Below, piece after piece: positions 1 to 64,000 of a stretch of DNA of 64,000 nt (position 1 is the first letter of the stretch; the number at the start of each line of letters is the position of its first letter). The stretch covers positions 1-64,000 of the forward strand of contig QKJR01000027.1 in the NCBI GenBank assembly GCA_003249215.1. The letters run 5' to 3'. The position numbers and the translations under genes are program-made. Source of the stretch: Rhodobacterales bacterium. GTDB taxonomy: Bacteria; Pseudomonadota; Alphaproteobacteria; Rhodobacterales; Rhodobacteraceae. The notes below the pieces were generated by a model. That model was not told where the DNA came from and made no database searches. It saw only the letters and a list, made by a program, of their open reading frames with translations.

Positions 1-7
1 CCCGCCG

Positions 8-403
8 ATGCTCAAGACCTACAGCGGCTCCTGTCATTGCGGTGCCGTGCGCTTCGAGATCGACGCCGAGATAGATCACGCGCGGGTCTGCGATTGCTCG
101 ATCTGTTCGAAACGCGGCGCGCTGATCTTCCGGGTCGCCGACGAAGACTTCCGCCTGCTGACACCGATCGCGGCGCTCTCGACCTATCGCTGGGGCTCGG
201 GGACGGCCATCGACTATTTCTGTCCGACCTGCGGCGTCCTCCCCTTTCGCAAGCCGAGCCAGCCCACCGCGGCGGAACGCACCGCCGGGGTGGAGCCGTT
301 CACCGGCTGGGCGGTGAACCTGCGCTGCCTCGAAGACTTCGACCCCACGACGCTGCCCGTCCGGCACATCCCGGGACGCGCGCTGATCATCGACAGCCCT
401 TGA
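8..403 (+). CDS. GFA/CENP-V-type zinc-binding protein
   Basis: This 131-residue protein has the fold of glutathione-dependent formaldehyde-activating enzyme (GFA, DUF636). All zinc-ligand cysteines of the family are visible: C9 and C11 in SCHCGAV, C28, C30 and C33 in CDCSIC, and C72 and C75 in FCPTCG. The length is typical for the family. Most GFA-domain proteins have no proven substrate, so glutathione/formaldehyde adduct handling is only the family label. The ATG at 8 gives the usual N terminus; the window edge hides any upstream context. The gene converges on the ABC permease gene that follows, with a structured repeat between them. Confidence 0.85.
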   Translation: MLKTYSGSCHCGAVRFEIDAEIDHARVCDCSICSKRGALIFRVADEDFRLLTPIAALSTYRWGSGTAIDYFCPTCGVLPFRKPSQPTAAERTAGVEPFTGWAVNLRCLEDFDPTTLPVRHIPGRALIIDSP

Positions 404-424
404 GCCCCCGGTTTTTCTTGGTCG

Positions 425-481
425 AAATACTCTGGGGGGTGAATTTCGCTGAAAGCGAAAGAGGGGGGCAAAGCCCCCCTC
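425..481. repeat. Half copy (A) of the dispersed palindromic intergenic element, acting as a terminator hairpin
   Basis: The segment begins AAATACTCTGGGGGG and carries two hairpins in the same order as the right halves of the complete elements: TTTCGC/GCGAAA (about 444-460), then GAGGGGGGC-AAA-GCCCCCCTC (461-481). It lies between the ends of two convergent genes and could terminate transcription from either side. The CCCCGGGATATTT left half is missing. Confidence 0.6.
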
Positions 482-509
482 TCTGTTTCGTCCCGAAGGG
501 TTGACCCAC

Positions 510-1469
510 TTACTGCGGCGTCATGCCCCGCAGCCGTTCCGAGCGGCGGCGCAGCAGTTCCACCGTGGTCAGCAGCGCGATCGAGATCACCACGAGGATC
601 GTCGCCACCGCGAGGATCGCCGGGCTGATCTGTTCGCGGATACCGTTCCACATCTGCCGCGGGATCGTCTGCTGGCTGTGATCGGCGATAAAGAGCACCG
701 CCACCACCTCGTCGAAGGAGGTCACGAAGGCAAAAAGCCCGCCCGAGACCACACCCGGCATGATCAGCGGCATCTGCACCTTGAAGAAGGCCGTGCGCGG
801 ATTGGCGCCCAGCGAGGCCGCGGCGCGCACCAGCGACTGATCGAAGCCATAGAGGGTGGCCGTCACCGTGATGATCACGAAGGGAATGCCAAGCGCGGCA
901 TGGGCCAGGATGATCCCCGCATAGGAGCCCGCAAGCCGCGACATCTCGATGTGAACGCCATTCTCGAAGCTGAGCATCGGCACCCGCACCCAGCTGTAGA
1001 AGAAGAACATCCCCGTCGCCGAAATGATGATCGGCACGATCATCGGCGAGATCAGCACCGCCATGATCTGCTTGCGGAAGGGCATTTCCGGCCGGGTCAG
1101 GCCGAGCGCCGCCACCGTGCCGAGCGCGGTCGACAGGATCGTCGCGAAGAAGCCGATGATGATCGAGTTCTTGGTCACCTGCATCCAGGTCGCATTCTGC
1201 CAGAAATCCTTCCAGAAGGCGAAGCCGCGTTCGGCCTCGGGCTCCTGCATGCCGAAGGTGATGAGCTTGTCATACCAGCGTATCGAATAGCCTTCGGGGT
1301 CGAAGGTCAGCATCTTCTCGGTGAAGGTGAAATAGGGCTCGGCGTTGAAGCTGAGCGGGATCACCACGAGGATCGGCGCGATCAGGAAGATGAAGATCAG
1401 CGCACAGATCACCAGATAGGTGAGGCGCCAAGCGCGTTCGAGCGGGCTTGCATAGGTGGGCAATGCCAT
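510..1469 (-). CDS. ABC transporter permease, PotC-type (spermidine/putrescine-like importer)
   Basis: This 319-residue inner-membrane permease belongs to the PotC/YdcV family (COG1177). It has an N-terminal membrane segment (about residues 15-40), a periplasmic stretch (about 45-105), then five further hydrophobic segments. The EAA loop that contacts the ATPase is visible (RAAASLGANPRTAF, about residue 210). It is the last gene of a minus-strand run ATPase, binding protein, permease, permease, and starts 12 bases after the preceding permease. Family membership predicts import of a polyamine-like or other small cationic or amino-acid-derived solute. The substrate cannot be read from the sequence. 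Confidence 0.85.
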   Translation of the reverse strand: MALPTYASPLERAWRLTYLVICALIFIFLIAPILVVIPLSFNAEPYFTFTEKMLTFDPEGYSIRWYDKLITFGMQEPEAERGFAFWKDFWQNATWMQVTKNSIIIGFFATILSTALGTVAALGLTRPEMPFRKQIMAVLISPMIVPIIISATGMFFFYSWVRVPMLSFENGVHIEMSRLAGSYAGIILAHAALGIPFVIITVTATLYGFDQSLVRAAASLGANPRTAFFKVQMPLIMPGVVSGGLFAFVTSFDEVVAVLFIADHSQQTIPRQMWNGIREQISPAILAVATILVVISIALLTTVELLRRRSERLRGMTPQ

Positions 1470-1481
1470 GGGTCTCTCTCC

Positions 1482-2747
1482 TTAGCCCAGCTTCATCTTG
1501 TCGATGCCGACGAGCTTGTCGTAGATCCAGAAGAAGATCATCACGATCGCGAGGAGCTGCGCGGCGAGCGCGGCGGCGAGCGACCAGTTGAGCGACTTCT
1601 GCATGTGGAAGGCGATCATGTTCGAGATCATCTGCCCGTCGGCGCCACCGACGAGGGCGGGGGTGATGTAATAACCCATCGCCAGAATGAAGACCAAGAG
1701 CCCCCCTGCCCCGATGCCCGGAAGCGTCTGCGGCAGATAGACCCGGCGGAAGGCGGTCCAGCTCGTCGCGCCAAGGCTGCGCGCGGCGCGGACGTAGCTC
1801 GGCGGGATCGTCTTCATCACCGAATAGAGCGGCAGGATCGTGAACGGAAGCAGGATATGCGTCATCGCGACGATCGTGCCGGTCTCGTTATACATCATCT
1901 GGATGCGGCCATCGTCGCCGATGATCCCGAGCCAGACCATCAGGTCGTTGAGCACGCCTTGCGATTGCAGCAGCACCATCCACGAGGTGGTGCGCACCAG
2001 AAGCGAGGTCCAGAACGGCAGCAGCACGAGGATCATCAGGAGCATCGCCTTGCGCATCGGCAGCGTGGCCAGAAGATGCGCGATCGGGAAGCCGAGCAGC
2101 AGGCAGATCGCGGTGATCTCGACCGACATCACCAGCGTGCGCCAGAACAGTGTCTTGTAGATCGCCTGCCCCTCGGCCACGCCGACGATGGAGCCGGTGT
2201 CATCGCGGGTGAAATCGTTCGCGGCGAGATAGAAGTCGATCGTCCAGGGGTTCGAGGCCGAGCGCATCGCGCGCCAGATAATCGGATCGGCCCATTTCTT
2301 GTCGGCCGCAATCAGCGCCTCCTTGAACGGCGCCTCGAGCTTGTTGGCGCCCCGCGCCGTGCCGGTGAAGAGCGAGCGGGTACCCGAGACATCGTAGTTG
2401 ATCCGCGTGCCAGCGACGCCCGCGGTCTTGTCTTCCTTCATCTTCACGAGGTCCGCGGCCAGCGCGGCATAGGCGCTCTCGTCGATCTCGGCGCCCTTGG
2501 GATGCTCGGAGAACCACTGCCGCAAGGCCGGCGCATTGGCGCTGAACGTGTCGTTGTAGATCGACTGGAACAGCATCTGCCCGATCGGGACGATGAAGCT
2601 GATGAAGATGAACAGAAAGAGCGGCGCAACGAGCAGGAGCGCGCGGCGGCGGCGCGTGGCGAGCGAGGCCGCGAGCGCAGCCTTGAGCGGCTTGCCGTCC
2701 GCCGTGGTAAGGGGGGCGGTCGTAAGTTGGGCGGTTGCGTCGGTCAT
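1482..2747 (-). CDS. ABC transporter permease, PotB-type, with a large periplasmic insertion
   Basis: This is the first permease of the importer (COG1176/PotB family). At 421 residues it is roughly 120-130 longer than ordinary PotB proteins. The extra length is a hydrophilic region of about residues 62-190 between the first membrane segment (about 38-60) and the second, so it should face the periplasm, where it could touch the binding protein. The EAA loop reads RAARSLGATSWTAF (about residue 325). The N-terminal 35 residues are cytosolic and rich in Ala and Thr. The ATG is followed by a normal hydrophilic leader, and the gene is spaced for co-transcription with its neighbours. Confidence 0.85.
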   Translation of the reverse strand: MTDATAQLTTAPLTTADGKPLKAALAASLATRRRRALLLVAPLFLFIFISFIVPIGQMLFQSIYNDTFSANAPALRQWFSEHPKGAEIDESAYAALAADLVKMKEDKTAGVAGTRINYDVSGTRSLFTGTARGANKLEAPFKEALIAADKKWADPIIWRAMRSASNPWTIDFYLAANDFTRDDTGSIVGVAEGQAIYKTLFWRTLVMSVEITAICLLLGFPIAHLLATLPMRKAMLLMILVLLPFWTSLLVRTTSWMVLLQSQGVLNDLMVWLGIIGDDGRIQMMYNETGTIVAMTHILLPFTILPLYSVMKTIPPSYVRAARSLGATSWTAFRRVYLPQTLPGIGAGGLLVFILAMGYYITPALVGGADGQMISNMIAFHMQKSLNWSLAAALAAQLLAIVMIFFWIYDKLVGIDKMKLG

Positions 2748-2869
2748 TCGGTTCCCCTCGAAAGACTGGGTCGGGCCGGGAATGACGCCCCTGCCGCCGG
2801 GCCCGAGGCCCGCGGATCAGGTGGCGAGAGAGAGGCGGCCCGCGATCGGGCCGCCTCGGGGAGCTTGGA

Positions 2870-3943
2870 TCAGCTCGCGAGCCAGGCGTTGAACTTTTCG
2901 CTCAGCTCGACGTCATGGTCGGCCCAGAAGGTCGGATCGGTCCAGATCGGGTTGATCATGTTGTCCGGGTTGGTGGGCATGTAGGGCGCCATCTCGGTCT
3001 TGCCGTCCTGATAGAGGCTGACGAGGGCCGAGGACGATTTGCGCGCCGGGCCATAGGCGATCCATTTCGCCTGATCGGCGAGGCGCTGGGTGTCGGTCGA
3101 GAAGGCGAGGAACTTCATCGCGTCTTCTTTGTTCGGGGCGCCTTTCGGAATGACCCAGAGGTCATAATCCATGTATTCGCCGTCCCAGATCGTGCCGAAG
3201 GGCTTGCCCTCGCCGACTTCGGCGGCGAAGAAGCGGCCGTTGTAGCCGGTGGTCATGACCACTTCGCCATCGGCGAGCAGTTGCGGCGGTTGCGCGCCGG
3301 CTTCCCACCACACGACCGAACCCTTGATCGTGTCGAGTTTGGCGAGCGCACGGGCGACGCCTTCGTCGGTGCCGAGCACTTCATAGACCTGATCGGCGGG
3401 CACGCCATCGGCCACGAGCGCCATCTCGAGCGTGCGCTTGGCCGATTTCAGCAGGCCGCGCTTGCCCGGATATTTCTCGAGGTCGAAGAAATCGGCGAGC
3501 GTCGAGGGCGGCGCATCGGGGAATTTCGTCTTGTCGAAGGCGATGACCGTGCCCCAGACGATGTTCGCCACGGCGCAGTCCTGGATCGCGCCCGGAACGA
3601 AGTCCTCGGTCGCCGGGGTGCCATCGGGCGCGGGCGGCAGGATCGCCGGGTCGATTTCCTCGAGCAGGCCCTCGTCGCACAGACGGATCGCATCCGAGAG
3701 CTCGACGTCGGCGAGGTCGATCGAGACGTTGCCGGCCTCGGCCTGCGCCTTGAGCGGGCTCGCCGGGTTGTCGGCGTCGATCGAGTTGATCTTGACGCCG
3801 GTCATTTCGGTGAAGGGCTTGTGATAGGCCTCGACCTGGGAAACGGTATAGGCACCGCCCCAGGAGACGATGTTGAGCTCGGCGGCCGAGGCGGCAAAGC
3901 CCGTCCCCACCAGCGCGGTGCTCAGGATCAGCAGTTTCTTCAT
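2870..3943 (-). CDS. Periplasmic substrate-binding protein of a PotD/PotF-type ABC importer
   Basis: This 357-residue secreted protein of extracellular solute-binding family 1 (COG0687) has a clear Sec signal peptide, MKKLLILSTALVGTGFAASA, with cleavage near residue 20-21. The mature protein begins ELNIVSWGGAY, the usual start of this family. The reading frame stays open far upstream, but the ATG at 3943 is preferred because it starts the signal peptide and sits behind a GGGAG ribosome site. The gene lies between the ATPase and permease genes of the same importer. The ligand is probably polyamine-like, but this is inferred from family only. Confidence 0.87.
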   Translation of the reverse strand: MKKLLILSTALVGTGFAASAAELNIVSWGGAYTVSQVEAYHKPFTEMTGVKINSIDADNPASPLKAQAEAGNVSIDLADVELSDAIRLCDEGLLEEIDPAILPPAPDGTPATEDFVPGAIQDCAVANIVWGTVIAFDKTKFPDAPPSTLADFFDLEKYPGKRGLLKSAKRTLEMALVADGVPADQVYEVLGTDEGVARALAKLDTIKGSVVWWEAGAQPPQLLADGEVVMTTGYNGRFFAAEVGEGKPFGTIWDGEYMDYDLWVIPKGAPNKEDAMKFLAFSTDTQRLADQAKWIAYGPARKSSSALVSLYQDGKTEMAPYMPTNPDNMINPIWTDPTFWADHDVELSEKFNAWLAS

Positions 3944-4092
3944 GTGACACTCCCAGTTGGTCTTGGTTGATTGATTTTCGGGCCGTCTTGGGTCGGGCCG
4001 TCTTGTCTTTGATATGCATCCGGGCAGGCGGGGCCGCCTGACCCGTTTCCTCACTGCGGGAGCCGCCAGGCGGCCCCCGATCCCGCCCCGGA

Positions 4093-5196
4093 TTACGCCG
4101 GGTCGAGGGCGCGCGCGTCCTGCGGATGCCAGCCGATCTTGAGCTTCTCGCCCGCCTTGAGGCGCGTCTGACCCAGCGTGTTGCGCGACTTCATCACGAA
4201 ATCCTCGCTGCCGGCGACCCGCATCCGGGTGCGGAAGATGTCGCCCATATAGACCACCTCGAGCACTTCGGCGTCGATCATATGGGCGCCCGGGGGCATC
4301 ATCTCGGGCTTGAATTCGACCCGTTCGGGGCGGATCGAGACGAGCGTCTGTTGCCCGGCCTTGCGGATGTTGACGGGCGTCGCGTCGATCAGCTCGCCGG
4401 TGGCAAGCCGCACGAGACACTTTTCGTTGTCATATTGCTCGACCGTGCCCGGCAGCTTGTTGTTCTCGCCGATGAACTGGGCGACGAAGCTGTTCTTGGG
4501 CCGCTCGTAAAGCTCATCGGGCGGCGCCAGCTGCTGGATGCGGCCATCGTTGAACACCGCCACGCGGTCCGACATGGTCAGCGCCTCGCCCTGATCGTGG
4601 GTGACGTAGACCACCGTGATGCCCAGACGGTCATGGAGCGCCTTGATCTCGAATTGCATATGCTCGCGCAGCTGCTTGTCGAGCGCGCCGAGCGGCTCGT
4701 CCATCAGCACCAGTTCGGGATCGAAGACCAGCGCGCGGGCGAGCGCGATCCGCTGTTGCTGACCGCCCGACATCTGCGCGGGGCGGCGGCTGGCGAACTT
4801 GCCCATCTGCACCATGTCGAGCGCGCGCATCACCTTGGCCTCGCGCTCGGACTTGCCCATCCCGCGCACCTCGAGCGGGAACGAGAGGTTCTCGGCCACG
4901 GTCATATGCGGGAAAAGCGCGTAATTCTGGAACACCATGCCGATGCCGCGCTTGTGCGGCGGCGTGTTGTTGATGTTCGTGCCGTTGAGGCGGATCTCGC
5001 CATGGGTGGCGGTCTCGAAACCTGCGAGCATCATCAGGCAGGTGGTCTTGCCGGACCCCGAGGGGCCGAGCATGGTCAGGAATTCCCCCTTGGGCAGCGA
5101 AAGATTGAGGTCCTTCACGACCAGAGTTTCGCCATCGTAGCTTTTTTGCACGTGGTCGAAGACGACGAATCCCTCGTCGGTTACAGCATCAGTCAA
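4093..5196 (-). CDS. ATP-binding subunit of a PotA-type ABC importer, TTG start
   Basis: This 367-residue ABC ATPase has Walker A GPSGSGKTT (about residues 45-53), signature MSGGQQQRIALARAL, Walker B LVLMDEPLGALD, and a C-terminal TOBE-type domain (about 285-365), as in PotA. The start codon is TTG (5194-5196), six bases behind a GGGGAG ribosome site; no in-frame ATG precedes the conserved region. It is the first gene of the importer operon, followed after about 150 bases by the binding protein and then two permeases. It powers uptake from the cytoplasmic face. Confidence 0.88.
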   Translation of the reverse strand: MTDAVTDEGFVVFDHVQKSYDGETLVVKDLNLSLPKGEFLTMLGPSGSGKTTCLMMLAGFETATHGEIRLNGTNINNTPPHKRGIGMVFQNYALFPHMTVAENLSFPLEVRGMGKSEREAKVMRALDMVQMGKFASRRPAQMSGGQQQRIALARALVFDPELVLMDEPLGALDKQLREHMQFEIKALHDRLGITVVYVTHDQGEALTMSDRVAVFNDGRIQQLAPPDELYERPKNSFVAQFIGENNKLPGTVEQYDNEKCLVRLATGELIDATPVNIRKAGQQTLVSIRPERVEFKPEMMPPGAHMIDAEVLEVVYMGDIFRTRMRVAGSEDFVMKSRNTLGQTRLKAGEKLKIGWHPQDARALDPA

Positions 5197-5299
5197 ATCG
5201 GGCTCCCCGTCGTGTTTTTGTCGTTAGCTCCCGTGACCCGAACTAAAGCAAGCGGAGGACGCGATTTCAACCCGCAATTCGGACGCCGTTCAGGCCTCT

Positions 5300-8173
5300 C
5301 TAGGGGGCCATCCTTTCTGTCGCAAAACCGTCAGAAAACGGCGCCTGTTGCAGTAAGCGCGACCAGTTTGCACATGCAGAACGACCGATTTGACGCTTGG
5401 GCAAGACGGGCCGGACCCGTGCGGCATAATGCGCCTCGGGGCCGCCCTGCCCCCAGATCACCCCCGCGAGGGCGGGAATCGCGCGAATCAGCGCGAATCG
5501 GTCGACCGGGGCGAGCGCCCCGAGCGCCTGTCGGCCCGGCCAGAAACTCTCGACCCAGGCGCCTTCGGCCAGGATCAGCCCGTGACGCGGCAACAGAAGA
5601 TGGTGAAACTCCGCCCCGCGCGCGCCCGTCATGCGCCGCGCGCCGCCCCATCCGCAGGCCGCCATATGGGCCGCGCGCACCAGCGCCCCGGCGCCCGACG
5701 CAGCCTCGCCGCCGGCCATCGGGCCAGCGAGGGAGGGGGCCACGGAAGAGGCCGCGCCGGATACCCCGGCGCGGCGATCGCCCCCGCCGGGCACGAAAAC
5801 GCAATGTTGCGCCGACAGGCGCAGGGCCCTGTCATTGCCCAGCGCCCCGGCGCGAAACTCGATCGGACAGAGCCGGGGATCGGCGCGCATCTGCGCCGCA
5901 CTCACCCGGCGGTGCCCCGTCCACAGCACCGGTTGCGGCGGCCCGTCGCGACAGTTCACGAGATCACCCGGCGCAAGACGCTCGACCGCGACCGGGCCGC
6001 GCGGCGTTGCGATCCGGGTTCCCGCGACGAAACAGGGAATGCCCATCGCATAGAGCTGCGGCGCGGTCTGGACCTGCGCGGGCGCGACACCGATCAGGGT
6101 CAGGCTCTCGCCGCCCGGGAAGGTCAGCACGGCATTGCCTGCGCCGTCGTCGCTGACACTCACATCCCAGGCATTGACCGGATTGCCCTCGCCATCGTGC
6201 AGGTCGCTGACGTCGAGTTGGTCGGTGGTCGCGCCGTTCACCACAGTCATGTCGAAATCGGTGACGAAATCGGCGCCATCGAGATCGGTCAGGACGAAGT
6301 GATCGGCCCCTGCCCCACCGGTCAGCGTGTCCGAGCCCGCGCCCCCCGAGAGGCTGTCGTCGCCCGTGCCGCCGTCGATGACGTCGTCGCCAGCGCCGCC
6401 CGCGATCGTATCGGCACCGTCGCCCCCTGCGAGCGTGTCGCCATAGGCCGAACCGGTGATCTGATCCGCGCCGGCGCCCGCGTCGACATTGACCCCGGTG
6501 CCCGCATTGGTCGCGTCGAAGCGGTCGTCGTAGGTCGATCCCTCGATCCGCTCGACCTCCCAGAAATAGCTGTAGGTCGTGCCACCATCATAGGTGATCG
6601 TGCCGCTCTCCCAGCCGGTCCAGGTCACCTGGGCCGCCGCCCCCGAGAGCTTGATCACATCCCAGTCGGTGCCGCCTTCGCCGCCGTAGATCGTATCCGA
6701 CCCGTCGGTCGATTTCAGCGTGAAGGTATCGGCGTCGTCGCCGCCATGCAGCTCGTCCGAGCCGGTGCCGCCCCAGAGCGTATCGTTGCCCGAGGCGCCC
6801 TGCAGCGTGTCGTCGCCCGCGCCGCCCGAGATCCAGTCGTCGCCCGCTCCGGCCCAGACGGTATCGGCGCCGCCCCCGCCCTCGATCGTATCGCCGCCCG
6901 AACCGCCGGTGATCGTGTCGTCGCCCAGATCACCGCCCAGATAGACGCCGGTGCTGTCGGCCGAGGCGTCGATGCTGTCGGCGTAGTTCGTGCCCTCGAT
7001 CGACTCGATATCGGTGAAGGTGACGGTATTCGTGCCATCGGTCGCGGTCCCGGCCTCGTCGCCGGTGAAGGTGACGGTGATGCCCGAGCTGAGCGCAGCA
7101 AAGTCGATCGAGTCGTCGTCCTCGGTGGTGCCCGCACCGCTGCCGCCGTCGATCGTGTCATGACCGAAGCCATCCGCCATCACGAAGAGGTCGCGGTCGG
7201 CGCCGCCGGCCATGCTGTCATCGCCCGTGCCGCCGCGCAGGGTATCCGAGCCGGTGCCGCCGAGCAGCGTGTCGTTGCCACCGTCGCCCAGAAGCGAGTC
7301 ATTGCCCGCGTCGCCGCTCAGAAGGTCGTTGCCGCCCCCACCCCAGAGCGTGTCGTTGCCGGTGCCGCCGTAGATTGTGTCGTTGCCATCCTCGCCATAG
7401 AGCTGATCGTTGTCGGCACCGCCGTCGACATAATCATCGCCGCCCCCGGCCCAGATCGTGTCATTGCCCGCGTCGCCATAGAGCGTGTCGTTGTAGGTGT
7501 TGCTCGTCCCCGACGCATCGTCGATGACATCGGCGCCATCGCCCCCGTGGACCAGATCCCCCTCGGATTGGGTGGCGCCGCCGGTGCCGTAATAGATCGT
7601 ATCGTCGCCGGTGCCGCCGTCGATCGTGTCCTGACCCGCGCCGGCCGAAATCGTGTCGTTGCCGGTGCCGCCCTGGATCGAGTCGTCGTATTGGCCGCCC
7701 TGGATATAGTTCGGATTGTCCGGATCGTAATAGGTCGAGCCGATCGAGGAATAACTCGGCCCGGTGGTGACGTCGTTGATCTGATCGACGTGATAGGTGA
7801 CGCCGGGCTGCAACGGGGCGGAGGTGATGACGCCGACGATCTGCCCGTTGACCTCGACCACGTAGAGCGTGATCGTCGAGCCATCGGGCGCGTGGAAGGT
7901 CGCAGCACTCTCGAGATAGGCCTGCCCGCTGTAAAGCGTCTGGCCCGCGGCATCGGTGACGGTGACGAACTGGTTGGGGTCGTTGCCATGCTCGTCGTTC
8001 GTGCTGTCGCCCGAGAGGTTGCCGTCATCGTCGGTGAAGGTGAAGTGGCGCACATCGCTCGAGACGTCCCAGGACGGGTCGAGCATGAACTGCGAGCCCT
8101 GGACGAGGGTACTGCCCCCGCCCTCGATCAGGAGATCGCCCCCCCAATAGCCGTTGTAGGAATAACTCGCCAT
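5300..8173 (-). CDS. Secreted RTX calcium-binding protein with C-terminal Hint domain
   Basis: The product is 957 residues, very acidic and rich in Gly, Asp and Thr. After a non-repeated N-terminal domain (about 1-150) come three blocks of RTX nonapeptides of the form GGxGxDxIx (about 160-335, 410-500, 575-660). These fold into Ca2+-filled beta-rolls outside the cell. A Hint-type domain follows, starting CFVAGTRIATPRGPV (about residue 720), with SAQHCVFVPGG further on. There is no Sec signal; RTX proteins normally leave by a type I secretion system, but none is encoded here. Hint domains can self-cleave through the first Cys, which is present. The biological role is unknown; an adhesin or matrix protein is plausible. 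Confidence 0.85.
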   Translation of the reverse strand: MASYSYNGYWGGDLLIEGGGSTLVQGSQFMLDPSWDVSSDVRHFTFTDDDGNLSGDSTNDEHGNDPNQFVTVTDAAGQTLYSGQAYLESAATFHAPDGSTITLYVVEVNGQIVGVITSAPLQPGVTYHVDQINDVTTGPSYSSIGSTYYDPDNPNYIQGGQYDDSIQGGTGNDTISAGAGQDTIDGGTGDDTIYYGTGGATQSEGDLVHGGDGADVIDDASGTSNTYNDTLYGDAGNDTIWAGGGDDYVDGGADNDQLYGEDGNDTIYGGTGNDTLWGGGGNDLLSGDAGNDSLLGDGGNDTLLGGTGSDTLRGGTGDDSMAGGADRDLFVMADGFGHDTIDGGSGAGTTEDDDSIDFAALSSGITVTFTGDEAGTATDGTNTVTFTDIESIEGTNYADSIDASADSTGVYLGGDLGDDTITGGSGGDTIEGGGGADTVWAGAGDDWISGGAGDDTLQGASGNDTLWGGTGSDELHGGDDADTFTLKSTDGSDTIYGGEGGTDWDVIKLSGAAAQVTWTGWESGTITYDGGTTYSYFWEVERIEGSTYDDRFDATNAGTGVNVDAGAGADQITGSAYGDTLAGGDGADTIAGGAGDDVIDGGTGDDSLSGGAGSDTLTGGAGADHFVLTDLDGADFVTDFDMTVVNGATTDQLDVSDLHDGEGNPVNAWDVSVSDDGAGNAVLTFPGGESLTLIGVAPAQVQTAPQLYAMGIPCFVAGTRIATPRGPVAVERLAPGDLVNCRDGPPQPVLWTGHRRVSAAQMRADPRLCPIEFRAGALGNDRALRLSAQHCVFVPGGGDRRAGVSGAASSVAPSLAGPMAGGEAASGAGALVRAAHMAACGWGGARRMTGARGAEFHHLLLPRHGLILAEGAWVESFWPGRQALGALAPVDRFALIRAIPALAGVIWGQGGPEAHYAARVRPVLPKRQIGRSACANWSRLLQQAPFSDGFATERMAP

Positions 8174-8420
8174 CGCTGCCTCGTGCTGCGCGCGTCTTGA
8201 ATGCGCACGTCATCACGGAAAATGTGGCCCAGAAATCCTGAGATCTGGTTAAGAGCGGGCCGGAATTGCGCCCCGGATCAAGGCCTTGCCGCGGCACGGC
8301 GTCACAGGGCGCCGCGATATGGCTCGCCGGTGTGCCCCCTGGTCTGGCGCCCGCATCCGACCCGCGCCCGCGCCGACTGTCGATGCCCCGATCGCGATCA
8401 AAGCCCCCAAAACGCCAAAA

Positions 8421-8444
8421 CCCCGGGCGAGGGCCCGGGGTTTT
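8421..8444 (-). terminator. Intrinsic terminator downstream of tRNA-Leu
   Basis: A perfect 8-bp stem CCCCGGGC/GCCCGGGG with a four-base loop is flanked by AAAA and TTTT, so it can work in both directions. On the minus strand it lies directly after the tRNA-Leu CCA end. Confidence 0.8.
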
Positions 8445-8447
8445 GAA

Positions 8448-8534
8448 TGGTGCGGTTGAGAAGACTCGAACTTCCACGGGAGTTACCCCACAGCGACCTC
8501 AACGCTGCGCGTCTACCAATTCCGCCACAACCGC
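8448..8534 (-). tRNA. tRNA-Leu (anticodon GAG)
   Basis: The minus strand reads GCGGTTG...CAACCGC for the seven-base-pair acceptor stem, followed by discriminator A and an encoded CCA. The anticodon arm is CAGCG-TTGAGGT-CGCTG, giving anticodon GAG for CUC/CUU leucine codons. A long variable arm, as expected of a class II tRNA, and a normal T-loop (GTTCGAGTC) are present. The length is 87 bases including CCA. Confidence 0.95.
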
Positions 8535-8748
8535 ACGTTCTGGCTTGGTGAGGGGCGATTTAGCCGAGGCGTTCGGGAATGAAAAGCCCCTATTTGCGCC
8601 CGTCCCGAATTTTCTCGCGCGTCACGCGGGACCGGCGCCCGCGCGCCCTGCGGCCCGGTCGCACGCCCGCCCCAGTGCGCCGCGCGGCCGAAAAGAAAGA
8701 GGCGGCACGGTTGCCCCGCGCCGCCCCGAAACACTGGCCAAGGGCCGA

Positions 8749-10494
8749 TCAGTTGCCCGCAGGCTGGGTCATCAGCTTGGCCGCTGCAGCCCCGAAGCCT
8801 GCGAGCCCCGACGCGGGTGCGGAAACAGGCACCGGGGTCGCCGCCGGCGTCACCTCGCTGCGCCCCGAAAGCGCGAGCGCGGCCTTGTGGATCAGCTCGG
8901 CGCGGTCAGGCTGGCCCGTACCGAAGACCGGTGTCTGCCCGATCGAAACCGCATCCGCCGCCAGATCATACCAGTCGACGGCCAGCTCGGGATGCTTGTC
9001 GATGCCCACGCCGCCCGCCAGATGGTGACCGAGGAATTCGGCATAGGTCATATTGCCGGTCCCCGCGAGCACCAGCGCCGAGCCGAGCGCAACGCCCATG
9101 TCATCGGTCGAATAGCCCGAGGACAGGCAGACCTTGGCGGTGCCCGCCATCTGCGCCTCGCTCATGCCGGTGCCGCCGATGAAGCCCTGCACCGAGGCGA
9201 TCATGTCGTCGCGCGGCGTGGTCGAGAGCAGCGCCACCTGATCGGTGAGCAGCGCGCCGAAATCGCGGCATTGCGCGGCGATCTGCTCGGGGGTGAAGCC
9301 GGTGAAGCCCTTGGCGAGTTCAATTCCCTGCTCCGTGGCCTCCGCCTCGGCGGCACAGAACTGCTCGCCCAGCGCCTGGGCCGGATCGCTGAGCGCCGCG
9401 ACCGTCTGCGGCGCGCCCATCGCGCCGCCCTTGGCCTTGACGCCGGCGCAATAGGCCTTGGCGCTGACCGGAACCGGCACGGCGGCGGCGGCAAAATTGG
9501 GCATCGCCGGTGCGGTGGCGACCGGCGTTGCGGCAAAGCTCGGCATCGCCGGCGCAGGCACCGCGGCCATCGTCGCGGGCGGCAGAGCCGGCGCGGGCGC
9601 GGGCACCATCGGCGCGGCTGGCACCGGCGCCACGGCCCCCGGGGCCGCGATCTGGCACAGGCCGTGCTGGCACGAGAAGCTCGCGGGCGTCGCCCCGGCG
9701 AGCTGGAAGTCGTTGCGCTGATAGCCCGTGGGGGTCGAGGCGAAGACCTGCACCGTGCAGGCCGCGCCATTGCACCAGAAGCCCGAGCCGGTGACCGAGG
9801 TGTCGATCATGTAATCGGTGCGCCCGTCGGCGTTCATGTCGGCAAGCTGGACGAAGCCCGCGCGCTGGATGAGCTGCTCGGGCTGCACGTTCGAGTTGCG
9901 CGCAATCTCCTCGACCGCGGCCGAGACATCGGGCGGCAGGCCGCCATAGGTGTTGCCGGCATAGGTGCCACCGCCGCCGCCCGCGCCCATCATCTCGTCA
10001 CGCTGCTTGAGCAGCATGCCCCGAATGCCTTGCGGCCCCGAGACGACCTGCTGCACCTGCGGCCCGCCGATCAGCGCACGCTGATAGGCGGTCACGAGGA
10101 TCTGCCGCTCGATCTCGGTGAGCTGGCCGGTCGGCGGATAGCCGAGCAGCGCCTGATACTGGCTGATCGCGGCGCGCGACTTGGCGCCGAGCACCCCGTC
10201 AGGCGCGCCCACCGGATAGCCGAAATAGTTGAGCGAGGTCTGCACCTCGCGGTTCTGCTCGCGCTGATACGAGCTGGTCGAGGGCTTGGCCGGAACGGTC
10301 CGGTAGACCGTGCGCGGGCGCTGCTTGCTCGCCTCGTTGACGATCGCACCGCCGATGATGCCGCCGATGATCCCGCCCACGACATCACTGCCCCCCGCGA
10401 GCGCCGGGGCCGCGCCCCCGCCCAGCAGCCCGAGGCAGACGAGCCCCGCTACCAGATGTTTCCCGGCCCGTTTTCCGGTCGATTTCACAGTCAT
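8749..10494 (-). CDS. Exported peptidoglycan-binding-domain protein with an EF-hand-like loop
   Basis: This 581-residue protein has a signal peptide ending ALAGG near residue 33. A Gly-rich stretch (GGIIGGIIGGA, about 40-50) follows, then a PG_binding_1-type domain (about 81-140, with GAPDGVLGAKSRAAI). At 219-227 the sequence DMNADGRTD has the D-x-N-x-D-G-x-x-D spacing of an EF-hand or dockerin calcium loop. A Pro/Ala-rich linker (about 280-340) leads to an unidentified C-terminal domain (about 345-560). It probably sits in the periplasm and contacts the cell wall. I do not recognise a named family for the whole protein. It is divergent from lipB. Confidence 0.7.
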   Translation of the reverse strand: MTVKSTGKRAGKHLVAGLVCLGLLGGGAAPALAGGSDVVGGIIGGIIGGAIVNEASKQRPRTVYRTVPAKPSTSSYQREQNREVQTSLNYFGYPVGAPDGVLGAKSRAAISQYQALLGYPPTGQLTEIERQILVTAYQRALIGGPQVQQVVSGPQGIRGMLLKQRDEMMGAGGGGGTYAGNTYGGLPPDVSAAVEEIARNSNVQPEQLIQRAGFVQLADMNADGRTDYMIDTSVTGSGFWCNGAACTVQVFASTPTGYQRNDFQLAGATPASFSCQHGLCQIAAPGAVAPVPAAPMVPAPAPALPPATMAAVPAPAMPSFAATPVATAPAMPNFAAAAVPVPVSAKAYCAGVKAKGGAMGAPQTVAALSDPAQALGEQFCAAEAEATEQGIELAKGFTGFTPEQIAAQCRDFGALLTDQVALLSTTPRDDMIASVQGFIGGTGMSEAQMAGTAKVCLSSGYSTDDMGVALGSALVLAGTGNMTYAEFLGHHLAGGVGIDKHPELAVDWYDLAADAVSIGQTPVFGTGQPDRAELIHKAALALSGRSEVTPAATPVPVSAPASGLAGFGAAAAKLMTQPAGN

Positions 10495-10577
10495 TTTTCC
10501 CCCAAACTCCGCCCCTGGCGGACGCGGCTCGCAGCCGCGCGATCACAATATCGCGAAAGTCTTGTCCCGAATCACCC

Positions 10578-10606
10578 TTGAGGCAAGGTCATTCTTCCCA
10601 TACCTC
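10578..10606 (+). promoter_or_regulatory. Candidate sigma-70 promoter for lipB
   Basis: TTGAGG (10578-10583) and TACCTC (10601-10606) are separated by 17 bases, about 26 bases upstream of the lipB ATG. The -10 match is modest. Confidence 0.3.
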
Positions 10607-10632
10607 GAAGCCAGTTCAGCCGGAGGCGCCCC

Positions 10633-11280
10633 ATGGTCGAATGGATTCAAAGCGATAGCCCCGTGGCCTATCCCGAGGCGCTGGCCTTCATGGAGGCGCG
10701 CGTCGCCGAGATCGCAGCCGGAACGGCCGACGAGGCGATCTGGCTTCTCGAACATCCGCCGCTCTACACCGCGGGCACCTCGGCGCGGATCGAGGATCTG
10801 ACCGACCCCGACCGCTTCCCGGTCTATGACGCCGGGCGCGGCGGGCAATATACCTATCACGGGCCCGGGCAGCGAGTGGTCTATGTGATGCTCGATCTGA
10901 ACAAGCGCGGGCGCGACGTGCGCTGCTTCGTGCGCCAGCTCGAGACCTGGGTGATCGCCACGCTCGCCGAGTTCAACGTCAAGGGCGAGATCCGGCCCGG
11001 GCGCGTCGGCGTCTGGGTCAGCCGCCCCGAGAAAGGTCTCGGCCCCGACGGCGCGCCGCCCGAGGACAAGATCGCCGCGATCGGGGTCAAACTGCGCCGC
11101 TGGGTGAGTTTTCACGGCATCTCGATCAATGTCGAACCGGATCTGTCACATTTCGGCGGTATCGTGCCCTGCGGGATTCGCGATCACGGCGTCACGAGCC
11201 TCGTCGACCTCGGATTGCCGGTCACGATGGCCGATCTGGATGCGGCATTACGTCACAGTTTCCATGAGACTTTCGGCTAA
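10633..11280 (+). CDS. lipB: Octanoyl-[acyl-carrier-protein] transferase LipB
   Basis: LipB moves octanoyl groups from acyl carrier protein to lipoyl domains of the 2-oxoacid dehydrogenases and the glycine cleavage system, the first step of lipoate assembly. The 215-residue protein shows the family motifs [11 protein letters not shown] (about residues 75-85), the catalytic-lysine region [12 protein letters not shown], and the Cys motif [10 protein letters not shown]. It has the usual length. The ATG at 10633 follows a CGGAGG ribosome site. It is a single gene, followed by a short hairpin and the promoter region of cycA. Confidence 0.95.
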
Positions 11281-11316
11281 ATTCACGGGCCGCCCGTGAA
11301 ATCGCCATAAAAACCC

Positions 11317-11346
11317 CTGACTCGGGCGTTTTGCTCGTGGTATGAG
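11317..11346 (+). promoter_or_regulatory. Candidate promoter for cytochrome c2 gene
   Basis: CTGACT (11317-11322) and TATGAG (11341-11346) are 18 bases apart, about 90 bases before the cycA ATG. A perfect inverted repeat TTCACGGG-N3-CCCGTGAA (11282-11300) just upstream lacks a T tract and could be a regulator site or the end structure of the lipB transcript. Confidence 0.3.
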
Positions 11347-11435
11347 CAGTCGACGCACGAGACTTGCGTGTGCTACCCGGTTGCCCCGGCCAATCCCCGG
11401 AACCCCCGGGCCGAAACGAGATCAAGGAAGACGCG

Positions 11436-11837
11436 ATGAAGATCAGCCTTATTGCCACCCTCGCCGCTCTGGCTCTTGCCACCCCGTCCTTCGCCCAGGA
11501 CGCCGCGAAAGGCGAAAAAACCTTCGCCAAATGCAAAGCCTGCCACTCGATCACGGCGCCCGATGGCACCGACATCGTCAAGGGCGGCAAGGTCGGCCCG
11601 AACCTCTACGGCGTCGTCGGCCGCGCGGCCGCGACCTACCCCGACTTCAAATACGGCGACGGCATCATGAAAGCCGGCGAGTCGGGCCTCGTCTGGGACG
11701 AAGCCCTGATCACCGAATATGTCGTCGACCCGACCAAATTCATCGACACCCATGGCGGCGAAGGCAAATCGAAGATGACCTTCAAGCTCGCCAAGGGCGG
11801 CGAAGACGTCGCGGCCTATCTCGCGACCTTCAAGTAA
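11436..11837 (+). CDS. cycA: Cytochrome c2 (soluble class I c-type cytochrome)
   Basis: The 133-residue precursor has a Sec signal peptide (about 1-21, ending SFAQ). The haem-attachment motif is CKACH (about residues 34-38), and the axial Met lies in the region GKSKMTFKLAKGGEDVAAYLA. The sequence closely resembles Rhodobacter capsulatus cytochrome c2 (for example KGGKVGPNLYGVVGR). In Rhodobacter this periplasmic protein carries electrons from the bc1 complex to oxidases and, in phototrophs, to the reaction centre. The ctaD gene for cytochrome oxidase follows 382 bases downstream. The ATG at 11436 starts the signal peptide. Confidence 0.93.
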   Translation: MKISLIATLAALALATPSFAQDAAKGEKTFAKCKACHSITAPDGTDIVKGGKVGPNLYGVVGRAAATYPDFKYGDGIMKAGESGLVWDEALITEYVVDPTKFIDTHGGEGKSKMTFKLAKGGEDVAAYLATFK

Positions 11838-11859
11838 TCTGCCCCACCACGGCAGTCAG

Positions 11860-11890
11860 GGCCCGGCCGGAGCGATCCGGCCGGGCCTTT
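11860..11890 (+). terminator. Terminator after cycA
   Basis: An 11-bp perfect stem GGCCCGGCCGG/CCGGCCGGGCC with a six-base loop is followed by TTT, 22 bases after the stop codon. Confidence 0.75.
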
Positions 11891-11930
11891 CGCTATGCGC
11901 CCGGCGGTCGTGCTTGGGGCTTGCGGCGCC

Positions 11931-12070
11931 AAGGGGCTCTGCCCCTCGCCCCTGCGGGGCTCACCCCGGGATATTTTCGTCAGGTTGAAGGCACGCGGCT
12001 TTGCTCCTTTCAACCTGATCCAAATATCCCGGGGAGAATTTGCCGAAGGCAAAGAGGGGCAGAGCCCCTT
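11931..12070. repeat. Full copy (B) of a dispersed long palindromic element
   Basis: This 140-base nested inverted repeat fills most of the 382-base gap between cycA and ctaD. The outer 17 bases (11931-11947 and 12054-12070) are perfect inverted complements, and each arm is itself a hairpin (GGGGC-TCT-GCCCC). Further in are the hairpins GCCCC/GGGGC and TTTGCC/GGCAAA, the pair CCCCGGGATATTT (11964-11976) and AAATATCCCGGGG (12022-12034), and CAGGTTGAA (11981-11989) against TTCAACCTG (12009-12017). Confidence 0.85.
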
Positions 12071-12219
12071 ACCTTCTGCGCCTCAGCCCCGCCATCCTGC
12101 GACATTTTTTCACATGCAGAGCGCCGAAATCGTGGACGCAGCGAAAAATGCGTCTTACGCTTGGCGGTGCGCAGTCTCGGGAACGGGAGATACCGGGGCC
12201 GCGAAAGAGGGAGATCAGC

Positions 12220-13890
12220 ATGGCGGACGCAGCCGTTCACGGCGGTGCGCATGAGGCCCGCGGGTTCTTTACCCGCTGGTTCATGTCCACCAACCACAAG
12301 GATATCGGAATTCTCTATCTCTTCACCGCGGGGGCCGTCGGGCTCATCTCGGTGATGTTCACGGTCTACATGCGGCTCGAGCTGATGCATCCGGGCGTGC
12401 AATACATGTGCCAGGAAGGCGCACGGCTGATCGCCGATGCCAGCAGCGACTGCACCCCGGACGGCCATCTGTGGAACGTGATGATCACCTATCACGGCGT
12501 GCTGATGATGTTCTTCGTGGTGATCCCGGCGCTGTTTGGCGGCTTTGGCAATTATTTCATGCCGCTGCATATCGGTGCGCCGGACATGGCCTTTCCGCGG
12601 CTGAACAACCTCAGCTACTGGCTCTACGTCGCCGGCGTCGCGCTCGGCATTGCCTCGCTCTTTGCACCGGGTGGCGGGGGCGGACATGGTGCGGGGGTGG
12701 GTTGGGTGCTTTATCCGCCGCTGTCCACCAACGAAGACGGCTATGCGATGGATCTGGCGATCTTCGCGGTCCATGTCTCGGGCGCCAGCTCGATCCTCGG
12801 CGCGATCAACATGATCACCACCTTCCTGAACATGCGCGCGCCGGGGATGACTCTGCACAAGGTGCCGCTCTTCGGCTGGTCGATCTTCGTGACTTCGTGG
12901 CTGATCCTGCTCAGCCTGCCGGTTCTGGCCGGCGCGATCACCATGCTTCTGATGGACCGTAACTTCGGCACGACCTTCTTCGATCCGGCCGGCGGCGGTG
13001 ACCCGATCCTCTATCAGCACATTCTGTGGTTCTTCGGTCACCCCGAGGTCTATATCATCATCCTGCCGGGCTTCGGCATCATCAGCCATGTGATCGCGAC
13101 CTTCTCGAAGAAGCCGATCTTCGGCTATCTGCCGATGGTCTATGCTATGGTGGCGATCGGGGTGCTGGGCTTCGTCGTCTGGGCGCACCATATGTACACC
13201 GTGGGCCTCAGCCTGACGCAGCAGAGCTATTTCATGCTGGCGACCATGGTCATCGCGGTGCCCACGGGCGTGAAGGTGTTTAGCTGGATCGCGACGATGT
13301 GGGGCGGCTCGATCGAGTTCAAGACGCCGATGCTCTGGGCCTTCGGCTTCCTGTTCCTCTTCACTATCGGCGGCGTGACCGGCGTGGTGCTGAGCCAGGC
13401 GCCGCTCGACCGGGTCTATCACGACACCTATTACGTGGTGGCGCATTTCCACTACGTGATGAGCCTCGGCGCGGTCTTCGCGATATTTGCCGGGATCTAT
13501 TTCTGGATCGGCAAGATGTCGGGCCGGCAATATCCGGAATGGGCGGGCAAGCTGCATTTCTGGGCGATGTTCATCGGCTCGAACCTGATCTTCTTCCCGC
13601 AGCACTTCCTTGGCCGGCAGGGGATGCCGCGGCGCTATATCGACTATCCCGAGGCCTTCGCCACCTGGAACTTCGTGAGCTCCATCGGCGCCTTCATCAG
13701 CTTCGCCTCCTTCGTCTTCTTCATCGGGGTGGTGTTCTACACGCTCTTCTTCGGCAAGAAGGTGACCGAGAAGAACTACTGGAACGAATATGCCGATACG
13801 CTGGAATGGACCCTGCCCAGCCCGCCGCCCGAGCATACGTTCGAACAGCTGCCCAAGCGGGAAGACTGGGATCACAGCCACGCGCATTGA
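12220..13890 (+). CDS. ctaD: Cytochrome c oxidase (aa3-type) subunit I
   Basis: The 556-residue integral membrane protein carries the haem a and haem a3-CuB centres of the proton-pumping terminal oxidase. The marker motifs are present: [11 protein letters not shown] at the N terminus, [20 protein letters not shown] with the CuB histidines, and [15 protein letters not shown] with the haem ligands. The ATG at 12220 follows GAGGGAGAT; the frame is open further upstream, but that part is low-complexity intergenic repeat. No other cta genes are nearby. In Paracoccus a ctaD gene also lies next to the cytochrome c550 gene cycA, so this pairing with cytochrome c2 looks ancestral. A DUF2244 gene follows after 4 bases. 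Confidence 0.95.
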
Positions 13891-13894
13891 TCCG

Positions 13895-14410
13895 ATGCCC
13901 TACGCCTGGACCAAACTCGAGGCGGCCCCGGAGCAATCCGGGGCCGTCTGGCTATTGACCATCCGGCCGTTCCGCTCACTGCCCCGGCGCGGCTTCGTGC
14001 TGTTCATTGCGGCGACGGCACTGGCACTCGCGCTGCCGCTTCTGGCGGTGCTCGGCTCGGTCGTGCTCTGGGGGCTTTTACCCTTCTTCCTCGGCACGCT
14101 CTGGGCGGTATGGGCGGCACTTGGTCACAGCTACCGCACCGGCATGCTCACCGAAGAGCTGCGCCTCGGACCGGGCGAAATCACGCTCGAACATCAGGCG
14201 CCGGGACGCAAGCCGCAGATCTGGACTGCCAATCCCTATTGGGTGCAACCGCGGCTGATTTCGCAGGGACCAGTGGCCGATTATCTCGTGCTCGAAGGCG
14301 GGCCGCGCATCGTCGAACTCGGCCGCTGCCTCACCCCCGAGGAGCGGCGGCGCCTGCGGGAGGACTTGTCCGATAAACTGGCGGCGCTGCGGACGATCGG
14401 TGCGGATTAG
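13895..14410 (+). CDS. DUF2244 membrane protein
   Basis: This 171-residue protein matches the DUF2244 family, with two adjacent membrane segments (about 35-58 and 62-84) followed by a soluble C-terminal domain with a conserved W-x-x-NPYWV-type stretch. It begins four bases after the ctaD stop codon, so it should be co-transcribed with the oxidase gene. The function is unproven; the position suggests a role in oxidase assembly or stability. The ATG at 13895 is the first in frame after ctaD. Confidence 0.75.
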   Translation: MPYAWTKLEAAPEQSGAVWLLTIRPFRSLPRRGFVLFIAATALALALPLLAVLGSVVLWGLLPFFLGTLWAVWAALGHSYRTGMLTEELRLGPGEITLEHQAPGRKPQIWTANPYWVQPRLISQGPVADYLVLEGGPRIVELGRCLTPEERRRLREDLSDKLAALRTIGAD

Positions 14411-14555
14411 GGGCTCTGCCCCTCGCCCGTTCCGGGCTCACCCCGGGATATTTCGATCAGGTTGAAGGGAAAAGCGCGGCGCCCCTCCCTCAACTGTTCA
14501 AAAATATCCCGCAGGGTGAATTTGGCGTCAGCCAAAGAGGGGGCGCGCAGCCCCC
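14411..14555. repeat. Full copy (C) of the dispersed palindromic element
   Basis: The copy starts at the stop codon of the DUF2244 gene. Left half: GGGGC-TCT-GCCCC, GCCCG-TTC-CGGGC, CCCCGGGATATTT. Right half: AAATATCCCGCAGGG, TTTGGC-GTCA-GCCAAA (14521-14536), GGGGGC-GCGCA-GCCCCC (14539-14555). The inner ATCAGGTTGAAGGG arm is only partly matched by the degenerate CCCTCCCTCAACTG. The copy separates two convergent genes and can serve as their terminator. Confidence 0.8.
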
Positions 14556-14564
14556 TGCGCGCTC

Positions 14565-15023
14565 TCAGCCCAGACGGTCCTTGACCATCGGTCCGACCGC
14601 GCCGAAATCCATCTGACCGGTGTATTTCGCCTTCAGCTCGCCCATCACCCGACCCATGTCGCGGATCGAGCTTGCGCCGAGTTTGGCAATCGCCTTGCCG
14701 ATCGCCTCGGTGACCTCTTCGGGGCTGAGCTGGCGGGGCAGGAAATCCTCAATCACGCCGATCTCGGCGAGTTCCTTCTCGGCCAACTCGAGCCGCCCGC
14801 CCTCTTCATAGGCGCGCGCCGATTCCTGGCGCTGCTTGACCATCTTGCCCATGATCGCGAGGATCTCGCCATCGCCGATCTCGACCGCCTCGCCCGCCGT
14901 ACGCAGCGCGATCTCGCGGTCCTTGATCGCCGCATTGATCAGCCGCAGCGTCGAGAGCCGGGTCTGATCCTTGGATTTCATCGCCTCTTTCAAGGCCGTG
15001 CCGATCCGTTCGCGCATCTGCAT
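14565..15023 (-). CDS. GatB/YqeY domain protein
   Basis: The 152-residue protein is a stand-alone GatB/YqeY domain, a helical protein related to the tRNA-binding tail of amidotransferase subunit GatB. Typical features are the N-terminal MRERIGTALKEAMKSKDQ, RLSTLRLINAAIKD and the C-terminal DMGRVMGELKAKYTGQMD. The start at 15023 (MQMRER) follows a GGAAGA ribosome site; the frame is open upstream but that part has no family similarity. The gene is divergent from carA. The cellular role of YqeY proteins is not established; tRNA-related activity is inferred from the fold. Confidence 0.85.
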   Translation of the reverse strand: MQMRERIGTALKEAMKSKDQTRLSTLRLINAAIKDREIALRTAGEAVEIGDGEILAIMGKMVKQRQESARAYEEGGRLELAEKELAEIGVIEDFLPRQLSPEEVTEAIGKAIAKLGASSIRDMGRVMGELKAKYTGQMDFGAVGPMVKDRLG

Positions 15024-15130
15024 GAGGTCTTCCCATCTGGTCCAGAGCGCCAGAATACCCGCAGCCGCCGCCCGACACAAGTCACACAACCCATTGATAA
15101 CATTGACATTCAAGAAAGTTTCCAAGCCAC

Positions 15131-15159
15131 TTGACGCCCCCGCCCCGCCCCCGTAGGTT
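15131..15159 (+). promoter_or_regulatory. Sigma-70-type promoter of carA
   Basis: TTGACG (15131-15136) and TAGGTT (15154-15159) are separated by exactly 17 bases, about 30 bases ahead of the carA ATG. The same TAGGTT -10 sequence is found before pyc. Confidence 0.55.
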
Positions 15160-15188
15160 CCAGCAGATTTTGCCCGGGGAGTCGCGCC

Positions 15189-16355
15189 ATGCCTGTCAAC
15201 CATCAGTCATCGGAAAAACCCACCGCGTTGATCGCGCTCGCCGATGGTCAGCTCTTCTACGGCAAGGGCTTCGGCGCAACGGGTACCACGGTCGCCGAGC
15301 TCGTCTTCAACACTGCGATGACCGGCTATCAGGAAATCATGACCGACCCGAGCTATGCTGGTCAGGTCGTGACCTTCACCTTCCCGCATGTCGGCAACGT
15401 CGGCGTCACCCCCGAGGATGACGAGACCGCCGATCCGGTGGCCGCGGGCCTCGTGGTGAAATGGGACCCGACCGAACCTTCGAACTGGCGCGCCTCCGAG
15501 GATCTGGTGAGCTGGCTCGGCAAACGCGGCCGGATCGGCGTCGGTGGCATCGACACCCGCCGCCTGACCCGCGCGATCCGCCAGCAGGGCGCGCCGCATG
15601 TCGCCCTCGCCCATGACCCCGACGGTAATTTCGACATCGAGGGCCTCGTGCGCAAGGCGCGCGAGTGGAAGGGCCTTGTGGGCCTCGACCTCGCCAAGGA
15701 TGTGACCTGCGCGCAGAGCTACACCTGGGACGAGATGCGTTGGGCCTGGCCCGAGGGCTATGCCAAGCGCGAGGGCGCGGGCTTCAAGGTTGTCGCGATC
15801 GACTATGGCGCGAAGCGCAACATCCTGCGCTGCCTCGCCTCGGCGGGCTGCGATGTGACCGTTCTGCCCGCCACCGCCACCGCCGAGGAGGTGCTCGCGC
15901 TCAATCCCGAGGGTGTGTTCCTGTCGAACGGCCCGGGCGATCCGGCGGCGACCGGTGCCTATGCCGTGCCGATGATCCAGGGCGTGCTCAAGGCCGATCT
16001 GCCGGTCTTCGGGATCTGCCTCGGGCATCAGATGCTGGCGCTGGCGCTCGGTGCCAAGACGATCAAGATGAACCACGGCCACCATGGCGCGAACCACCCG
16101 GTCAAGGATCTGACCACCGGCAAGGTCGAGATCACCTCGATGAACCACGGCTTTGCGGTGGACAGCCAGACCCTGCCCGCGGGCGTGGCCGAGACCCATG
16201 TGAGCCTCTTCGACGGCTCGAACTGCGGGATCGCGATCGAGGACCGGCCGGTCTTCTCGGTGCAATATCACCCCGAGGCGAGCCCGGGCCCGCAGGACAG
16301 CTATTACCTCTTCGAGCGCTTCGCCGAGGCGATGCGCGCGCGCCGCGCCGCCTGA
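15189..16355 (+). CDS. carA: Carbamoyl-phosphate synthase small (glutaminase) subunit
   Basis: The 388-residue CarA subunit hydrolyses glutamine and channels ammonia to CarB, which makes carbamoyl phosphate for arginine and pyrimidine synthesis. The N-terminal domain has FNTAMTGYQEIMTDPSYAGQ. The class I amidotransferase domain shows the nucleophile in FGICLGHQM (about residue 275) and the His/Glu pair in QYHPEASPGP (about residue 360). The length is standard. carB is not in the window. A hairpin terminator follows, so it is a single-gene transcript. Confidence 0.96.
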   Translation: MPVNHQSSEKPTALIALADGQLFYGKGFGATGTTVAELVFNTAMTGYQEIMTDPSYAGQVVTFTFPHVGNVGVTPEDDETADPVAAGLVVKWDPTEPSNWRASEDLVSWLGKRGRIGVGGIDTRRLTRAIRQQGAPHVALAHDPDGNFDIEGLVRKAREWKGLVGLDLAKDVTCAQSYTWDEMRWAWPEGYAKREGAGFKVVAIDYGAKRNILRCLASAGCDVTVLPATATAEEVLALNPEGVFLSNGPGDPAATGAYAVPMIQGVLKADLPVFGICLGHQMLALALGAKTIKMNHGHHGANHPVKDLTTGKVEITSMNHGFAVDSQTLPAGVAETHVSLFDGSNCGIAIEDRPVFSVQYHPEASPGPQDSYYLFERFAEAMRARRAA

Positions 16356-16377
16356 GGCGGACGGAAACCGGCTTCGA

Positions 16378-16401
16378 GGGCGGCGCCTGCGCCGCCCTTT
16401 T
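16378..16401 (+). terminator. Terminator after carA
   Basis: The stem GGGCGGCG/CGCCGCCC with a tight loop is followed by TTTT, 22 bases after the stop codon. Confidence 0.8.
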
Positions 16402-16513
16402 GCGTTGCAGTGCAAAAGAGAAACAAAATCTCCGGTTGTAAGCGGTATTGTTAACGCCCCATTAACCATCCGCCCGCCACTGTCGGCCTCGGGACAGTGT
16501 TTTCGAGGGACAG

Positions 16514-18583
16514 ATGGGACGGGTCATTGCGCTCCGGCCGGTGCCGGGGGCGTCGGAACGGACGACGCTTTCAGAGCTTCTGGCAAAACGGCGGATCCGG
16601 CTCGTGCATGCGGCCGAGGACGAGGGGCCCGCCACCCCCGCCCCCGTGGCGAACCGCCGCCCGCTGGGCCAGATCCTGCTCGAACGCGGGGCGCTGGCGC
16701 CCGGCGATCTGATCAAGGCGCTCGCGCTGCGCAACCGCGAGGATGTGCGGCTGGGCGACATCCTGCTCACCCATGGCTGGGTGCGCGAGGCCGATCTAAT
16801 GGCGGCGCTCGCCGCCCAGTGGAATGCCGCGGTGGTCGATCTGATCGCCGAGCGTCCCGATCCCCGGCTGATCGACGCCCTTGGCCCCGAGCTTTGCCTG
16901 CGCGAGGCGATGGTGCCCTGGCGCCGGATCGGCGGCGTCACCCTGATCGCCACCGCCCGCCCCGAGGCCTTCGCCAGCCTGCGCCCCTATCTGCCCGAAG
17001 AACTCGGCCCCTACCGCATGGTGCTCGCCCCCGAGCGCGACGTGCATTCCGCGCTGCTCGCCGGGCGGCAGACCGCATTGATCCGGCGCGCCGAGACCAA
17101 GGTCGACCCCGAGGAAAGCTGTCGCAACCGCAACGAGGCGCGCGCCTCGCGGCTCACCTTCGGGATCATCGCGCTCTCGATCTCGGGGCTCGTGCTCGCG
17201 CCGCATCTCGTCTTCGCGCTGCTGATGGGCTGGGCGCTGATCACGCTCATCGCGACGAGCGGGCTCAAATTCACCGCCTGGATCGTCGAGGCCCGCGCCC
17301 AGCGCCTGGCCGACCGCAACCCCAAGGCCCTGCCGCAGGGCCCCGCGGCGCCGATCCGCCTGCCGATCGTGTCGATCATGGTGCCGCTGTTCCGCGAGAC
17401 CGACATCGCCGAACGCCTCGTCGCGCGGCTCGGGCGGCTGAACTACCCGCGCGAATTGCTCGATATCCTGCTCGTGGTCGAAGAGGATGACGCCACCACC
17501 CGCGCCACCCTCGGCGCGGCGCGCTTGCCGCGCTGGATGCGCACCGTCACCGTGCCGCGCGGCCCGATCAAGACCAAGCCCCGCGCGCTCAACTATGCGC
17601 TCAACTTCTGCCGCGGCGCGATCGTGGGCATCTATGACGCCGAGGATCAGCCCGACCCCGAGCAATTGCATGTGGTCACCCGCCGCTTCGCCGAGGCCCC
17701 GCCCGAGGTGGCCTGCCTGCAGGGCATCCTCGACTATTACAACCCGCGCACCAACTGGCTCTCGCGCTGCTTCACCGTCGAATATGCCGCATGGTTCCGC
17801 GCCATGCTGCCCGGGATCGCGCGGATGGGGCTCGTCGTGCCGCTCGGGGGCACGACGCTCTTCTTCCGGCGCGAGACGATCGAGGAGTTGGGCGGGTGGG
17901 ATGCGCATAACGTGACCGAGGATGCCGATCTGGGCATCCGTCTGGCGCGCCACGGCTATCGCACCGAGCTGATCCCGACCGTGACACATGAAGAGGCGAA
18001 CTGCCGCGCGCTCCCTTGGGTCAAGCAGCGCTCGCGTTGGATCAAGGGCTATGCGATGACCTGGGCGGTGCATATGCGCGACCCGGTCCGGCTCTGGCGC
18101 GAACTGGGGCCGAAGCGTTTCATCGGGCTGCAGATCCTGATCTTCGGCTCGCTTTCGCAATATCTTCTGGCGCCGGTGATGTGGAGCTTCTGGCTCGTGA
18201 TGCTCGGCCTGCCGCATCCGATCGACGCGCTTCTGACGCCGATGATGCACCATGCGGTGCTGTTCCTGTTCATCTCGACGGAACTGGTGAACATCGCGGT
18301 CGGCGCCTGGGCGGTGCGGGGCAAACAGCACCGGCATCTGATGAAATGGGTGCCGACGCTGCATGTCTATTTCCCGCTCGGGGCGCTCGCGGGCTGGAAG
18401 GCGATCTACGAGGTGGTGACGCGCCCCTTCTACTGGGACAAGACGATGCATGGCGTCTTCGACACGCTGCAGCATGTGGTGCCGGGCGCCCAAGGCTCGG
18501 ATCTGGTACCGGCGATTGCGGCGGCCACCGCGGCCGCTCAGGTGCCCGCGCCGCGCACCGCACTCGCCCCGCTCATCGACTGA
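16514..18583 (+). CDS. Membrane glycosyltransferase (GT2) with N-terminal GspE/MshE-like domain
   Basis: The protein is 689 residues. Residues about 55-190 resemble the MshEN/GspE N-terminal domain (LGQILLERGAL, RLGDILLTHGWV), which in some proteins binds c-di-GMP. Two membrane segments (about 215-255) precede a family 2 glycosyltransferase domain (about 285-520) with YDAEDQPDP (DxD-type), TEDADLGIR and the processive-enzyme motif Q505-xx-R508-W509. Further membrane segments follow (about 535-640). The architecture resembles the inner-membrane synthases of the N4 adsorption protein B and cellulose synthase group. It probably makes or exports a polysaccharide; the sugar and polymer are unknown. 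No other polysaccharide genes are adjacent. Confidence 0.8.
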   Translation: MGRVIALRPVPGASERTTLSELLAKRRIRLVHAAEDEGPATPAPVANRRPLGQILLERGALAPGDLIKALALRNREDVRLGDILLTHGWVREADLMAALAAQWNAAVVDLIAERPDPRLIDALGPELCLREAMVPWRRIGGVTLIATARPEAFASLRPYLPEELGPYRMVLAPERDVHSALLAGRQTALIRRAETKVDPEESCRNRNEARASRLTFGIIALSISGLVLAPHLVFALLMGWALITLIATSGLKFTAWIVEARAQRLADRNPKALPQGPAAPIRLPIVSIMVPLFRETDIAERLVARLGRLNYPRELLDILLVVEEDDATTRATLGAARLPRWMRTVTVPRGPIKTKPRALNYALNFCRGAIVGIYDAEDQPDPEQLHVVTRRFAEAPPEVACLQGILDYYNPRTNWLSRCFTVEYAAWFRAMLPGIARMGLVVPLGGTTLFFRRETIEELGGWDAHNVTEDADLGIRLARHGYRTELIPTVTHEEANCRALPWVKQRSRWIKGYAMTWAVHMRDPVRLWRELGPKRFIGLQILIFGSLSQYLLAPVMWSFWLVMLGLPHPIDALLTPMMHHAVLFLFISTELVNIAVGAWAVRGKQHRHLMKWVPTLHVYFPLGALAGWKAIYEVVTRPFYWDKTMHGVFDTLQHVVPGAQGSDLVPAIAAATAAAQVPAPRTALAPLID

Positions 18584-18589
18584 CCGGGA

Positions 18590-19228
18590 TCAGCCGCGCT
18601 CCTTGCGCCCGCCCGTGGCATCGAGCTTGAGCCGGGTCTCGAAGGCCTTGGAGATATGCCGGCGCAGCGCCTGCGCCGCGCCCTCGCCATCGCCCTCGCG
18701 GATCGCGTCGACGATCGCCTGATGCTCGGCCAGCGCCGTCTCGCCGCGCCCCTCGGCGGCCAGCGAGGTCGTCGCCACCAGCGCCATCGAACGGTGCACG
18801 AGGTCGAGCTGCTGCACCAGATAGCGGTTGTGCGAGGCCAGATGGATCTGCCGGTGGAAGCGCTTGTTGGCACGCGACAGCGCGAGCGGATCGTCGATCT
18901 CGGCGCGGTCCTCGTCGATCATGTCCTGCAGCACGCGCACCTCCTCGGGGGCGGCATGTTTCGCCGCGAGCCGCGCGGCCAGCGCCTCGAGCTCGGCGCG
19001 CACCACGTAAAGCTCGGCCAGCTGGTTGTGATCGAGCGAGGCCACGATGAGCGAGCGGCCGTCACGCGCGAGCATGCTCTGCGTCTCGAGCCGCTGCAGC
19101 GCCTCGCGCACCGGGGTGCGTGACACGCCGAACCGCTCGGCCAGCTCGGATTCGACCAGCCGGTCGCCGGGACGGTAAACCCCCGCGTCGATCGCCTCGA
19201 GAATGAGCGTATAGGCGTCTTTTTGCAT
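18590..19228 (-). CDS. GntR-family (FCD-type) transcriptional regulator
   Basis: This 212-residue regulator has an N-terminal winged helix (about 5-70) with the recognition segment VSRTPVREALQRL, and an all-helical FCD effector domain (about 80-205) with the expected metal-site histidines (for example KRFHRQIH, LAEHQAIVDAI). The start at 19228 follows GAGGTG. It is convergent with the glycosyltransferase gene, with only 6 bases between them, and divergent from the HAD phosphatase gene. FCD regulators usually sense organic acids. The window's lldD has a GntR-like operator, but there is no evidence linking this protein to it. Confidence 0.88.
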   Translation of the reverse strand: MQKDAYTLILEAIDAGVYRPGDRLVESELAERFGVSRTPVREALQRLETQSMLARDGRSLIVASLDHNQLAELYVVRAELEALAARLAAKHAAPEEVRVLQDMIDEDRAEIDDPLALSRANKRFHRQIHLASHNRYLVQQLDLVHRSMALVATTSLAAEGRGETALAEHQAIVDAIREGDGEGAAQALRRHISKAFETRLKLDATGGRKERG

Positions 19229-19410
19229 CTCGCACCTCGTTCGGATCCGGGCCGCTTCGTCAGACCGGTCTCCGGCGCGAAACCTTAGGCAAGCCCCCCC
19301 GCCGAGACAAGCGGACATTCCGGCCTGTGGCGATCAGGCCCCGACAGACGCCCCGAGACCCGCAGCCGCGCCCCGTTGCCGCGCCGGGCGCGCAAGGATA
19401 GGGTCTGGGC

Positions 19411-20076
19411 ATGACTGACGCGCCCGACCTCCCCGCCCGCTTCGCCCATGTCGAGACCTGGGTCTTCGATCTCGACAACACGCTCTATCCGCCGCAGATG
19501 GCGCTCTTCGATCAGATCGAGAAGCGGATGACCAATTACGTGATGCGCGCGCTCGGGGTGGACCGCCCCGAGGCCGACCGGCTGCGCAGCCACTACTGGC
19601 AGCTCTACGGCACCACGCTCGCGGGCCTGATGCACGAGCACGACCTCGATCCGGAGCCCTATCTGGTCGATGTCCACGACATTTCCTTCGCGCACATGAC
19701 GCCCGACCCCGATCTCGCCGCGGCGATCCGTGCCCTGCCCGGGCGCAAGATCGTCTTCACCAACGGCTCGGCGCCCTATGCCGATAAGGTGCTGGCGGCG
19801 CGCGGTCTGACCGGGCTTTTCGAGGCGATCTATGGCGTCGAGCACGCCGATTATCACCCCAAGCCCCAGCCTGCGGCCTTTGCGCGGGTCTTCGGCCGCG
19901 ACGGGCTCACCCCCGGGCGCGCTGCGATGTTCGAGGACGACCCGCGCAACCTCAAGGTGCCGCACGATCTGGGCATGGCGACGGTGCATGTCGCGCCCGA
20001 ACGCGCGCCGGGCGCGCATATCCAGCACCACACCGCCGATCTGCCCCGCTTCCTGCAGGCGATCCGCAATCGCTGA
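19411..20076 (+). CDS. HAD-family pyrimidine 5'-nucleotidase
   Basis: This 221-residue HAD hydrolase is of the SDT1/pyrimidine 5'-nucleotidase type. All four motifs are seen: FDLDNTLYPP (nucleophile Asp, about residue 20), FTNGS (motif II), the Lys in HPKPQPAAF (motif III) and FEDDPRNLKV (motif IV). It should remove phosphate from nucleoside monophosphates such as UMP or CMP, or from damaged nucleotides. The ATG at 19411 directly precedes the conserved region. Confidence 0.85.
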   Translation: MTDAPDLPARFAHVETWVFDLDNTLYPPQMALFDQIEKRMTNYVMRALGVDRPEADRLRSHYWQLYGTTLAGLMHEHDLDPEPYLVDVHDISFAHMTPDPDLAAAIRALPGRKIVFTNGSAPYADKVLAARGLTGLFEAIYGVEHADYHPKPQPAAFARVFGRDGLTPGRAAMFEDDPRNLKVPHDLGMATVHVAPERAPGAHIQHHTADLPRFLQAIRNR

Positions 20077-20209
20077 GGCCCGGATGCCGCGCTGCGGCGT
20101 GTCTTCGCTGCGACACTTTAACTGCGACGTTTTATCGCGGTTCCCAGAGGCCATTCGGCGGGCTATGAGATCAGAACCGTCAGGGAGACGGCTCCAGGGG
20201 AGATTGCAG

Positions 20210-20419
20210 ATGAGCACCGACAGCCACGCCGACCATCCGGCCGAATATACCCAGAACCAGTTCAAGACCTCGACCATGGTCCTGATCCTCGTCGCGATCC
20301 TTGTGATTGCCGTCGGGCTGATGGTCTTCAAGGGTATTCTGGGCGGTCTGATCCTCTCGGCCGTGCTCGCCACCTGGTTCATCCTCGGCTTCCTGGTGAT
20401 CATGACCGCAGGCGCCTGA
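20210..20419 (+). CDS. Small membrane protein (69 aa), unknown
   Basis: The product MSTDSHADHPAEYTQNQFKT... has a hydrophilic N terminus (about 25 residues) followed by two hydrophobic stretches (about 24-43 and 45-67) with a Gly pair between them. The ATG at 20210 is preceded by a purine-rich GGGGAGATTG. I do not recognise a family. Its context is between a nucleotidase and another tiny membrane protein. It is judged real from codon use, the ribosome site and the clean membrane profile. Confidence 0.6.
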   Translation: MSTDSHADHPAEYTQNQFKTSTMVLILVAILVIAVGLMVFKGILGGLILSAVLATWFILGFLVIMTAGA

Positions 20420-20604
20420 CGCCCGGTCCATTTCCGGGCCAGCGCCCGGCACGCGTCCCAGATTTGCCCCGGCGCAATGACCGGTCCGGACCGCAAGGCC
20501 CGGGCCCTTTTGCCATGCGACCGAATGCGACATGGCCAAGCCGCTGATTTCACGCCACAAAACATGCATTGCAAATTCATGTTCCGCTGAAATCGGAGGC
20601 CCTC

Positions 20605-20787
20605 ATGACCCAGACGCACCCCACCCCCAACGAGCCGAGCGCGCTCACCTTCTATCTCATCGCCGCGGTCATTCTGGCCGGCGCGGTCGGCGGCATCCTG
20701 ACGATGGGCCTGGCCGGGATGACGCTCTGGATGGTGGGGCTCACCTTCCTCGTGCTCTTCGGGCTGGTCGTTGTTCCCTTCCGCTGA
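20605..20787 (+). CDS. Small membrane protein (60 aa), unknown
   Basis: The 60-residue product has a polar N terminus (MTQTHPTPNEPSALTF) and two hydrophobic segments (about 15-35 and 38-58). The ATG at 20605 follows a strong CGGAGG ribosome site. It resembles the preceding 69-residue protein in plan (polar head, two membrane segments) but not clearly in sequence. A flavin hydroxylase gene starts 97 bases later. Function unknown. Confidence 0.6.
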   Translation: MTQTHPTPNEPSALTFYLIAAVILAGAVGGILTMGLAGMTLWMVGLTFLVLFGLVVVPFR

Positions 20788-20883
20788 GCCCGACAGGGGA
20801 CGCGAAGGATCGCCGCAGGGCGCGCGAGGCGATTGCACCGGCGCGCGCCCGGGTCCATGGTGGCGCCAAACCGGAGGGGCCCG

Positions 20884-22092
20884 ATGTCCGCGACTGCAAA
20901 GATTTCCACCGATATCCTGATCTCCGGCGGCGGGGTCGCGGGGTTGACCGCCGCTGCGGCCTTCGGCGCCGCCGGGTTCACCACGCTCTGCGTTGATCCC
21001 AGCCCGCCGGTCACCACCGAGGCCGAGCCCGGCGCCGATCTGCGCACCACCGCCTTCCTGCATCCCTCGCGCGGCGTCCTCGAAGCCTCGGGCCTCTGGG
21101 CGCGCCTCGCGCCCTTCGCCGCGCCGCTGCAGATCATGCGCATCATCGACGCGGGCGGCGCCGAGCCCGTCGCGCGGCTGACCCGCGATTTCAACGCCGC
21201 CGAGATCTCGGACGAGCCCTTCGGCTGGAACCTGCCAAACTGGCTTCTGCGGCGCGAGATGGTGGCGCGGCTGGCCGAGCTGCCGCTGGTCGATTTCCGC
21301 CCGGGTGTGGCGACCGTGGGCCTGACCACCCGCGAGAGCGGCGCCGAGGTGCGGCTCTCGGATGGCACCACGGTCACGGCGAAACTGGTCGTCGCGGCCG
21401 ACGGGCGCAATTCCTTCATCCGCGAGGCCGCCGGGATCCCGGTCAAGACGATCCGCTACGGGCAGAAGGCGCTCGCCTTCGCCGTGACCCATCCGGTGCC
21501 CCATGACAATGTCTCGACCGAGATCCACCGCTCGGGCGGGCCCTTCACCTTCGTGCCGCTCCCCGACCGCGACGGGCATCCCTCCTCGGCCGTCGTCTGG
21601 CTCGAACGCGGGGCCGAGGCCGAACGCCTCGCCGCCCTGCCGGTGGCCGAGTTCGAGGCGGCGATGTTCGAGCGCTCGACCGGGCTTCTGGGGCCGCTCA
21701 AGCTCGAGACGGCGCGCTCGGTCTGGCCAATGATGACCCAGATCGCAGAACGCTTCAGCGCGCAGCGCGTGGCGCTGATCGCCGAGGCCGCGCATATGAT
21801 TCCGCCGATCGGCGCGCAGGGGCTCAACATGAGCCTCGCGGATCTCACCTGCCTGCTTCGCCTTTGCGAGAAGGACCCCGCCCATATCGGCGAGCCCCAG
21901 ATGCTCGCGGCCTATCACCGCCGCCGCTGGCCCGAGGTCAAGGCGCGCGAGATCGGCATCGACCTGCTGAACCGCGCCTCGATGATGGCGCCGCGGCCAC
22001 TGCGCGATCTGCGCGCCGGGGCACTTGGCGCGCTCTATTCGCTGGGGCCAGTGCGCAAGACGCTGATGCGCGCGGGATTGGGCGTGCGCTGA
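20884..22092 (+). CDS. UbiH/UbiF/COQ6-family FAD-dependent hydroxylase
   Basis: The 402-residue flavoprotein monooxygenase matches the ubiquinone-biosynthesis hydroxylases. The FAD fold reads SGGGVAGLTAAAAFGAAG (about 12-30), GADLRTTAFL follows, then the DG motif VAADGRNSFIR (about 180) and the GD-like motif AEAAHMIPPIGAQGLNMSL (about 300). The last usually reads GDAAH; here it is EAAH. It probably hydroxylates the quinone ring during ubiquinone synthesis; which ring position cannot be told. The start at 20884 is placed before the FAD motif, behind GGAGGGG. Confidence 0.83.
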   Translation: MSATAKISTDILISGGGVAGLTAAAAFGAAGFTTLCVDPSPPVTTEAEPGADLRTTAFLHPSRGVLEASGLWARLAPFAAPLQIMRIIDAGGAEPVARLTRDFNAAEISDEPFGWNLPNWLLRREMVARLAELPLVDFRPGVATVGLTTRESGAEVRLSDGTTVTAKLVVAADGRNSFIREAAGIPVKTIRYGQKALAFAVTHPVPHDNVSTEIHRSGGPFTFVPLPDRDGHPSSAVVWLERGAEAERLAALPVAEFEAAMFERSTGLLGPLKLETARSVWPMMTQIAERFSAQRVALIAEAAHMIPPIGAQGLNMSLADLTCLLRLCEKDPAHIGEPQMLAAYHRRRWPEVKAREIGIDLLNRASMMAPRPLRDLRAGALGALYSLGPVRKTLMRAGLGVR

Positions 22093-22103
22093 ACTCAGCC
22101 CCC

Positions 22104-22231
22104 GGGGGCCCTGCCCCCGTCCCTTCGGGACTCCCCCGGGATATTTGGGCACAGATGATGCACAACCCGGCTCATCAACTGTGCCCAAATATCCCGGGGT
22201 GAGGCGCGCCCGCGCCGAGGGGCAGCGCCCC
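22104..22231. repeat. Full copy (D) of the dispersed palindromic element
   Basis: Left half: GGGGGC-CCT-GCCCCC, TCCC-TTC-GGGA, CCCCCGGGATATTTGGGCACAG. Right half: CTGTGCCCAAATATCCCGGGG, the GGCGCG/CGCGCC hairpin, GGGGC-AGC-GCCCC (22219-22231). The inner arm sequence (GGGCACAG/CTGTGCCC, with TGATG/CATCA nearer the centre) differs from copies B, C and E but pairs just as well. The copy separates the convergent hydroxylase gene and urtE and abuts the urtE stop codon. Confidence 0.85.
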
Positions 22232-22232
22232 T

Positions 22233-22928
22233 TCAGACGCTCACCACCTCGCGCAGCGCCTCGCGGGTCAGCGTGTCTTTCGTGCCTTCCATCGCCACCG
22301 CGCCGCGCTTGAGCACATAGAAGCGGTCGCCGAGATCATGGGCGAAATCGAAATATTGCTCGACGAGGATGATCGCCATGTCACCCTTCTCGCGCAGGTA
22401 AGCGATCACACGGCCGATCTGCTGAATGATATTGGGCTGGATCCCCTCGGTCGGCTCGTCGAGCAGCAGCAGTTTCGGTTTCATCAGCATCGCCCGCGCG
22501 ATGGCGAGCTGTTGTTGCTGCCCGCCCGAGAGATCGCCGCCGCGGCGGTGCAGGAACTCTTTCAGGATCGGAAACAGTTCATAGATCTCATCAGGGATGA
22601 AATGCTCGCTGCGCGGCAGGGTCGCGAAGGCGGTCTCCATATTCTCGCGCACCGTCAGCAGCGGAAAGATCATCCGCCCCTGCGGCACATAGCCGAGGCC
22701 CCGGCGCGCCATGCCCTGCGGCGGCACCTTCGGCACGCTCTCCCCATCAAGGATCAGCTCGCCACCCGAACGCTGATGGGTGCCCGAAATCGCCTTCAAG
22801 AGCGAGGTCTTGCCCACGCCATTGGTGCCCATGATGCAGGTCACCTCGCCGGCGCGGGCCTCCATGTCGATGCCATAGAGGATCTGCGATCCGCCATAAT
22901 GCAGCGTAAGGCCTTTTGTTTGCAGCAT
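22233..22928 (-). CDS. urtE: Urea ABC transporter ATP-binding protein UrtE
   Basis: This 231-residue LivF-type ATPase has Walker A GTNGVGKTS (about 34-42), signature LSGGQQQQLAIARAM, and Walker B LLLLDEPTEGIQP, the last as in UrtE proteins. It is the last gene of urtABCDE. Three bases separate it from urtD. It pairs with UrtD to drive urea uptake on the inner face of the membrane. The family could also be a branched-chain amino acid importer, but the urease neighbours and the UrtA sequence make urea the likely substrate. Confidence 0.9.
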   Translation of the reverse strand: MLQTKGLTLHYGGSQILYGIDMEARAGEVTCIMGTNGVGKTSLLKAISGTHQRSGGELILDGESVPKVPPQGMARRGLGYVPQGRMIFPLLTVRENMETAFATLPRSEHFIPDEIYELFPILKEFLHRRGGDLSGGQQQQLAIARAMLMKPKLLLLDEPTEGIQPNIIQQIGRVIAYLREKGDMAIILVEQYFDFAHDLGDRFYVLKRGAVAMEGTKDTLTREALREVVSV

Positions 22929-22931
22929 TTC

Positions 22932-23669
22932 CTAGCGCCCCAGATAGACTTCGATGACTTGCGGGTTCGAGGTGACATGGTCGAGCGAGCCCTCGGCCAG
23001 CACCGATCCCTCGTGCAGCACAGTCACCCGGCAATCGAGGCGGCGCACGAATTCCATGTCATGTTCCACGACGACGACGGCATGGCTCTTGGAGAGTTCG
23101 ACGAGCAGCGCGGTGGTCTGTTCGCGCTCGGCGAGCGTCATACCGGCGGCTGGCTCGTCCACCAGGAGGAGCCGCGGCTCCTGCGCGAGGAGCATCCCGA
23201 TCTCCAGCCATTGTTTCTGCCCGTGAGACAATTCACCCGATTTCCGGTCGAGCTGATCGCCGAGGCCGACTTCCTTGGCCAGCGCCTCGACGCGGAAATG
23301 ATCGGGCTTGGCGGGACGCCAGAAGAGCACCTTCCACGGGCTGCGCGCCGCTTTCAGCGCCATCATCAGGTTCTCGGCGACCGACTGATCCTCGAAGACG
23401 GTGGGGCGCTGGAACTTGCGCCCGACGCCCGCCTGGGCGATCTGCGCCTCGTTCATCTTCAAGAGGTTGACCGACTTCTCGCCCCAGAGCACCTTGCCCT
23501 CATCCGGCCGCGTCTTGCCGGTGACGATATCCATGAAGGTCGTCTTGCCCGCGCCATTCGGGCCGATGATCGCACGCAGTTCCGCCGGGCCGATCGAGAA
23601 GCTGAGATTGTTGATCGCGCGAAAGCCGTCGAAGGTGACGGAAATGCCGGAGACTTCCAAAAGGCTCAT
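22932..23669 (-). CDS. urtD: Urea ABC transporter ATP-binding protein UrtD
   Basis: This 245-residue LivG-type ATPase has Walker A GPNGAGKTT (about 37-45), signature LSHGQKQWLEIGMLL, and Walker B LLLVDEPAAGMT. The SHGQKQWLEI form is typical of UrtD. The start overlaps the end of urtC by four bases (ATGA), so translation is probably coupled. Confidence 0.92.
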   Translation of the reverse strand: MSLLEVSGISVTFDGFRAINNLSFSIGPAELRAIIGPNGAGKTTFMDIVTGKTRPDEGKVLWGEKSVNLLKMNEAQIAQAGVGRKFQRPTVFEDQSVAENLMMALKAARSPWKVLFWRPAKPDHFRVEALAKEVGLGDQLDRKSGELSHGQKQWLEIGMLLAQEPRLLLVDEPAAGMTLAEREQTTALLVELSKSHAVVVVEHDMEFVRRLDCRVTVLHEGSVLAEGSLDHVTSNPQVIEVYLGR

Positions 23670-24895
23670 TCCAGCGCCTCCTTCTCTTGCAGCGAGCCGT
23701 CATCGGGCCCGAGCGGCGTGCCGCCGCGTTTCGGCGGGCGCAGGCCCTGCACCCAATCGACGATGCCGGCGATCCCCTTGGGCGCGAAGAGGGTCACGAG
23801 GACGAAGCTGAGGCCCAGGAGCACCGACCACCAGTCGACCCATTTGATCGTGTAGAAGCCGAGCGGCACGTCGGGGGCGCGGCCCCCGGTGAACCAGGTC
23901 GAGACGAGCGAGACGAAGGCCGCGCCGATCACCGCGCCATAGAGCCTGCCCCGCCCGCCGATCGCGACCCAGACCGCGAGATAGATCGAGGCGATCGGCG
24001 CGATCTCGGCCGGGTTGATGATGCCGGCCTGCGGGTAGTAAAGGGCACCCGCGATGGCGGCGATGATCGCGGTCAGGGTGAAGACGAAGAGCTTGTAGTT
24101 CTCGACCGAGTAACCAAGGAACCGAACCCGCGCCTCGTCATCGCGGATGCCGCGGATCACCGAGCCGAACTTGCCCGACACCACGAAATTCGCGAGCAGA
24201 TAGCCGAGCGCGAGCGCCAGCGCCGAGGCCCAGAGGAACCAGACGGAGAGCGCATCCTGCCCCACCGCATCGAGGCCGGGGATGTTCTGCAGCCCCGAGA
24301 GGCCGTTGTTGCCGCGCAGCCCGCTATCGTTCTGGAAGAGATAGAGCGAGAGGGCGAGCGTCATCGCCTGCGTCAGGATCGAGAGATAGACGCCGGTCAC
24401 CCGCGACTTGAACGCAAACCAGCCGAAGACGAAGGCGAGGATCCCCGGCACCAGCACGACGAGCGCCAGTTGCGCGGGCAGCGATCCGGCGAAGGACCAG
24501 ACCGCGGGGAGCTCCGACGTGCCGACGACGCCGAAGATCTGCGTGGCGATGGCGTCCTGCAATTCCTGAGGCGTCATCGGCAGGGCGCCGCCCGCAGAGG
24601 ACAGCACGATCTCGCGGGTGCGGGCATACATGAGCCACATGCCGACCATGTAACCGCCCAACCCGAAGAAGGCGAAATGGCCGAGCGACAGGATGCCGGT
24701 ATAGCCCCAGATCAGATCCATCGCGATGGCGATGAGGCAGAGGGTGAGCGTCTTGCCCAAGGTCTTGACCATCGAGGTCGAGACAAGGCCCGCGCCATAG
24801 GCCTCGGACAGGAAGGTGACCGCGAGGGTGAAGATCGCGAGCACGGCGAGGAAGGTCAGAACCGAGGGGTTCCGCGAGAGGAAACCGGGCTTCAT
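23666..24895 (-). CDS. urtC: Urea ABC transporter permease UrtC
   Basis: This 409-residue LivM-type permease has about ten hydrophobic segments. A periplasmic loop lies between segments near residues 95-145, and a transporter-coupling motif is found at GIRDDEARVRFLGYSVENYKL. The C terminus is hydrophilic. The ATG overlaps the stop of a 23-codon frame that lies between urtB and urtC. The length is in the range of UrtC proteins. Confidence 0.92.
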   Translation of the reverse strand: MKPGFLSRNPSVLTFLAVLAIFTLAVTFLSEAYGAGLVSTSMVKTLGKTLTLCLIAIAMDLIWGYTGILSLGHFAFFGLGGYMVGMWLMYARTREIVLSSAGGALPMTPQELQDAIATQIFGVVGTSELPAVWSFAGSLPAQLALVVLVPGILAFVFGWFAFKSRVTGVYLSILTQAMTLALSLYLFQNDSGLRGNNGLSGLQNIPGLDAVGQDALSVWFLWASALALALGYLLANFVVSGKFGSVIRGIRDDEARVRFLGYSVENYKLFVFTLTAIIAAIAGALYYPQAGIINPAEIAPIASIYLAVWVAIGGRGRLYGAVIGAAFVSLVSTWFTGGRAPDVPLGFYTIKWVDWWSVLLGLSFVLVTLFAPKGIAGIVDWVQGLRPPKRGGTPLGPDDGSLQEKEALE

Positions 24896-24963
24896 GCGCG
24901 GCCCTCCCCGTCGATGGGCGGCAGGGGCGTGGCAAGCGGGGCCGGGAACAGCATTCTGGTCAT
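24892..24963 (-). CDS. Possible 23-residue coupling peptide between urtB and urtC
   Basis: A short frame, MTRMLFPAPLATPLPPIDGEGRA, starts at ATG 24963 behind GGGGGATTG and ends in a TGA that overlaps the urtC ATG as ATGA. It fills the urtB-urtC gap exactly. The peptide may have no function of its own, but its translation would deliver ribosomes to urtC. It could equally be a chance frame. Confidence 0.3.
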   Translation of the reverse strand: MTRMLFPAPLATPLPPIDGEGRA

Positions 24964-24965
24964 GG

Positions 24966-26969
24966 TCAATCCCCCGCGGCCCGGCCCTTGAGCGCGATGA
25001 TCCCGCGCGGCCGGAACTGAATGAAGACGATGATGAAGAGGATCATGTAGGTCTGGGCGGCGAGCGTGTTCGAGGGGTTGAACCATTCGATGCCCTTCTG
25101 CAGCGAGCCGATCAGCGTCGCGCCCGCAAGCGTGCCCCAGATATTGCCGACGCCGCCGACGACCACGGTCATGAAGCTCTGCACGATATAGTCCGAGCCA
25201 AGCTCCGAGGTCACCTTGGCGAAGAGGCCGATCGCGACGCCGGCGATGCCCGCGATGCCGGAGCCGAGGCCGAAGGTCAGCATGTTGATCCGGTCGGGAT
25301 TGATCCCCATCGAGGCCGCCATCGAGGGGTTCTGCGTCACCGCGCGGACCTCGAGGCCAAGCCGCGTGCGCGTCATGATGAACAGGAACACGGCGAGGAA
25401 GATCAGCGCGAGGACGAAGATCGCGATGCGGATATAGCTGATCGAGACGACATCGTTCAGCGTCCAGGCGCCGTCGAGCCAGGCGGGCGAGGTCAGCGGG
25501 CGGGCCTGCGTGCCGAAGACGTTCTTGAAGATCTGCTGCAGCGCGATCGAGATCCCGAAAGTGGCAAGCAGCGTCTCCAGCGGGCGTTTGTAGAGGTGGC
25601 GGATCACCAGTCGCTCCATCGCGACGCCCGCGCCGAAGGTCACGGCGAAGGCCAAGGGGAGCGCGACAAGGATCGAGGTCGTGTAATCCGAGATCCAGGT
25701 CTGCACCACATAGCCGGTATAGGCGCCCATGGTGATGAATTCGCCATGCGCCATGTTGATCACCCGCATCACCCCGAAGGTGATTGCAAGGCCGATCGCG
25801 GCGAGGAAATAGATCGAGCCGAGCGAGAGCGCATCGAGCGCAAGATCGGCCACCTGCATCGCGCCGACCTTGATCTCGATCCCCTTGAGCGCGCCACGGG
25901 CGGCATCGGTGACCGAGGCATCGGGCTCGGCGTAAATGTCGGCGTAACGATGCGCGGCGACGGCGGCGGCGACCTCGTCATCGGTGGCGGCAGGCGGCAC
26001 GGTGCCGGCAGCTTCCAAGGCCGTATAGGCCGCATCGCGCAGTTTCGGGTCGTCGAGCTCGGCCACCGGAATGCCGCCGACCATGCCATTTTCCACATGC
26101 GATTCGAGCGCGGACCGCAGCGCGGTCCGGGTCAGGCGCGCGGGGGCGAGGCCCTGCGCCACCAGCAAAGCATAGGCCGCCTCGGCATCGAAATCGCCCT
26201 TGCCGGGGGTGAGCTCGGCCGCGAGATTGCCCTCGGGCGCGCCCGTGAAGGCTTTGCGCGTGGTGGCCAGCAGCGGGTTGATCGCGCCGCGCAGGTCAAG
26301 CCCGAGGTCCGAGCCGAACTGCGAAATCGCGGCCACGCGGCGCTCGGTCGAGCTGCCATAGCGGATGGTAAGCAAGCCTTCGAGGCGTTCCTTCTGGGCG
26401 CGGATAGTGGCGTCAGGTTCGTTGTCGATTGCGGCGCGCAGGGGTTCGATATGCTCGGGGCCGCCATTCCGCGCCAGCGCCTCGAGGGCGGCTCGGCGTT
26501 TGGCGGGATCGGGATCCGAGAGCTGAAATTCGACCAGCGCCGAGGCGATCAGCCCGCGCACACCGGAATTGGGCTTGAGCTCGGTGATCTCGGATTTCGG
26601 CGCGGTGCCGGCGGGCTGCCCGCTCGCCGGATCGGTCAGATCCCAGCCATCCGCCGATTTCGCGATAAGGAAAAAGGCGCCGTCCTTGCGCTGACCGACA
26701 CGGCGGTCGGCCCAGGCTTCGAGAAATTCAGGCGCACCCGCACCGGCCGCGCCGATCTCGGCGATCACCGGGCCGATCGTCTGGCGCGAGGGTTTGGCGA
26801 TGGCCTCGGCATTCGCGGCCAGCACCGCGGCAAGGCCGGTAAGCGAGGCAGAGGCAGGAGCGGCGGGAAGCGTGGTTTCCGCGGTCGCCGGGGCATCCTG
26901 GGCGGAAACGGGAAGAGAGGGCAGCGCGAGGAGACACCCCGTCGCCAGCGCCAGAAGGAGGCTGCGCAT
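24966..26969 (-). CDS. urtB: Urea ABC transporter permease UrtB with long periplasmic N-terminal domain
   Basis: The 667-residue protein has a signal peptide or first membrane segment (about 1-24) and then some 300 mostly hydrophilic, helical residues with repeat-like units (DPAKRRAALEALARN, DDPKLRDAAYTALEA) that look like HEAT-type helices. A LivH-type permease domain follows (about 375-665, eight or so hydrophobic segments; coupling loop LGLEVRAVTQNPSMAASMGI). Such extended UrtB proteins are known for this family. The N-terminal domain should lie in the periplasm near UrtA. It is the second gene of the urt operon. Confidence 0.92.
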   Translation of the reverse strand: MRSLLLALATGCLLALPSLPVSAQDAPATAETTLPAAPASASLTGLAAVLAANAEAIAKPSRQTIGPVIAEIGAAGAGAPEFLEAWADRRVGQRKDGAFFLIAKSADGWDLTDPASGQPAGTAPKSEITELKPNSGVRGLIASALVEFQLSDPDPAKRRAALEALARNGGPEHIEPLRAAIDNEPDATIRAQKERLEGLLTIRYGSSTERRVAAISQFGSDLGLDLRGAINPLLATTRKAFTGAPEGNLAAELTPGKGDFDAEAAYALLVAQGLAPARLTRTALRSALESHVENGMVGGIPVAELDDPKLRDAAYTALEAAGTVPPAATDDEVAAAVAAHRYADIYAEPDASVTDAARGALKGIEIKVGAMQVADLALDALSLGSIYFLAAIGLAITFGVMRVINMAHGEFITMGAYTGYVVQTWISDYTTSILVALPLAFAVTFGAGVAMERLVIRHLYKRPLETLLATFGISIALQQIFKNVFGTQARPLTSPAWLDGAWTLNDVVSISYIRIAIFVLALIFLAVFLFIMTRTRLGLEVRAVTQNPSMAASMGINPDRINMLTFGLGSGIAGIAGVAIGLFAKVTSELGSDYIVQSFMTVVVGGVGNIWGTLAGATLIGSLQKGIEWFNPSNTLAAQTYMILFIIVFIQFRPRGIIALKGRAAGD

Positions 26970-27057
26970 ATCCGGTCCGATCTTGGGAGGGCGGGTCCGC
27001 GCACGGACCCGGACAAGGGAGGGGGCGCACCCCCTCCCCCGGGATCAGAGCATCAGA

Positions 27058-28320
27058 TCAGTAGTTCGACTTGAGCTGAACGCAGGTCTTGGTCTCGGTG
27101 TTGTACATCCCGCATTTGAGATCTTTCCAATCCGATTCCAGCACCGCCGATTCCGGCAGCACCGGGTCGGTCTGGCTGATGATATCGAACTGGCCGTCCG
27201 CGCGGATCTCGCCGATCAGCACGGGCTTCGTGAGGTGGTGGTTCGGCAGCATCGTCGCGGTCGAGCCGGTCAGGTTCGGGAATTCCTGCCCCACCATCGC
27301 ATCGACCACCGGATCGACCTCGGTCGTGCCGGCCGCGGTGACCGCGTTCACCCACATGTTGAAGCCGATATAGGTGGCTTCCATCGGGTCGTTGGTCACG
27401 CGCTTGTCGTTGCCGGTGAAGGCGTGCCAGGCGTCGATGAAGGCGGTGTTCTCGGGGCTCTCGGCGCTCTCGAAATAGTTCCAGGCGGCGAGGTGGCCGA
27501 CCAGGTTCGAGGTGTCGAGGCCCGACAGTTCCTCTTCACCGACCGAGAAGGCGACAACCGGAATGTCATCGGCCGAGATGCCGGCCGCGGCGAGCTCCTT
27601 GTAGAAGCCGATGTTGGCATCGCCGTTGATCGTCGAGATCACGCCGACCTTCTTGCCATCGGCGCCGAGCGCCTTGACGTCGGCCACGATCTTCGACCAG
27701 TCCGAATGGCCGAAGGGGGTGTAGTTGACGAAGATGTCTTCGGCCGCGATGCCCTTGTCCTTGAGATAGGCCTCGAGGATGTTGTTCGTGGTGCGCGGAT
27801 AGACGTAGTCGGTGCCAAGGAGCGCGAATTTCTCCACCCCGAGCTCTTCGAGGAAGTAATCCACCGCCGGGATCGCCTGCTGGTTCGGCGCGGCGCCGGT
27901 GTAGAACACATTCTTGGACGATTCCTCGCCCTCATATTGCACCGGATAGAACAGCAGCCCGTTCAGCTCCTCGATCACCGGCAGAACCGATTTGCGGCTG
28001 ACGCTCGTCCAGCAGCCGAACATCACGTCGACGCCGTTCACCGTCAGCAGCTCGCGCGCCTTCTCGGCAAAGAGCGGCCAGTCCGAGGCCGGGTCGACCA
28101 CGACCGCCTCGAGCTGCTTGCCCAGCACCCCGCCCTTCTTGTTCTGCTCGTCGATCAGCATCAGGACGGTGTCCTTCAGCGTGGTCTCCGAGATCGCCAT
28201 CGTGCCGGTCAGCGAGTGCAGCACGCCCACCTTGATCGTATCGCCCTCGGCCAGCGCGCCGCCCGCGGTGAACAGCGTGGCCATCGCGGCCCCGAGCAGA
28301 TATTTGCGAATCCCCGTCAT
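27058..28320 (-). CDS. urtA: Urea ABC transporter substrate-binding protein UrtA
   Basis: This 420-residue periplasmic binding protein (type I, AmiC/UrtA group) has a signal peptide ending AGGALAEG near residue 24. The mature sequence IKVGVLHSLTGTMAISET is diagnostic for UrtA. Other typical parts are FGCWTSVSRKSVLPV and the LFYPVQYEGEE segment. The start at 28320 begins the signal peptide behind GGGGAAGAG; the frame stays open 39 bases further. It is the first gene of urtABCDE with its own upstream regulatory region of about 250 bases. Confidence 0.94.
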   Translation of the reverse strand: MTGIRKYLLGAAMATLFTAGGALAEGDTIKVGVLHSLTGTMAISETTLKDTVLMLIDEQNKKGGVLGKQLEAVVVDPASDWPLFAEKARELLTVNGVDVMFGCWTSVSRKSVLPVIEELNGLLFYPVQYEGEESSKNVFYTGAAPNQQAIPAVDYFLEELGVEKFALLGTDYVYPRTTNNILEAYLKDKGIAAEDIFVNYTPFGHSDWSKIVADVKALGADGKKVGVISTINGDANIGFYKELAAAGISADDIPVVAFSVGEEELSGLDTSNLVGHLAAWNYFESAESPENTAFIDAWHAFTGNDKRVTNDPMEATYIGFNMWVNAVTAAGTTEVDPVVDAMVGQEFPNLTGSTATMLPNHHLTKPVLIGEIRADGQFDIISQTDPVLPESAVLESDWKDLKCGMYNTETKTCVQLKSNY

Positions 28321-28370
28321 TCTCTTCCCCTGATTTTGGCCTCGCGTCTTCGGCGTCACGCGCCGGCGCG

Positions 28371-28384
28371 GGCAAGGTTCGTGC
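28371..28384 (-). promoter_or_regulatory. Weak sigma-54-like promoter candidate before urtA
   Basis: On the minus strand GCACG-N4-TTGC matches the core of the -24/-12 consensus, about 50 bases ahead of the urtA ATG. The base before the -24 G is C rather than G, so the match is imperfect. Nitrogen control of urea transport makes it plausible. Confidence 0.2.
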
Positions 28385-28507
28385 GGGGCCCCGGTTCCCC
28401 CGGATGCTCCCGCGTGAACACGTCAGCGTGAAGTTTGCGTGACGGCAAGCGGGAGGCCGCAAAGGCCCGCGCGCCAGCCTATCCCGATCGAGAGATTTGC
28501 CCTATTT

Positions 28508-28558
28508 TTGATCTACGTGATCAATATTGAGCAAAATTTAATCGACAAATTGGTCGAT
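28508..28558 (-). promoter_or_regulatory. Two perfect inverted repeats upstream of urtA
   Basis: TTGATC-N5-GATCAA (28508-28524) and ATCGAC-N6-GTCGAT (28541-28558) lie in an AT-rich patch between ureG and urtA, unlike the GC-rich surroundings. They are candidate operator sites for nitrogen or urea control of urtABCDE. Confidence 0.35.
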
Positions 28559-28578
28559 GGATCACGAATCCTGTCCGA

Positions 28579-29205
28579 TCAGGCGGTTTCGGCCGCCAGT
28601 TGCAGCCCGCCCTCGCGTTCGAGGAAGGCCACGACCTCGGCGATGCCCCGCCCCTGCCGCAACTGCGCGAGAACATAGGGGCGCGCCCCGCGGGCGGTCT
28701 GGGTATCGCTCTCGAGAAGGGTCAGATCGACGCCGACATAGGGCGCGAGATCGGTCTTGTTGACCACCAGCAGGTCCGAACGCGTGACCCCGGGGCCGCG
28801 CTTGCGCGGAATGTCCTGCCCCGCGGCCGTGTCGATCACATAGATCGTCAGATCGGCGAGTTCGGGCGAGAAGGTCGCCGCCAGATTGTCGCCACCCGAC
28901 TCGATCAACACCAGATCGAGATCGGGGAAGCTGCGATTGAGATCGGCGATCGCGGCCAGATTGATCGAGGCATCCTCGCGGATCGCGGTATGCGGACAGC
29001 CCCCGGTCTCCACCCCCCGGATCCGCTCTGCGGGCAGCACCTGCGCGCGCATCAAGGCCTCGGCATCCTCGCGGGTGTAGATGTCATTCGTGACCACCGC
29101 CATCGAACAGCGCCCGGCCAGCGCCCGGCACAGCCCCTCGGTCAGCGTGGTCTTGCCCACCCCCACCGGCCCGCCGATCCCCACGCGCAGAGGTCCATTA
29201 GCCAT
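28579..29205 (-). CDS. ureG: Urease accessory GTPase UreG
   Basis: This 208-residue SIMIBI-class GTPase drives nickel delivery into urease. It has the P-loop [10 protein letters not shown] (about 8-17), the Ni-binding CPH motif in [13 protein letters not shown], and the GTP-specificity motif VNKTD. The start at 29205 ([12 protein letters not shown]) is used because it gives the family's normal N terminus; it overlaps the upstream CMD-family gene by 8 bases. It is the last gene of the ure run. Confidence 0.96.
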
Positions 29206-29578
29206 CGTCTTCCTCCTCGAACACTTCAAGAGCGGCGTTCAAAGCATTGATTGCCGCCGGAAATCCGCCATAGAGCGCCATCTGCCAGATGACCTCGCCG
29301 ATCTCTTCCCGGCTCAGCCCCGCCTTGCGGCCGCCGGCGATATTGACCTTGAGCTGCGGCCGGGTCTGCCCGCCCAATGCGGTCAGCGCGGCGATCGTCG
29401 CGAGATAACGCTCGCGCAGCGGCAACCCGGGGCGGTCATAGTGCTGGCCATAGGCAAAATCGACCACCGAGCGCGCCAGCCCCGGCACGATCGCGCCATA
29501 GCGGGCCTCGAGCGCAGCCTCCATCCCGGGATTGAGCTGCTCCGACAGGGCCTTGCCGCGCGCGTAACTGTCACTCAT
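29198..29578 (-). CDS. Carboxymuconolactone decarboxylase-family protein inside the urease operon
   Basis: The 126-residue protein has the all-helical CMD fold signature, including [43 protein letters not shown] and the final acidic tail. It contains no cysteine, so it is not an AhpD-type peroxidase. The usual conserved His in the E/Q-L-x-x-H segment is replaced by N79 (QLKVNIAGG). It overlaps ureF by 4 bases upstream and ureG by 8 downstream, so it is made together with the nickel-insertion proteins. Its function there is unknown; it is possibly a structural or metallocentre helper. Confidence 0.8.
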
Positions 29579-30219
29579 GTCTTGAAGATCCTTACATCCA
29601 GGCCCTCATGCGCCATCGACTGTATATCGGCGCGGAACGCCGTTTGGGCAAGATCGGCGCAGGTCGCCACAGCCGCGCGCGCCGACAGCTCGACGATGAG
29701 CGGATGCAGGCCAGCAAGCACCCTTTGCCCCGCCGATTGTCCCAAAGGGATAAATCTGACCCCCGCAGACACCAGGTTTGCCGCGAAGGAATGTAGGAAA
29801 AGTGCAAGAACCTGTTCGCGCGGCAAGGCCAGATCACGGGCAGCAACCGCCACGGCGAGCGGCAGTGGCAGCGGCTCGGCGGTCGCGCCGGTCATCTCGG
29901 CCCGGGCACGCGCGAAGGCCGCGCCCTGCTCCTCGGTCTCGCGCAAGCGTTCGGCCGAGCCCGCGAGCGCGCGGGCCAGATCGGCGAGCTCCGCCACCGC
30001 CTCGCCGCGCAGGGCCGAGGCCAGAAGCACCGCATCGTTCCACCCGGCGCCATGGGCGAGGATATCGCCGAGCCATTCGGACAGCGCCGCCTCGGAGCGC
30101 ACATCCCCCGCCGAGATCGCCTGCTCGAGCCCGTGGCTATACGCGAAGGCCCCGGTCGGAAAGGCCGGCGAGAGCCATTGCACGAGGCTCAGCAGCGCGG
30201 TCGGATCAGGGATGGACAT
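29575..30219 (-). CDS. ureF: Urease accessory protein UreF
   Basis: This 214-residue UreF protein bridges UreD and UreG in the nickel-insertion complex. The typical N-terminal motif [19 protein letters not shown] is present, with further family segments [17 protein letters not shown] and [13 protein letters not shown]. The ATG at 30219 overlaps the end of ureE by 14 bases. The frame stays open upstream, but that part is the His-rich tail of ureE read in another frame. Confidence 0.94.
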
Positions 30220-30766
30220 GGAAATGGCCAGGGCCGTGGGAATGCCCGTGCGAGTGGTCGTGCGAGTGGTCGTGCCCATGGCTGTGCGAAGGCCCGTGAT
30301 CATGGCCCATCGTGCGGCCCATGCCATAGGCGCCCCCTTCGGGCTGGAACGGCTCGACGCTCGCGACCACCTTCGCGCCCAGCCCCTTGAGCATCGCCTC
30401 GAGCACGTGATCGGCGCGGATCACGAGGCGTGCAGGCTCGATCTGGCATGGGGTATGACGGTTGCCGATATGCCAGGCGAGCCGCGCGAGATCGCCCGAG
30501 ATCACCAGCACCGGCTCGAGCGCGGGGCGCACCTCGATGAAGCGCCCGTCCGCGAGCACGAAGGCCTCGCCCCCGGTCAGGTTCGTCACCTCGGGCAGAT
30601 CGACGAGGAACCCCGCCCCCGAGGCCGTGACCAGCCGCTTGCGCCGCAGGAACCGCCCCTCGTAATCGAGCGCGACATGATCCGCGGCCGCCATCCAGGC
30701 GCCCTTCGGCGCGACCCGCGTGGCATTGGGAAGATCGGCGGGAAGATCGGCGGGAAGATCGGTCAT
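30206..30766 (-). CDS. ureE: Urease nickel chaperone UreE with His-rich tail
   Basis: The 186-residue UreE has an N-terminal peptide-binding domain (about 15-85), a metal-binding domain (about 85-150, with LAWHIGNRHTPCQIE and the metal His), and a C-terminal tail of about 33 residues holding some 14 histidines (HDHSHDHSHGHSHG). The tail is a nickel store or buffer, as in Klebsiella UreE. The N terminus has a repeated LPAD unit from a short tandem DNA repeat. It is divergent from the unidentified plus-strand gene that splits the ure cluster. Confidence 0.94.
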   Translation of the reverse strand: MTDLPADLPADLPNATRVAPKGAWMAAADHVALDYEGRFLRRKRLVTASGAGFLVDLPEVTNLTGGEAFVLADGRFIEVRPALEPVLVISGDLARLAWHIGNRHTPCQIEPARLVIRADHVLEAMLKGLGAKVVASVEPFQPEGGAYGMGRTMGHDHGPSHSHGHDHSHDHSHGHSHGPGHFHVHP

Positions 30767-30847
30767 CGGAACACCTCGGCTCTTAGCGATTCTTTAAGGT
30801 TAAGGCGCCAGAGTGGCCATGAACAGACCCAGAACGGGAGGCTTTTC

Positions 30848-31219
30848 ATGCACCTGACGAGCCCGGCTGATGAACTGGCCGATATCCGCGCGGAAATCCA
30901 GCGTCTGAAACGACGCGAGGCGGAGTTGCGCGCCGCCTACCTGACCCGCACCGACATGCCCAAGGTCGGTCGCTGGTTCAAGGTCGAGCTGATAACGCAG
31001 CGGGCGCGGGTCTTCGATCCGCGCCTCCTGCCCGACGCGATCCGTCACAATCCGGCCTACAGCCGGGACAAGGTGACGCGCGTGCTCAAATCCTCGCGGC
31101 TGATGGCCCGCCCGGCCCTGCCCGATCTGGTCGCACCGGAGGAGATCGACCGCCTTGCCGCGGCGCTGCGCAAACCCGCGCCGCGCACACGGTTCCTGGG
31201 ATCGCTCGCCGCCCATTGA
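30848..31219 (+). CDS. Unidentified protein encoded opposite to the urease operon, between ureE and ureC
   Basis: The gene encodes 123 residues. An N-terminal coiled-coil helix (about 6-32, ADELADIRAEIQRLKRREAE) is followed by a basic region with several Arg/Lys (VGRWFKVELITQRARVFDPR) and PAYSRDKVTRVLKSSRL. The ATG at 30848 is behind a good GGGAGG ribosome site. The gene ends 4 bases before the ureC stop codon on the other strand, and its start faces ureE 81 bases away. It has no hydrophobic segment. It may bind nucleic acid or a partner protein; I do not recognise a family. Confidence 0.65.
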   Translation: MHLTSPADELADIRAEIQRLKRREAELRAAYLTRTDMPKVGRWFKVELITQRARVFDPRLLPDAIRHNPAYSRDKVTRVLKSSRLMARPALPDLVAPEEIDRLAAALRKPAPRTRFLGSLAAH

Positions 31220-31223
31220 CCCC

Positions 31224-32929
<1,706 letters not shown>

Positions 32930-32930
<1 letters not shown>

Positions 32931-33235
32931 CAGAGATCTCCCATGACCTGTTGGTTGAAGCCGAAGACCCGGCGCAGACCGGCGAGCGGCACGAGCCGCA
33001 CCTCGCGCGTCTGCCCCGGCTCGAAGCGCACCGCGGTGCCGGCGGCGATGTCGAGGCGATAGCCGCGCGCGGCGGTGCGGTCGAAGTCGAGGCCCGGATT
33101 GGTCTCGGCGAAATGATAATGGCTGCCGACCTGCACCGGGCGGTCGCCGGTGTTCGACACCATCAGCGTGATCGCGACGGCGCCCTCGTTCAGGGTGATG
33201 TCGCCTTCGGCCGGAAAAATCTCACCAGGAATCAT
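32930..33235 (-). CDS. ureB: Urease beta subunit
   Basis: The 101-residue UreB is a structural subunit of the urease trimer. The N-terminal [19 protein letters not shown] and the motif [23 protein letters not shown] are characteristic. It is encoded between ureA (9-base gap) and ureC (1-base overlap), as in other three-subunit bacterial ureases. Confidence 0.97.
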
Positions 33236-33244
33236 GGGCTTACC

Positions 33245-33547
33245 TCAACGGATCGGATGGTGGACGGTGACGAGCTTGGTGCCGTCGGGGAAGGTCGCCT
33301 CGACCTGGATCGAGTGGATCATCTCGGGGATCCCCTCCATGCATTGCTCGGCACTGATGACCGAGGCGCCCGCTTCCATCAGATCGGCGACCGAACGGCC
33401 CTCGCGCGCGCCCTCGACGACGAAATCGCTGATGATCGCGATCGCCTCGGGGTGGTTGAGCTTCACGCCGCGCGCCAGCCGGTTGCGCGCCACCATGGCG
33501 GCGAGGCTGATCAGCAGCTTCTCCTTTTCCCGCGGGGTCAGGTTCAT
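33245..33547 (-). CDS. ureA: Urease gamma subunit
   Basis: The 100-residue UreA starts [20 protein letters not shown] and ends [14 protein letters not shown], both hallmarks of the family. It is a structural subunit assembling with UreB and UreC. It lies 10 bases after ureD. Confidence 0.97.
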
Positions 33548-33557
33548 CTCTTCCCTC

Positions 33558-34370
33558 TCACAATTGCCAGACGCGCGGCGGGGCAGCGCCCCGGCGCAAG
33601 GCGTCCATCAGCTTCAAGATCTGTCGGCGCAGCGGCCAGCCGTCGCCGGCCAGCATCCGCACGACGCATTTTCCATCAAACCCCGAGGCCGCGGCCTCGA
33701 CCCCGGGCTCGGTCAGCGCAGCGCGCGCCGCGGTCAGCGCATCTTCGGCGCCGGGCGCACAAAGCACAAGGGTAGCGAAGGCGCGCGCGGGACCGAGCAG
33801 TGCCGCCCGCGGCCCTTTGGCCAAAATGTTCGAATTGAGCAAGAAGGGCTCGAAAAACACCGGCTTTCCGGCCCGATCGATCCGCCGCATGTCGGAAAAC
33901 TGCAATTGCTCGACCCGCTCCCCCATCGCTGCACGGCCCAGAACCACCGCTTCGAGCATCAGACAACCGGCGTCAGGCGCCAGTTCGATCCGGGTTTCCC
34001 GGGCTAGGTCGGCGCGATCGAAGAGGATCGTCTCCTGCGGCAGCCAGTCGAGCCAGCCCCCTGCCCCGATGCGATGAAGCACCTCGACCTTGGCCGGCCC
34101 GTGATCGGCGCGATAGGCCCGTTCGGCCGCCTGCGTCGTCGCCACGGCCCGCGCCCCGCCGGACAGATCGACCGAATAGCGCAGCCGATCCCCCGATGTG
34201 AGCCCACCCGAAGTATTCAGAAAGACGATCTCGGGCGTGCCGCGCACATTGGGCAGGAGCGCCTTGGCCGAACCCTGCTGCCGCAGCCGGGTCAGACGCG
34301 CGCCATCGAAGGCCACGGCGGCCTCGCCCTGGCTGCGCTGCATCCGGTTTTGCGGCTTTGCGTCGAACAT
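33558..34370 (-). CDS. ureD: Urease accessory protein UreD (UreH)
   Basis: UreD, 270 residues, binds the apo-urease and recruits UreF and UreG for nickel insertion. Typical segments are [25 protein letters not shown] and [12 protein letters not shown]. The start at 34370 ([13 protein letters not shown]) follows a GAGGGGAGTG ribosome site. It is the first gene of the ure run, so the main urease promoter should lie in the 113 bases between it and the Lrp-type gene. Confidence 0.93.
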
Positions 34371-34482
34371 GAACACTCCCCTCGTCCAATCCAAACCTGC
34401 CCGCACGCCAAGGTCCAGTCCCCGGCGCCCTGTCGGGGGCTTTCCCGCGGAAACCGCTCAAAAAATCGGCAATCCCAATCCC

Positions 34483-34941
34483 TCAGCCGATCGGCCCAGG
34501 CCGCCGTTCTTCGGACAGAAGCACGTTCGCCTCGACATGACCGACGCCGGGCAAGGTCATGACCCGACGCCGCAGCACGCGCTCGAAGTCGGCGATGTCG
34601 CGGGCGCGCACCTTAAGGCGGTAATCGAAGAGGCCGAGCACGTGCTGCACGACCTGCACCTCGGGGATCGCCATTGCTGCGCGCTCGAAATCCTCGAGGC
34701 TGACGCGGCCCTTGGTGGCGAGCTTGATGCCGAGAAAGACCGTGACGCCGAAGCCGAGCGCCTGAGTGTCGAGGTCGAGCCGCCGCCCGGCGAGCGCGCC
34801 GCCTTCCTCGAGCCGGCGAATCCGGCGCCAGCAGGCGGGTTGCGACAGGCCCAGCGCCCGCCCGATCGCCCCGGCGCTTTGCCCCGCGTCGGCCTCGAGC
34901 GCCCGCAGAATCGCCCGATCCAGATCATCGAGTTCGATCAT
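34483..34941 (-). CDS. Lrp/AsnC-family transcriptional regulator (second of tandem pair)
   Basis: This 152-residue regulator has an N-terminal helix-turn-helix (about 8-55; SAGAIGRALGLSQPACWRRIRRLEEGG) and a C-terminal RAM/ligand domain (about 65-145; VFLGIKLATKG...VVQHVLGLFDYRLKVRARD). Its ATG overlaps the stop of the upstream Lrp-type gene by 4 bases, so the two are translated together. The two differ enough in sequence to have different ligands, and could form mixed octamers. Confidence 0.88.
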   Translation of the reverse strand: MIELDDLDRAILRALEADAGQSAGAIGRALGLSQPACWRRIRRLEEGGALAGRRLDLDTQALGFGVTVFLGIKLATKGRVSLEDFERAAMAIPEVQVVQHVLGLFDYRLKVRARDIADFERVLRRRVMTLPGVGHVEANVLLSEERRPGPIG

Positions 34942-35396
34942 ATCGGCAGCTCCTCGCTGTCCTTGATGGTTGAAATCAGCATCAAGGCATCGGTGTCGGC
35001 GATATGCGGCAGGGTCAGGATGCGCGCGCGGTAGATCTCCTGATAATGGGCCATGTCCCGGGCGATGACGTTCAGGCGCACATCGGTCTGGCCAAGGAAG
35101 GTTTGAATTTCAAGCACTTCCGGGACCTTGCGCGCGGCGGCGAGGAATTCGTCAAAGGCGCGCGGATGGGTCTTGTCGAGGGTGAAGCGCAAGGACACCT
35201 CGACCTCCCAACCGAGTGCGCGCCAGTCGATCACCGCGCGCATCCCTCGGATCACGCCCGCCTCGCGCAACCGCTCGACCCGGCGCCAGCAGGTGGCAGG
35301 CGCCATCCCCACCCGTTCGGCCAGCGCCGGCCCAGAGAGGCCCGGGTCATGCAGCATCTGGCGCAGGATGCGACGGTCGATATCGTCGATTTGCAT
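34938..35396 (-). CDS. Lrp/AsnC-family transcriptional regulator (first of tandem pair)
   Basis: This 152-residue protein has an HTH (about 5-55; DRRILRQMLHDPGLSGPAL, GMAPATCWRRVERLREAG) and a RAM domain (about 65-145). It is divergent from ilvC across a 125-base AT-rich gap with inverted repeats, the typical layout for an Lrp-type regulator controlling its neighbour. Control of ilvC and of itself is inferred. Confidence 0.88.
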   Translation of the reverse strand: MQIDDIDRRILRQMLHDPGLSGPALAERVGMAPATCWRRVERLREAGVIRGMRAVIDWRALGWEVEVSLRFTLDKTHPRAFDEFLAAARKVPEVLEIQTFLGQTDVRLNVIARDMAHYQEIYRARILTLPHIADTDALMLISTIKDSEELPI

Positions 35397-35403
35397 GATC
35401 TTC

Positions 35404-35434
35404 TCTCAATATTCCAGTTATGAGAATGAATATT
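35404..35434. promoter_or_regulatory. Candidate Lrp/AsnC operator between the regulator pair and ilvC
   Basis: The stretch holds two overlapping inverted repeats: TCTCA (35404-35408)/TGAGA (35421-35425) and AATATTC (35408-35414)/GAATATT (35428-35434). It starts 8 bases from the regulator ATG and lies about 90-120 bases upstream of ilvC. AT-rich imperfect palindromes of this kind are usual Lrp-family sites. Confidence 0.4.
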
Positions 35435-35443
35435 ACTTCATAG

Positions 35444-36544
<1,101 letters not shown>

Positions 36545-36566
36545 GCCTGCGACAGTGTGAATACCG

Positions 36567-36593
36567 GGGGCGCCTTGCGGGGCGCCCCTTTTT
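36567..36593 (+). terminator. Terminator after ilvC
   Basis: A perfect 8-bp stem GGGGCGCC/GGCGCCCC with a six-base loop is followed by TTTTT, 22 bases after the ilvC stop codon. Confidence 0.9.
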
Positions 36594-36623
36594 CGTTGAG
36601 GGTAGCCGCCAAAGGAGACCGGG

Positions 36624-37013
36624 ATGCTGGACACACCGCAAAGCGAGCTGGACGCGATCAATGCCGAGCGCGCAAAATTCTTTACGCGAGAATGGTTTGC
36701 GCGGCTTTTCTCAGGTAGATTGACGCCGGGCGACACGTTCTGGCTCGGGAATTACGGCACCCTTCTCTGGGTCGTTCCGGCGCTGATGCTGCTGGCCATG
36801 GTGCTGGCCATCGTGGCGCAAAGCTCGATGGTGCCGATCCTGGCCGGGATCGGCATGGTGATCGGCCTGTTCCGGCTCGCCGTATTGCGCGGATTGGTGA
36901 TCGCGACGCTGCGCACACCTGGCCCGAAAGGTTGGCGCTGGGTCGGCGCGCTCTGGACGCTGGTCGAGGGACTTGTGCTCCTGGCCTATGGCTGGATGAA
37001 GATCACCGGCTAA
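36624..37013 (+). CDS. Hypothetical membrane protein (129 aa)
   Basis: The 129-residue protein has a charged N-terminal part (about 1-40) and three hydrophobic stretches (about 45-66, 68-92, 105-124). The start at 36624 is behind AAGGAGA. It follows the ilvC terminator and is convergent with glmM (10-base gap). I do not recognise a family. Confidence 0.6.
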   Translation: MLDTPQSELDAINAERAKFFTREWFARLFSGRLTPGDTFWLGNYGTLLWVVPALMLLAMVLAIVAQSSMVPILAGIGMVIGLFRLAVLRGLVIATLRTPGPKGWRWVGALWTLVEGLVLLAYGWMKITG

Positions 37014-37023
37014 CTGTTTGGGA

Positions 37024-38370
37024 TCAGGTGGTTTCCGCGACCACCGCGGCGACGATCCCGTCGACCGTCTCAAGCAAGAGCGCCTCATCTTCGCATTCGG
37101 CCATCACGCGAATGAGCGGCTCGGTTCCCGATTTCCGGATCAGCAAACGGCCCTTTCCGGTCAGGCTGGCCTCAGCTTCGGCGATCACTTTTCGAACATT
37201 CTCGGCATCGAGCGGCGCCTGTCCTGCCTGATACTTTACGTTTTTCAACAATTGTGGGACGGTCTCGAATTGCTGCGCGAGTTCCGAAGCGCGCAGGCCG
37301 CTTTCGGCCATCGCCGCGAGGAACTGCAGCCCCGCCATCAGCCCGTCTCCGGTCGTCGCATAGTCCGTCATCACGATATGGCCCGACTGCTCTCCGCCAA
37401 GGTTGAAGCCGCCGTCGCGCATGCGTTCGACCACATAGCGGTCGCCGACCTTCGTCCGCTCGAGCCGCAGACCGCGGCCCGTCAGGAACCGCTCGAGCCC
37501 GAGGTTCGACATGACCGTCGCCACCAATGCGCCACCGCGCAGCGTGCCCGCCTCGGCCCAGCGCCGTGCAAAGAGCGCCATGATCTGATCGCCATCCGCA
37601 ACGCGCCCGGTCTCGTCGAGGATCATCACCCGGTCGGCATCTCCATCGAGCGCGATCCCGAGATCGGCGCCATGGGCGACAACTGCCTCGGCCGCAGTCG
37701 CGGTATAGGTCGAGCCACATTTCTCGTTGATATTCAGACCATTGGGCGTGACGCCGACGGGGATCACTTCGCAGCCAAGCTCCCAGAGCACCTCGGGCGC
37801 GGCCTTGTAGGCGGCGCCATTGGCGCAGTCGACCACGACCTTCATCCCCGACAGCCGATCCCGCGCCGGGAAGGTCGTCTTGGCATATTCGACATAGCGG
37901 CCGCGGCCGTCCTCGATCCGCTTGGCGCGGCCGATATTGCCCGGCTGTGCCAGACGGATCTCGCCGGCCACGATCGCCTCGATCTCGGCCTCCGCCTCAT
38001 CCGAGAGTTTGAAGCCATCGGGGCCGAAGAACTTGATTCCATTGTCTTTTGCCGGGTTGTGGCTGGCCGAGATCATGATCCCGAGATCGGCGCGCATCGA
38101 GCGCGTCAGGAACCCCACCGCCGGCGTCGGCACGGGTCCAAGCAAAAGCACGTTCATCCCCGTGGAGGTCAGCCCCGCAGTCAGTGCGTTTTCCAGCATA
38201 TAGCCCGAGAGCCGCGTATCCTTGCCGATCACAACGCGGTGGCCGCGGGTGCTGTCACGGCGGAAATAGCGCCCGGCCGCTGCGCCGAGCTTCAACGCCA
38301 TCTCCGCCGTCATCGGATAGGTGTTGGCCTGACCACGGACCCCGTCGGTGCCGAAAAGTTTCTCGCTCAT
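37024..38370 (-). CDS. glmM: Phosphoglucosamine mutase
   Basis: GlmM, 448 residues, converts glucosamine 6-phosphate to glucosamine 1-phosphate on the way to UDP-GlcNAc for peptidoglycan and LPS. The phospho-serine loop [18 protein letters not shown] (about residue 100), the Mg-binding loop ALDGDADR (about residue 245) and the sugar loop GGEQSGHIV (about 330) are present, as is the C-terminal [12 protein letters not shown]. The start overlaps the folP stop by 4 bases, placing it in a folB-folP-glmM transcript. Confidence 0.97.
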
Positions 38371-39386
38371 GCCTCGTAACCCTCTGTAATTGAACGCCAG
38401 AGCCGCAGACCCTGTGCCACCTCGGCAACGTCATGGACACGGTGGATCTGCACCCCTTGCGCAATACCCGCAAGGGTCACCGCGAGCGTGCCGGGCGCGC
38501 GGGCATCTGCCGCCTCAGCCCCGCCGATCGTGCCGATGAATTTCTTGCGCGAAACGCCGAGCAGGATCGGGCAGCCGAGCGCATGAAAGAGCGAGAGCCC
38601 CCGGATCAGCGCCAGATTGTGCGGCAAGGTCTTGCCGAAGCCGATACCGGGATCGGTGACGATCCGGTCGCGCGGAATGCCCTGCGCCTCCGCGATCTCG
38701 ATGCGCGCCTCGAGGTAGTCATAGACGTCGAGCAGAACATCCGAATAGTTCGGATCGTCCTGCATCGTCTCGGGGACGCCCTGCGCATGCATGAGGCAAA
38801 TCGGCAGGCCGGTGATCGCGGCCAGCTCGGCCATCGCCGGATCGAATTCCATCGCCGAGACATCGTTGAGCATATCCGCCCCCGCCTCGACCGCCGCATC
38901 GCCGACCATCGCCTTGCGCGTGTCGATCGAGATCGGCAGATCGAAGCCCTCGTCACGCAAAGCCGCAATCACCGGTGCCGTGCGGGAAATCTCTTCATCC
39001 TCATCGACTTCCGCAGATCCGGGCCGTGTCGACTCGCCGCCGATATCAAGAATATCCGCCCCCGCCTCGGCCAGCGCGATCGCCTGGGCAATCGCCGCCT
39101 CTTCGTCGACATAGCGCCCGCCATCCGAAAAACTGTCGGGCGTCACGTTCAGGATGCCCATGATCCGCGGAGCCTCCATCCCCATGCCCGCGATGGGCGC
39201 GCGCGAACGGGTCAGCGCATCGGCGACCTCATCGGGTAGATGGGCCGCAGGGATGATCTCGGGCGGCGCACCGCGCGAGAGCACCTCGACGCTCTCGAAC
39301 CATCCCCATCCCCCGGCAAGGGTCAGGGCGCCGTCGGGGCGCGCGGTGTCGGTTTGCACGATCGGTCGGTAATAGAGCCTGTCCAT
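38367..39386 (-). CDS. folP: Dihydropteroate synthase with N-terminal extension
   Basis: FolP joins pterin pyrophosphate to p-aminobenzoate in folate synthesis. The family signature [15 protein letters not shown] starts about residue 77, followed by [11 protein letters not shown] and DPGIGFGKT. At 339 residues it is some 60 longer than usual. The first 70 or so residues ([20 protein letters not shown]...) form an extra N-terminal segment without obvious motif. The start at 39386 is the only good one before this segment. It is the second gene of the folB-folP-glmM run. Confidence 0.94.
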
Positions 39387-39423
39387 GCGCCCCTATCGCC
39401 CGGCCCGCGGCGCTTGGCAAGCC

Positions 39424-40335
39424 TCAGGGCGCAGCATGCGTGACGGGCACGCGGCTTCCTGCCGGGACTGAAACATCGCCGTGAACCTCAAGGCGCAGCG
39501 CGTCGAGATGCTCGGCCAGCCAGAGCGCGAGCGCCACCCCGTCGCGAGCTGAACCCTTGGGCCCATCGACCGCGTCGAGCACGATCTTCGAGGGCGCCCA
39601 GACCACCATTTTCCCGTGTTTCATCGCCCAGTCGATCTCGGTCCGGGTCGCGACGACGACACAGCGCCGGTCGCGCGCGGCGAGCATCCAGGCGTTCTGC
39701 TCGATCGCGAGCAGGTCGATCCGGCGCTGCGTGGGCTTCTGTCCGCTCTCGGGCGGGGCCTGATCGGGCAGGCCCACGGCGAGGATCACCGGCGCCCCAC
39801 CCGCCTCGAGCGCATCGAGCCGCGCGCCGAGATCGGGCGCGGCAATCGCGGCATTGGAGAGCCAGGCCACGACCGGGCGCAGCGCCGCCCCGCCATCGGG
39901 CGCCGCCGTCGGCACTTCGGCGCGCGAACGCACGATCTCGACGCCGAGCGCCCCCGGGCCGCGGTCGAGTTTTTCGATGCGCACGAAGACCCGCATCGCC
40001 TGCGGCTCCGCGAGGATCCGTTCGGCCACGCGCGCGGCCAGCGTCTCGAGCAGGTTCAGCCGCTCGGCCGCCAGTTCCGCCGCGATCGCCTCAGTGATCC
40101 GGTCATAGCTCAGGATCCGGTCGACATCGTCCTCGAGCGGCGCGGGCGCGGGGCGCACCTCGACCACCACGTTGAAACGCAGCCGCTGGCTGTGGCCGCG
40201 CTCCTGCTGAAAGGCGCCGATATCGGCCGCGACGATGTGATCGCGCAGCGAAATGCGGTCGCGCGGATCGGCCGGGGCCGAGGCGATGGCGCGCTCTTCG
40301 GGATGCGCGAAGGCGAGGCTGGTGTCGCTGGTCAT
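39424..40335 (-). CDS. folB: Dihydroneopterin aldolase with extra C-terminal domain
   Basis: The N-terminal part (about 25-150; RISLRDHIVAADIGAFQQERG, NLLETLAARVAERIL, FVRIEKLDRGPGALGVEIVR) is a FolB-type dihydroneopterin aldolase, which cleaves dihydroneopterin in folate synthesis. Residues about 160-303 are an additional domain, roughly doubling the protein, with alternating beta/alpha-like segments (VVAWLSN, PVILAVGLPD, RRCVVVATRTEIDW) and no motif I can name. The start at 40335 (MTSDTSLAF) is chosen because the upstream extension is low-quality. folP follows 37 bases on. Confidence 0.82.
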   Translation of the reverse strand: MTSDTSLAFAHPEERAIASAPADPRDRISLRDHIVAADIGAFQQERGHSQRLRFNVVVEVRPAPAPLEDDVDRILSYDRITEAIAAELAAERLNLLETLAARVAERILAEPQAMRVFVRIEKLDRGPGALGVEIVRSRAEVPTAAPDGGAALRPVVAWLSNAAIAAPDLGARLDALEAGGAPVILAVGLPDQAPPESGQKPTQRRIDLLAIEQNAWMLAARDRRCVVVATRTEIDWAMKHGKMVVWAPSKIVLDAVDGPKGSARDGVALALWLAEHLDALRLEVHGDVSVPAGSRVPVTHAAP

Positions 40336-40428
40336 GTCGGTCTCACCCCGGGGCTGTTCGGGCGCACCATAAGCAAGGGGTGGACCAAGGCCCACCCCGA
40401 AACGTCATCCGACGATCCGCCTGCGACC

Positions 40429-41115
40429 TCAGTTCGAGGCGGTGCGCAGCGGATTGCGGTAGAAGATGTGATTGCCCAGACGCACCGTCTTGGTGAAGCG
40501 CCGCGCCCAGGCGGGACGCACCGAGGGCGTGTGGAAATAGGTCGCCCCGTCGGTCAGACCGCGCGGCACCCCGTCGAGCATGGCGCGCGCGACCTTGGCG
40601 ACCTCGCCATAGGCTTCGGAATTGCGGATCCGGTCCGGACGGCCGTCGCAGGTCCAGCTGAACTGGCAGCCGCGGGAATTCCCCTGATGCACGACGCCGC
40701 AGACGGTGTTCGGGAAGGCCGGATCGTCGACCCGGTTGAGCACGACCTCGGCGACCGCGACCTGCCCCTGCAGGCTCTCGCCGCGGGCCTCGTGATAGAG
40801 CACCTGCGCAAGGCACTGGAACTGCTCGCCGCCGGTCGCATCGGGTTGACGCGCCAGCCAGTCGGCGGTGATCCGCTCCGGCAGGGCGCCCGCCTTGCCC
40901 GATTTCGCCGCGCGCGGCACGGTGGTGATCGCCCCGATCCGTTGGGCGGAAACGCCTTCGAGGGCCGTGCGCTCCTGCCACAGCAACGACACCAGACCTT
41001 GTTCCGCGACCTCGCTCGGATCGTTCGACTGGCTTACCGTAACTTCGGCACGCAAGCCTCCGGCGAGGGCGAGGAGGACAATGACGCCCCCCGTCCAGCT
41101 TTTCAGCACTGACAT
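40429..41115 (-). CDS. SleB-type cell-wall hydrolase
   Basis: The 228-residue protein has a signal peptide (about 1-20, SVLKSWTGGVIVLLALAGG) and a Hydrolase_2/SleB domain (about 105-225), with LYHEARGESLQGQVAVAEVVLNRV containing the catalytic Glu and CQFSWTCDG. It probably cuts glycan strands in peptidoglycan. The start at 41115 follows GGAAGA. The name SleB comes from spore germination; here, in a non-sporulating group, a role in growth or division is more likely. Confidence 0.87.
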   Translation of the reverse strand: MSVLKSWTGGVIVLLALAGGLRAEVTVSQSNDPSEVAEQGLVSLLWQERTALEGVSAQRIGAITTVPRAAKSGKAGALPERITADWLARQPDATGGEQFQCLAQVLYHEARGESLQGQVAVAEVVLNRVDDPAFPNTVCGVVHQGNSRGCQFSWTCDGRPDRIRNSEAYGEVAKVARAMLDGVPRGLTDGATYFHTPSVRPAWARRFTKTVRLGNHIFYRNPLRTASN

Positions 41116-41337
41116 GTGTATCTTCCGATAAGTTCGACCGCCCCGGCCAAAGCCGCGACTGGGGGGCAGTAGCCGAAAAACGGCCCCCCGTCCACTTTTC
41201 GATGCAAAAACAAGCATCCAGGCCGCGCAAAGCGGCGGAATATCGCTTATCTGAGCTGAGTCGCGGGCGTTAACCCACGCTTAAGCGCTACGCCCAAGCT
41301 TTTGAAAACACCAGTGGAATCTGGATCGAATTTTCGA

Positions 41338-43881
41338 TTACAGCGCGCCCCGACGCTTTGGCGCCAGAAGCGCGAAATGCGCGGCCGCCAGACGCGCGAC
41401 CGGCACCCGGAACGGTGAACAGGAGACATAGTCGAAGCCCGCCGCACGGCAGAAGGCAATCGATTCGGGGTTACCGCCGTGTTCACCACAAACCGAGATT
41501 CGCACATCCGCGCGCGCGGCCCGGCCCCGCCCGGCACCGATCAGCAGGAGTTCCCCCACCCCCTCGACATCGAGAATATGGAACGGATCCTCGGCATAAA
41601 CGCCATTGTTGACATAGACCGACATGAAACGCCCGGCGTCATCGCGCGAGAGGCCATAGGTCATCTGCGTGAGGTCGTTGGTGCCGAAGCTGAGGAAATG
41701 GGCGTGCTCGGCGATCTCGCCCGCGCGCAATGCCGCCCGCGGCGTCTCGACCATCACGCCGAGCCGATAGGTGAATTCGGCCTTCATCTCGTTGCGCACG
41801 GCCGCGGCCACCGCATCGACCCGGGTCTTGACGATCTCGACTTCGCGCGAGGCCGAGACCAGCGGGATCATGATCTCGGGCTCGATCGGGGCGCCGCGCC
41901 TGCCCGCCTCGATCGCCGCCTCGAAGATCGCGCGCGCCTGCATGTCGTAAATCTCGGGCACAGTCACGCCCAGACGCACGCCGCGCATGCCCAGCATCGG
42001 GTTGAATTCGCTGAGCGCCTCGCAGCGCCGGGTGACCTCTGAGAGCGGCCGGTCGAGCGCCTCGGCGAGTTCGCGCATCCCCTCGCGGTCATGGGGCAGG
42101 AATTCATGGAGCGGCGGATCGAACAGACGGATACAGACCGGATGCCCCGCCATGATCTCAAAAAGCGCAATGAAATCAGCGCGCTGCATCGGCAACAGAC
42201 GCTCGAGCGCGACCCGCCGGTCATTCGGCGTATCGGCGAAGATCATCTCGCGCATGACCGTCAGGCGGTCCTCATCGAAGAACATGTGCTCGGTCCGGCA
42301 GAGCCCGATGCCGTCGGCGTCGAAATCGCGCGCGGTGCGGGCGTCGTCGGGCGTGTCGGCATTCGCCCGGATCCCGATGTCGCGCACGTTGTCGGCCCAG
42401 CGCAGAAGCGTGCGGAACCCGTCGTCAAGCGCCGGCGGCAGCATTTCGGCCGCGCCCACCAGCACTTCGCCGGTCGAACCGTCGACGGTGATCACCTCGC
42501 CCTCGCGGAAGATCCGGCCGCGCGGGCCGCGCATCTCGCGCTCGCGCGGGTTGATCTGGATATCGGTGCAGCCGACGATGCAGGGCAGCCCGAGCCCGCG
42601 CGCGATCACCGCGGCATGGCTGGTGACGCCGCCGCGCTCGGTCAGAACCGCGACCGAGGCATGCATCCCGCGGATGTCCTCTGGCACGGTTTCACGGCGC
42701 ACGAGAATGCAGGGCTCGTCGCGCGCGGCACTCGCCTGAGCGGCGGCGGCCGAGAACACGATCTTGCCGGTGGCGCCCCCGGGCGAGGCGCCGATGCCGC
42801 TTGCGATGCGGTCGCGGGGCGCGCGCGGGTCGACCTGATAATGCAGCAGTTCCGAGAGCGCGCGCGGCTCGACCCTGAGGAGCGCATCCTCGCGCGGGAT
42901 CACCCCGTCTTCGGCCAGCGCCACCGCGATCTTGACCGCCGCGCGCGACGAGCGCACCACGCGCACCGCGTCGATGATCGAGACCTTGCCGCCCTCGACG
43001 GCGAATTCGAGCTGCATCTCCTCGCGCAGCTTGGCGCGGCAGGCGGCGCCGTAATGCGCAAGTTCCTGAAATACCGCGGGTTCCGCCTCTTCGAGCGAGG
43101 CGCCGCGCGGATCTCGGGTGAGGTAGAGCGTCTCGACCGCGGCCTTGCGGCCCTGGCTCTGGCCGCGGAACCGCCCGGTGACCTGAGCCGCGCCGGTCAC
43201 GCTGTCGACGAACTGGATCGTGCCCGAGCCGGAAAATCCGGGGCCGATGCCGAGCGCCATTTCCTGCACCACGAGGCCGAGCACCGCCTCGGCCGGCGCG
43301 CCCTTGGCCTGACGCAGGAGCCGCGCAGTGGTGCCCTCCCAGGCGCGCGCCATCGAGCGCAGCACCTCGGCCAGTTGCCGCGCGGGGTCTTGCGGAAATT
43401 CCTCGTCCATCTCGGCGTGATAGGCCGCGCGCGCACGGGTCAGCGCCTCCGGGCCCGGCTCGTCATGGAACATGTCGGGGTCGAGGCGGGCGACATGGGT
43501 GGCGTAATTCTGCACGAAGCGCAGATAGAGCGCGTCGGCCGCCTCGCGGCCATGGCTCGCGGTCAGGCGGGCGTGCATCGCGTCGTTCATCCCGACATTG
43601 AGCACCGTCCCCGGCCCGCCCCATTCGGGGTTTTCCGGGCTCGACCGCACGGACACCAGAAAATCACCCTCGAAAAGTGCGGCAATGCGACCCGTATCGG
43701 GCATCTGCCCCGCGGCGATCGCGCGCACCGTCTCGCAAGGCAGCGCCACCGTGCGCGGCACCGGCAGATCGAGCCGGATCAGCCGCTGCAGGCATTTCGC
43801 ACGCCAGCCGTGACGGGCAACCGTGATCTCGGCGCTCGGGCTGGCTTCGGTGAATTCGGCGAAATCCGTGTGTTTCTGCAT
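41338..43881 (-). CDS. ppdK: Pyruvate phosphate dikinase-like protein with divergent ATP-grasp half
   Basis: The 847-residue protein covers the three PPDK domains. The phospho-histidine domain is intact (TERGGVTSHAAVIARG, H422), and so is the C-terminal PEP/pyruvate barrel (MTYGLSRDDAGRF, CGEHGG with C798). The N-terminal nucleotide half is strongly changed: the usual GGKGANL becomes HGWRAKCL, the Gly/Met-rich loop becomes SSPENPEWGGPGT, and the LQTR motif near residue 320 becomes IDAVR. It may be a PPDK with altered phosphoryl donor or an inactive paralogue. It lies in the same direction as glyS, 157 bases downstream. Confidence 0.8.
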   Translation of the reverse strand: MQKHTDFAEFTEASPSAEITVARHGWRAKCLQRLIRLDLPVPRTVALPCETVRAIAAGQMPDTGRIAALFEGDFLVSVRSSPENPEWGGPGTVLNVGMNDAMHARLTASHGREAADALYLRFVQNYATHVARLDPDMFHDEPGPEALTRARAAYHAEMDEEFPQDPARQLAEVLRSMARAWEGTTARLLRQAKGAPAEAVLGLVVQEMALGIGPGFSGSGTIQFVDSVTGAAQVTGRFRGQSQGRKAAVETLYLTRDPRGASLEEAEPAVFQELAHYGAACRAKLREEMQLEFAVEGGKVSIIDAVRVVRSSRAAVKIAVALAEDGVIPREDALLRVEPRALSELLHYQVDPRAPRDRIASGIGASPGGATGKIVFSAAAAQASAARDEPCILVRRETVPEDIRGMHASVAVLTERGGVTSHAAVIARGLGLPCIVGCTDIQINPREREMRGPRGRIFREGEVITVDGSTGEVLVGAAEMLPPALDDGFRTLLRWADNVRDIGIRANADTPDDARTARDFDADGIGLCRTEHMFFDEDRLTVMREMIFADTPNDRRVALERLLPMQRADFIALFEIMAGHPVCIRLFDPPLHEFLPHDREGMRELAEALDRPLSEVTRRCEALSEFNPMLGMRGVRLGVTVPEIYDMQARAIFEAAIEAGRRGAPIEPEIMIPLVSASREVEIVKTRVDAVAAAVRNEMKAEFTYRLGVMVETPRAALRAGEIAEHAHFLSFGTNDLTQMTYGLSRDDAGRFMSVYVNNGVYAEDPFHILDVEGVGELLLIGAGRGRAARADVRISVCGEHGGNPESIAFCRAAGFDYVSCSPFRVPVARLAAAHFALLAPKRRGAL

Positions 43882-43996
43882 TGCAGCATTTTCTCCGTCC
43901 CGCTGCAGGATAGGCCGAATTGCGCCCCATGCAAGTGCGACAAGAGGATGACAGACGCAGCGTTACCCGTCCGCCGCACCAAGGCCCGCCGGGGTT

Positions 43997-44030
43997 GCCT
44001 CCGGCGGGAGTATTTTTCCAAGGAAAATCA
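43997..44030. repeat. Second dispersed intergenic motif (copy 1), downstream of glyS
   Basis: The 19-base sequence GCCTCCGGCGGGAGTATTT (43997-44015) is adjacent to a small inverted repeat ATTTTTCC/AGGAAAAT. Its exact complement recurs at 49536-49554. Seen in the direction of the preceding gene, both copies read AAATACTCCCGCCGGAGGC just after a stop codon. Confidence 0.6.
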
Positions 44031-44038
44031 GGCGCAAG

Positions 44039-46099
44039 TCAGCCTTCGAGCTTGGTCAGATCGGCGACGCTGAGGCAAATCTGGCGGATGCGTGACAGGA
44101 GATTGAGCCGGTTGCGGCGCAGGATCTGATTGTCGACGTTGATCTGCACCGCGGTGAAGAAGGCGTCGATCGGGGCGCGCAGCTTGGCCATTTCGGCCAT
44201 TGCCTGCCCGAACTCTTCCGCCTTCATCGCCGGCGCAATCGCCGCCTCGGCCGCATCGAGCGCGGTAAAGAGCGCCTTCTCGGCCGCTTCCTCGGCGAAT
44301 TTCGGATCGGCGCCAAAGCTGTATTCGACCCCGTCCTTCTCCTCGGCCTGGGTCAGGATGTTGTTGGCGCGTTTGAAGCCCTGAATGAGGTTGGTGCCAT
44401 CCTCGGTCTTGAGCAGCGCCGCCAGCGCCTCGGCGCGTTTCACCACCAGCGTCAGATCGTCCGAGCCGGGCATGGCGAGCACCGCGTCGATCACGTCGTG
44501 ACGGATGTTCTGATCCTTGAGGAAGACCTTGAGGCGGTCGTGGAAGAAGCTGAGGAGGTCGGCGGCATCGGCGGCCGCATTGCCCTTTTCGAACATTTCG
44601 GCGAGGTTCAGACGCAAATCATTGCTCAGAATGAGACGGATCACACCAAGCGCCGCGCGGCGCAGGGCGAAGGGGTCTTTCGAGCCCGTCGGCTTCTCGT
44701 CGATCGCCCAGAATCCGGTCAGCGTGTCGATCTTGTCGGCCAGCGCCACGGCCACGGTGACCGGGGCCGAGGGCACCTCATCCGAGGGGCCGAGCGGCGA
44801 ATAATGGCCCTTGCAGGCCTCGGCCACCGCTTCGGGCAGGCCGGCCGCGCGGGCGTAATAGCCGCCCATCAGGCCCTGCAGCTCGGGGAATTCGCCGACC
44901 ATGGCCGAGCGCAGGTCGGATTTGACCACCCGCGCGGCTTCGGCCGCCAGATCGGGCTGCGCGCCCACGAGCGGCGCGATCTCGCGGGCCAGCGCCTCGA
45001 TGCGCTCGATGCGCGCGGCCTGAGACCCGAGCTTGTTGTGGAAGGTCACGTTCGCCAGCCCCGCGCCCATCCCTTCGAGCCCTTCGGATTTGACGATCCG
45101 CAGGTCATGTTCCCAGAAGAATTTCGCATCGCTGAGACGCGCGGACAGCACCTTGAGGTTGCCCTTGAGGATCGTCGCGCCATGGTCCGCGGTCTCGCGG
45201 TTCGCGACGGTCACGAAGCCCTCGATCCGGCCGGTCTTCGGGTTCTTCACCGAGAAGAACTTCTGATGCTCCTTCATCGAGGTCTGCAGCACTTCGGGCG
45301 GCAGGCCGAGGAAGGTGTCCGCGATCTCACCCATCAGCGCGACGGGCCATTCGACGAGGCCCGCGACCTCGGTCAGCAGGCCCTTGTCCTCGACGAGTTC
45401 GAGCCCCTTGGCGAAGGCGAGCTGCTGCGCGTCATGCCAGATGATCTCGGCGCGTTCCTCGGCGTCGAGCACCACGAAGGCCGATTTCAGCTTGGCGGCG
45501 TAATCCTCGAACCCGGTGACGGCAAAGCGGCCCGGCGCCATGAAGCGGTGGCCCTCGGTCGTGTTGCCCGATGTGATGCCGTCGACGTCGAGCGCCACCA
45601 CTTCGGCGCCGGCCTCGGTCGTGAGCAGGCACAGAATCGAATGCAGCGGGCGCACCCAGCGCAAGCTGCCCGCGCCCCAGCGCATGGATTTGGGCCAGGG
45701 GAAATTGCGGATCGTCTTTTCCAGCACTTCGGCCACGATCTCGGGCGCGGCGCGGCCGGGCTTTTCGATCACCGCGAAATAGACCTGCCCCTTCTTGTCG
45801 TCGCGCACTTCGAGCTGATCGAGCGTGAGCCCGGTCGAGCGCAGGAAGCCCTCGATCGCCTTTTCGGGCGCGGTGGTCGCGGGGCCCTTGCGCTCCTCGC
45901 GGGTCGTGGGGCTCTCGGCGGTCAACCCTTCGAGCGCGAGCGTGAGGCGGCGCGGGGTCGAAAACGCCTGCGCATGGCCATAGGTCAGGCCCGCCTCGAC
46001 CAGACCATCGGTCACCATCTTGCGCAGGGTGTCGCGGGCCATGCCCTGCATCCGCGCGGGAATTTCCTCGGAGAAGAGTTCGATCAGCAGGTCGGGCAT
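44039..46099 (-). CDS. glyS: Glycyl-tRNA synthetase beta subunit
   Basis: GlyS, 686 residues, is the beta subunit of the alpha2beta2 glycyl-tRNA synthetase, binding tRNA-Gly. It starts MPDLLIELFSEEIPARMQ and contains RSAMVGEFPELQGLMGGYYA and ALADKIDTL (HD-like) segments, with the C-terminal anticodon-binding domain (about 575-680). It follows a small membrane-anchored protein gene by one base, which follows glyQ. The two tRNA-Gly genes in the window are its substrates. Confidence 0.97.
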   Translation of the reverse strand: MPDLLIELFSEEIPARMQGMARDTLRKMVTDGLVEAGLTYGHAQAFSTPRRLTLALEGLTAESPTTREERKGPATTAPEKAIEGFLRSTGLTLDQLEVRDDKKGQVYFAVIEKPGRAAPEIVAEVLEKTIRNFPWPKSMRWGAGSLRWVRPLHSILCLLTTEAGAEVVALDVDGITSGNTTEGHRFMAPGRFAVTGFEDYAAKLKSAFVVLDAEERAEIIWHDAQQLAFAKGLELVEDKGLLTEVAGLVEWPVALMGEIADTFLGLPPEVLQTSMKEHQKFFSVKNPKTGRIEGFVTVANRETADHGATILKGNLKVLSARLSDAKFFWEHDLRIVKSEGLEGMGAGLANVTFHNKLGSQAARIERIEALAREIAPLVGAQPDLAAEAARVVKSDLRSAMVGEFPELQGLMGGYYARAAGLPEAVAEACKGHYSPLGPSDEVPSAPVTVAVALADKIDTLTGFWAIDEKPTGSKDPFALRRAALGVIRLILSNDLRLNLAEMFEKGNAAADAADLLSFFHDRLKVFLKDQNIRHDVIDAVLAMPGSDDLTLVVKRAEALAALLKTEDGTNLIQGFKRANNILTQAEEKDGVEYSFGADPKFAEEAAEKALFTALDAAEAAIAPAMKAEEFGQAMAEMAKLRAPIDAFFTAVQINVDNQILRRNRLNLLSRIRQICLSVADLTKLEG

Positions 46100-46100
46100 C

Positions 46101-46577
46101 TTATTTCTCCGCCTCGTCGTTCAGTTGCTGCCAGGCATAGGCCCGGCCATCGGGATAGATCGCCACGACGCGATCGACGCCCGGGTGGATGTCGTGTTCC
46201 GACAAAAACGCCACCGCCGCGCCGGTTTCGAGATCCTGGCCGATCGTCGCGGCGTTGAAGCACTCGAACCAGCCGGGGCCGTTCAGCGGCGTCGCCTTGT
46301 CATAGACTTCGAAGGTCTCGGTCAGCATGGCGAGCGACAAGGGCGTGCGGAAGCAGCCGCGGAAGCGCAGGGGCGAGCTCTCGGCGTCGATGCCCTCGAA
46401 ATCCTCGGACAGGATCGGTTCGGGCGCGCCGGTCTCGATCGCGGTCAGGCGGATCTCGGCCGCGGGCGCCGAGGCCTCGACCGGGTGATAATAGCCATAG
46501 ACCTGCAGATAATAGACCGCGGCCCCGGTGATCAGAGCGCTCAGCACGATCCCGCCTCCGACCAGCTTGCCATTCAC
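46101..46577 (-). CDS. Small membrane-anchored protein between glyQ and glyS (DUF6446-like), GTG start
   Basis: The 158-residue protein has one N-terminal membrane anchor (about 4-26, [20 protein letters not shown]) and a periplasmic domain with two conserved Cys (GCFRTP and ECFNAATIG). The start is GTG at 46577, overlapping the glyQ stop (GTGA), so translation is coupled. It ends one base before glyS. Rhodobacterales often carry such a protein between the synthetase subunits; I believe it is the DUF6446 family, but am not certain. Function unknown. Confidence 0.75.
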
Positions 46578-47527
46578 GCGCCCACCTGCTCGGCCGCAGT
46601 CTCCGGCGTCCAGCCGCCCGCTTCGGTCATCACGAAGGCATCCGCGCATTTCTTGGCCAGCGCCCGGACCCGGCCGATATAGGCCTGCCGCTCGGTCACC
46701 GAGATCACGCCGCGCGCGTCCAAGAGGTTGAAGAGGTGCGAGGCCTTGATGCATTGGTCATAAGCCGGATGGGCCATGACGATGCGCTTGCCCGAGTTCG
46801 GATCCTCCGCCGGGAAGGCCAGCAGGCGTTCGCATTCGGCCTCGGCATCCTCGAAGTGACGCAATAGCATCTCGGTGGTGGCGCCATCGAAATTGTGGCG
46901 ACTGTATTCTTCCTCGGTCTGGCGGAAGATATCGCCATAGGTCAGCGGAATCGCCGTCTGCGGATCGTTGAAGGGCATCTGCATGACGTGGTCGATGCCC
47001 AGCACATACATCGCCAGACGTTCGAGACCATAGGTCAGCTCGCCCGAGACGGGTTTGCAATCATGCCCGCCGACCTGCTGGAAATAGGTGAACTGCGAAA
47101 CTTCCATACCATCGCACCAGACCTCCCAGCCGAGGCCCCAGGCGCCCAGCGTCGGGCTCTCCCAGTCATCCTCGACGAAGCGGATATCGTGCAGATCAAG
47201 GTCGATGCCGATCGCCTCGAGCGAGCCCAGATAGAGCGCCTGAAGATCCGGCGGGCTCGGTTTGATCAGCACCTGATATTGGTAATAGTGCTGGAGCCGG
47301 TTCGGGTTCTCGCCATAGCGGCCATCGGTCGGGCGGCGCGAGGGCTGGACATAGGCCGCAGCCCAGGGGCGCGAGCCCAGCGCGCGCAGCGTGGTGGCCG
47401 GGTGGAAGGTGCCCGCACCGACCTCCATATCATAGGGTTGCAGCACGGCGCAGCCCTTGGAGGCCCAATAGGTCATGAGCCGCAGGATGATTTCCTGAAA
47501 CGAGCGCGGGGCGGCGGGTTTGGACAT
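46574..47527 (-). CDS. glyQ: Glycyl-tRNA synthetase alpha subunit
   Basis: GlyQ, 317 residues, is the catalytic class II synthetase subunit that activates glycine. Characteristic parts are [21 protein letters not shown] (shortened motif), [34 protein letters not shown] and [19 protein letters not shown]. The length and order glyQ-glyS are standard, apart from the inserted small gene. Confidence 0.97.
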
Positions 47528-47699
47528 CGGACACCTCTGGCAGAAACGCCCCCTCTCTAGGCGGGAGGCGCGCGGGGGTCAACGGGCGGCAAGACGCCGG
47601 GGCGTATCGAATGGGCGGAAATCGGCGCTTTTCGGGGTGACGCGGGCGCCAGTCCTGCTAACGTGCCGCCCCGAAACGGCAATCAGGGGTGAGCTTGGT

Positions 47700-49493
47700 A
47701 TGATCAGGGTGCGGCGCGCAATTTCGACCGTGGTGGCAGCGGGGCTGATGGGGATGGTCTGGACCGGCACCAGTTGGGCCGAACCCGCCTGGGTCCAGAT
47801 CGAGGCGCAACCCTCCCTCCCCGAGGCCGAGGCACGCGCGCGCGACTGGGCGGGGACGCTGCCGAATGTGTCGGGCTTTGCGATGTCGACCGGCTGGTAT
47901 GCGATCGCGGTCGGCCCCTATGACGGGCTGGAGGCGGCCGAGGTCGAGCGGCGCGCGCTGCGCGCGGCGGGGACGATTCCGCTCGACAGTTATGTCTCGG
48001 ATGGCAAGCGCTTCCGCCAGCAATTCTGGCCCAATGGCACCGAGGTCGTGACGCCTGCGCCCGAAGCGGCGCCCGCCGCAGAAGTCGCCGCCCAACCGGC
48101 CGCGGAACCTGTGGCAGAAGCCCCGGCAGACCCCGCGCCGGTCATCGCGGAGCCCGCCCCTGCCACGGTCGAGACACTGGCCGAGTCGCGCCGGCTCGAG
48201 GCCGCGCTCTCACGCGAGGAGCGCATGGCGATCCAGTCCGCGCTCGAATGGCAGGGCTTCTATGCCTCGGCGATCGACGGCGCCTTCGGGCGCGGCACGC
48301 GGGCCTCGATCGCCGCCTGGCAGGAGGCCAACGGTGTCGAGCCGACGGGCGTTCTCGCCTCGGCGCAACAGGCGCAGCTCCTCGATGCCGTCGCCACCGA
48401 CCGCGCGGCGCTTGGCCTCACCGAGGTGACCGAAGAGCAGGCGGGGATCGCGATCACCCTGCCGCTGGGGCTGATCGAGTTCGACCATTACGACCCGCCC
48501 TTCGCACATTACCGCGCCAAGGACGGCTCGGGCGTCTCCGCGCTCCTGATCTCGGAACCCGGTGATCAGGCCACGCTCTTTGGCCTCTATGACGCGATGC
48601 AGACGCTCGAGATCGTGCCGATGGAGGGCGCCCGCACCCGCGACCGCGGCAGCTTCACCATCGAGGGCGCGAATGACCGGATCCGCTCCTACACGCAGGC
48701 CGCGCTCTCAGGCGGGCTGATCAAGGGCTTCACGCTGGTCTGGCCGGTGGCCGAGGATGCCAGAATGCAGCGCATCCTCGCCGCGATGAAATCGAGCTTC
48801 AAGCCGCTGGGCACCACCGCGCTCGACCCGACACTCGGTCAGCCGCTGGGCGTCGATCGCAGCGATCTTCTGGCCGGGCTCGAGGTGCGCAGCCCGGAAT
48901 TCGCGCGCACCGGCTTCTTCGTGACCGAGGCGGGCGCGGTGCTGACCGCTGGCGCCGGGATCGAGGCTTGCGGGCGGATCACGATCGAGGATCACGAGGC
49001 CGATCTCGCCTTTGCCGATCCGGCGGCGGGCATCGCCGTGCTGACCCCGCGCAAGCCGCTCGCCCCCGCCGCGGTCGCGCGCTTTGCCACCACCGAGCCC
49101 GGGCCGGGCGCCGATCTGGCGCTGGCGGGCTTTTCCTACCCCGAGGCGCTCTCGGCTCCGGTGATGAGCTTCGGCACGCTCTCGGCGCTGACCGGCCTCG
49201 AGGGCGAAGGTGGACAGGCGCGGCTTGCGCTGCGCACGCTGCCCGGTGACGTCGGCGGGCCGGTGCTCGATGCGACGGGGGCGGTGATGGGGATGCTGCT
49301 GCCGCTCGACACGCAGGGCGACAAGATCCTGCCCGAAGGTCTCTCGCTTGCGGTGCAGGCGGTGACGATGGCGCCGGTTCTGGCCGAGAAGGGCTTCGCG
49401 CCGCTGGCCGCCGAGATGACCGGCACCCGCGCGCCCGAGGATCTGGCCCGCGCCGCACAGGATTTCACCGTTCAGGTCGCCTGCTGGAAGTAA
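47700..49493 (+). CDS. SPOR-like/PG-binding/trypsin-like pseudoprotease
   Basis: The 597-residue exported protein has a signal peptide (about 1-27, ending SWAEP). A SPOR-like domain (about 29-105, WVQIEAQPSLPEAEARARDW, WYAIAVGPYDG) is followed by a Pro/Ala/Glu-rich linker (about 115-165) and a PG_binding_1 domain (about 172-232). The C-terminal part (about 398-590) follows the trypsin/DegP plan, but the catalytic His motif reads VLTAGAGI and the Ser motif reads GDVGGP, so at least His and Ser are missing. It is probably a cell-wall-anchored, non-catalytic binding protein. The start at 47700 begins the signal peptide. Confidence 0.72.
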   Translation: MIRVRRAISTVVAAGLMGMVWTGTSWAEPAWVQIEAQPSLPEAEARARDWAGTLPNVSGFAMSTGWYAIAVGPYDGLEAAEVERRALRAAGTIPLDSYVSDGKRFRQQFWPNGTEVVTPAPEAAPAAEVAAQPAAEPVAEAPADPAPVIAEPAPATVETLAESRRLEAALSREERMAIQSALEWQGFYASAIDGAFGRGTRASIAAWQEANGVEPTGVLASAQQAQLLDAVATDRAALGLTEVTEEQAGIAITLPLGLIEFDHYDPPFAHYRAKDGSGVSALLISEPGDQATLFGLYDAMQTLEIVPMEGARTRDRGSFTIEGANDRIRSYTQAALSGGLIKGFTLVWPVAEDARMQRILAAMKSSFKPLGTTALDPTLGQPLGVDRSDLLAGLEVRSPEFARTGFFVTEAGAVLTAGAGIEACGRITIEDHEADLAFADPAAGIAVLTPRKPLAPAAVARFATTEPGPGADLALAGFSYPEALSAPVMSFGTLSALTGLEGEGGQARLALRTLPGDVGGPVLDATGAVMGMLLPLDTQGDKILPEGLSLAVQAVTMAPVLAEKGFAPLAAEMTGTRAPEDLARAAQDFTVQVACWK

Positions 49494-49535
49494 CGCGCCC
49501 CGGCATCGGGCTTTTCATCATGCTTTTCCTGGCGC

Positions 49536-49554
49536 AAATACTCCCGCCGGAGGC
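49536..49554. repeat. Second dispersed intergenic motif (copy 2), downstream of the pseudoprotease gene
   Basis: AAATACTCCCGCCGGAGGC is the exact reverse complement of 43997-44015 and is preceded by a TTTTCCTGG stretch, as in copy 1. It lies in the gap between two convergent gene ends. Confidence 0.6.
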
Positions 49555-49563
49555 GTCCTGACC

Positions 49564-51012
49564 TCAGCCGCGCCAGAACCGCGGCAGGAAGAGCACGAAG
49601 ACCGACAGAAGTTCGAGCCGCCCGAGGAACATCCCGAAGATCATCAGCCATTTCGCAGGCGTCGGAAAGGCGTCGATCGCGCCATTGCCCGAGACCTCCG
49701 GCCCCCAGGCCGGCCCCACATTGGCAATCGCCGTCCAGGCCGCCGTCAGCGCGGTGCGCGCCTCGAGCCCGGTGAGCGAGAGCCCCACGATCAGCATCCC
49801 GAAGCTGAGGACGAAAAACGAGAAGAAGGCGATGACCGAGCCCACCACCTCGGCCTCGACCGGCCGCCCGCCATAGCGCATCTGCACGATCCGGTGCGGG
49901 CTGTAGAGACGGCGGATCTGCGCCTTGATCGCCTCGAAGAGGATCAGATAGCGGAACACCTTGACCGAACAGCCGGTCGACGAGGTGCAGCCCCCGATCA
50001 GCCCGGTGATGATCAGGATGACGAAGGCCAGATGGCCCCATTTCGTCACGTCTTCGCTGGCAAATCCGGTGCCGGTGAAGGTCGAGACCACGTTGAAGGT
50101 GACCTCGCGCAGGGTGGGCCAGAAATCGGCCTCGTGGCGTACCAGCCGATAGAGCACGATCGCCGCGATCGCATAGGCGTGCCAGCGCAGGAAGGCGCGC
50201 ACCTGCGGATCGCGCCAGAGCGGGCGCATCTGCCCCTGCGCGAGCTGCACGAAGCGGATGAAGGGCATCGCCGCGAGCAGCATGAAGACCGAGGCCGCAT
50301 ATTCCGGCGCGCCCTTGTAGGTGCCGAAACTCGCGTCGTAATTGGAAAATCCCCCGGTCGAAACGGTGGCGAGCGCATGGACCACCGCATCGAAGGGCAG
50401 CATCCCGAGCGCGATATAGACGATCCCGCAGGCCAGTGTCAGCCCGACATAGATCCGGATCAGCGCGCTCGAAATATCCATCGCGCGCGGCAGGATCTTG
50501 CCCAGCGTGTCGAAGCCTTCCGAGCGGAAGAACTGCATCCCGCCGACCTTCATCACCGGCAGGAAGATCATCGCCACGATGATGATCCCGAGCCCGCCGA
50601 GCCATTGCAGGATCGCGCGCCACAGGTTGGTGCCATAGGGCAGATCGTCGAGCGCGGGGATCGCCGTGGTGCCGGTCGTCGTCACCCCCGACATCGCCTC
50701 GAAATAGGCATCGGTAAAGCCGAGGCCCGGCGCGCCGATGATGAAGGGCAGCGCCCCGAAGGCCGGCAACGCGAGCCAGACCGACGAGGTCAGCACGAAG
50801 CTTTGTTGCAGGGTGATCGTGCGCTCGCCCTCTTCGCGCGAGGCCAGAGCGAGCAGCGCGCCCACCGTCATGGTGATCACCGAAGCCTCGACGAAGGCGC
50901 GCCAATGCGCATCCCCGCGCGCGAAATCGACCGCGGCCGGGATCAGCATCGCCAGACCCAGCACCAGGGCGAGCATTCCGATGATATAGCCCACAGGGCG
51001 CAGGTCGATCAT
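49564..51012 (-). CDS. trkH: Trk-type potassium uptake protein TrkH
   Basis: TrkH, 482 residues, is the membrane pore of the Trk K+ uptake system, built of four membrane-pore-membrane units. The selectivity-filter loops are visible at GVTTTGTTA, STGGFSNYD, TGTGFASED and AIANVGPAWG, and the conserved GGCTSSTGCSVK is found before the last unit. The start at 51012 (MIDLRPVGYIIGML) is the normal one; the longer open frame upstream is GC-rich shadow. trkA is not in the window. It is divergent from pyc. Confidence 0.93.
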   Translation of the reverse strand: MIDLRPVGYIIGMLALVLGLAMLIPAAVDFARGDAHWRAFVEASVITMTVGALLALASREEGERTITLQQSFVLTSSVWLALPAFGALPFIIGAPGLGFTDAYFEAMSGVTTTGTTAIPALDDLPYGTNLWRAILQWLGGLGIIIVAMIFLPVMKVGGMQFFRSEGFDTLGKILPRAMDISSALIRIYVGLTLACGIVYIALGMLPFDAVVHALATVSTGGFSNYDASFGTYKGAPEYAASVFMLLAAMPFIRFVQLAQGQMRPLWRDPQVRAFLRWHAYAIAAIVLYRLVRHEADFWPTLREVTFNVVSTFTGTGFASEDVTKWGHLAFVILIITGLIGGCTSSTGCSVKVFRYLILFEAIKAQIRRLYSPHRIVQMRYGGRPVEAEVVGSVIAFFSFFVLSFGMLIVGLSLTGLEARTALTAAWTAIANVGPAWGPEVSGNGAIDAFPTPAKWLMIFGMFLGRLELLSVFVLFLPRFWRG

Positions 51013-51212
51013 GCCCCCTGCTTGCCCGCGCCGCCCCCGCCCGTCAAGGGTGCCCGGCGGTGCCCGTCCGGGCGCAGGCCGCTGCGTGACGTCGCAGATG
51101 CAGGTCGTGGCACGGAGCCCGTGACGCTGGACGCGAAGGCCGGCAGGGGCGTAATCTGGCGGCGACCGGCCCCCGAACCCGCGCGCCGCTACGCGCCCGA
51201 CAGGGCCGAAAC

Positions 51213-51260
51213 TTTGCAAACTTCACGAAATTGGTCAGCTAATTTGCTCAATTTCGCAAA
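51213..51260 (+). promoter_or_regulatory. TTTGCAAA-type (ScfR/RamB-like) operator candidates before pyc
   Basis: GAAACTTTGCAAAC contains a perfect TTTGCAAA (51213-51220). A second site, TTTGC-N8-GCAAA (51243-51260), directly precedes the -35 element. The first closely matches the known RamB box (ACTTTGCAAA) of Corynebacterium, and the ScfR relatives such as PccR of Rhodobacter recognise TTTGC/GCAAA motifs. Confidence 0.5.
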
Positions 51261-51266
51261 ATAAAC

Positions 51267-51294
51267 TTGCGCCGCACCGCAGCAACGCTAGGTT
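51267..51294 (+). promoter_or_regulatory. Candidate sigma-70 promoter of pyc
   Basis: TTGCGC (51267-51272) and TAGGTT (51289-51294) are 16 bases apart, about 30 bases ahead of the pyc ATG. The -10 equals that of carA. Confidence 0.45.
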
Positions 51295-51323
51295 TGGGCA
51301 TCATCTGCCGGGGAGGTCCAAAG

Positions 51324-54300
51324 ATGTTCCGGAAAATCCTCATCGCCAACCGTGGTGAAATCGCCATCCGCGTCATGCGCGCGGCCAACGAGATGGGCAA
51401 GAAGACGGTCGCCGTCTATGCCGAGGAAGACAAGCTCTCGCTGCACCGTTTCAAGGCCGACGAGGCGTATCGCATCGGCGAGGGGCTCTCGCCCGTGGGC
51501 GCCTATCTGTCGATCCCCGAGATCATCCGGGTGGCCAAGGAATCGGGCGCCGATGCGATCCACCCGGGCTATGGGCTCCTCTCCGAGAACCCCGATTTCG
51601 TCGAGGCCTGCGCCGAGGCGGGCATCACCTTCATCGGCCCCAAGGCCGCGACGATGCGCGCGCTTGGCGACAAGGCCTCGGCCCGCCATGTGGCGATCAA
51701 GGCGGGCGTGCCGGTGATCCCGGCGACCGAGGTTCTGGGCGATGATTTCGACGCGATCAAGCGCGAGGCCGCCGAGATCGGCTATCCGCTGATGCTCAAG
51801 GCGAGCTGGGGCGGCGGCGGGCGCGGCATGCGCCCGATCATGGGGCCCGACGAGGTGATCGAGAAGGTCCGCGAGGGCCGCCGCGAGGCCGAGGCCGCCT
51901 TCGGCAATGGCGAGGGTTACCTCGAGAAGATGATCCTGCGTGCGCGCCACGTCGAGGTGCAGCTCTTGGGCGACACCCATGGCGGGCTCTATCACCTCTA
52001 TGAGCGCGACTGCACCGTTCAGCGCCGCAACCAGAAGGTCGTCGAGCGCGCCCCGGCCCCCTATCTGACCGAGGAACAACGCGCCGAGGTCTGCGCACTG
52101 GCGCTGAAAATCGGCAATGCGGTGGGCTACGAATGCGCCGGCACGGTCGAATTCCTGATGGATATGGACAGTAGCCAGTTCTATTTCATCGAGGTGAACC
52201 CGCGGGTGCAGGTCGAGCATACGGTGACCGAAGAGATCACCGGCATCGACATCGTGCAAAGCCAGATCCGCATCGCCGAGGGCGCGACCCTGGCCGAGGC
52301 GACGGGTGTTGCGAGCCAGGACGACATCAAGATCTCGGGCCATGCGGTGCAATGCCGGGTCACCACCGAAGACCCGCAGAACAATTTCATCCCCGATTAT
52401 GGCCGCCTGACCGCCTATCGCTCGGCCACCGGCATGGGGATCCGCCTCGATGGCGGCACGGCCTATGCCGGCGGCGTCATCACGCGCTATTATGACAGCC
52501 TTCTGGTGAAGGTCACCGCCTGGGCCCCGACCCCCGATGCGGCGATCCACCGGATGGACCGGGCCTTGCGCGAATTCCGGATCCGCGGCGTCTCGACCAA
52601 CATCGACTTCGTCATCAACCTGCTCAAGCATCCGACCTTCCTGGACATGAGCTATACGACGAAGTTCATCGACACCACGCCGGACCTGTTCCACTTCAAG
52701 AAGCGGCGCGACCGGGCGACCAAGATCCTCACCTATATCGCCGATATTTCGGTCAACGGTCACCCCGAGACGGCCGGCCGCCCGAAACCCCATGCCGAGG
52801 CGAAGCCCCCGCGCCTGCCGCCGGTGACGGGCCCGGTGGTGCCGGGCACCCGCGATCTGCTGGAGACGCAGGGGCCGAAGGCGGTCGCCGACTGGATGCT
52901 GGCACAAAAGAAGCTCCTGCTGACCGACACGACGATGCGCGACGGGCACCAGTCGCTGCTCGCCACGCGGATGCGTTCGATCGACATGATCAAGGCCGCG
53001 CCGCTTTATGCCAGCAACCTCTCGGGCCTCTTCTCGGTCGAATGCTGGGGCGGCGCGACCTTCGACGTGGCCTATCGCTTCTTGCAGGAATGCCCCTGGC
53101 AGCGCCTGCGCGACATCCGCGCGCAGATGCCCAACATCCTGACGCAGATGCTGCTGCGCGCCTCGAACGGGGTGGGCTACACCAACTACCCGGATAACGT
53201 CGTGCAGTTCTTCGTGGGCCAGGCGGCGAAATCCGGCGTCGACGTGTTCCGCGTCTTCGACAGCCTGAACTGGGTCGAGAACATGCGCGTGGCGATGGAT
53301 GCGGTCGTTGAGGCGAACAAGATCTGCGAGGGCACGATCTGCTACACCGGCGACATCCTGAACCCGGATCGGGCGAAATACGACCTCAAGTATTACGTCG
53401 CGATGGGCAAGGAGCTCGAGGCCGCGGGCGCGCATGTGCTGGGGCTCAAGGACATGGCGGGGCTTCTGAAACCCGCCGCCGCGCGGGCGCTGATCAAGGC
53501 CTTGAAGGAAGAGGTCGGCCTGCCGATCCATTTCCACACGCATGACACGAGCGGCATTGCCGGGGCGACGGTTCTGGCCGCGGCCGATGCCGGCGTCGAT
53601 GCGGTCGATGCGGCGATGGATGCGTTCAGTGGCGGCACTTCGCAGCCCTGCCTCGGCTCGATCGTCGAGGCGGTGGCGCATACCGAGCGCGACACAGGCC
53701 TCGATATCGGTGCGATCCGGATGATGTCGAACTATTGGGAGGGCGTGCGCCACCAATATGCGGCCTTTGAAAGCGGGCTCGAGGCGCCGGCCTCCGAGGT
53801 CTATCTGCACGAGATGCCCGGCGGTCAGTTCACCAACCTCAAGGCGCAGGCGCGCAGCCTCGGCCTCGAGGAGCGCTGGCACGAGGTGGCGCAGGCCTAT
53901 GCCGACGCCAACCAGATCTTCGGCGATATCGTCAAGGTCACGCCGTCCTCGAAGGTCGTGGGCGACATGGCTCTGATGATGGTGGCGCAGGGGCTTTCCA
54001 AGGCCGACGTGCTCGACCCGGCCAAGGATGTCGCCTTCCCCGATTCGGTGATCGACATGCTCAAGGGCAATCTTGGCCAGCCCCCCGGCGGCTGGCCCGC
54101 GGGGATCGTGGCCAAGGTGCTCAAGGGCGAGACCGCCTCGACCGAGCGCCCCGGCAAGCATCTGCCCGCGGTCGATCTCGAGGAGACGCGCGCGAAGCTT
54201 TCGGCCGAGCTCAACGGCTACAAGGTCGATGACGAGGATCTCGCGGGGTATCTGATGTATCCCAAGGTCTTCCTCGATTACATGGGCCGGCACCGCCTCT

Positions 54301-54758
54301 ATGGCCCGGTGCGCACCCTGCCGACGCCCGTCTTCTTCTACGGGATGAAGCAGGGCGACGAGATCTCGGCCGAGATCGACCCCGGCAAGACGCTTGAGAT
54401 CCGCTATCAGACGATGAGCGAGGTCGACGAGGCGGGCGAGGTGAAGGTCTTCTTCGAGCTGAACGGCCAGCCCCGCGCGGTGCGGGTACCCAACCGTCTG
54501 GCCAAGGCCGCGACCAAGGCGAAACCCAAGGCCGATCCGGCCAATGCCGCCCATATCGGTGCGCCGATGCCGGGCGTCGTGGCCTCGATCGCGGTGAGCG
54601 TCGGGCAGAAGATCCATGCGGGCGATCTGCTGCTCACGATCGAGGCGATGAAGATGGAAACCGGGATCCACGCCGACCGCGAGGCGGTGGTGAAGGCGCT
54701 GCATGTGACGCCCGGCGCCCAGATCGACGCCAAGGATCTGCTGATCGAGCTCGAATGA
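51324..54758 (+). CDS. pyc: Pyruvate carboxylase
   Basis: The 1144-residue single-chain biotin enzyme makes oxaloacetate from pyruvate and bicarbonate with ATP, refilling the TCA cycle. It has a biotin carboxylase domain (about 1-450; LKASWGGGGRGMR, EVNPRVQVEHTVTE), a carboxyltransferase barrel (about 530-800; TTMRDGHQSLLATRMR, ECWGGATFDVAYRFL, HFHTHDTSG), and a C-terminal biotinyl domain with K1110 in EAMKMETG. The start at 51324 (MFRKILIANRGEIA) follows GGGGAGG. A terminator follows. It works at the same pyruvate/PEP node as the PPDK homologue. Confidence 0.98.
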   Translation: MFRKILIANRGEIAIRVMRAANEMGKKTVAVYAEEDKLSLHRFKADEAYRIGEGLSPVGAYLSIPEIIRVAKESGADAIHPGYGLLSENPDFVEACAEAGITFIGPKAATMRALGDKASARHVAIKAGVPVIPATEVLGDDFDAIKREAAEIGYPLMLKASWGGGGRGMRPIMGPDEVIEKVREGRREAEAAFGNGEGYLEKMILRARHVEVQLLGDTHGGLYHLYERDCTVQRRNQKVVERAPAPYLTEEQRAEVCALALKIGNAVGYECAGTVEFLMDMDSSQFYFIEVNPRVQVEHTVTEEITGIDIVQSQIRIAEGATLAEATGVASQDDIKISGHAVQCRVTTEDPQNNFIPDYGRLTAYRSATGMGIRLDGGTAYAGGVITRYYDSLLVKVTAWAPTPDAAIHRMDRALREFRIRGVSTNIDFVINLLKHPTFLDMSYTTKFIDTTPDLFHFKKRRDRATKILTYIADISVNGHPETAGRPKPHAEAKPPRLPPVTGPVVPGTRDLLETQGPKAVADWMLAQKKLLLTDTTMRDGHQSLLATRMRSIDMIKAAPLYASNLSGLFSVECWGGATFDVAYRFLQECPWQRLRDIRAQMPNILTQMLLRASNGVGYTNYPDNVVQFFVGQAAKSGVDVFRVFDSLNWVENMRVAMDAVVEANKICEGTICYTGDILNPDRAKYDLKYYVAMGKELEAAGAHVLGLKDMAGLLKPAAARALIKALKEEVGLPIHFHTHDTSGIAGATVLAAADAGVDAVDAAMDAFSGGTSQPCLGSIVEAVAHTERDTGLDIGAIRMMSNYWEGVRHQYAAFESGLEAPASEVYLHEMPGGQFTNLKAQARSLGLEERWHEVAQAYADANQIFGDIVKVTPSSKVVGDMALMMVAQGLSKADVLDPAKDVAFPDSVIDMLKGNLGQPPGGWPAGIVAKVLKGETASTERPGKHLPAVDLEETRAKLSAELNGYKVDDEDLAGYLMYPKVFLDYMGRHRLYGPVRTLPTPVFFYGMKQGDEISAEIDPGKTLEIRYQTMSEVDEAGEVKVFFELNGQPRAVRVPNRLAKAATKAKPKADPANAAHIGAPMPGVVASIAVSVGQKIHAGDLLLTIEAMKMETGIHADREAVVKALHVTPGAQIDAKDLLIELE

Positions 54759-54794
54759 GCCCCGCCCCGGCGACGGGGCCCCGAAAATGCGGCG

Positions 54795-54824
54795 GGGGCG
54801 GTGCGACAAAGGCGCCGCCCCTTT
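54795..54824 (+). terminator. Terminator after pyc
   Basis: The stem GGGGCGGTGC/GCGCCGCCCC (one G-T type mismatch) with a seven-base loop is followed by TTT, 36 bases after the stop codon. Confidence 0.7.
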
Positions 54825-54912
54825 CGCTTGCCGAGCCAACGCTCTTGCCCTGCGGGCGTGAACGACTAGGCTCACCCCTTCACCCACCCCGCGACCTGGC
54901 CAAGGATTTCCG

Positions 54913-55287
54913 ATGATCACCGCCTATTACGCGCTGCCGCTGGTGGCGCTCTATATCTTCCTCTCCGTCCATGTGGTGAAGTTCCGCAAGGCCCATCACG
55001 TCTCGATCGGCGATGGCGGGCATGAGGATCTCGCGCTGCGGATGCGCACCCATGGCAACTGGTCGGAATATGCGCCGCTCGGCCTGATCGTGCTGGCGCT
55101 GGCCGAGCTTTCGGGCGTCTGGCCGCTCCTCGTGCATCTGTGCGGGCTGGCGCTTCTGGCCGGGCGCGCACTGCATGCCTGGGGGCTTGGCTTCGGTGGG
55201 CCGCTCGGGGCGCGCGTCGCGGGGATGGCGCTCACCTTCCTCGCGCTCGCCCTTGCCTCCCTCGCCGCGGTGATCGCGAGCTTCTGA
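54913..55287 (+). CDS. MAPEG-family membrane protein
   Basis: The 124-residue protein has four membrane segments of the MAPEG family (membrane-associated eicosanoid/glutathione metabolism). The typical patch is VVKFRKAHHVSIGDGGHEDLALRMRTHGNWSEYAPL (about 22-57), shared with bacterial YecN-like proteins. Glutathione-linked detoxification is the family expectation; the substrate is unknown. It is preceded by the pyc terminator and convergent with the CsbD gene. Confidence 0.85.
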   Translation: MITAYYALPLVALYIFLSVHVVKFRKAHHVSIGDGGHEDLALRMRTHGNWSEYAPLGLIVLALAELSGVWPLLVHLCGLALLAGRALHAWGLGFGGPLGARVAGMALTFLALALASLAAVIASF

Positions 55288-55313
55288 GCCCGCCCGCCCC
55301 AAAGAGCCAAGCA

Positions 55314-55337
55314 AAAGGGGGGCCTTTGCCCCCCTTT
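55314..55337. terminator. Bidirectional terminator between MAPEG and CsbD genes
   Basis: AAAGGGGGG-N6-CCCCCCTTT forms a perfect 9-bp stem with A/T tracts on both sides, placed between two convergent genes. Confidence 0.8.
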
Positions 55338-55373
55338 CGTCCAAACCGCGCCGCGACGTGGCCCGCGACCGGA

Positions 55374-55571
55374 TCAGAGCGCGTCGATGAAGTCCTCGAC
55401 TTCCTTCTTCGCGGCCTCTTTCGTTTTGCCGTATTTCTGCTGCACGAGGCCTTCGAGGCGCTCGCGGTTGCCCGCGACCTGATCGACCTCGTCATCGGTC
55501 AGCTCGCCCCATTTGGCGCGCACCGTGCCCTTGGCTTCTTTCCATTTGCCTTCAAGGATGTCCTTGTTCAT
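55374..55571 (-). CDS. CsbD-family stress-response protein
   Basis: The 65-residue, highly charged CsbD-like protein reads MNKDILEGKWKEAKGTVRAKWGELTDDE and then a Lys/Glu-rich helical tail. The family is induced by general stress in many bacteria; the molecular role is unknown. The start at 55571 follows an AGGAGGACCG ribosome site. Confidence 0.88.
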   Translation of the reverse strand: MNKDILEGKWKEAKGTVRAKWGELTDDEVDQVAGNRERLEGLVQQKYGKTKEAAKKEVEDFIDAL

Positions 55572-55679
55572 CGCTCGGTCCTCCTGATGCTGCGCGGGGC
55601 CCATCCCCGCTTCCCCCTCTCAACCCGCAGCCCGCGCCCGGGGTTCCCCAAGATTTTCCGACAGCCCTGAATTTTTCCC

Positions 55680-55707
55680 TTGCAGCCCTTCGCCCGATCT
55701 CCTAAAT
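55680..55707 (+). promoter_or_regulatory. Candidate promoter of the tRNA-Gly pair
   Basis: TTGCAG (55680-55685) and CTAAAT (55702-55707) are separated by 16 bases, about 22 bases ahead of the first tRNA-Gly. Confidence 0.4.
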
Positions 55708-55728
55708 CCCCCTCCACCGAACCGGTGC

Positions 55729-55803
55729 GCGGGCGTAGCTCAGGGGTAGAGCATAACCTTGCCAAGGTTAGGGTCGTGAGTTCGAATCTCATCGCCCGCT
55801 CCA
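55729..55803 (+). tRNA. tRNA-Gly (anticodon GCC), copy 1
   Basis: The 75-base sequence has acceptor stem GCGGGCG/CGCCCGC, D-arm GCTCAGGGGTAGAGC, anticodon arm TAACC-TTGCCAA-GGTTA (anticodon GCC), T-arm GTTCGAATC and encoded CCA. Confidence 0.97.
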
Positions 55804-55836
55804 GTTCGGACACCCGGCCTTCGGGCCAGCCAGGAT

Positions 55837-55911
55837 GCGGGCGTAGCTCAGGGGTAGAGCATAACCTTGCCAAGGTTAGGGTCGTGAGTTCGAATCTCAT
55901 CGCCCGCTCCA
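55837..55911 (+). tRNA. tRNA-Gly (anticodon GCC), copy 2
   Basis: This sequence is identical over all 75 bases to the first copy, from which it is separated by 33 bases holding a small GGCC-TTC-GGGCC hairpin. The pair is probably one transcript ending at the terminator ten bases on. Confidence 0.97.
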
Positions 55912-55920
55912 ACGAAAACA

Positions 55921-55951
55921 GGCCGCCCACGGGGTTCCCGGGCGGCCTTTT
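55921..55951 (+). terminator. Terminator after the tRNA-Gly pair
   Basis: The perfect stem GGCCGCCC/GGGCGGCC is followed by TTTT. Confidence 0.9.
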
Positions 55952-55974
55952 CGTTTGCCTCCCCCCAATCCCGC

Positions 55975-56004
55975 TTGAGCCCGCGCCCTGCCCCGCCCTA
56001 TAAG
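55975..56004 (+). promoter_or_regulatory. Candidate promoter of hisBH
   Basis: TTGAGC (55975-55980) and TATAAG (55999-56004) are 18 bases apart, about 27 bases before the hisB ATG. Confidence 0.5.
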
Positions 56005-56030
56005 GCCCTGACACCACGAAAGGGACGAGC

Positions 56031-56618
56031 ATGCGGACCGCTTCGATCACGCGCAAGACCGCCGAGACCGCCATCACCGTCGAGATCGACCTCGACGGCA
56101 CCGGCGCCTATGACAACGAGACCGGGGTCGGCTTCTTCGACCACATGCTCGATCAGCTCGCGCGCCATTCGCTCATCGACATCAAGATCCGCGCCCGGGG
56201 CGACACCCATATCGACGATCACCACACCGTCGAAGATACCGGCATCGCGCTGGGGCAAGCGCTGACGCAGGCGCTCGGCGACAAGAAGGGCATCCGCCGC
56301 TACGGGCATTTCGCGCTCGCGATGGATGACGCGCAGGTGAGTTGCGCGCTCGATCTCTCGGCGCGGCCTTTCCTCGTGTGGAATTGCGACATGCCCACGG
56401 CCAAGATCGGCACCTTCGACACCGAACTGGTGCGCGAATTCTTTCAGGCGCTTGCCACCCATGGCGGGATCACGCTGCATATCGACCGCGTCCACGGGAT
56501 CAACAGCCACCACATCGCCGAGGCCGCCTTCAAGGCCGTCGCGCGCAGCTTGCGCATGGCGGTCGAGCCCGATCCGCGGATGGCCGGCGTGCTGCCCTCG
56601 ACCAAGGGGGCGCTCTGA
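56031..56618 (+). CDS. hisB: Imidazoleglycerol-phosphate dehydratase
   Basis: HisB, 195 residues, is the stand-alone bacterial dehydratase of histidine synthesis. The metal-binding histidine motifs are seen in [30 protein letters not shown] and [19 protein letters not shown]. The length is normal. Its stop shares one base with the hisH start. Confidence 0.97.
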
Positions 56619-57256
56619 TGCTGACGGCGCTGATCGACTATGACAGCGGCAACCTGCATTCGGCGCAGAAGGCCTTCGAGCGGATGGCCCATGAGGCGGG
56701 TTCGGGCACGATCGTCGTGACCTCCGAGCCCGATGTGGTGGCCAAGGCCGACCGGATCGTGTTGCCGGGCGACGGGGCGTTTCCGTCCTGCCGCCGCGCG
56801 CTCGATGCCTTCGGCGGCCTCTTCGAGGCGATCGAGGAGGGGGTGCACAAACAGGGCAAGCCCTTCCTCGGCATCTGCATCGGGATGCAGATGATGGCGA
56901 CCCGCGGGCTCGAATTCGAACCGACCGAGGGCTTTGGCTGGATCCCGGGCCAAGTCGAGCCGATCCGGCCGGCCGATCCCGCGCTCAAGGTGCCGCATAT
57001 GGGCTGGAACGATCTGGTGATCGACCGGCCGCATGCGCTGCTTGCGGGGATCTCGACCGGCGATCACGCCTATTTCGTGCACAGCTTCCACTTCAAGGTG
57101 GGGCACCCCGAGCATCTGCTGGCGCATGCCGATTACGCGGGGCCCATTACCGCAATCGTCGGGCGCGACAATATGGTCGGCACCCAGTTCCACCCCGAGA
57201 AATCGCAGGCGACCGGCCTGCGGCTGATCTCGAATTTCCTCGCCTGGAAACCCTGA
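56618..57256 (+). CDS. hisH: Imidazole glycerol phosphate synthase glutaminase subunit
   Basis: HisH, 212 residues, supplies ammonia to HisF. The nucleophilic Cys lies in FLGICIGMQMMATRG (about residue 87), and the His/Glu pair lies in TQFHPEKSQ (about residues 192-196). The start at 56618 overlaps the hisB stop by one base. hisF is not seen here; hisA follows after an oppositely oriented gene. Confidence 0.97.
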   Translation: MLTALIDYDSGNLHSAQKAFERMAHEAGSGTIVVTSEPDVVAKADRIVLPGDGAFPSCRRALDAFGGLFEAIEEGVHKQGKPFLGICIGMQMMATRGLEFEPTEGFGWIPGQVEPIRPADPALKVPHMGWNDLVIDRPHALLAGISTGDHAYFVHSFHFKVGHPEHLLAHADYAGPITAIVGRDNMVGTQFHPEKSQATGLRLISNFLAWKP

Positions 57257-57280
57257 TCCGGCAAAGCCTGTTTCCAGCAA

Positions 57281-57302
57281 AAAGGGCGCCGCGGCGCCCT
57301 TT
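57281..57302. terminator. Bidirectional terminator between hisH and the DUF2147 gene
   Basis: AAAGGGCGCC-GC-GGCGCCCTTT is a perfect palindrome with A and T tracts, serving both convergent genes. Confidence 0.85.
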
Positions 57303-57324
57303 CTCCTGCGCGGGGCTCAAGCGA

Positions 57325-57708
57325 TCACTTCAGCCGCGACCAGTTCTGTTTGGCGCAGATCAGCCCGCCCGCGACACAGCCCGAGAGCTTCATCGCATCG
57401 CCATTCAGCGCGATCTTGCCGATATAGGTCTTGTCGTTCGACGGCCGCCAGACCTTGCCCGCATAGGCCCCGCTCCCCTTCGGCGCCATGTCGATCACGA
57501 TCTGCCGTCCCAGATTGGGCGATTTGTATTCGCCGCCATCCTTGAAGGTCCGCACGATCGTGCCGCAGTAATTCGGCCCGCAGGGCGCGATCTGCACCTG
57601 CGCATAGGCGCCGTCGTCGGGCTGCGTCTGCCACATCCCCTCGATCGGATCGGCCATGGCGGCGCCCGCGCCGAGCACGAGGCCCAGCGCCAGAATGATG
57701 GGTTTCAT
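57325..57708 (-). CDS. DUF2147 periplasmic protein
   Basis: The 127-residue protein has a signal peptide (about 1-20, ending AAMADP) and a DUF2147 domain with EGMWQTQPDDGAYAQVQI, the Cys pair in CGPNYCGTIV and LSGCVAGGLICAKQ. The start at 57708 follows GGAGAGACC. It sits between hisH and hisA on the opposite strand and so interrupts the his genes. Function is unknown; some relatives are lipocalin-like. Confidence 0.85.
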   Translation of the reverse strand: MKPIILALGLVLGAGAAMADPIEGMWQTQPDDGAYAQVQIAPCGPNYCGTIVRTFKDGGEYKSPNLGRQIVIDMAPKGSGAYAGKVWRPSNDKTYIGKIALNGDAMKLSGCVAGGLICAKQNWSRLK

Positions 57709-57840
57709 CGGTCTCTCCTCCCGGTTTCCCTGCGCGTCATCAGGCCATGGAGCCCGATTCCCGGCAAGGCTGACGTGACGTTGCGCCCTTGCCCGGCAGG
57801 GGCGCGCGTGGCATGAGGCGGCAAACGACAGGAGAGCCCG

Positions 57841-58557
57841 ATGATCCTTTATCCCGCGATCGACCTCAAGGACGGCCAATGCGTGCGCCTGCTGCATGGC
57901 GAAATGTCGAAGGCCACCGTCTTTGGCGACGATCCGGCGGCGCAGGCGGCGAAATTCGAGGCGGCGGGTTGCGAATGGGTCCACCTCGTGGACCTGAACG
58001 GGGCCTTCGCGGGCGCGCCGGTGAATGGCGCGGCGGTCGAGGCGATCCTTGCGCGGATCAAGGTGCCCGCGCAGCTCGGCGGCGGCATCCGCGACATGGC
58101 CACGATCGAACGCTGGCTCTCGAAGGGCCTCGCCCGCGTGATCCTCGGCACCGTGGCGGTCGAGAACCCCGATCTGGTGCGGCAGGCCGCGCGGGAATTC
58201 CCGGGCAAGGTCGCCGTCGGCATCGACGCGCGCGGCGGGCGCGTGGCGACCAAGGGCTGGGCCGAGGAGACCGATGTGATGGTCACCGATCTGGCGAAAA
58301 GCTTCGAGGATGCGGGCGTCGCCGCGATCATCTACACCGACATCCTGCGCGACGGCGCGATGACCGGCCCGAATATCGAGGCGACCGAGGCGCTCGCCCG
58401 CGCGGTGACCATCCCGGTGATCGCGAGCGGAGGCGTCTCCTCCCTGCCCGATCTGCTCGCCCTGCGCGACACCGGCGTCATCGCCGGCGCGATCTCGGGG
58501 CGGGCGATCTATGACGGCGCCCTCGATCTGACCGAGGCACTGGCGGCGCTGAAGTAA
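57841..58557 (+). CDS. hisA: ProFAR isomerase HisA
   Basis: HisA, 238 residues, is the (beta/alpha)8-barrel isomerase of the fourth step of histidine synthesis. The N-terminal [14 protein letters not shown] holds the first catalytic Asp, followed by [22 protein letters not shown] with the second Asp, and [11 protein letters not shown]. It has standard length, behind GAGAGCCCG. Its stop codon abuts a copy of the palindromic element. Confidence 0.96.
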
Positions 58558-58689
58558 GGGGGCTCTGCCCCCGCCCGTTCCGGGCTCCCCCGGGATATTT
58601 GGGTCAGGTTGAAAGCCGAAGCCTTCCCTTCAACCTGATCGAAATATCCCCGGGGGTGAGGGCGAAGCCCGAGGGGGGCGGCGCCCCCC
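58558..58689. repeat. Full copy (E) of the dispersed palindromic element
   Basis: Left half: GGGGGC-TCT-GCCCCC (58558-58572), GCCCG-TTC-CGGGC, CCCCCGGGATATTT. Inner arms: TCAGGTTGAA and TTCAACCTGA. Right half: AAATATCCCCGGGGG, GGGC-GAA-GCCC, GGGGGGC-GGC-GCCCCCC (58673-58689). The copy begins directly after the hisA stop codon. Confidence 0.85.
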
Positions 58690-58702
58690 TGCCCGTCCGC
58701 CA

Positions 58703-58743
58703 TTGCACAAATCCGCCCACATTGGTAAGAGAACCTAACCAAT
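58703..58743 (+). promoter_or_regulatory. Candidate promoter and GntR/LldR-like operator of lldD
   Basis: TTGCAC (58703-58708) and TAAGAG (58726-58731) are 17 bases apart. Overlapping the -10 is an inverted repeat, ATTGGTAAG (58721-58729) against CTAACCAAT (58735-58743), with 8 of 9 positions matching. ATTGGT/ACCAAT half sites are typical of PdhR/LldR regulators, though with a shorter spacer there. Confidence 0.45.
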
Positions 58744-58752
58744 GGAGGGAAT

Positions 58753-59916
58753 ATGCCCGTCATCACCAGTATCGCCGATCTCAAGGCCCTGCATCGCAAG
58801 CGCACGCCGAAGATGTTCTACGACTACGCGGAAAGCGGCTCCTACACCGAGCAGACCTTCCGCGAGAACACCAGCGATTTCGCGCAGATCCGGCTCAACC
58901 AACGGGTCGCGGTGGACATGACCGGGCGCTCGACCGCCTCGACGATGCTGGGGCAGGACGTGGCGATGCCCGTGGCCCTCGCCCCCGTCGGCCTCACGGG
59001 CATGCAGCGCGCCGATGGCGAGATCAAGGCGGCCCGGGCTGCGGCGAAATTCGGCGTGCCCTTCACCCTCTCGACGATGTCGATCTGCTCGATCGAGGAT
59101 GTGGCCGAGCACAGCGATGCCCCCTTCTGGTTTCAGATCTACACGCTGACCGACGACGATTTCAACGCGCGCACGCTGGCACGGGCCAAGGCCGCCGGCT
59201 GCTCGGCGCTGGTGATCACGGTCGATCTGCAGCTTCTCGGGCAGCGCCACAAGGACCTCAAGAACGGCCTGACTGCACCACCGAAATTCACCCTTCCCGT
59301 GATGCTCGATCTGGCGACGAAATGGCGCTGGGGGATCGAGATGTTGGGCACCAAACGGCGGTTCTTCGGCAATATCGTGGGCCATGTCGAGAGCGCGGCC
59401 GATCCCGCCTCGCTCGGCTCCTGGACCTCGGAGAAATTCGATCAGGCGCTCAACTGGGACCGGATCCGGCGGCTGATGGACATGTGGGGCGGCAGTGTGA
59501 TCCTGAAGGGGATCCTGCACCCCGAGGATGCCGAGGCGGCGGTGGCCGCGGGCGCCGATGCGATCGTGGTCTCGAACCACGGCGGGCGGCAGCTCGACGG
59601 CGCGCTAAGCTCGATCCGGATGCTGCCCTCGATCGTGAATGCGGTGGGCGGGCGCACCGAGGTCTGGCTCGACAGCGGCATCCGCTCGGGGCAGGACGTG
59701 CTCAAGGCGCTGGCCTTGGGCGCGAAGGGCGTGATGATCGGGCGGGCCTATATCCATGGCTTGGGCGCGATGGGCGAGGCGGGGGTGACCACTGCGCTCG
59801 AGATGATCCGCAAGGAACTCGACACCACGATGGCCCTTTGCGGTGAGCGGCGTGTGCAGGACCTGAACCGCGCCAACCTCTTGGTGCCGAACGGGTTCTT
59901 CGACACCTATTCCTGA
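58753..59916 (+). CDS. lldD: FMN-dependent L-lactate dehydrogenase (alpha-hydroxy-acid oxidase family)
   Basis: The 387-residue enzyme oxidises a 2-hydroxy acid, most likely L-lactate to pyruvate, passing electrons to quinone or cytochrome c. Visible features are the N-terminal RTPKMFYDYAESGSYTE, the FMN/substrate segments APVGLTGMQ and FWFQIYTLTD, and the catalytic-His motif VVSNHGGRQLDG (about residues 275-286) with VWLDSGIRSGQDV. Mandelate and glycolate dehydrogenases belong to the same family, so the substrate is not certain. The ATG is behind GGAGGG. Confidence 0.88.
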   Translation: MPVITSIADLKALHRKRTPKMFYDYAESGSYTEQTFRENTSDFAQIRLNQRVAVDMTGRSTASTMLGQDVAMPVALAPVGLTGMQRADGEIKAARAAAKFGVPFTLSTMSICSIEDVAEHSDAPFWFQIYTLTDDDFNARTLARAKAAGCSALVITVDLQLLGQRHKDLKNGLTAPPKFTLPVMLDLATKWRWGIEMLGTKRRFFGNIVGHVESAADPASLGSWTSEKFDQALNWDRIRRLMDMWGGSVILKGILHPEDAEAAVAAGADAIVVSNHGGRQLDGALSSIRMLPSIVNAVGGRTEVWLDSGIRSGQDVLKALALGAKGVMIGRAYIHGLGAMGEAGVTTALEMIRKELDTTMALCGERRVQDLNRANLLVPNGFFDTYS

Positions 59917-60383
59917 GGGGTCAGCCGCTTCTCGAAGAAGAGATCGGGATAGGGATCGTCGTTGAACCGCGCGATCTCGACCCAGCCGGTGGCGCGATAA
60001 AGCGCCACCGCCTCGGGCAGAGCGCTGTTGGTGTCGAGCCTCAGCAGCCCGATCCCGAGCGCGCGCGCCTCATCCTCGGCCGCCGTCATCAGCCGCCGCG
60101 CAAGGCCCATCCCGCGCGCGTCCGGTGACACCCAAAGCCGCTTGATCTCGGCATAGCCGCTGCTGCCTTTCAACCCTACGCAGCCCAGCGGACCTTCGGC
60201 CCCCTCGGCGATCAGGAAGGCGCCGCGCGGCGGGATCATCGCCGCCGCCTCGGGATCGCGCGAAAGCGCGACATCGAAGCCCCGCGCGAAGCGGCGACCG
60301 AGCTCGGCATAATAGGCGGAAAGGCAGGCCTTGGCCTCGGCGACCTGCGGGTCGATCCTGCGGATCGCAGGCACACCGCTCAT
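59907..60383 (-). CDS. GNAT-family N-acetyltransferase
   Basis: The 158-residue GNAT protein has the acetyl-CoA loop in RLWVSPDARGMGLARRLM (about 90-107) and the C-terminal LYRATGWVEIARFNDDPY. The start at 60383 overlaps the MFS gene stop by 4 bases (ATGA), so both are made together; the end overlaps the 3' end of lldD by 10 bases on the other strand. The acceptor is unknown. Confidence 0.87.
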   Translation of the reverse strand: MSGVPAIRRIDPQVAEAKACLSAYYAELGRRFARGFDVALSRDPEAAAMIPPRGAFLIAEGAEGPLGCVGLKGSSGYAEIKRLWVSPDARGMGLARRLMTAAEDEARALGIGLLRLDTNSALPEAVALYRATGWVEIARFNDDPYPDLFFEKRLTPQE

Positions 60384-61540
60384 GCAGCGCCCCTCTCCGG
60401 CACCCGCATCAGCCGCGCAAGCCCGGGCAGGACCGAGGCCATGACCAGCGCCACCGCGACGAAGGCCGCAGCCAGCCCCGCCCCCTGCGCGATCAACCCC
60501 ATTGCGACCGGCCCGAGGAAAAAGCCGGTGAAGCCGACGATCCAGGCCCGCGAGATCGCCCGCGCCCGTGCGGCAGGGGCCACGCGCCGCGCGAGCAGCG
60601 AATTGGCCGAGGGCACGGTGACCGCCACCCCCGCCCCGATCAGCCCGACGCCGATCACCGCAAGGCCCTGCGTCGGCGCAAGCGCCACCAGAGCCGCGCC
60701 GAGCGTGCCGATCCCGGCCGAGATCGCCACGAGCCGCGCCTCGCCCAGACGCGCGGCCAGCACCTGACCGCCGAGCCGCCCGAGCCCCATCGTGAGCCCG
60801 AGCATCGCCGGCCCCATCGCCCCGGCGCCGGGTGGCGCGCCGAAGGTCCGCTCGATATGCAGCGCCGACCAGGTCTCGGTCGCGTTCTCGGTGACGAAGG
60901 CCGCAAACAGAATTGCCGCCGCAGGCCAGACCGCGGCCCCGAGCGGCGCGTGGCCCTGCCCTGCCTCGACGGGATGCGCCACCGCCCAGCCCGCGGCGCG
61001 CTCCCACAGCAGGACCGAGGCGAGGAGCAGCGCAAGCGCGAGACCCGCCTGCGCGAATTCGGGCGCCACACCCGCGCGCCGTGCCGCCCCCACGGCCAGC
61101 GCCGAGACGGCAAATCCGAACGAGAACATCGCATGATTCCAGTTCATCAGCGGCAGCCCCGAACGCGCCTCGAGATCGGCGATGCGCACATTGGCCGCGA
61201 TATCGAGGCTCGACATCGCCACCCCCATCACGAAGACGGCGAGCGCGAAGCTCGGCCCCGAGGTGATGGTGAGCGGCATCAGCGTCGCGAGCGCGAGAAA
61301 GGCCCCGGTCACCGGCATCACCCGCACCCCGAGCGCGCGCCCGACCCGCGGCCCCAGCGCCATCGCCCCCATGCCGCCCACCGCCGAGAACAGCAGCACT
61401 TGCCCCAGCCCCGCATGATCGAGCCCGGCACGCGCCGCATAATCGGGGATCAGCGCGGCAAACCCGCCCCAATAGGCGCCGAGCATCCCCAGCGCCGCCC
61501 CCGTCGCCCGGCTCACCCGGATCGCCTGCTGCAATGCCAT
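60380..61540 (-). CDS. MFS transporter
   Basis: The 386-residue transporter has about 12 hydrophobic segments and MFS-type loops (GPRVGRALGVRVMP after the second segment, GLGRLGGQVLAARLG in the second half). It is distantly like the YfcJ/YbjJ-type efflux group. The start at 61540 (MALQQAIRVSRATG) follows a GAGGTGGG ribosome site. It is co-transcribed with the acetyltransferase, which may modify the exported compound. The substrate is unknown. Confidence 0.85.
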   Translation of the reverse strand: MALQQAIRVSRATGAALGMLGAYWGGFAALIPDYAARAGLDHAGLGQVLLFSAVGGMGAMALGPRVGRALGVRVMPVTGAFLALATLMPLTITSGPSFALAVFVMGVAMSSLDIAANVRIADLEARSGLPLMNWNHAMFSFGFAVSALAVGAARRAGVAPEFAQAGLALALLLASVLLWERAAGWAVAHPVEAGQGHAPLGAAVWPAAAILFAAFVTENATETWSALHIERTFGAPPGAGAMGPAMLGLTMGLGRLGGQVLAARLGEARLVAISAGIGTLGAALVALAPTQGLAVIGVGLIGAGVAVTVPSANSLLARRVAPAARARAISRAWIVGFTGFFLGPVAMGLIAQGAGLAAAFVAVALVMASVLPGLARLMRVPERGAA

Positions 61541-61679
61541 GTCCCACCTCGAACCGCTTTGGCCGAGGGCTAGCACGCCCCCGCGCCCGCCGCCAGAACC
61601 CGGCGACACTCAGCCCGGCGCGATCCCGCCACCCGCCATTCCCTCAGCGTGATGCCCCCTTGCCCCCTCACCTGTGTCC

Positions 61680-61722
61680 AAATATCCCGGGGGCGCCCGG
61701 AACGGGCGGGGGCAGAGCCCCC
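61680..61722. repeat. Half copy (F) of the dispersed palindromic element
   Basis: AAATATCCCGGGGG is followed by CCCG-GAA-CGGG and GGGGGC-AGA-GCCCCC, i.e. a right half only. It lies in the 311-base gap between the divergent MFS and rplY genes, not after a gene end. The rest of the gap shows no gene. Confidence 0.7.
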
Positions 61723-61851
61723 TTCTGCGGTCGCCCTGGCGCCCACCACCAACTTTTCCTTGCCTTTCCCCCGATTCCAGCCTATCCGCGCACGCTCATG
61801 GGCCCACACCCTTGGAGGGGGCCTTGAACTTTTGACCAATTGGAGACCGAA

Positions 61852-62463
61852 ATGGCCAAAGAGATCGAAACGCTCGAAGCCACGGTGCGCACGGGGACGG
61901 GCAAGGGGGCCGCTCGCGCAGCACGTCGTGAGGGCAAGGTGCCCGGCATCGTTTATGGCGACGGCAAAGAGCCCGTGGCGCTGAACTTCGACTACAACAA
62001 ACTGCTGACCCGCCTGCGCAAGGGCCGCTTCATGTCGACGCTGTTCAACCTCAAGGTTGAAGGTCAGGAAGACGTGCGCGTGATCTGCCGCGGCGTGCAG
62101 AAGGATGTGGTCAAGGACCTGCCGACCCACATCGACTTCATGCGCACCCACCGCGCCTCGCGCATCAACCTGTTCATCCACGTGACCTTCATCAACCATG
62201 AAGCGGCACCGGGCCTGAAACGTGGCGGCACGCTGACCGTGGTGCGCCCCGAGGTCGAACTGGAAGTGCTGGCCGGCGATATCCCGGACCACATCACCGT
62301 GGACCTGACCGGCAAGGTGATCGGCGACGTGATCCACATCCACGACGTGGAGCTGCCCGCCGGCTGCAAGCCGACCGTGGATCGCAACTTCGTCATCGCC
62401 AACCTGGCCGCACCCTCGGGCCTGCGCTCGGAAGAGAACGAAGAGGCCGCCGCCGAGGAGTGA
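61852..62463 (+). CDS. rplY: 50S ribosomal protein L25 (TL5/CTC type)
   Basis: This 203-residue L25 of the longer CTC type binds 5S rRNA. The N-terminal domain reads [20 protein letters not shown] (about 18-38), and the C-terminal beta domain reads [17 protein letters not shown]. It ends in an acidic tail ([10 protein letters not shown]). The start at 61852 ([10 protein letters not shown]) follows TTGGAGACCG. Confidence 0.95.
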
Positions 62464-62484
62464 TCCTTGCGGAGCTGAAAAAGA

Positions 62485-62511
62485 AACGCCGGGCCATTGG
62501 CCCGGCGTTTT
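62485..62511. terminator. Terminator between rplY and the rhodanese-like gene
   Basis: AACGCCGGGCC-ATT-GGCCCGGCGTT is an 11-bp perfect stem followed by TT; it serves both convergent genes. Confidence 0.88.
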
Positions 62512-62528
62512 GCTTTTGGGGCGGGCTC

Positions 62529-62930
62529 TCAGGCGCCGTGGGCGAACTCAAACCCCTCGAACTCCCAACCCATGATCCCGCCGAGCATCATCTTGACCGG
62601 CCGCCCAAGGCGCGCGAGCGCGAGCACCGCCTGCTCGGCGGCATTGCAGTGAGGCCCCGAGCAGTAGACCACGAAGAGCGTGTCCGCAGGCCAATCGGCC
62701 ATCCGCTCGGCGGTGATGAAGCGATGCGGCAGGAAAATCGCATTGGGCACATGGCGGCGGGCGAAGGTCTCGGGCGTGCCCATCACATGCAAAAGCACGA
62801 AGCCCGGCTCGCCCCCGGCCGCGAAGGCGTCATGCACGTCATGGCAATCGGTATGCAGCGCGCATTGCGCCTCGAAGGGTTCGATCAGGCTCTCGGAGGC
62901 GGGGGCGGGGCGGTTCAGGACGGCGTTCAT
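62529..62930 (-). CDS. Rhodanese-like domain protein
   Basis: The 133-residue single rhodanese domain has LLHVMGTPETFARRHVPNAIFLPH and the active-site loop VVYCSGPHCNAAEQ with its Cys (about residue 88). The start at 62930 (MNAVLNRPAPAS) gives a full domain; the longer frame upstream is antisense to the regulator gene. It is divergent from the DJ-1/AraC regulator, its probable controller. Substrate unknown. Confidence 0.87.
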   Translation of the reverse strand: MNAVLNRPAPASESLIEPFEAQCALHTDCHDVHDAFAAGGEPGFVLLHVMGTPETFARRHVPNAIFLPHRFITAERMADWPADTLFVVYCSGPHCNAAEQAVLALARLGRPVKMMLGGIMGWEFEGFEFAHGA

Positions 62931-63005
62931 CGGGGACTTCCTTGACGTTTGGGATTGCGATGAGGGGATATTGCCAGAGGCCCGCGTCGCGGATAATCTG
63001 GCAGC

Positions 63006-64000
63006 ATGACAACGAACGACAAAATTCTGCCAAACCTCGATCTGCCGCCGATCGCCAACGATCGGGTGGTGGCGCTGGCCTATGACGGGCTTTGCACCTT
63101 CGAGTTCGGCATCGCGGCCGAGATCTTCGGCCTCGCCCGCCCCGAGATGGGGCCGAACTGGTATCGCTATGCGACCGCCGCGATCGAGCCGGGGCCGCTG
63201 CGCGCGCAGGGCGGGCTCAGCGTCACCTGCGACGGCGGGCTCGATCTGATCGAGGAGGCGGGGCTGATCGTCGTGCCCGGCTGGCGCGGGATGGAAACGC
63301 CGGTGCCCGAGGCGCTGATCGCGGCGCTGCGCGCCGCCCATGCCCGCGGTGCGCGGCTCGCCTCGATCTGCTCGGGCGCCTTCGTTCTCGCCGCCGCCGG
63401 TCTTCTCGACGGGCACCGCGCCACCACCCATTGGCGCTATGCCGAGGCGCTCGCGGCGCGCTTTCCCCGCGTTACGGTCGAGCCCGACGTGCTCTTCCTC
63501 GACGAGGGGCAGATCCTAACCTCGGCGGGATCGGCCGCGGGGATGGACCTCGGGCTGCACATCATTCGCCGCGATTTCGGCGCCGAGGCCGCCAATCTCG
63601 TGGCCCGCCGCCTCGTGATGCCCGCCTCGCGCGATGGCGGTCAGGCGCAGTTCCTGCTGCGCCCGGTGCCACGCGATCACGAGGGCGAGCGCCTTGCGCC
63701 CGTCCTCGCGGCGCTCCGCGACGATCTGCACACCACCCCCACCGCCGCCGCGCTTGCCGCGCGGGCGGGCTTGTCCGAGCGGACCTTCCTGCGCCGCTTT
63801 CACGAGGCGACCGGCACCACGCCGGCGCGCTATCTTGCCCAGGCCCGCCTCGCCCGCGCCTCCGAACTACTCGAGACCACCGAAGCCGATATCGAGGCGG
63901 TGGCCGAGGCTGCGGGCTTTGCCTCGGGCGCACTGCTGCGGCACCATTTTCGCGCGCACTACGGGCTCAGTCCGCGCGACTGGCGCAAGCGCTTCTGCCG
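63006..64000 (+). CDS. DJ-1/PfpI-AraC (GlxA/FtrA-type) transcriptional regulator, partial
   Basis: At least 331 residues are present and the gene runs off the right edge. The N-terminal domain (about 15-190) is DJ-1/PfpI-like, with ASICSGAFVLAAAGLLDG, including the nucleophile-elbow Cys. The C-terminal AraC-type double helix-turn-helix (about 235-330) has AALAARAGLSERTFLRRFHEATG and AVAEAAGFASGALLRHHFRAHYG. This matches the FtrA/GlxA regulators. It is divergent from the rhodanese-like gene (75-base gap), which it probably regulates. Confidence 0.9.
   Translation, partial: MTTNDKILPNLDLPPIANDRVVALAYDGLCTFEFGIAAEIFGLARPEMGPNWYRYATAAIEPGPLRAQGGLSVTCDGGLDLIEEAGLIVVPGWRGMETPVPEALIAALRAAHARGARLASICSGAFVLAAAGLLDGHRATTHWRYAEALAARFPRVTVEPDVLFLDEGQILTSAGSAAGMDLGLHIIRRDFGAEAANLVARRLVMPASRDGGQAQFLLRPVPRDHEGERLAPVLAALRDDLHTTPTAAALAARAGLSERTFLRRFHEATGTTPARYLAQARLARASELLETTEADIEAVAEAAGFASGALLRHHFRAHYGLSPRDWRKRFC

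Follow-up and report, generated by a model that had tools for sequence, protein, structure and literature searches.

Tagged palindromic repeat units resembling REP and RPE elements in Rhodobacteraceae

The usual explanation for REP-like repeats is a RAYT transposase. Repeats carrying a CGTC tetranucleotide are reported mainly in alpha-proteobacteria, in all alpha orders (PMC3733652), and some Rhodobacterales repeats may be covered by that survey, the main text of which, species figures aside, does not name Rhodobacter, Paracoccus, Roseobacter, or Ruegeria. Rickettsia palindromic elements (RPE), as described in PMC10969869, are about 150 bp long, and nearly half of them lie inside genes. Here, we examine a repeat family in a 64,000-nt window (the whole stretch of DNA analyzed) from a Rhodobacteraceae genome, probably of the genus Thioclava (assembly G000; 3.17 Mb, 102 contigs, 82% complete). 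We found no description or name for this family in the open literature, in agreement with the original prediction, which knew of none. On balance, we favor the reading that these are small palindromic elements, non-autonomous and of a REP/REPIN- and RPE-like kind, that form one family across the Rhodobacteraceae.

Anatomy of the unit and its copies in the window

The original prediction described four full and two half copies of a nested palindrome, and this plan is present at all six places. The repeating entity is the half element, here called the unit, and not the whole palindrome. Each unit consists, in order, of a 10-nt tag, a 3-nt spacer, the core AAATAYYCYSGGGG, hairpin 1 (hp1), and the G/C hairpin 2 (hp2), is about 55-60 bp long, and is found either alone or in a tag-to-tag inverted pair. 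With at most one mismatch, the core AAATATCCCSGGGG has 189 matches in our own assembly, against 0 for a reversed-pattern control, and the exact core occurs in 151/199 sampled Rhodobacteraceae genomes, which bears out the claim of a dispersed palindromic family in Rhodobacterales; across 17 congeners, there are 20 to 332 exact cores per genome. The tag is a sharp 10-nt block whose offset from the core is constant at 3 nt, and these intervening nucleotides pair no better than chance. The hp1 loop is GNA on the unit strand in 73/102 cases and in 0 as the reverse complement, compared with 3/334 hairpins from unit-free 3' flanks of G000; such loops could suit RNA as well as folded DNA. The length of the G-run in the core tracks that of the hp2 stem (rho 0.79, n = 143 of 155 units).

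The four full elements are inverted pairs to which no strand is assigned. Element 1 (11933..12068) runs hp2, hp1, core, tag, loop, tag, core, hp1, hp2, with the core at 11963-11976 (minus strand) and the tag at 11980-11989 in its left half, and the tag at 12009-12018, the core at 12022-12035 (plus strand), hp1 at 12039-12053 (GAA loop), and hp2 at 12056-12068 in its right half. Element 2 (14411..14555), between convergent genes, has cores at 14440-14453 (minus) and 14502-14515 (plus), the latter being degenerate (AAATATCCCGCAGG). Element 3 (22104..22231) lies between ubiH-like and urtE genes, with cores at 22133-22146 (minus) and 22187-22200 (plus) and tags at 22150-22159 and 22174-22183. Element 4 (58558..58689), immediately 3' of the hisA stop codon, has cores at 58587-58600 (minus) and 58642-58655 (plus), tags at 58604-58613 and 58629-58638, hp1 at 58660-58670 (GAA loop), and hp2 at 58673-58689. 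The half copies are plus-strand single units at 412..479 (tag 412-421, TTTTTCTTGG; core 425-438, AAATACTCTGGGGG; hp1; hp2 463-479) and at 61667..61722 (tag 61667-61676; core 61680-61693; hp1; hp2).

The earlier reading missed a unit pair just beyond the window (64048-64116) and two single units within it that belong to class III. One lies at 49523..49554 on the plus strand (tag 49523-49532, CTTTTCCTGG; core 49536-49549; AAATACTC and then CCGCCGGAGGC) and has neither hp1 nor hp2; the other, at 43997..44028, is in minus orientation, with its tag at 44019-44028 (TTTTCCTTGG), its core at 44002-44015, and AAATACTCCCGCCGGAGGC at 43997-44015.

All four full copies fold much more strongly than shuffled sequences (z -6.3 to -11.8 as DNA and -6.1 to -11.3 as RNA); the single unit at 425 also beats its shuffles (z -4.1 to -6.0), and that at 61680 folds no more strongly than its own (z -0.7 to -1.3). 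A search of the whole window against Rfam 15 gives no match at the elements, and within 11800-14700 there are matches below the gathering threshold only, the best being mir-2041 (30.9 bits against a cut-off of 70). Element 4 has no match in a plasmid collection, while the exact 14-base core occurs in 61 stretches of viral contigs, a count we judge not to be above chance for a collection of roughly this size.

The original prediction also held that the hairpins keep their pairing through compensatory change. At the one orthologous site used for this comparison (element 3, ubiH-urtE, 10 genomes), 97.6% of alignment cells are paired versus 93.5 in shuffles, 8 pairs have changed on both sides versus 2.7 (0/500 shuffles), and the covariation is 0.139 versus 0.03-0.07 for slid pairing. 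Hairpin 1 is left out of this count because it does not align. The double-sided changes thus uphold structural covariation at this site, a sign of selection on structure, but the inner arms, which had been cited as a second instance, are the 10-nt tags with a free spacer, and part of their apparent covariation may therefore reflect both halves bearing the same tag.

Units at gene ends and within genes

Most units lie 3' of stop codons, in either orientation; a position at gene ends had been noted for the copies in the window. Based on gene calls from a custom script rather than a standard finder, whose possible errors bear on the gap classes, the 54 elements kept fall into 19 convergent, 31 tandem, and 4 divergent gaps, a distribution that differs (p 2e-6) from that of all gaps longer than 60 nt (63/256/114, respectively). 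Within tandem gaps, 29/31 copies are closer to the upstream stop than to the next start.

The convergent-gap excess and the tandem copies near the upstream stop, together with the covariation and the presence of a full element at the ubiH-urtE site in 11/18 genus genomes, speak for bidirectional intrinsic terminators or mRNA 3'-end stabilizers that are under selection and whose similarity is functional. We nevertheless find this reading unlikely, and termination, one of the roles originally proposed, is unlikely to be the primary one. Single units in tandem gaps occur in both orientations (8 and 9), units are present in 7/18 adjacent hisA-hisF gaps, and between the 11931 element and its gene there is, by eye, a terminator-like hairpin, which the three element-free congeners have as well. 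In the units inspected by eye, there is no U-tract at a fixed place, and a weak AUAUUU stretch follows the hairpins in one reading direction only. The GNA loops are likewise unlike those of 29 terminator-like hairpins, of which 0 are GNA, and the tags, described below, are largely genome-specific.

The occurrence of units inside coding frames also argues against termination. In G000 and G012, a gene contains a unit in frame (+66 nt), at a site where the unit is reduced to a minimal form in G003 and G007 and is absent from 14 of the 18 genus genomes, our own being counted among the 18. By eye, this +66 nt unit is flanked by a CCGCGAC direct repeat, but the lengths do not fit a simple duplication, and no clear target-site duplication is established. 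A second case is a single unit within one ORF, presumably xdhA, in G002 and G015, where the tags differ. An 844 kb sample contains 2 cases of units within genes.

Site occupancy, tags, and the spread of units

Empty orthologous sites, which the original prediction suggested looking for, are found in congeners, both at the in-frame gene site and at element 1, which is absent from the orthologous gap in G005, G006, and G007; for element 2, the sole comparable congener gap (G005) has no core. Among 167 orthologous gaps compared between G000 and five congeners, 157 are coreless in both, while a core is present in G000 only in 6, in the other genome only in 2, and in both in 2, counts that do not separate insertion from deletion. 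Some sites are old, such as the ubiH site, where some of the absences (G007, G010) resemble deletion remnants.

The tags are largely genome-specific and often unlike between species at one site, with a mean identity of 0.74-0.79 within genomes and 0.51-0.71 between them. The tag TTCCAATTGC is present in 26/33 listed cores of G010, and TTCGACTTTG in 20/33 listed cores of G017, while unlike tag subfamilies coexist within single genomes. Four gaps are occupied in both G002 and G015 with differing tags, and at the ubiH site the G013 tag is nearer to those of other genomes at that site (0.82) than to those of its own genome (0.69). Within 844 kb of G000, 7/8 non-class-III tag 10-mers of units are seen solely beside cores; TTCATCTGTG has one further occurrence away from cores, and class III tags have 7 occurrences elsewhere. 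We rejected a DNA-uptake-type signal, as the tags accompany units rather than spread genome-wide, and also tag avoidance outside units, for which the expected count is too low (3.85 in total for seven tags) and the "outside" counts are units missed by the mask.

Shared sites with species-specific tags (the ubiH site and the four G002/G015 gaps), minimal and full units at one in-gene position, and the failure to find a transposase would all suit ancient immobile repeats that are homogenized in each genome by gene conversion, without transposition. This too strikes us as improbable, given the sites that are occupied in one congener and vacant in others and the tag subfamilies that coexist in one genome; moreover, a homogenized tag and core that are split by an unhomogenized spacer and flanked by variable hairpins are unlike a simple conversion tract. 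Still less probable is a reading of the units as targets of a DNA- or RNA-binding factor that evolves fast and with which the 10-nt tag co-evolves: the sharpness of the tag, its fixed 3-nt offset, and the confinement of 7/8 non-class-III tags to core-adjacent places are in keeping with such targets, but a single genome has several unlike tags, no factor stands out as a candidate, and, with so few occurrences expected, there is no clear depletion of tags elsewhere.

The original prediction of REP-like mobile units moved by a transposase in trans holds for the REP-like character of the units, but not for the REP-associated tyrosine transposase. With an E. coli control positive, we find no Y1_Tnp domain (PF01797, RAYT) in 16 genus genomes, complete congeners included, and it is present in 0/66 Rhodobacteraceae genomes with >20 cores versus 20/133 others; RAYT is thus rejected as the mobilizer. 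No constant GTAG or CGTC is found at the hairpin foot among 155 units: of 84 units in G000, 6 contain GTAG and 14 contain CGTC, at scattered positions, and in G015 CGTC is confined to one tag subfamily (6/23). The reading as REPINs that depend on a RAYT encoded at another locus, which REPIN-like architecture and copy number (as described in PMC8049555) would favor, is therefore largely refuted and very improbable, unless PF01797 fails to recognize a highly divergent Y1 enzyme or the gene lies in sequence missing from the incomplete genomes. IS110 (PF01548) is present in 12/18 genus genomes, with most matches (10) in the highest-copy genome, G015; as G010, G007 (140 exact cores), and G003 (105 exact cores) have none, it is not supported as the mobilizer. 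Reverse transcriptase (PF00078), present in 9/18, is also patchy, being absent from G000, G010, G013, and others. Searches with these three families reveal no parent transposon.

In the favored reading of small non-autonomous elements, units would be spread and homogenized in trans and mostly tolerated directly 3' of stop codons, and effects on mRNA 3' ends are probably side effects. The hairpins may act as folded single-stranded DNA, because the GNA loops sit on the unit strand. A more specific scheme, which we offer tentatively and regard as possible rather than probable, is an undescribed Rhodobacteraceae homing/transposition system in which a non-Y1 factor would recognize a folded single DNA strand (the GNA-loop hairpin and hp2) plus the genome-specific 10-nt tag, and would rewrite or re-insert units at existing sites, such that tags sweep the genome while positions persist. 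A high-copy REP-like family with no RAYT found, a variable address tag, and in-frame gene copies makes the spread and homogeneity of such repeats testable in culturable bacteria, and is a caution to annotators who would label 3' hairpins of this kind as terminators.

Comparison with known repeat systems

When compared to MITEs such as ERIC-type repeat units (PMC2229807, PMC2759123), the family shares an imperfect palindrome of ~130 bp scattered between genes, whereas its half units stand alone and no parent transposon is found among the enzyme families searched. Like the GTAG- and CGTC-tagged REPs of PMC3733652, the units are tagged palindromic repeats, although neither tetranucleotide is constant in them. 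The likeness to REP/REPIN sequences, as described in PMC8049555, extends to a short palindromic unit, to its occurrence both singly and in pairs inverted about a variable spacer, to copy numbers in the tens to hundreds, and to a mostly extragenic location; the present units differ in that no accompanying Y1_Tnp was found, in combining a core with two outer hairpins and a variable 10-nt tag, and in lying in some cases within genes. This last property they share with RPE, described in PMC10969869 as palindromic repeats whose insertion into coding sequences keeps the reading frame, and here too the gene with an in-frame unit has orthologues without it; the shorter units described here lie mostly 3' of stop codons.

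Unit anatomy and distribution

The six places singled out in the original prediction, with full copies at 11931, 14411, 22104 and 58558 and half copies at 425 and 61680, each hold an element as described when read in the window sequence. The core, AAATATCCCSGGGG, occurs 189 times with ≤1 mismatch in the assembly of this genome (G000; 3.17 Mb, 102 contigs, 82% complete), versus 0 times for the reversed pattern. To describe the unit, we used 844 kb of G000, consisting of the window and 40 further stretches, where cores with ≤2 mismatches number 144 (10 with the pattern reversed); chance matches within genes make up many of those with two mismatches. The unit runs in the order 10-nt tag, 3 nt, core, hairpin 1 (absent in some) and hairpin 2 (often GGGGGCAGMGCCCCC). 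The two tags of an inverted pair agree far more closely with each other than with the tags of other elements (0.86 vs. 0.66 at positions -15 to -4; 26 pairs in G000; 0/5000 permutations), whereas agreement of the 3-nt spacer is no better than chance (0.42 vs. 0.37; 867/5000 permutations). The full element is therefore two units placed tag to tag, and the half copies are single units.

A variant, class III, has the core AAATACTC and the tag TTTTTCTTGG, CTTTTCCTGG or similar, accompanied by hairpins, by a short CCGCCGGAGGC end or by neither; a pattern search places it at 33 sites in the 844 kb. Three minimal pairs of this class that lack G/C hairpins (L064, C41:2533-2595; L032, C46:32760-32822; L060, C88:68868-68921; contig:position in the G000 assembly) follow the plan GAGTATTT-NNN-CCAAGAAAAAGC ... 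GCTTTTTCTTGG-NNN-AAATACTC, or one close to it.

The host is probably a Thioclava, within the Rhodobacteraceae, because its best HisA matches are to Thioclava atlantica and Rhodobacter sp. TJ_12 (both 93%, in a search from which own-genome records may be omitted). Database labels group it with its congeners, G001-G017, as one genus. Across 199 genomes of the family, two of them from this genus, at least one exact core is present in 151, more than 20 in 66 and at least 100 in 7, against a maximum of 1 per genome for the reversed pattern. In other families of the class, 3 of 16 genomes have one core match each.

Covariation and hairpin loops

At the ubiH-urtE gap, which holds the element at 22104, inspection by eye of 18 genus genomes, including G000, reveals a full element in 11, remnants in 4, a single unit beside another gene in G002, and no element in G005 (rearranged) and G007. 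We aligned 10 of the 11 full elements, omitting that of G015 for its long loop and leaving hairpin 1 outside the count. In this alignment, 97.6% of cells are paired, compared with 42-61% in slid controls, and 8 pairs are altered on both sides versus a shuffled mean of 2.7 (0/500), which bears out, at this one site, the compensatory change claimed originally.

Hairpin 1 was assessed through its loops. In 155 units of seven genomes, we find 102 hairpin-1 stems of at least 4 bp, whose loops on the unit strand include 73 GNA and 7 GNRA (0 on the reverse complement); G000 alone contributes 36 GNA and 5 GNRA of 51. Control hairpins with a slightly stricter stem of at least 5 bp, from 395 unit-free 3' flanks of G000, have 3 GNA and 12 GNRA loops among 334, with 0 GNA loops among the 29 followed by TTT. 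GNA mini-hairpins are described as extraordinarily stable in DNA (PMC4686876), and the GNA loops of hairpin 1 may point to recognition of single-stranded DNA. The length of the core G-run also matches that of the hairpin 2 stem (rho 0.79, 143 of the 155 units), the two being mostly equal (5/5, 4/4, 6/6), so that either G-run could in principle pair with a single C-run, the two in competition.

Tags, gene context and turnover

Genome-wide tag lists, drawn from exact cores without G at position -18, cover 17/20 cores in G001, 27/36 in G005, 33/35 in G010 and 33/39 in G017. Among these, TTCCAATTGC accounts for 26/33 in G010 and TTCGACTTTG for 20/33 in G017, while G001 has TTCGACTTTG in 8/17 and TTCATCTTGC in 5/17, and G005 has TTCAATGTGG, TTCAACGTGG and TTCGGCTTTG in 12, 6 and 5 of 27. 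The G000 sample, class III excluded, has TTCAACCTGA in 36/75 and ATCATCTGTG in 15/75; several subfamilies appear in G015 among 100 of 310 matches listed. Mean tag identity is 0.74-0.79 within versus 0.51-0.71 between the four listed genomes, and 0.67-0.78 versus 0.46-0.62 in sampled stretches of G000, G013, G002 and G015. Two observations speak against a simple tag sweep: G001 and G017 have the tag TTCGACTTTG in common, and at the ubiH site the tag of G013 resembles those of other species at that site (0.82) more than the tags of its own genome (0.69).

After exclusion of cores inside genes, single two-mismatch cores and weaker pairs, 54 elements remain, 19 in convergent, 31 in tandem and 4 in divergent gaps, versus 63/256/114 among all gaps >60 nt (n=433; p 2e-6). 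In tandem gaps, 29/31 elements are closer to the upstream stop, and single units occur in both orientations (8 and 9). A terminator-like hairpin precedes the element at 11931, and by eye G005, G006 and G007 have such a hairpin there and no element. Among 80 retrieved hisA loci, hisF follows immediately in 18 (the pattern misses some), 7 of them with a unit in the gap; a unit lies within 220 nt in 7 of the remaining 62.

Orthologous gap comparisons of G000 with five congeners (n=167) place a core in neither genome in 157, in G000 only in 6, in the other only in 2 and in both in 2; for 4 of 8 core-bearing G000 gaps, none of the five congeners offers a comparable gap. In a block syntenic between G002 and G015, four gaps have units in both species, with different tags; in a fifth gap only G015 has a unit, and a pair at the edge of the block is found in G002 and not in G015. 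Both species also carry a unit inside a presumed xdhA ORF. Two coding-frame units occur in the 844 kb, at C41:82137 and C81:87829 (the latter at the C-terminus). At the former site, G000 and G012 have the full unit, G003 and G007 a minimal one, and the other 14 of 18 genus genomes none. This distribution is the best indication of insertion, as well as of a switch in unit type at a single site.

The window also contains many 27-nt direct repeats (6297-7702) within a long ORF on the minus strand (5300-8173), which would fit a protein built of 9-residue repeats, presumably RTX-like. An Rfam match to 5' ureB sRNA (RF02514, 119 bits) at 32490-32777, antisense to a long minus-strand ORF (31224-32930), is possibly just urease gene sequence. 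Identical tRNA-Gly(GCC) genes stand in tandem at 55729-55803 and 55837-55911.

Mobilization and known systems

The REP-associated tyrosine transposase suggested by the original prediction did not emerge: its domain, Y1_Tnp (PF01797), was not found in 16 genus genomes and, in the family set, is present in 0/66 genomes with >20 cores versus 20/133 others. Matches to IS110 (PF01548) and RVT_1 (PF00078) are patchy among genomes. The family has most likely spread in trans by a non-Y1 process, with 3'-UTR effects of the units probably by-products. We found no earlier description in the open-access literature, core strings included, and a prior account in subscription papers is possible. CGTC REPs are reported in all alpha-proteobacterial orders (PMC3733652); in the 155 units studied here, neither tetranucleotide, GTAG or CGTC, is a constant feature. 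Membership in REPIN/RAYT fails on both the enzyme and the tetranucleotide tag, and the family is REP/REPIN-like and RPE-like, with compensatory structure.
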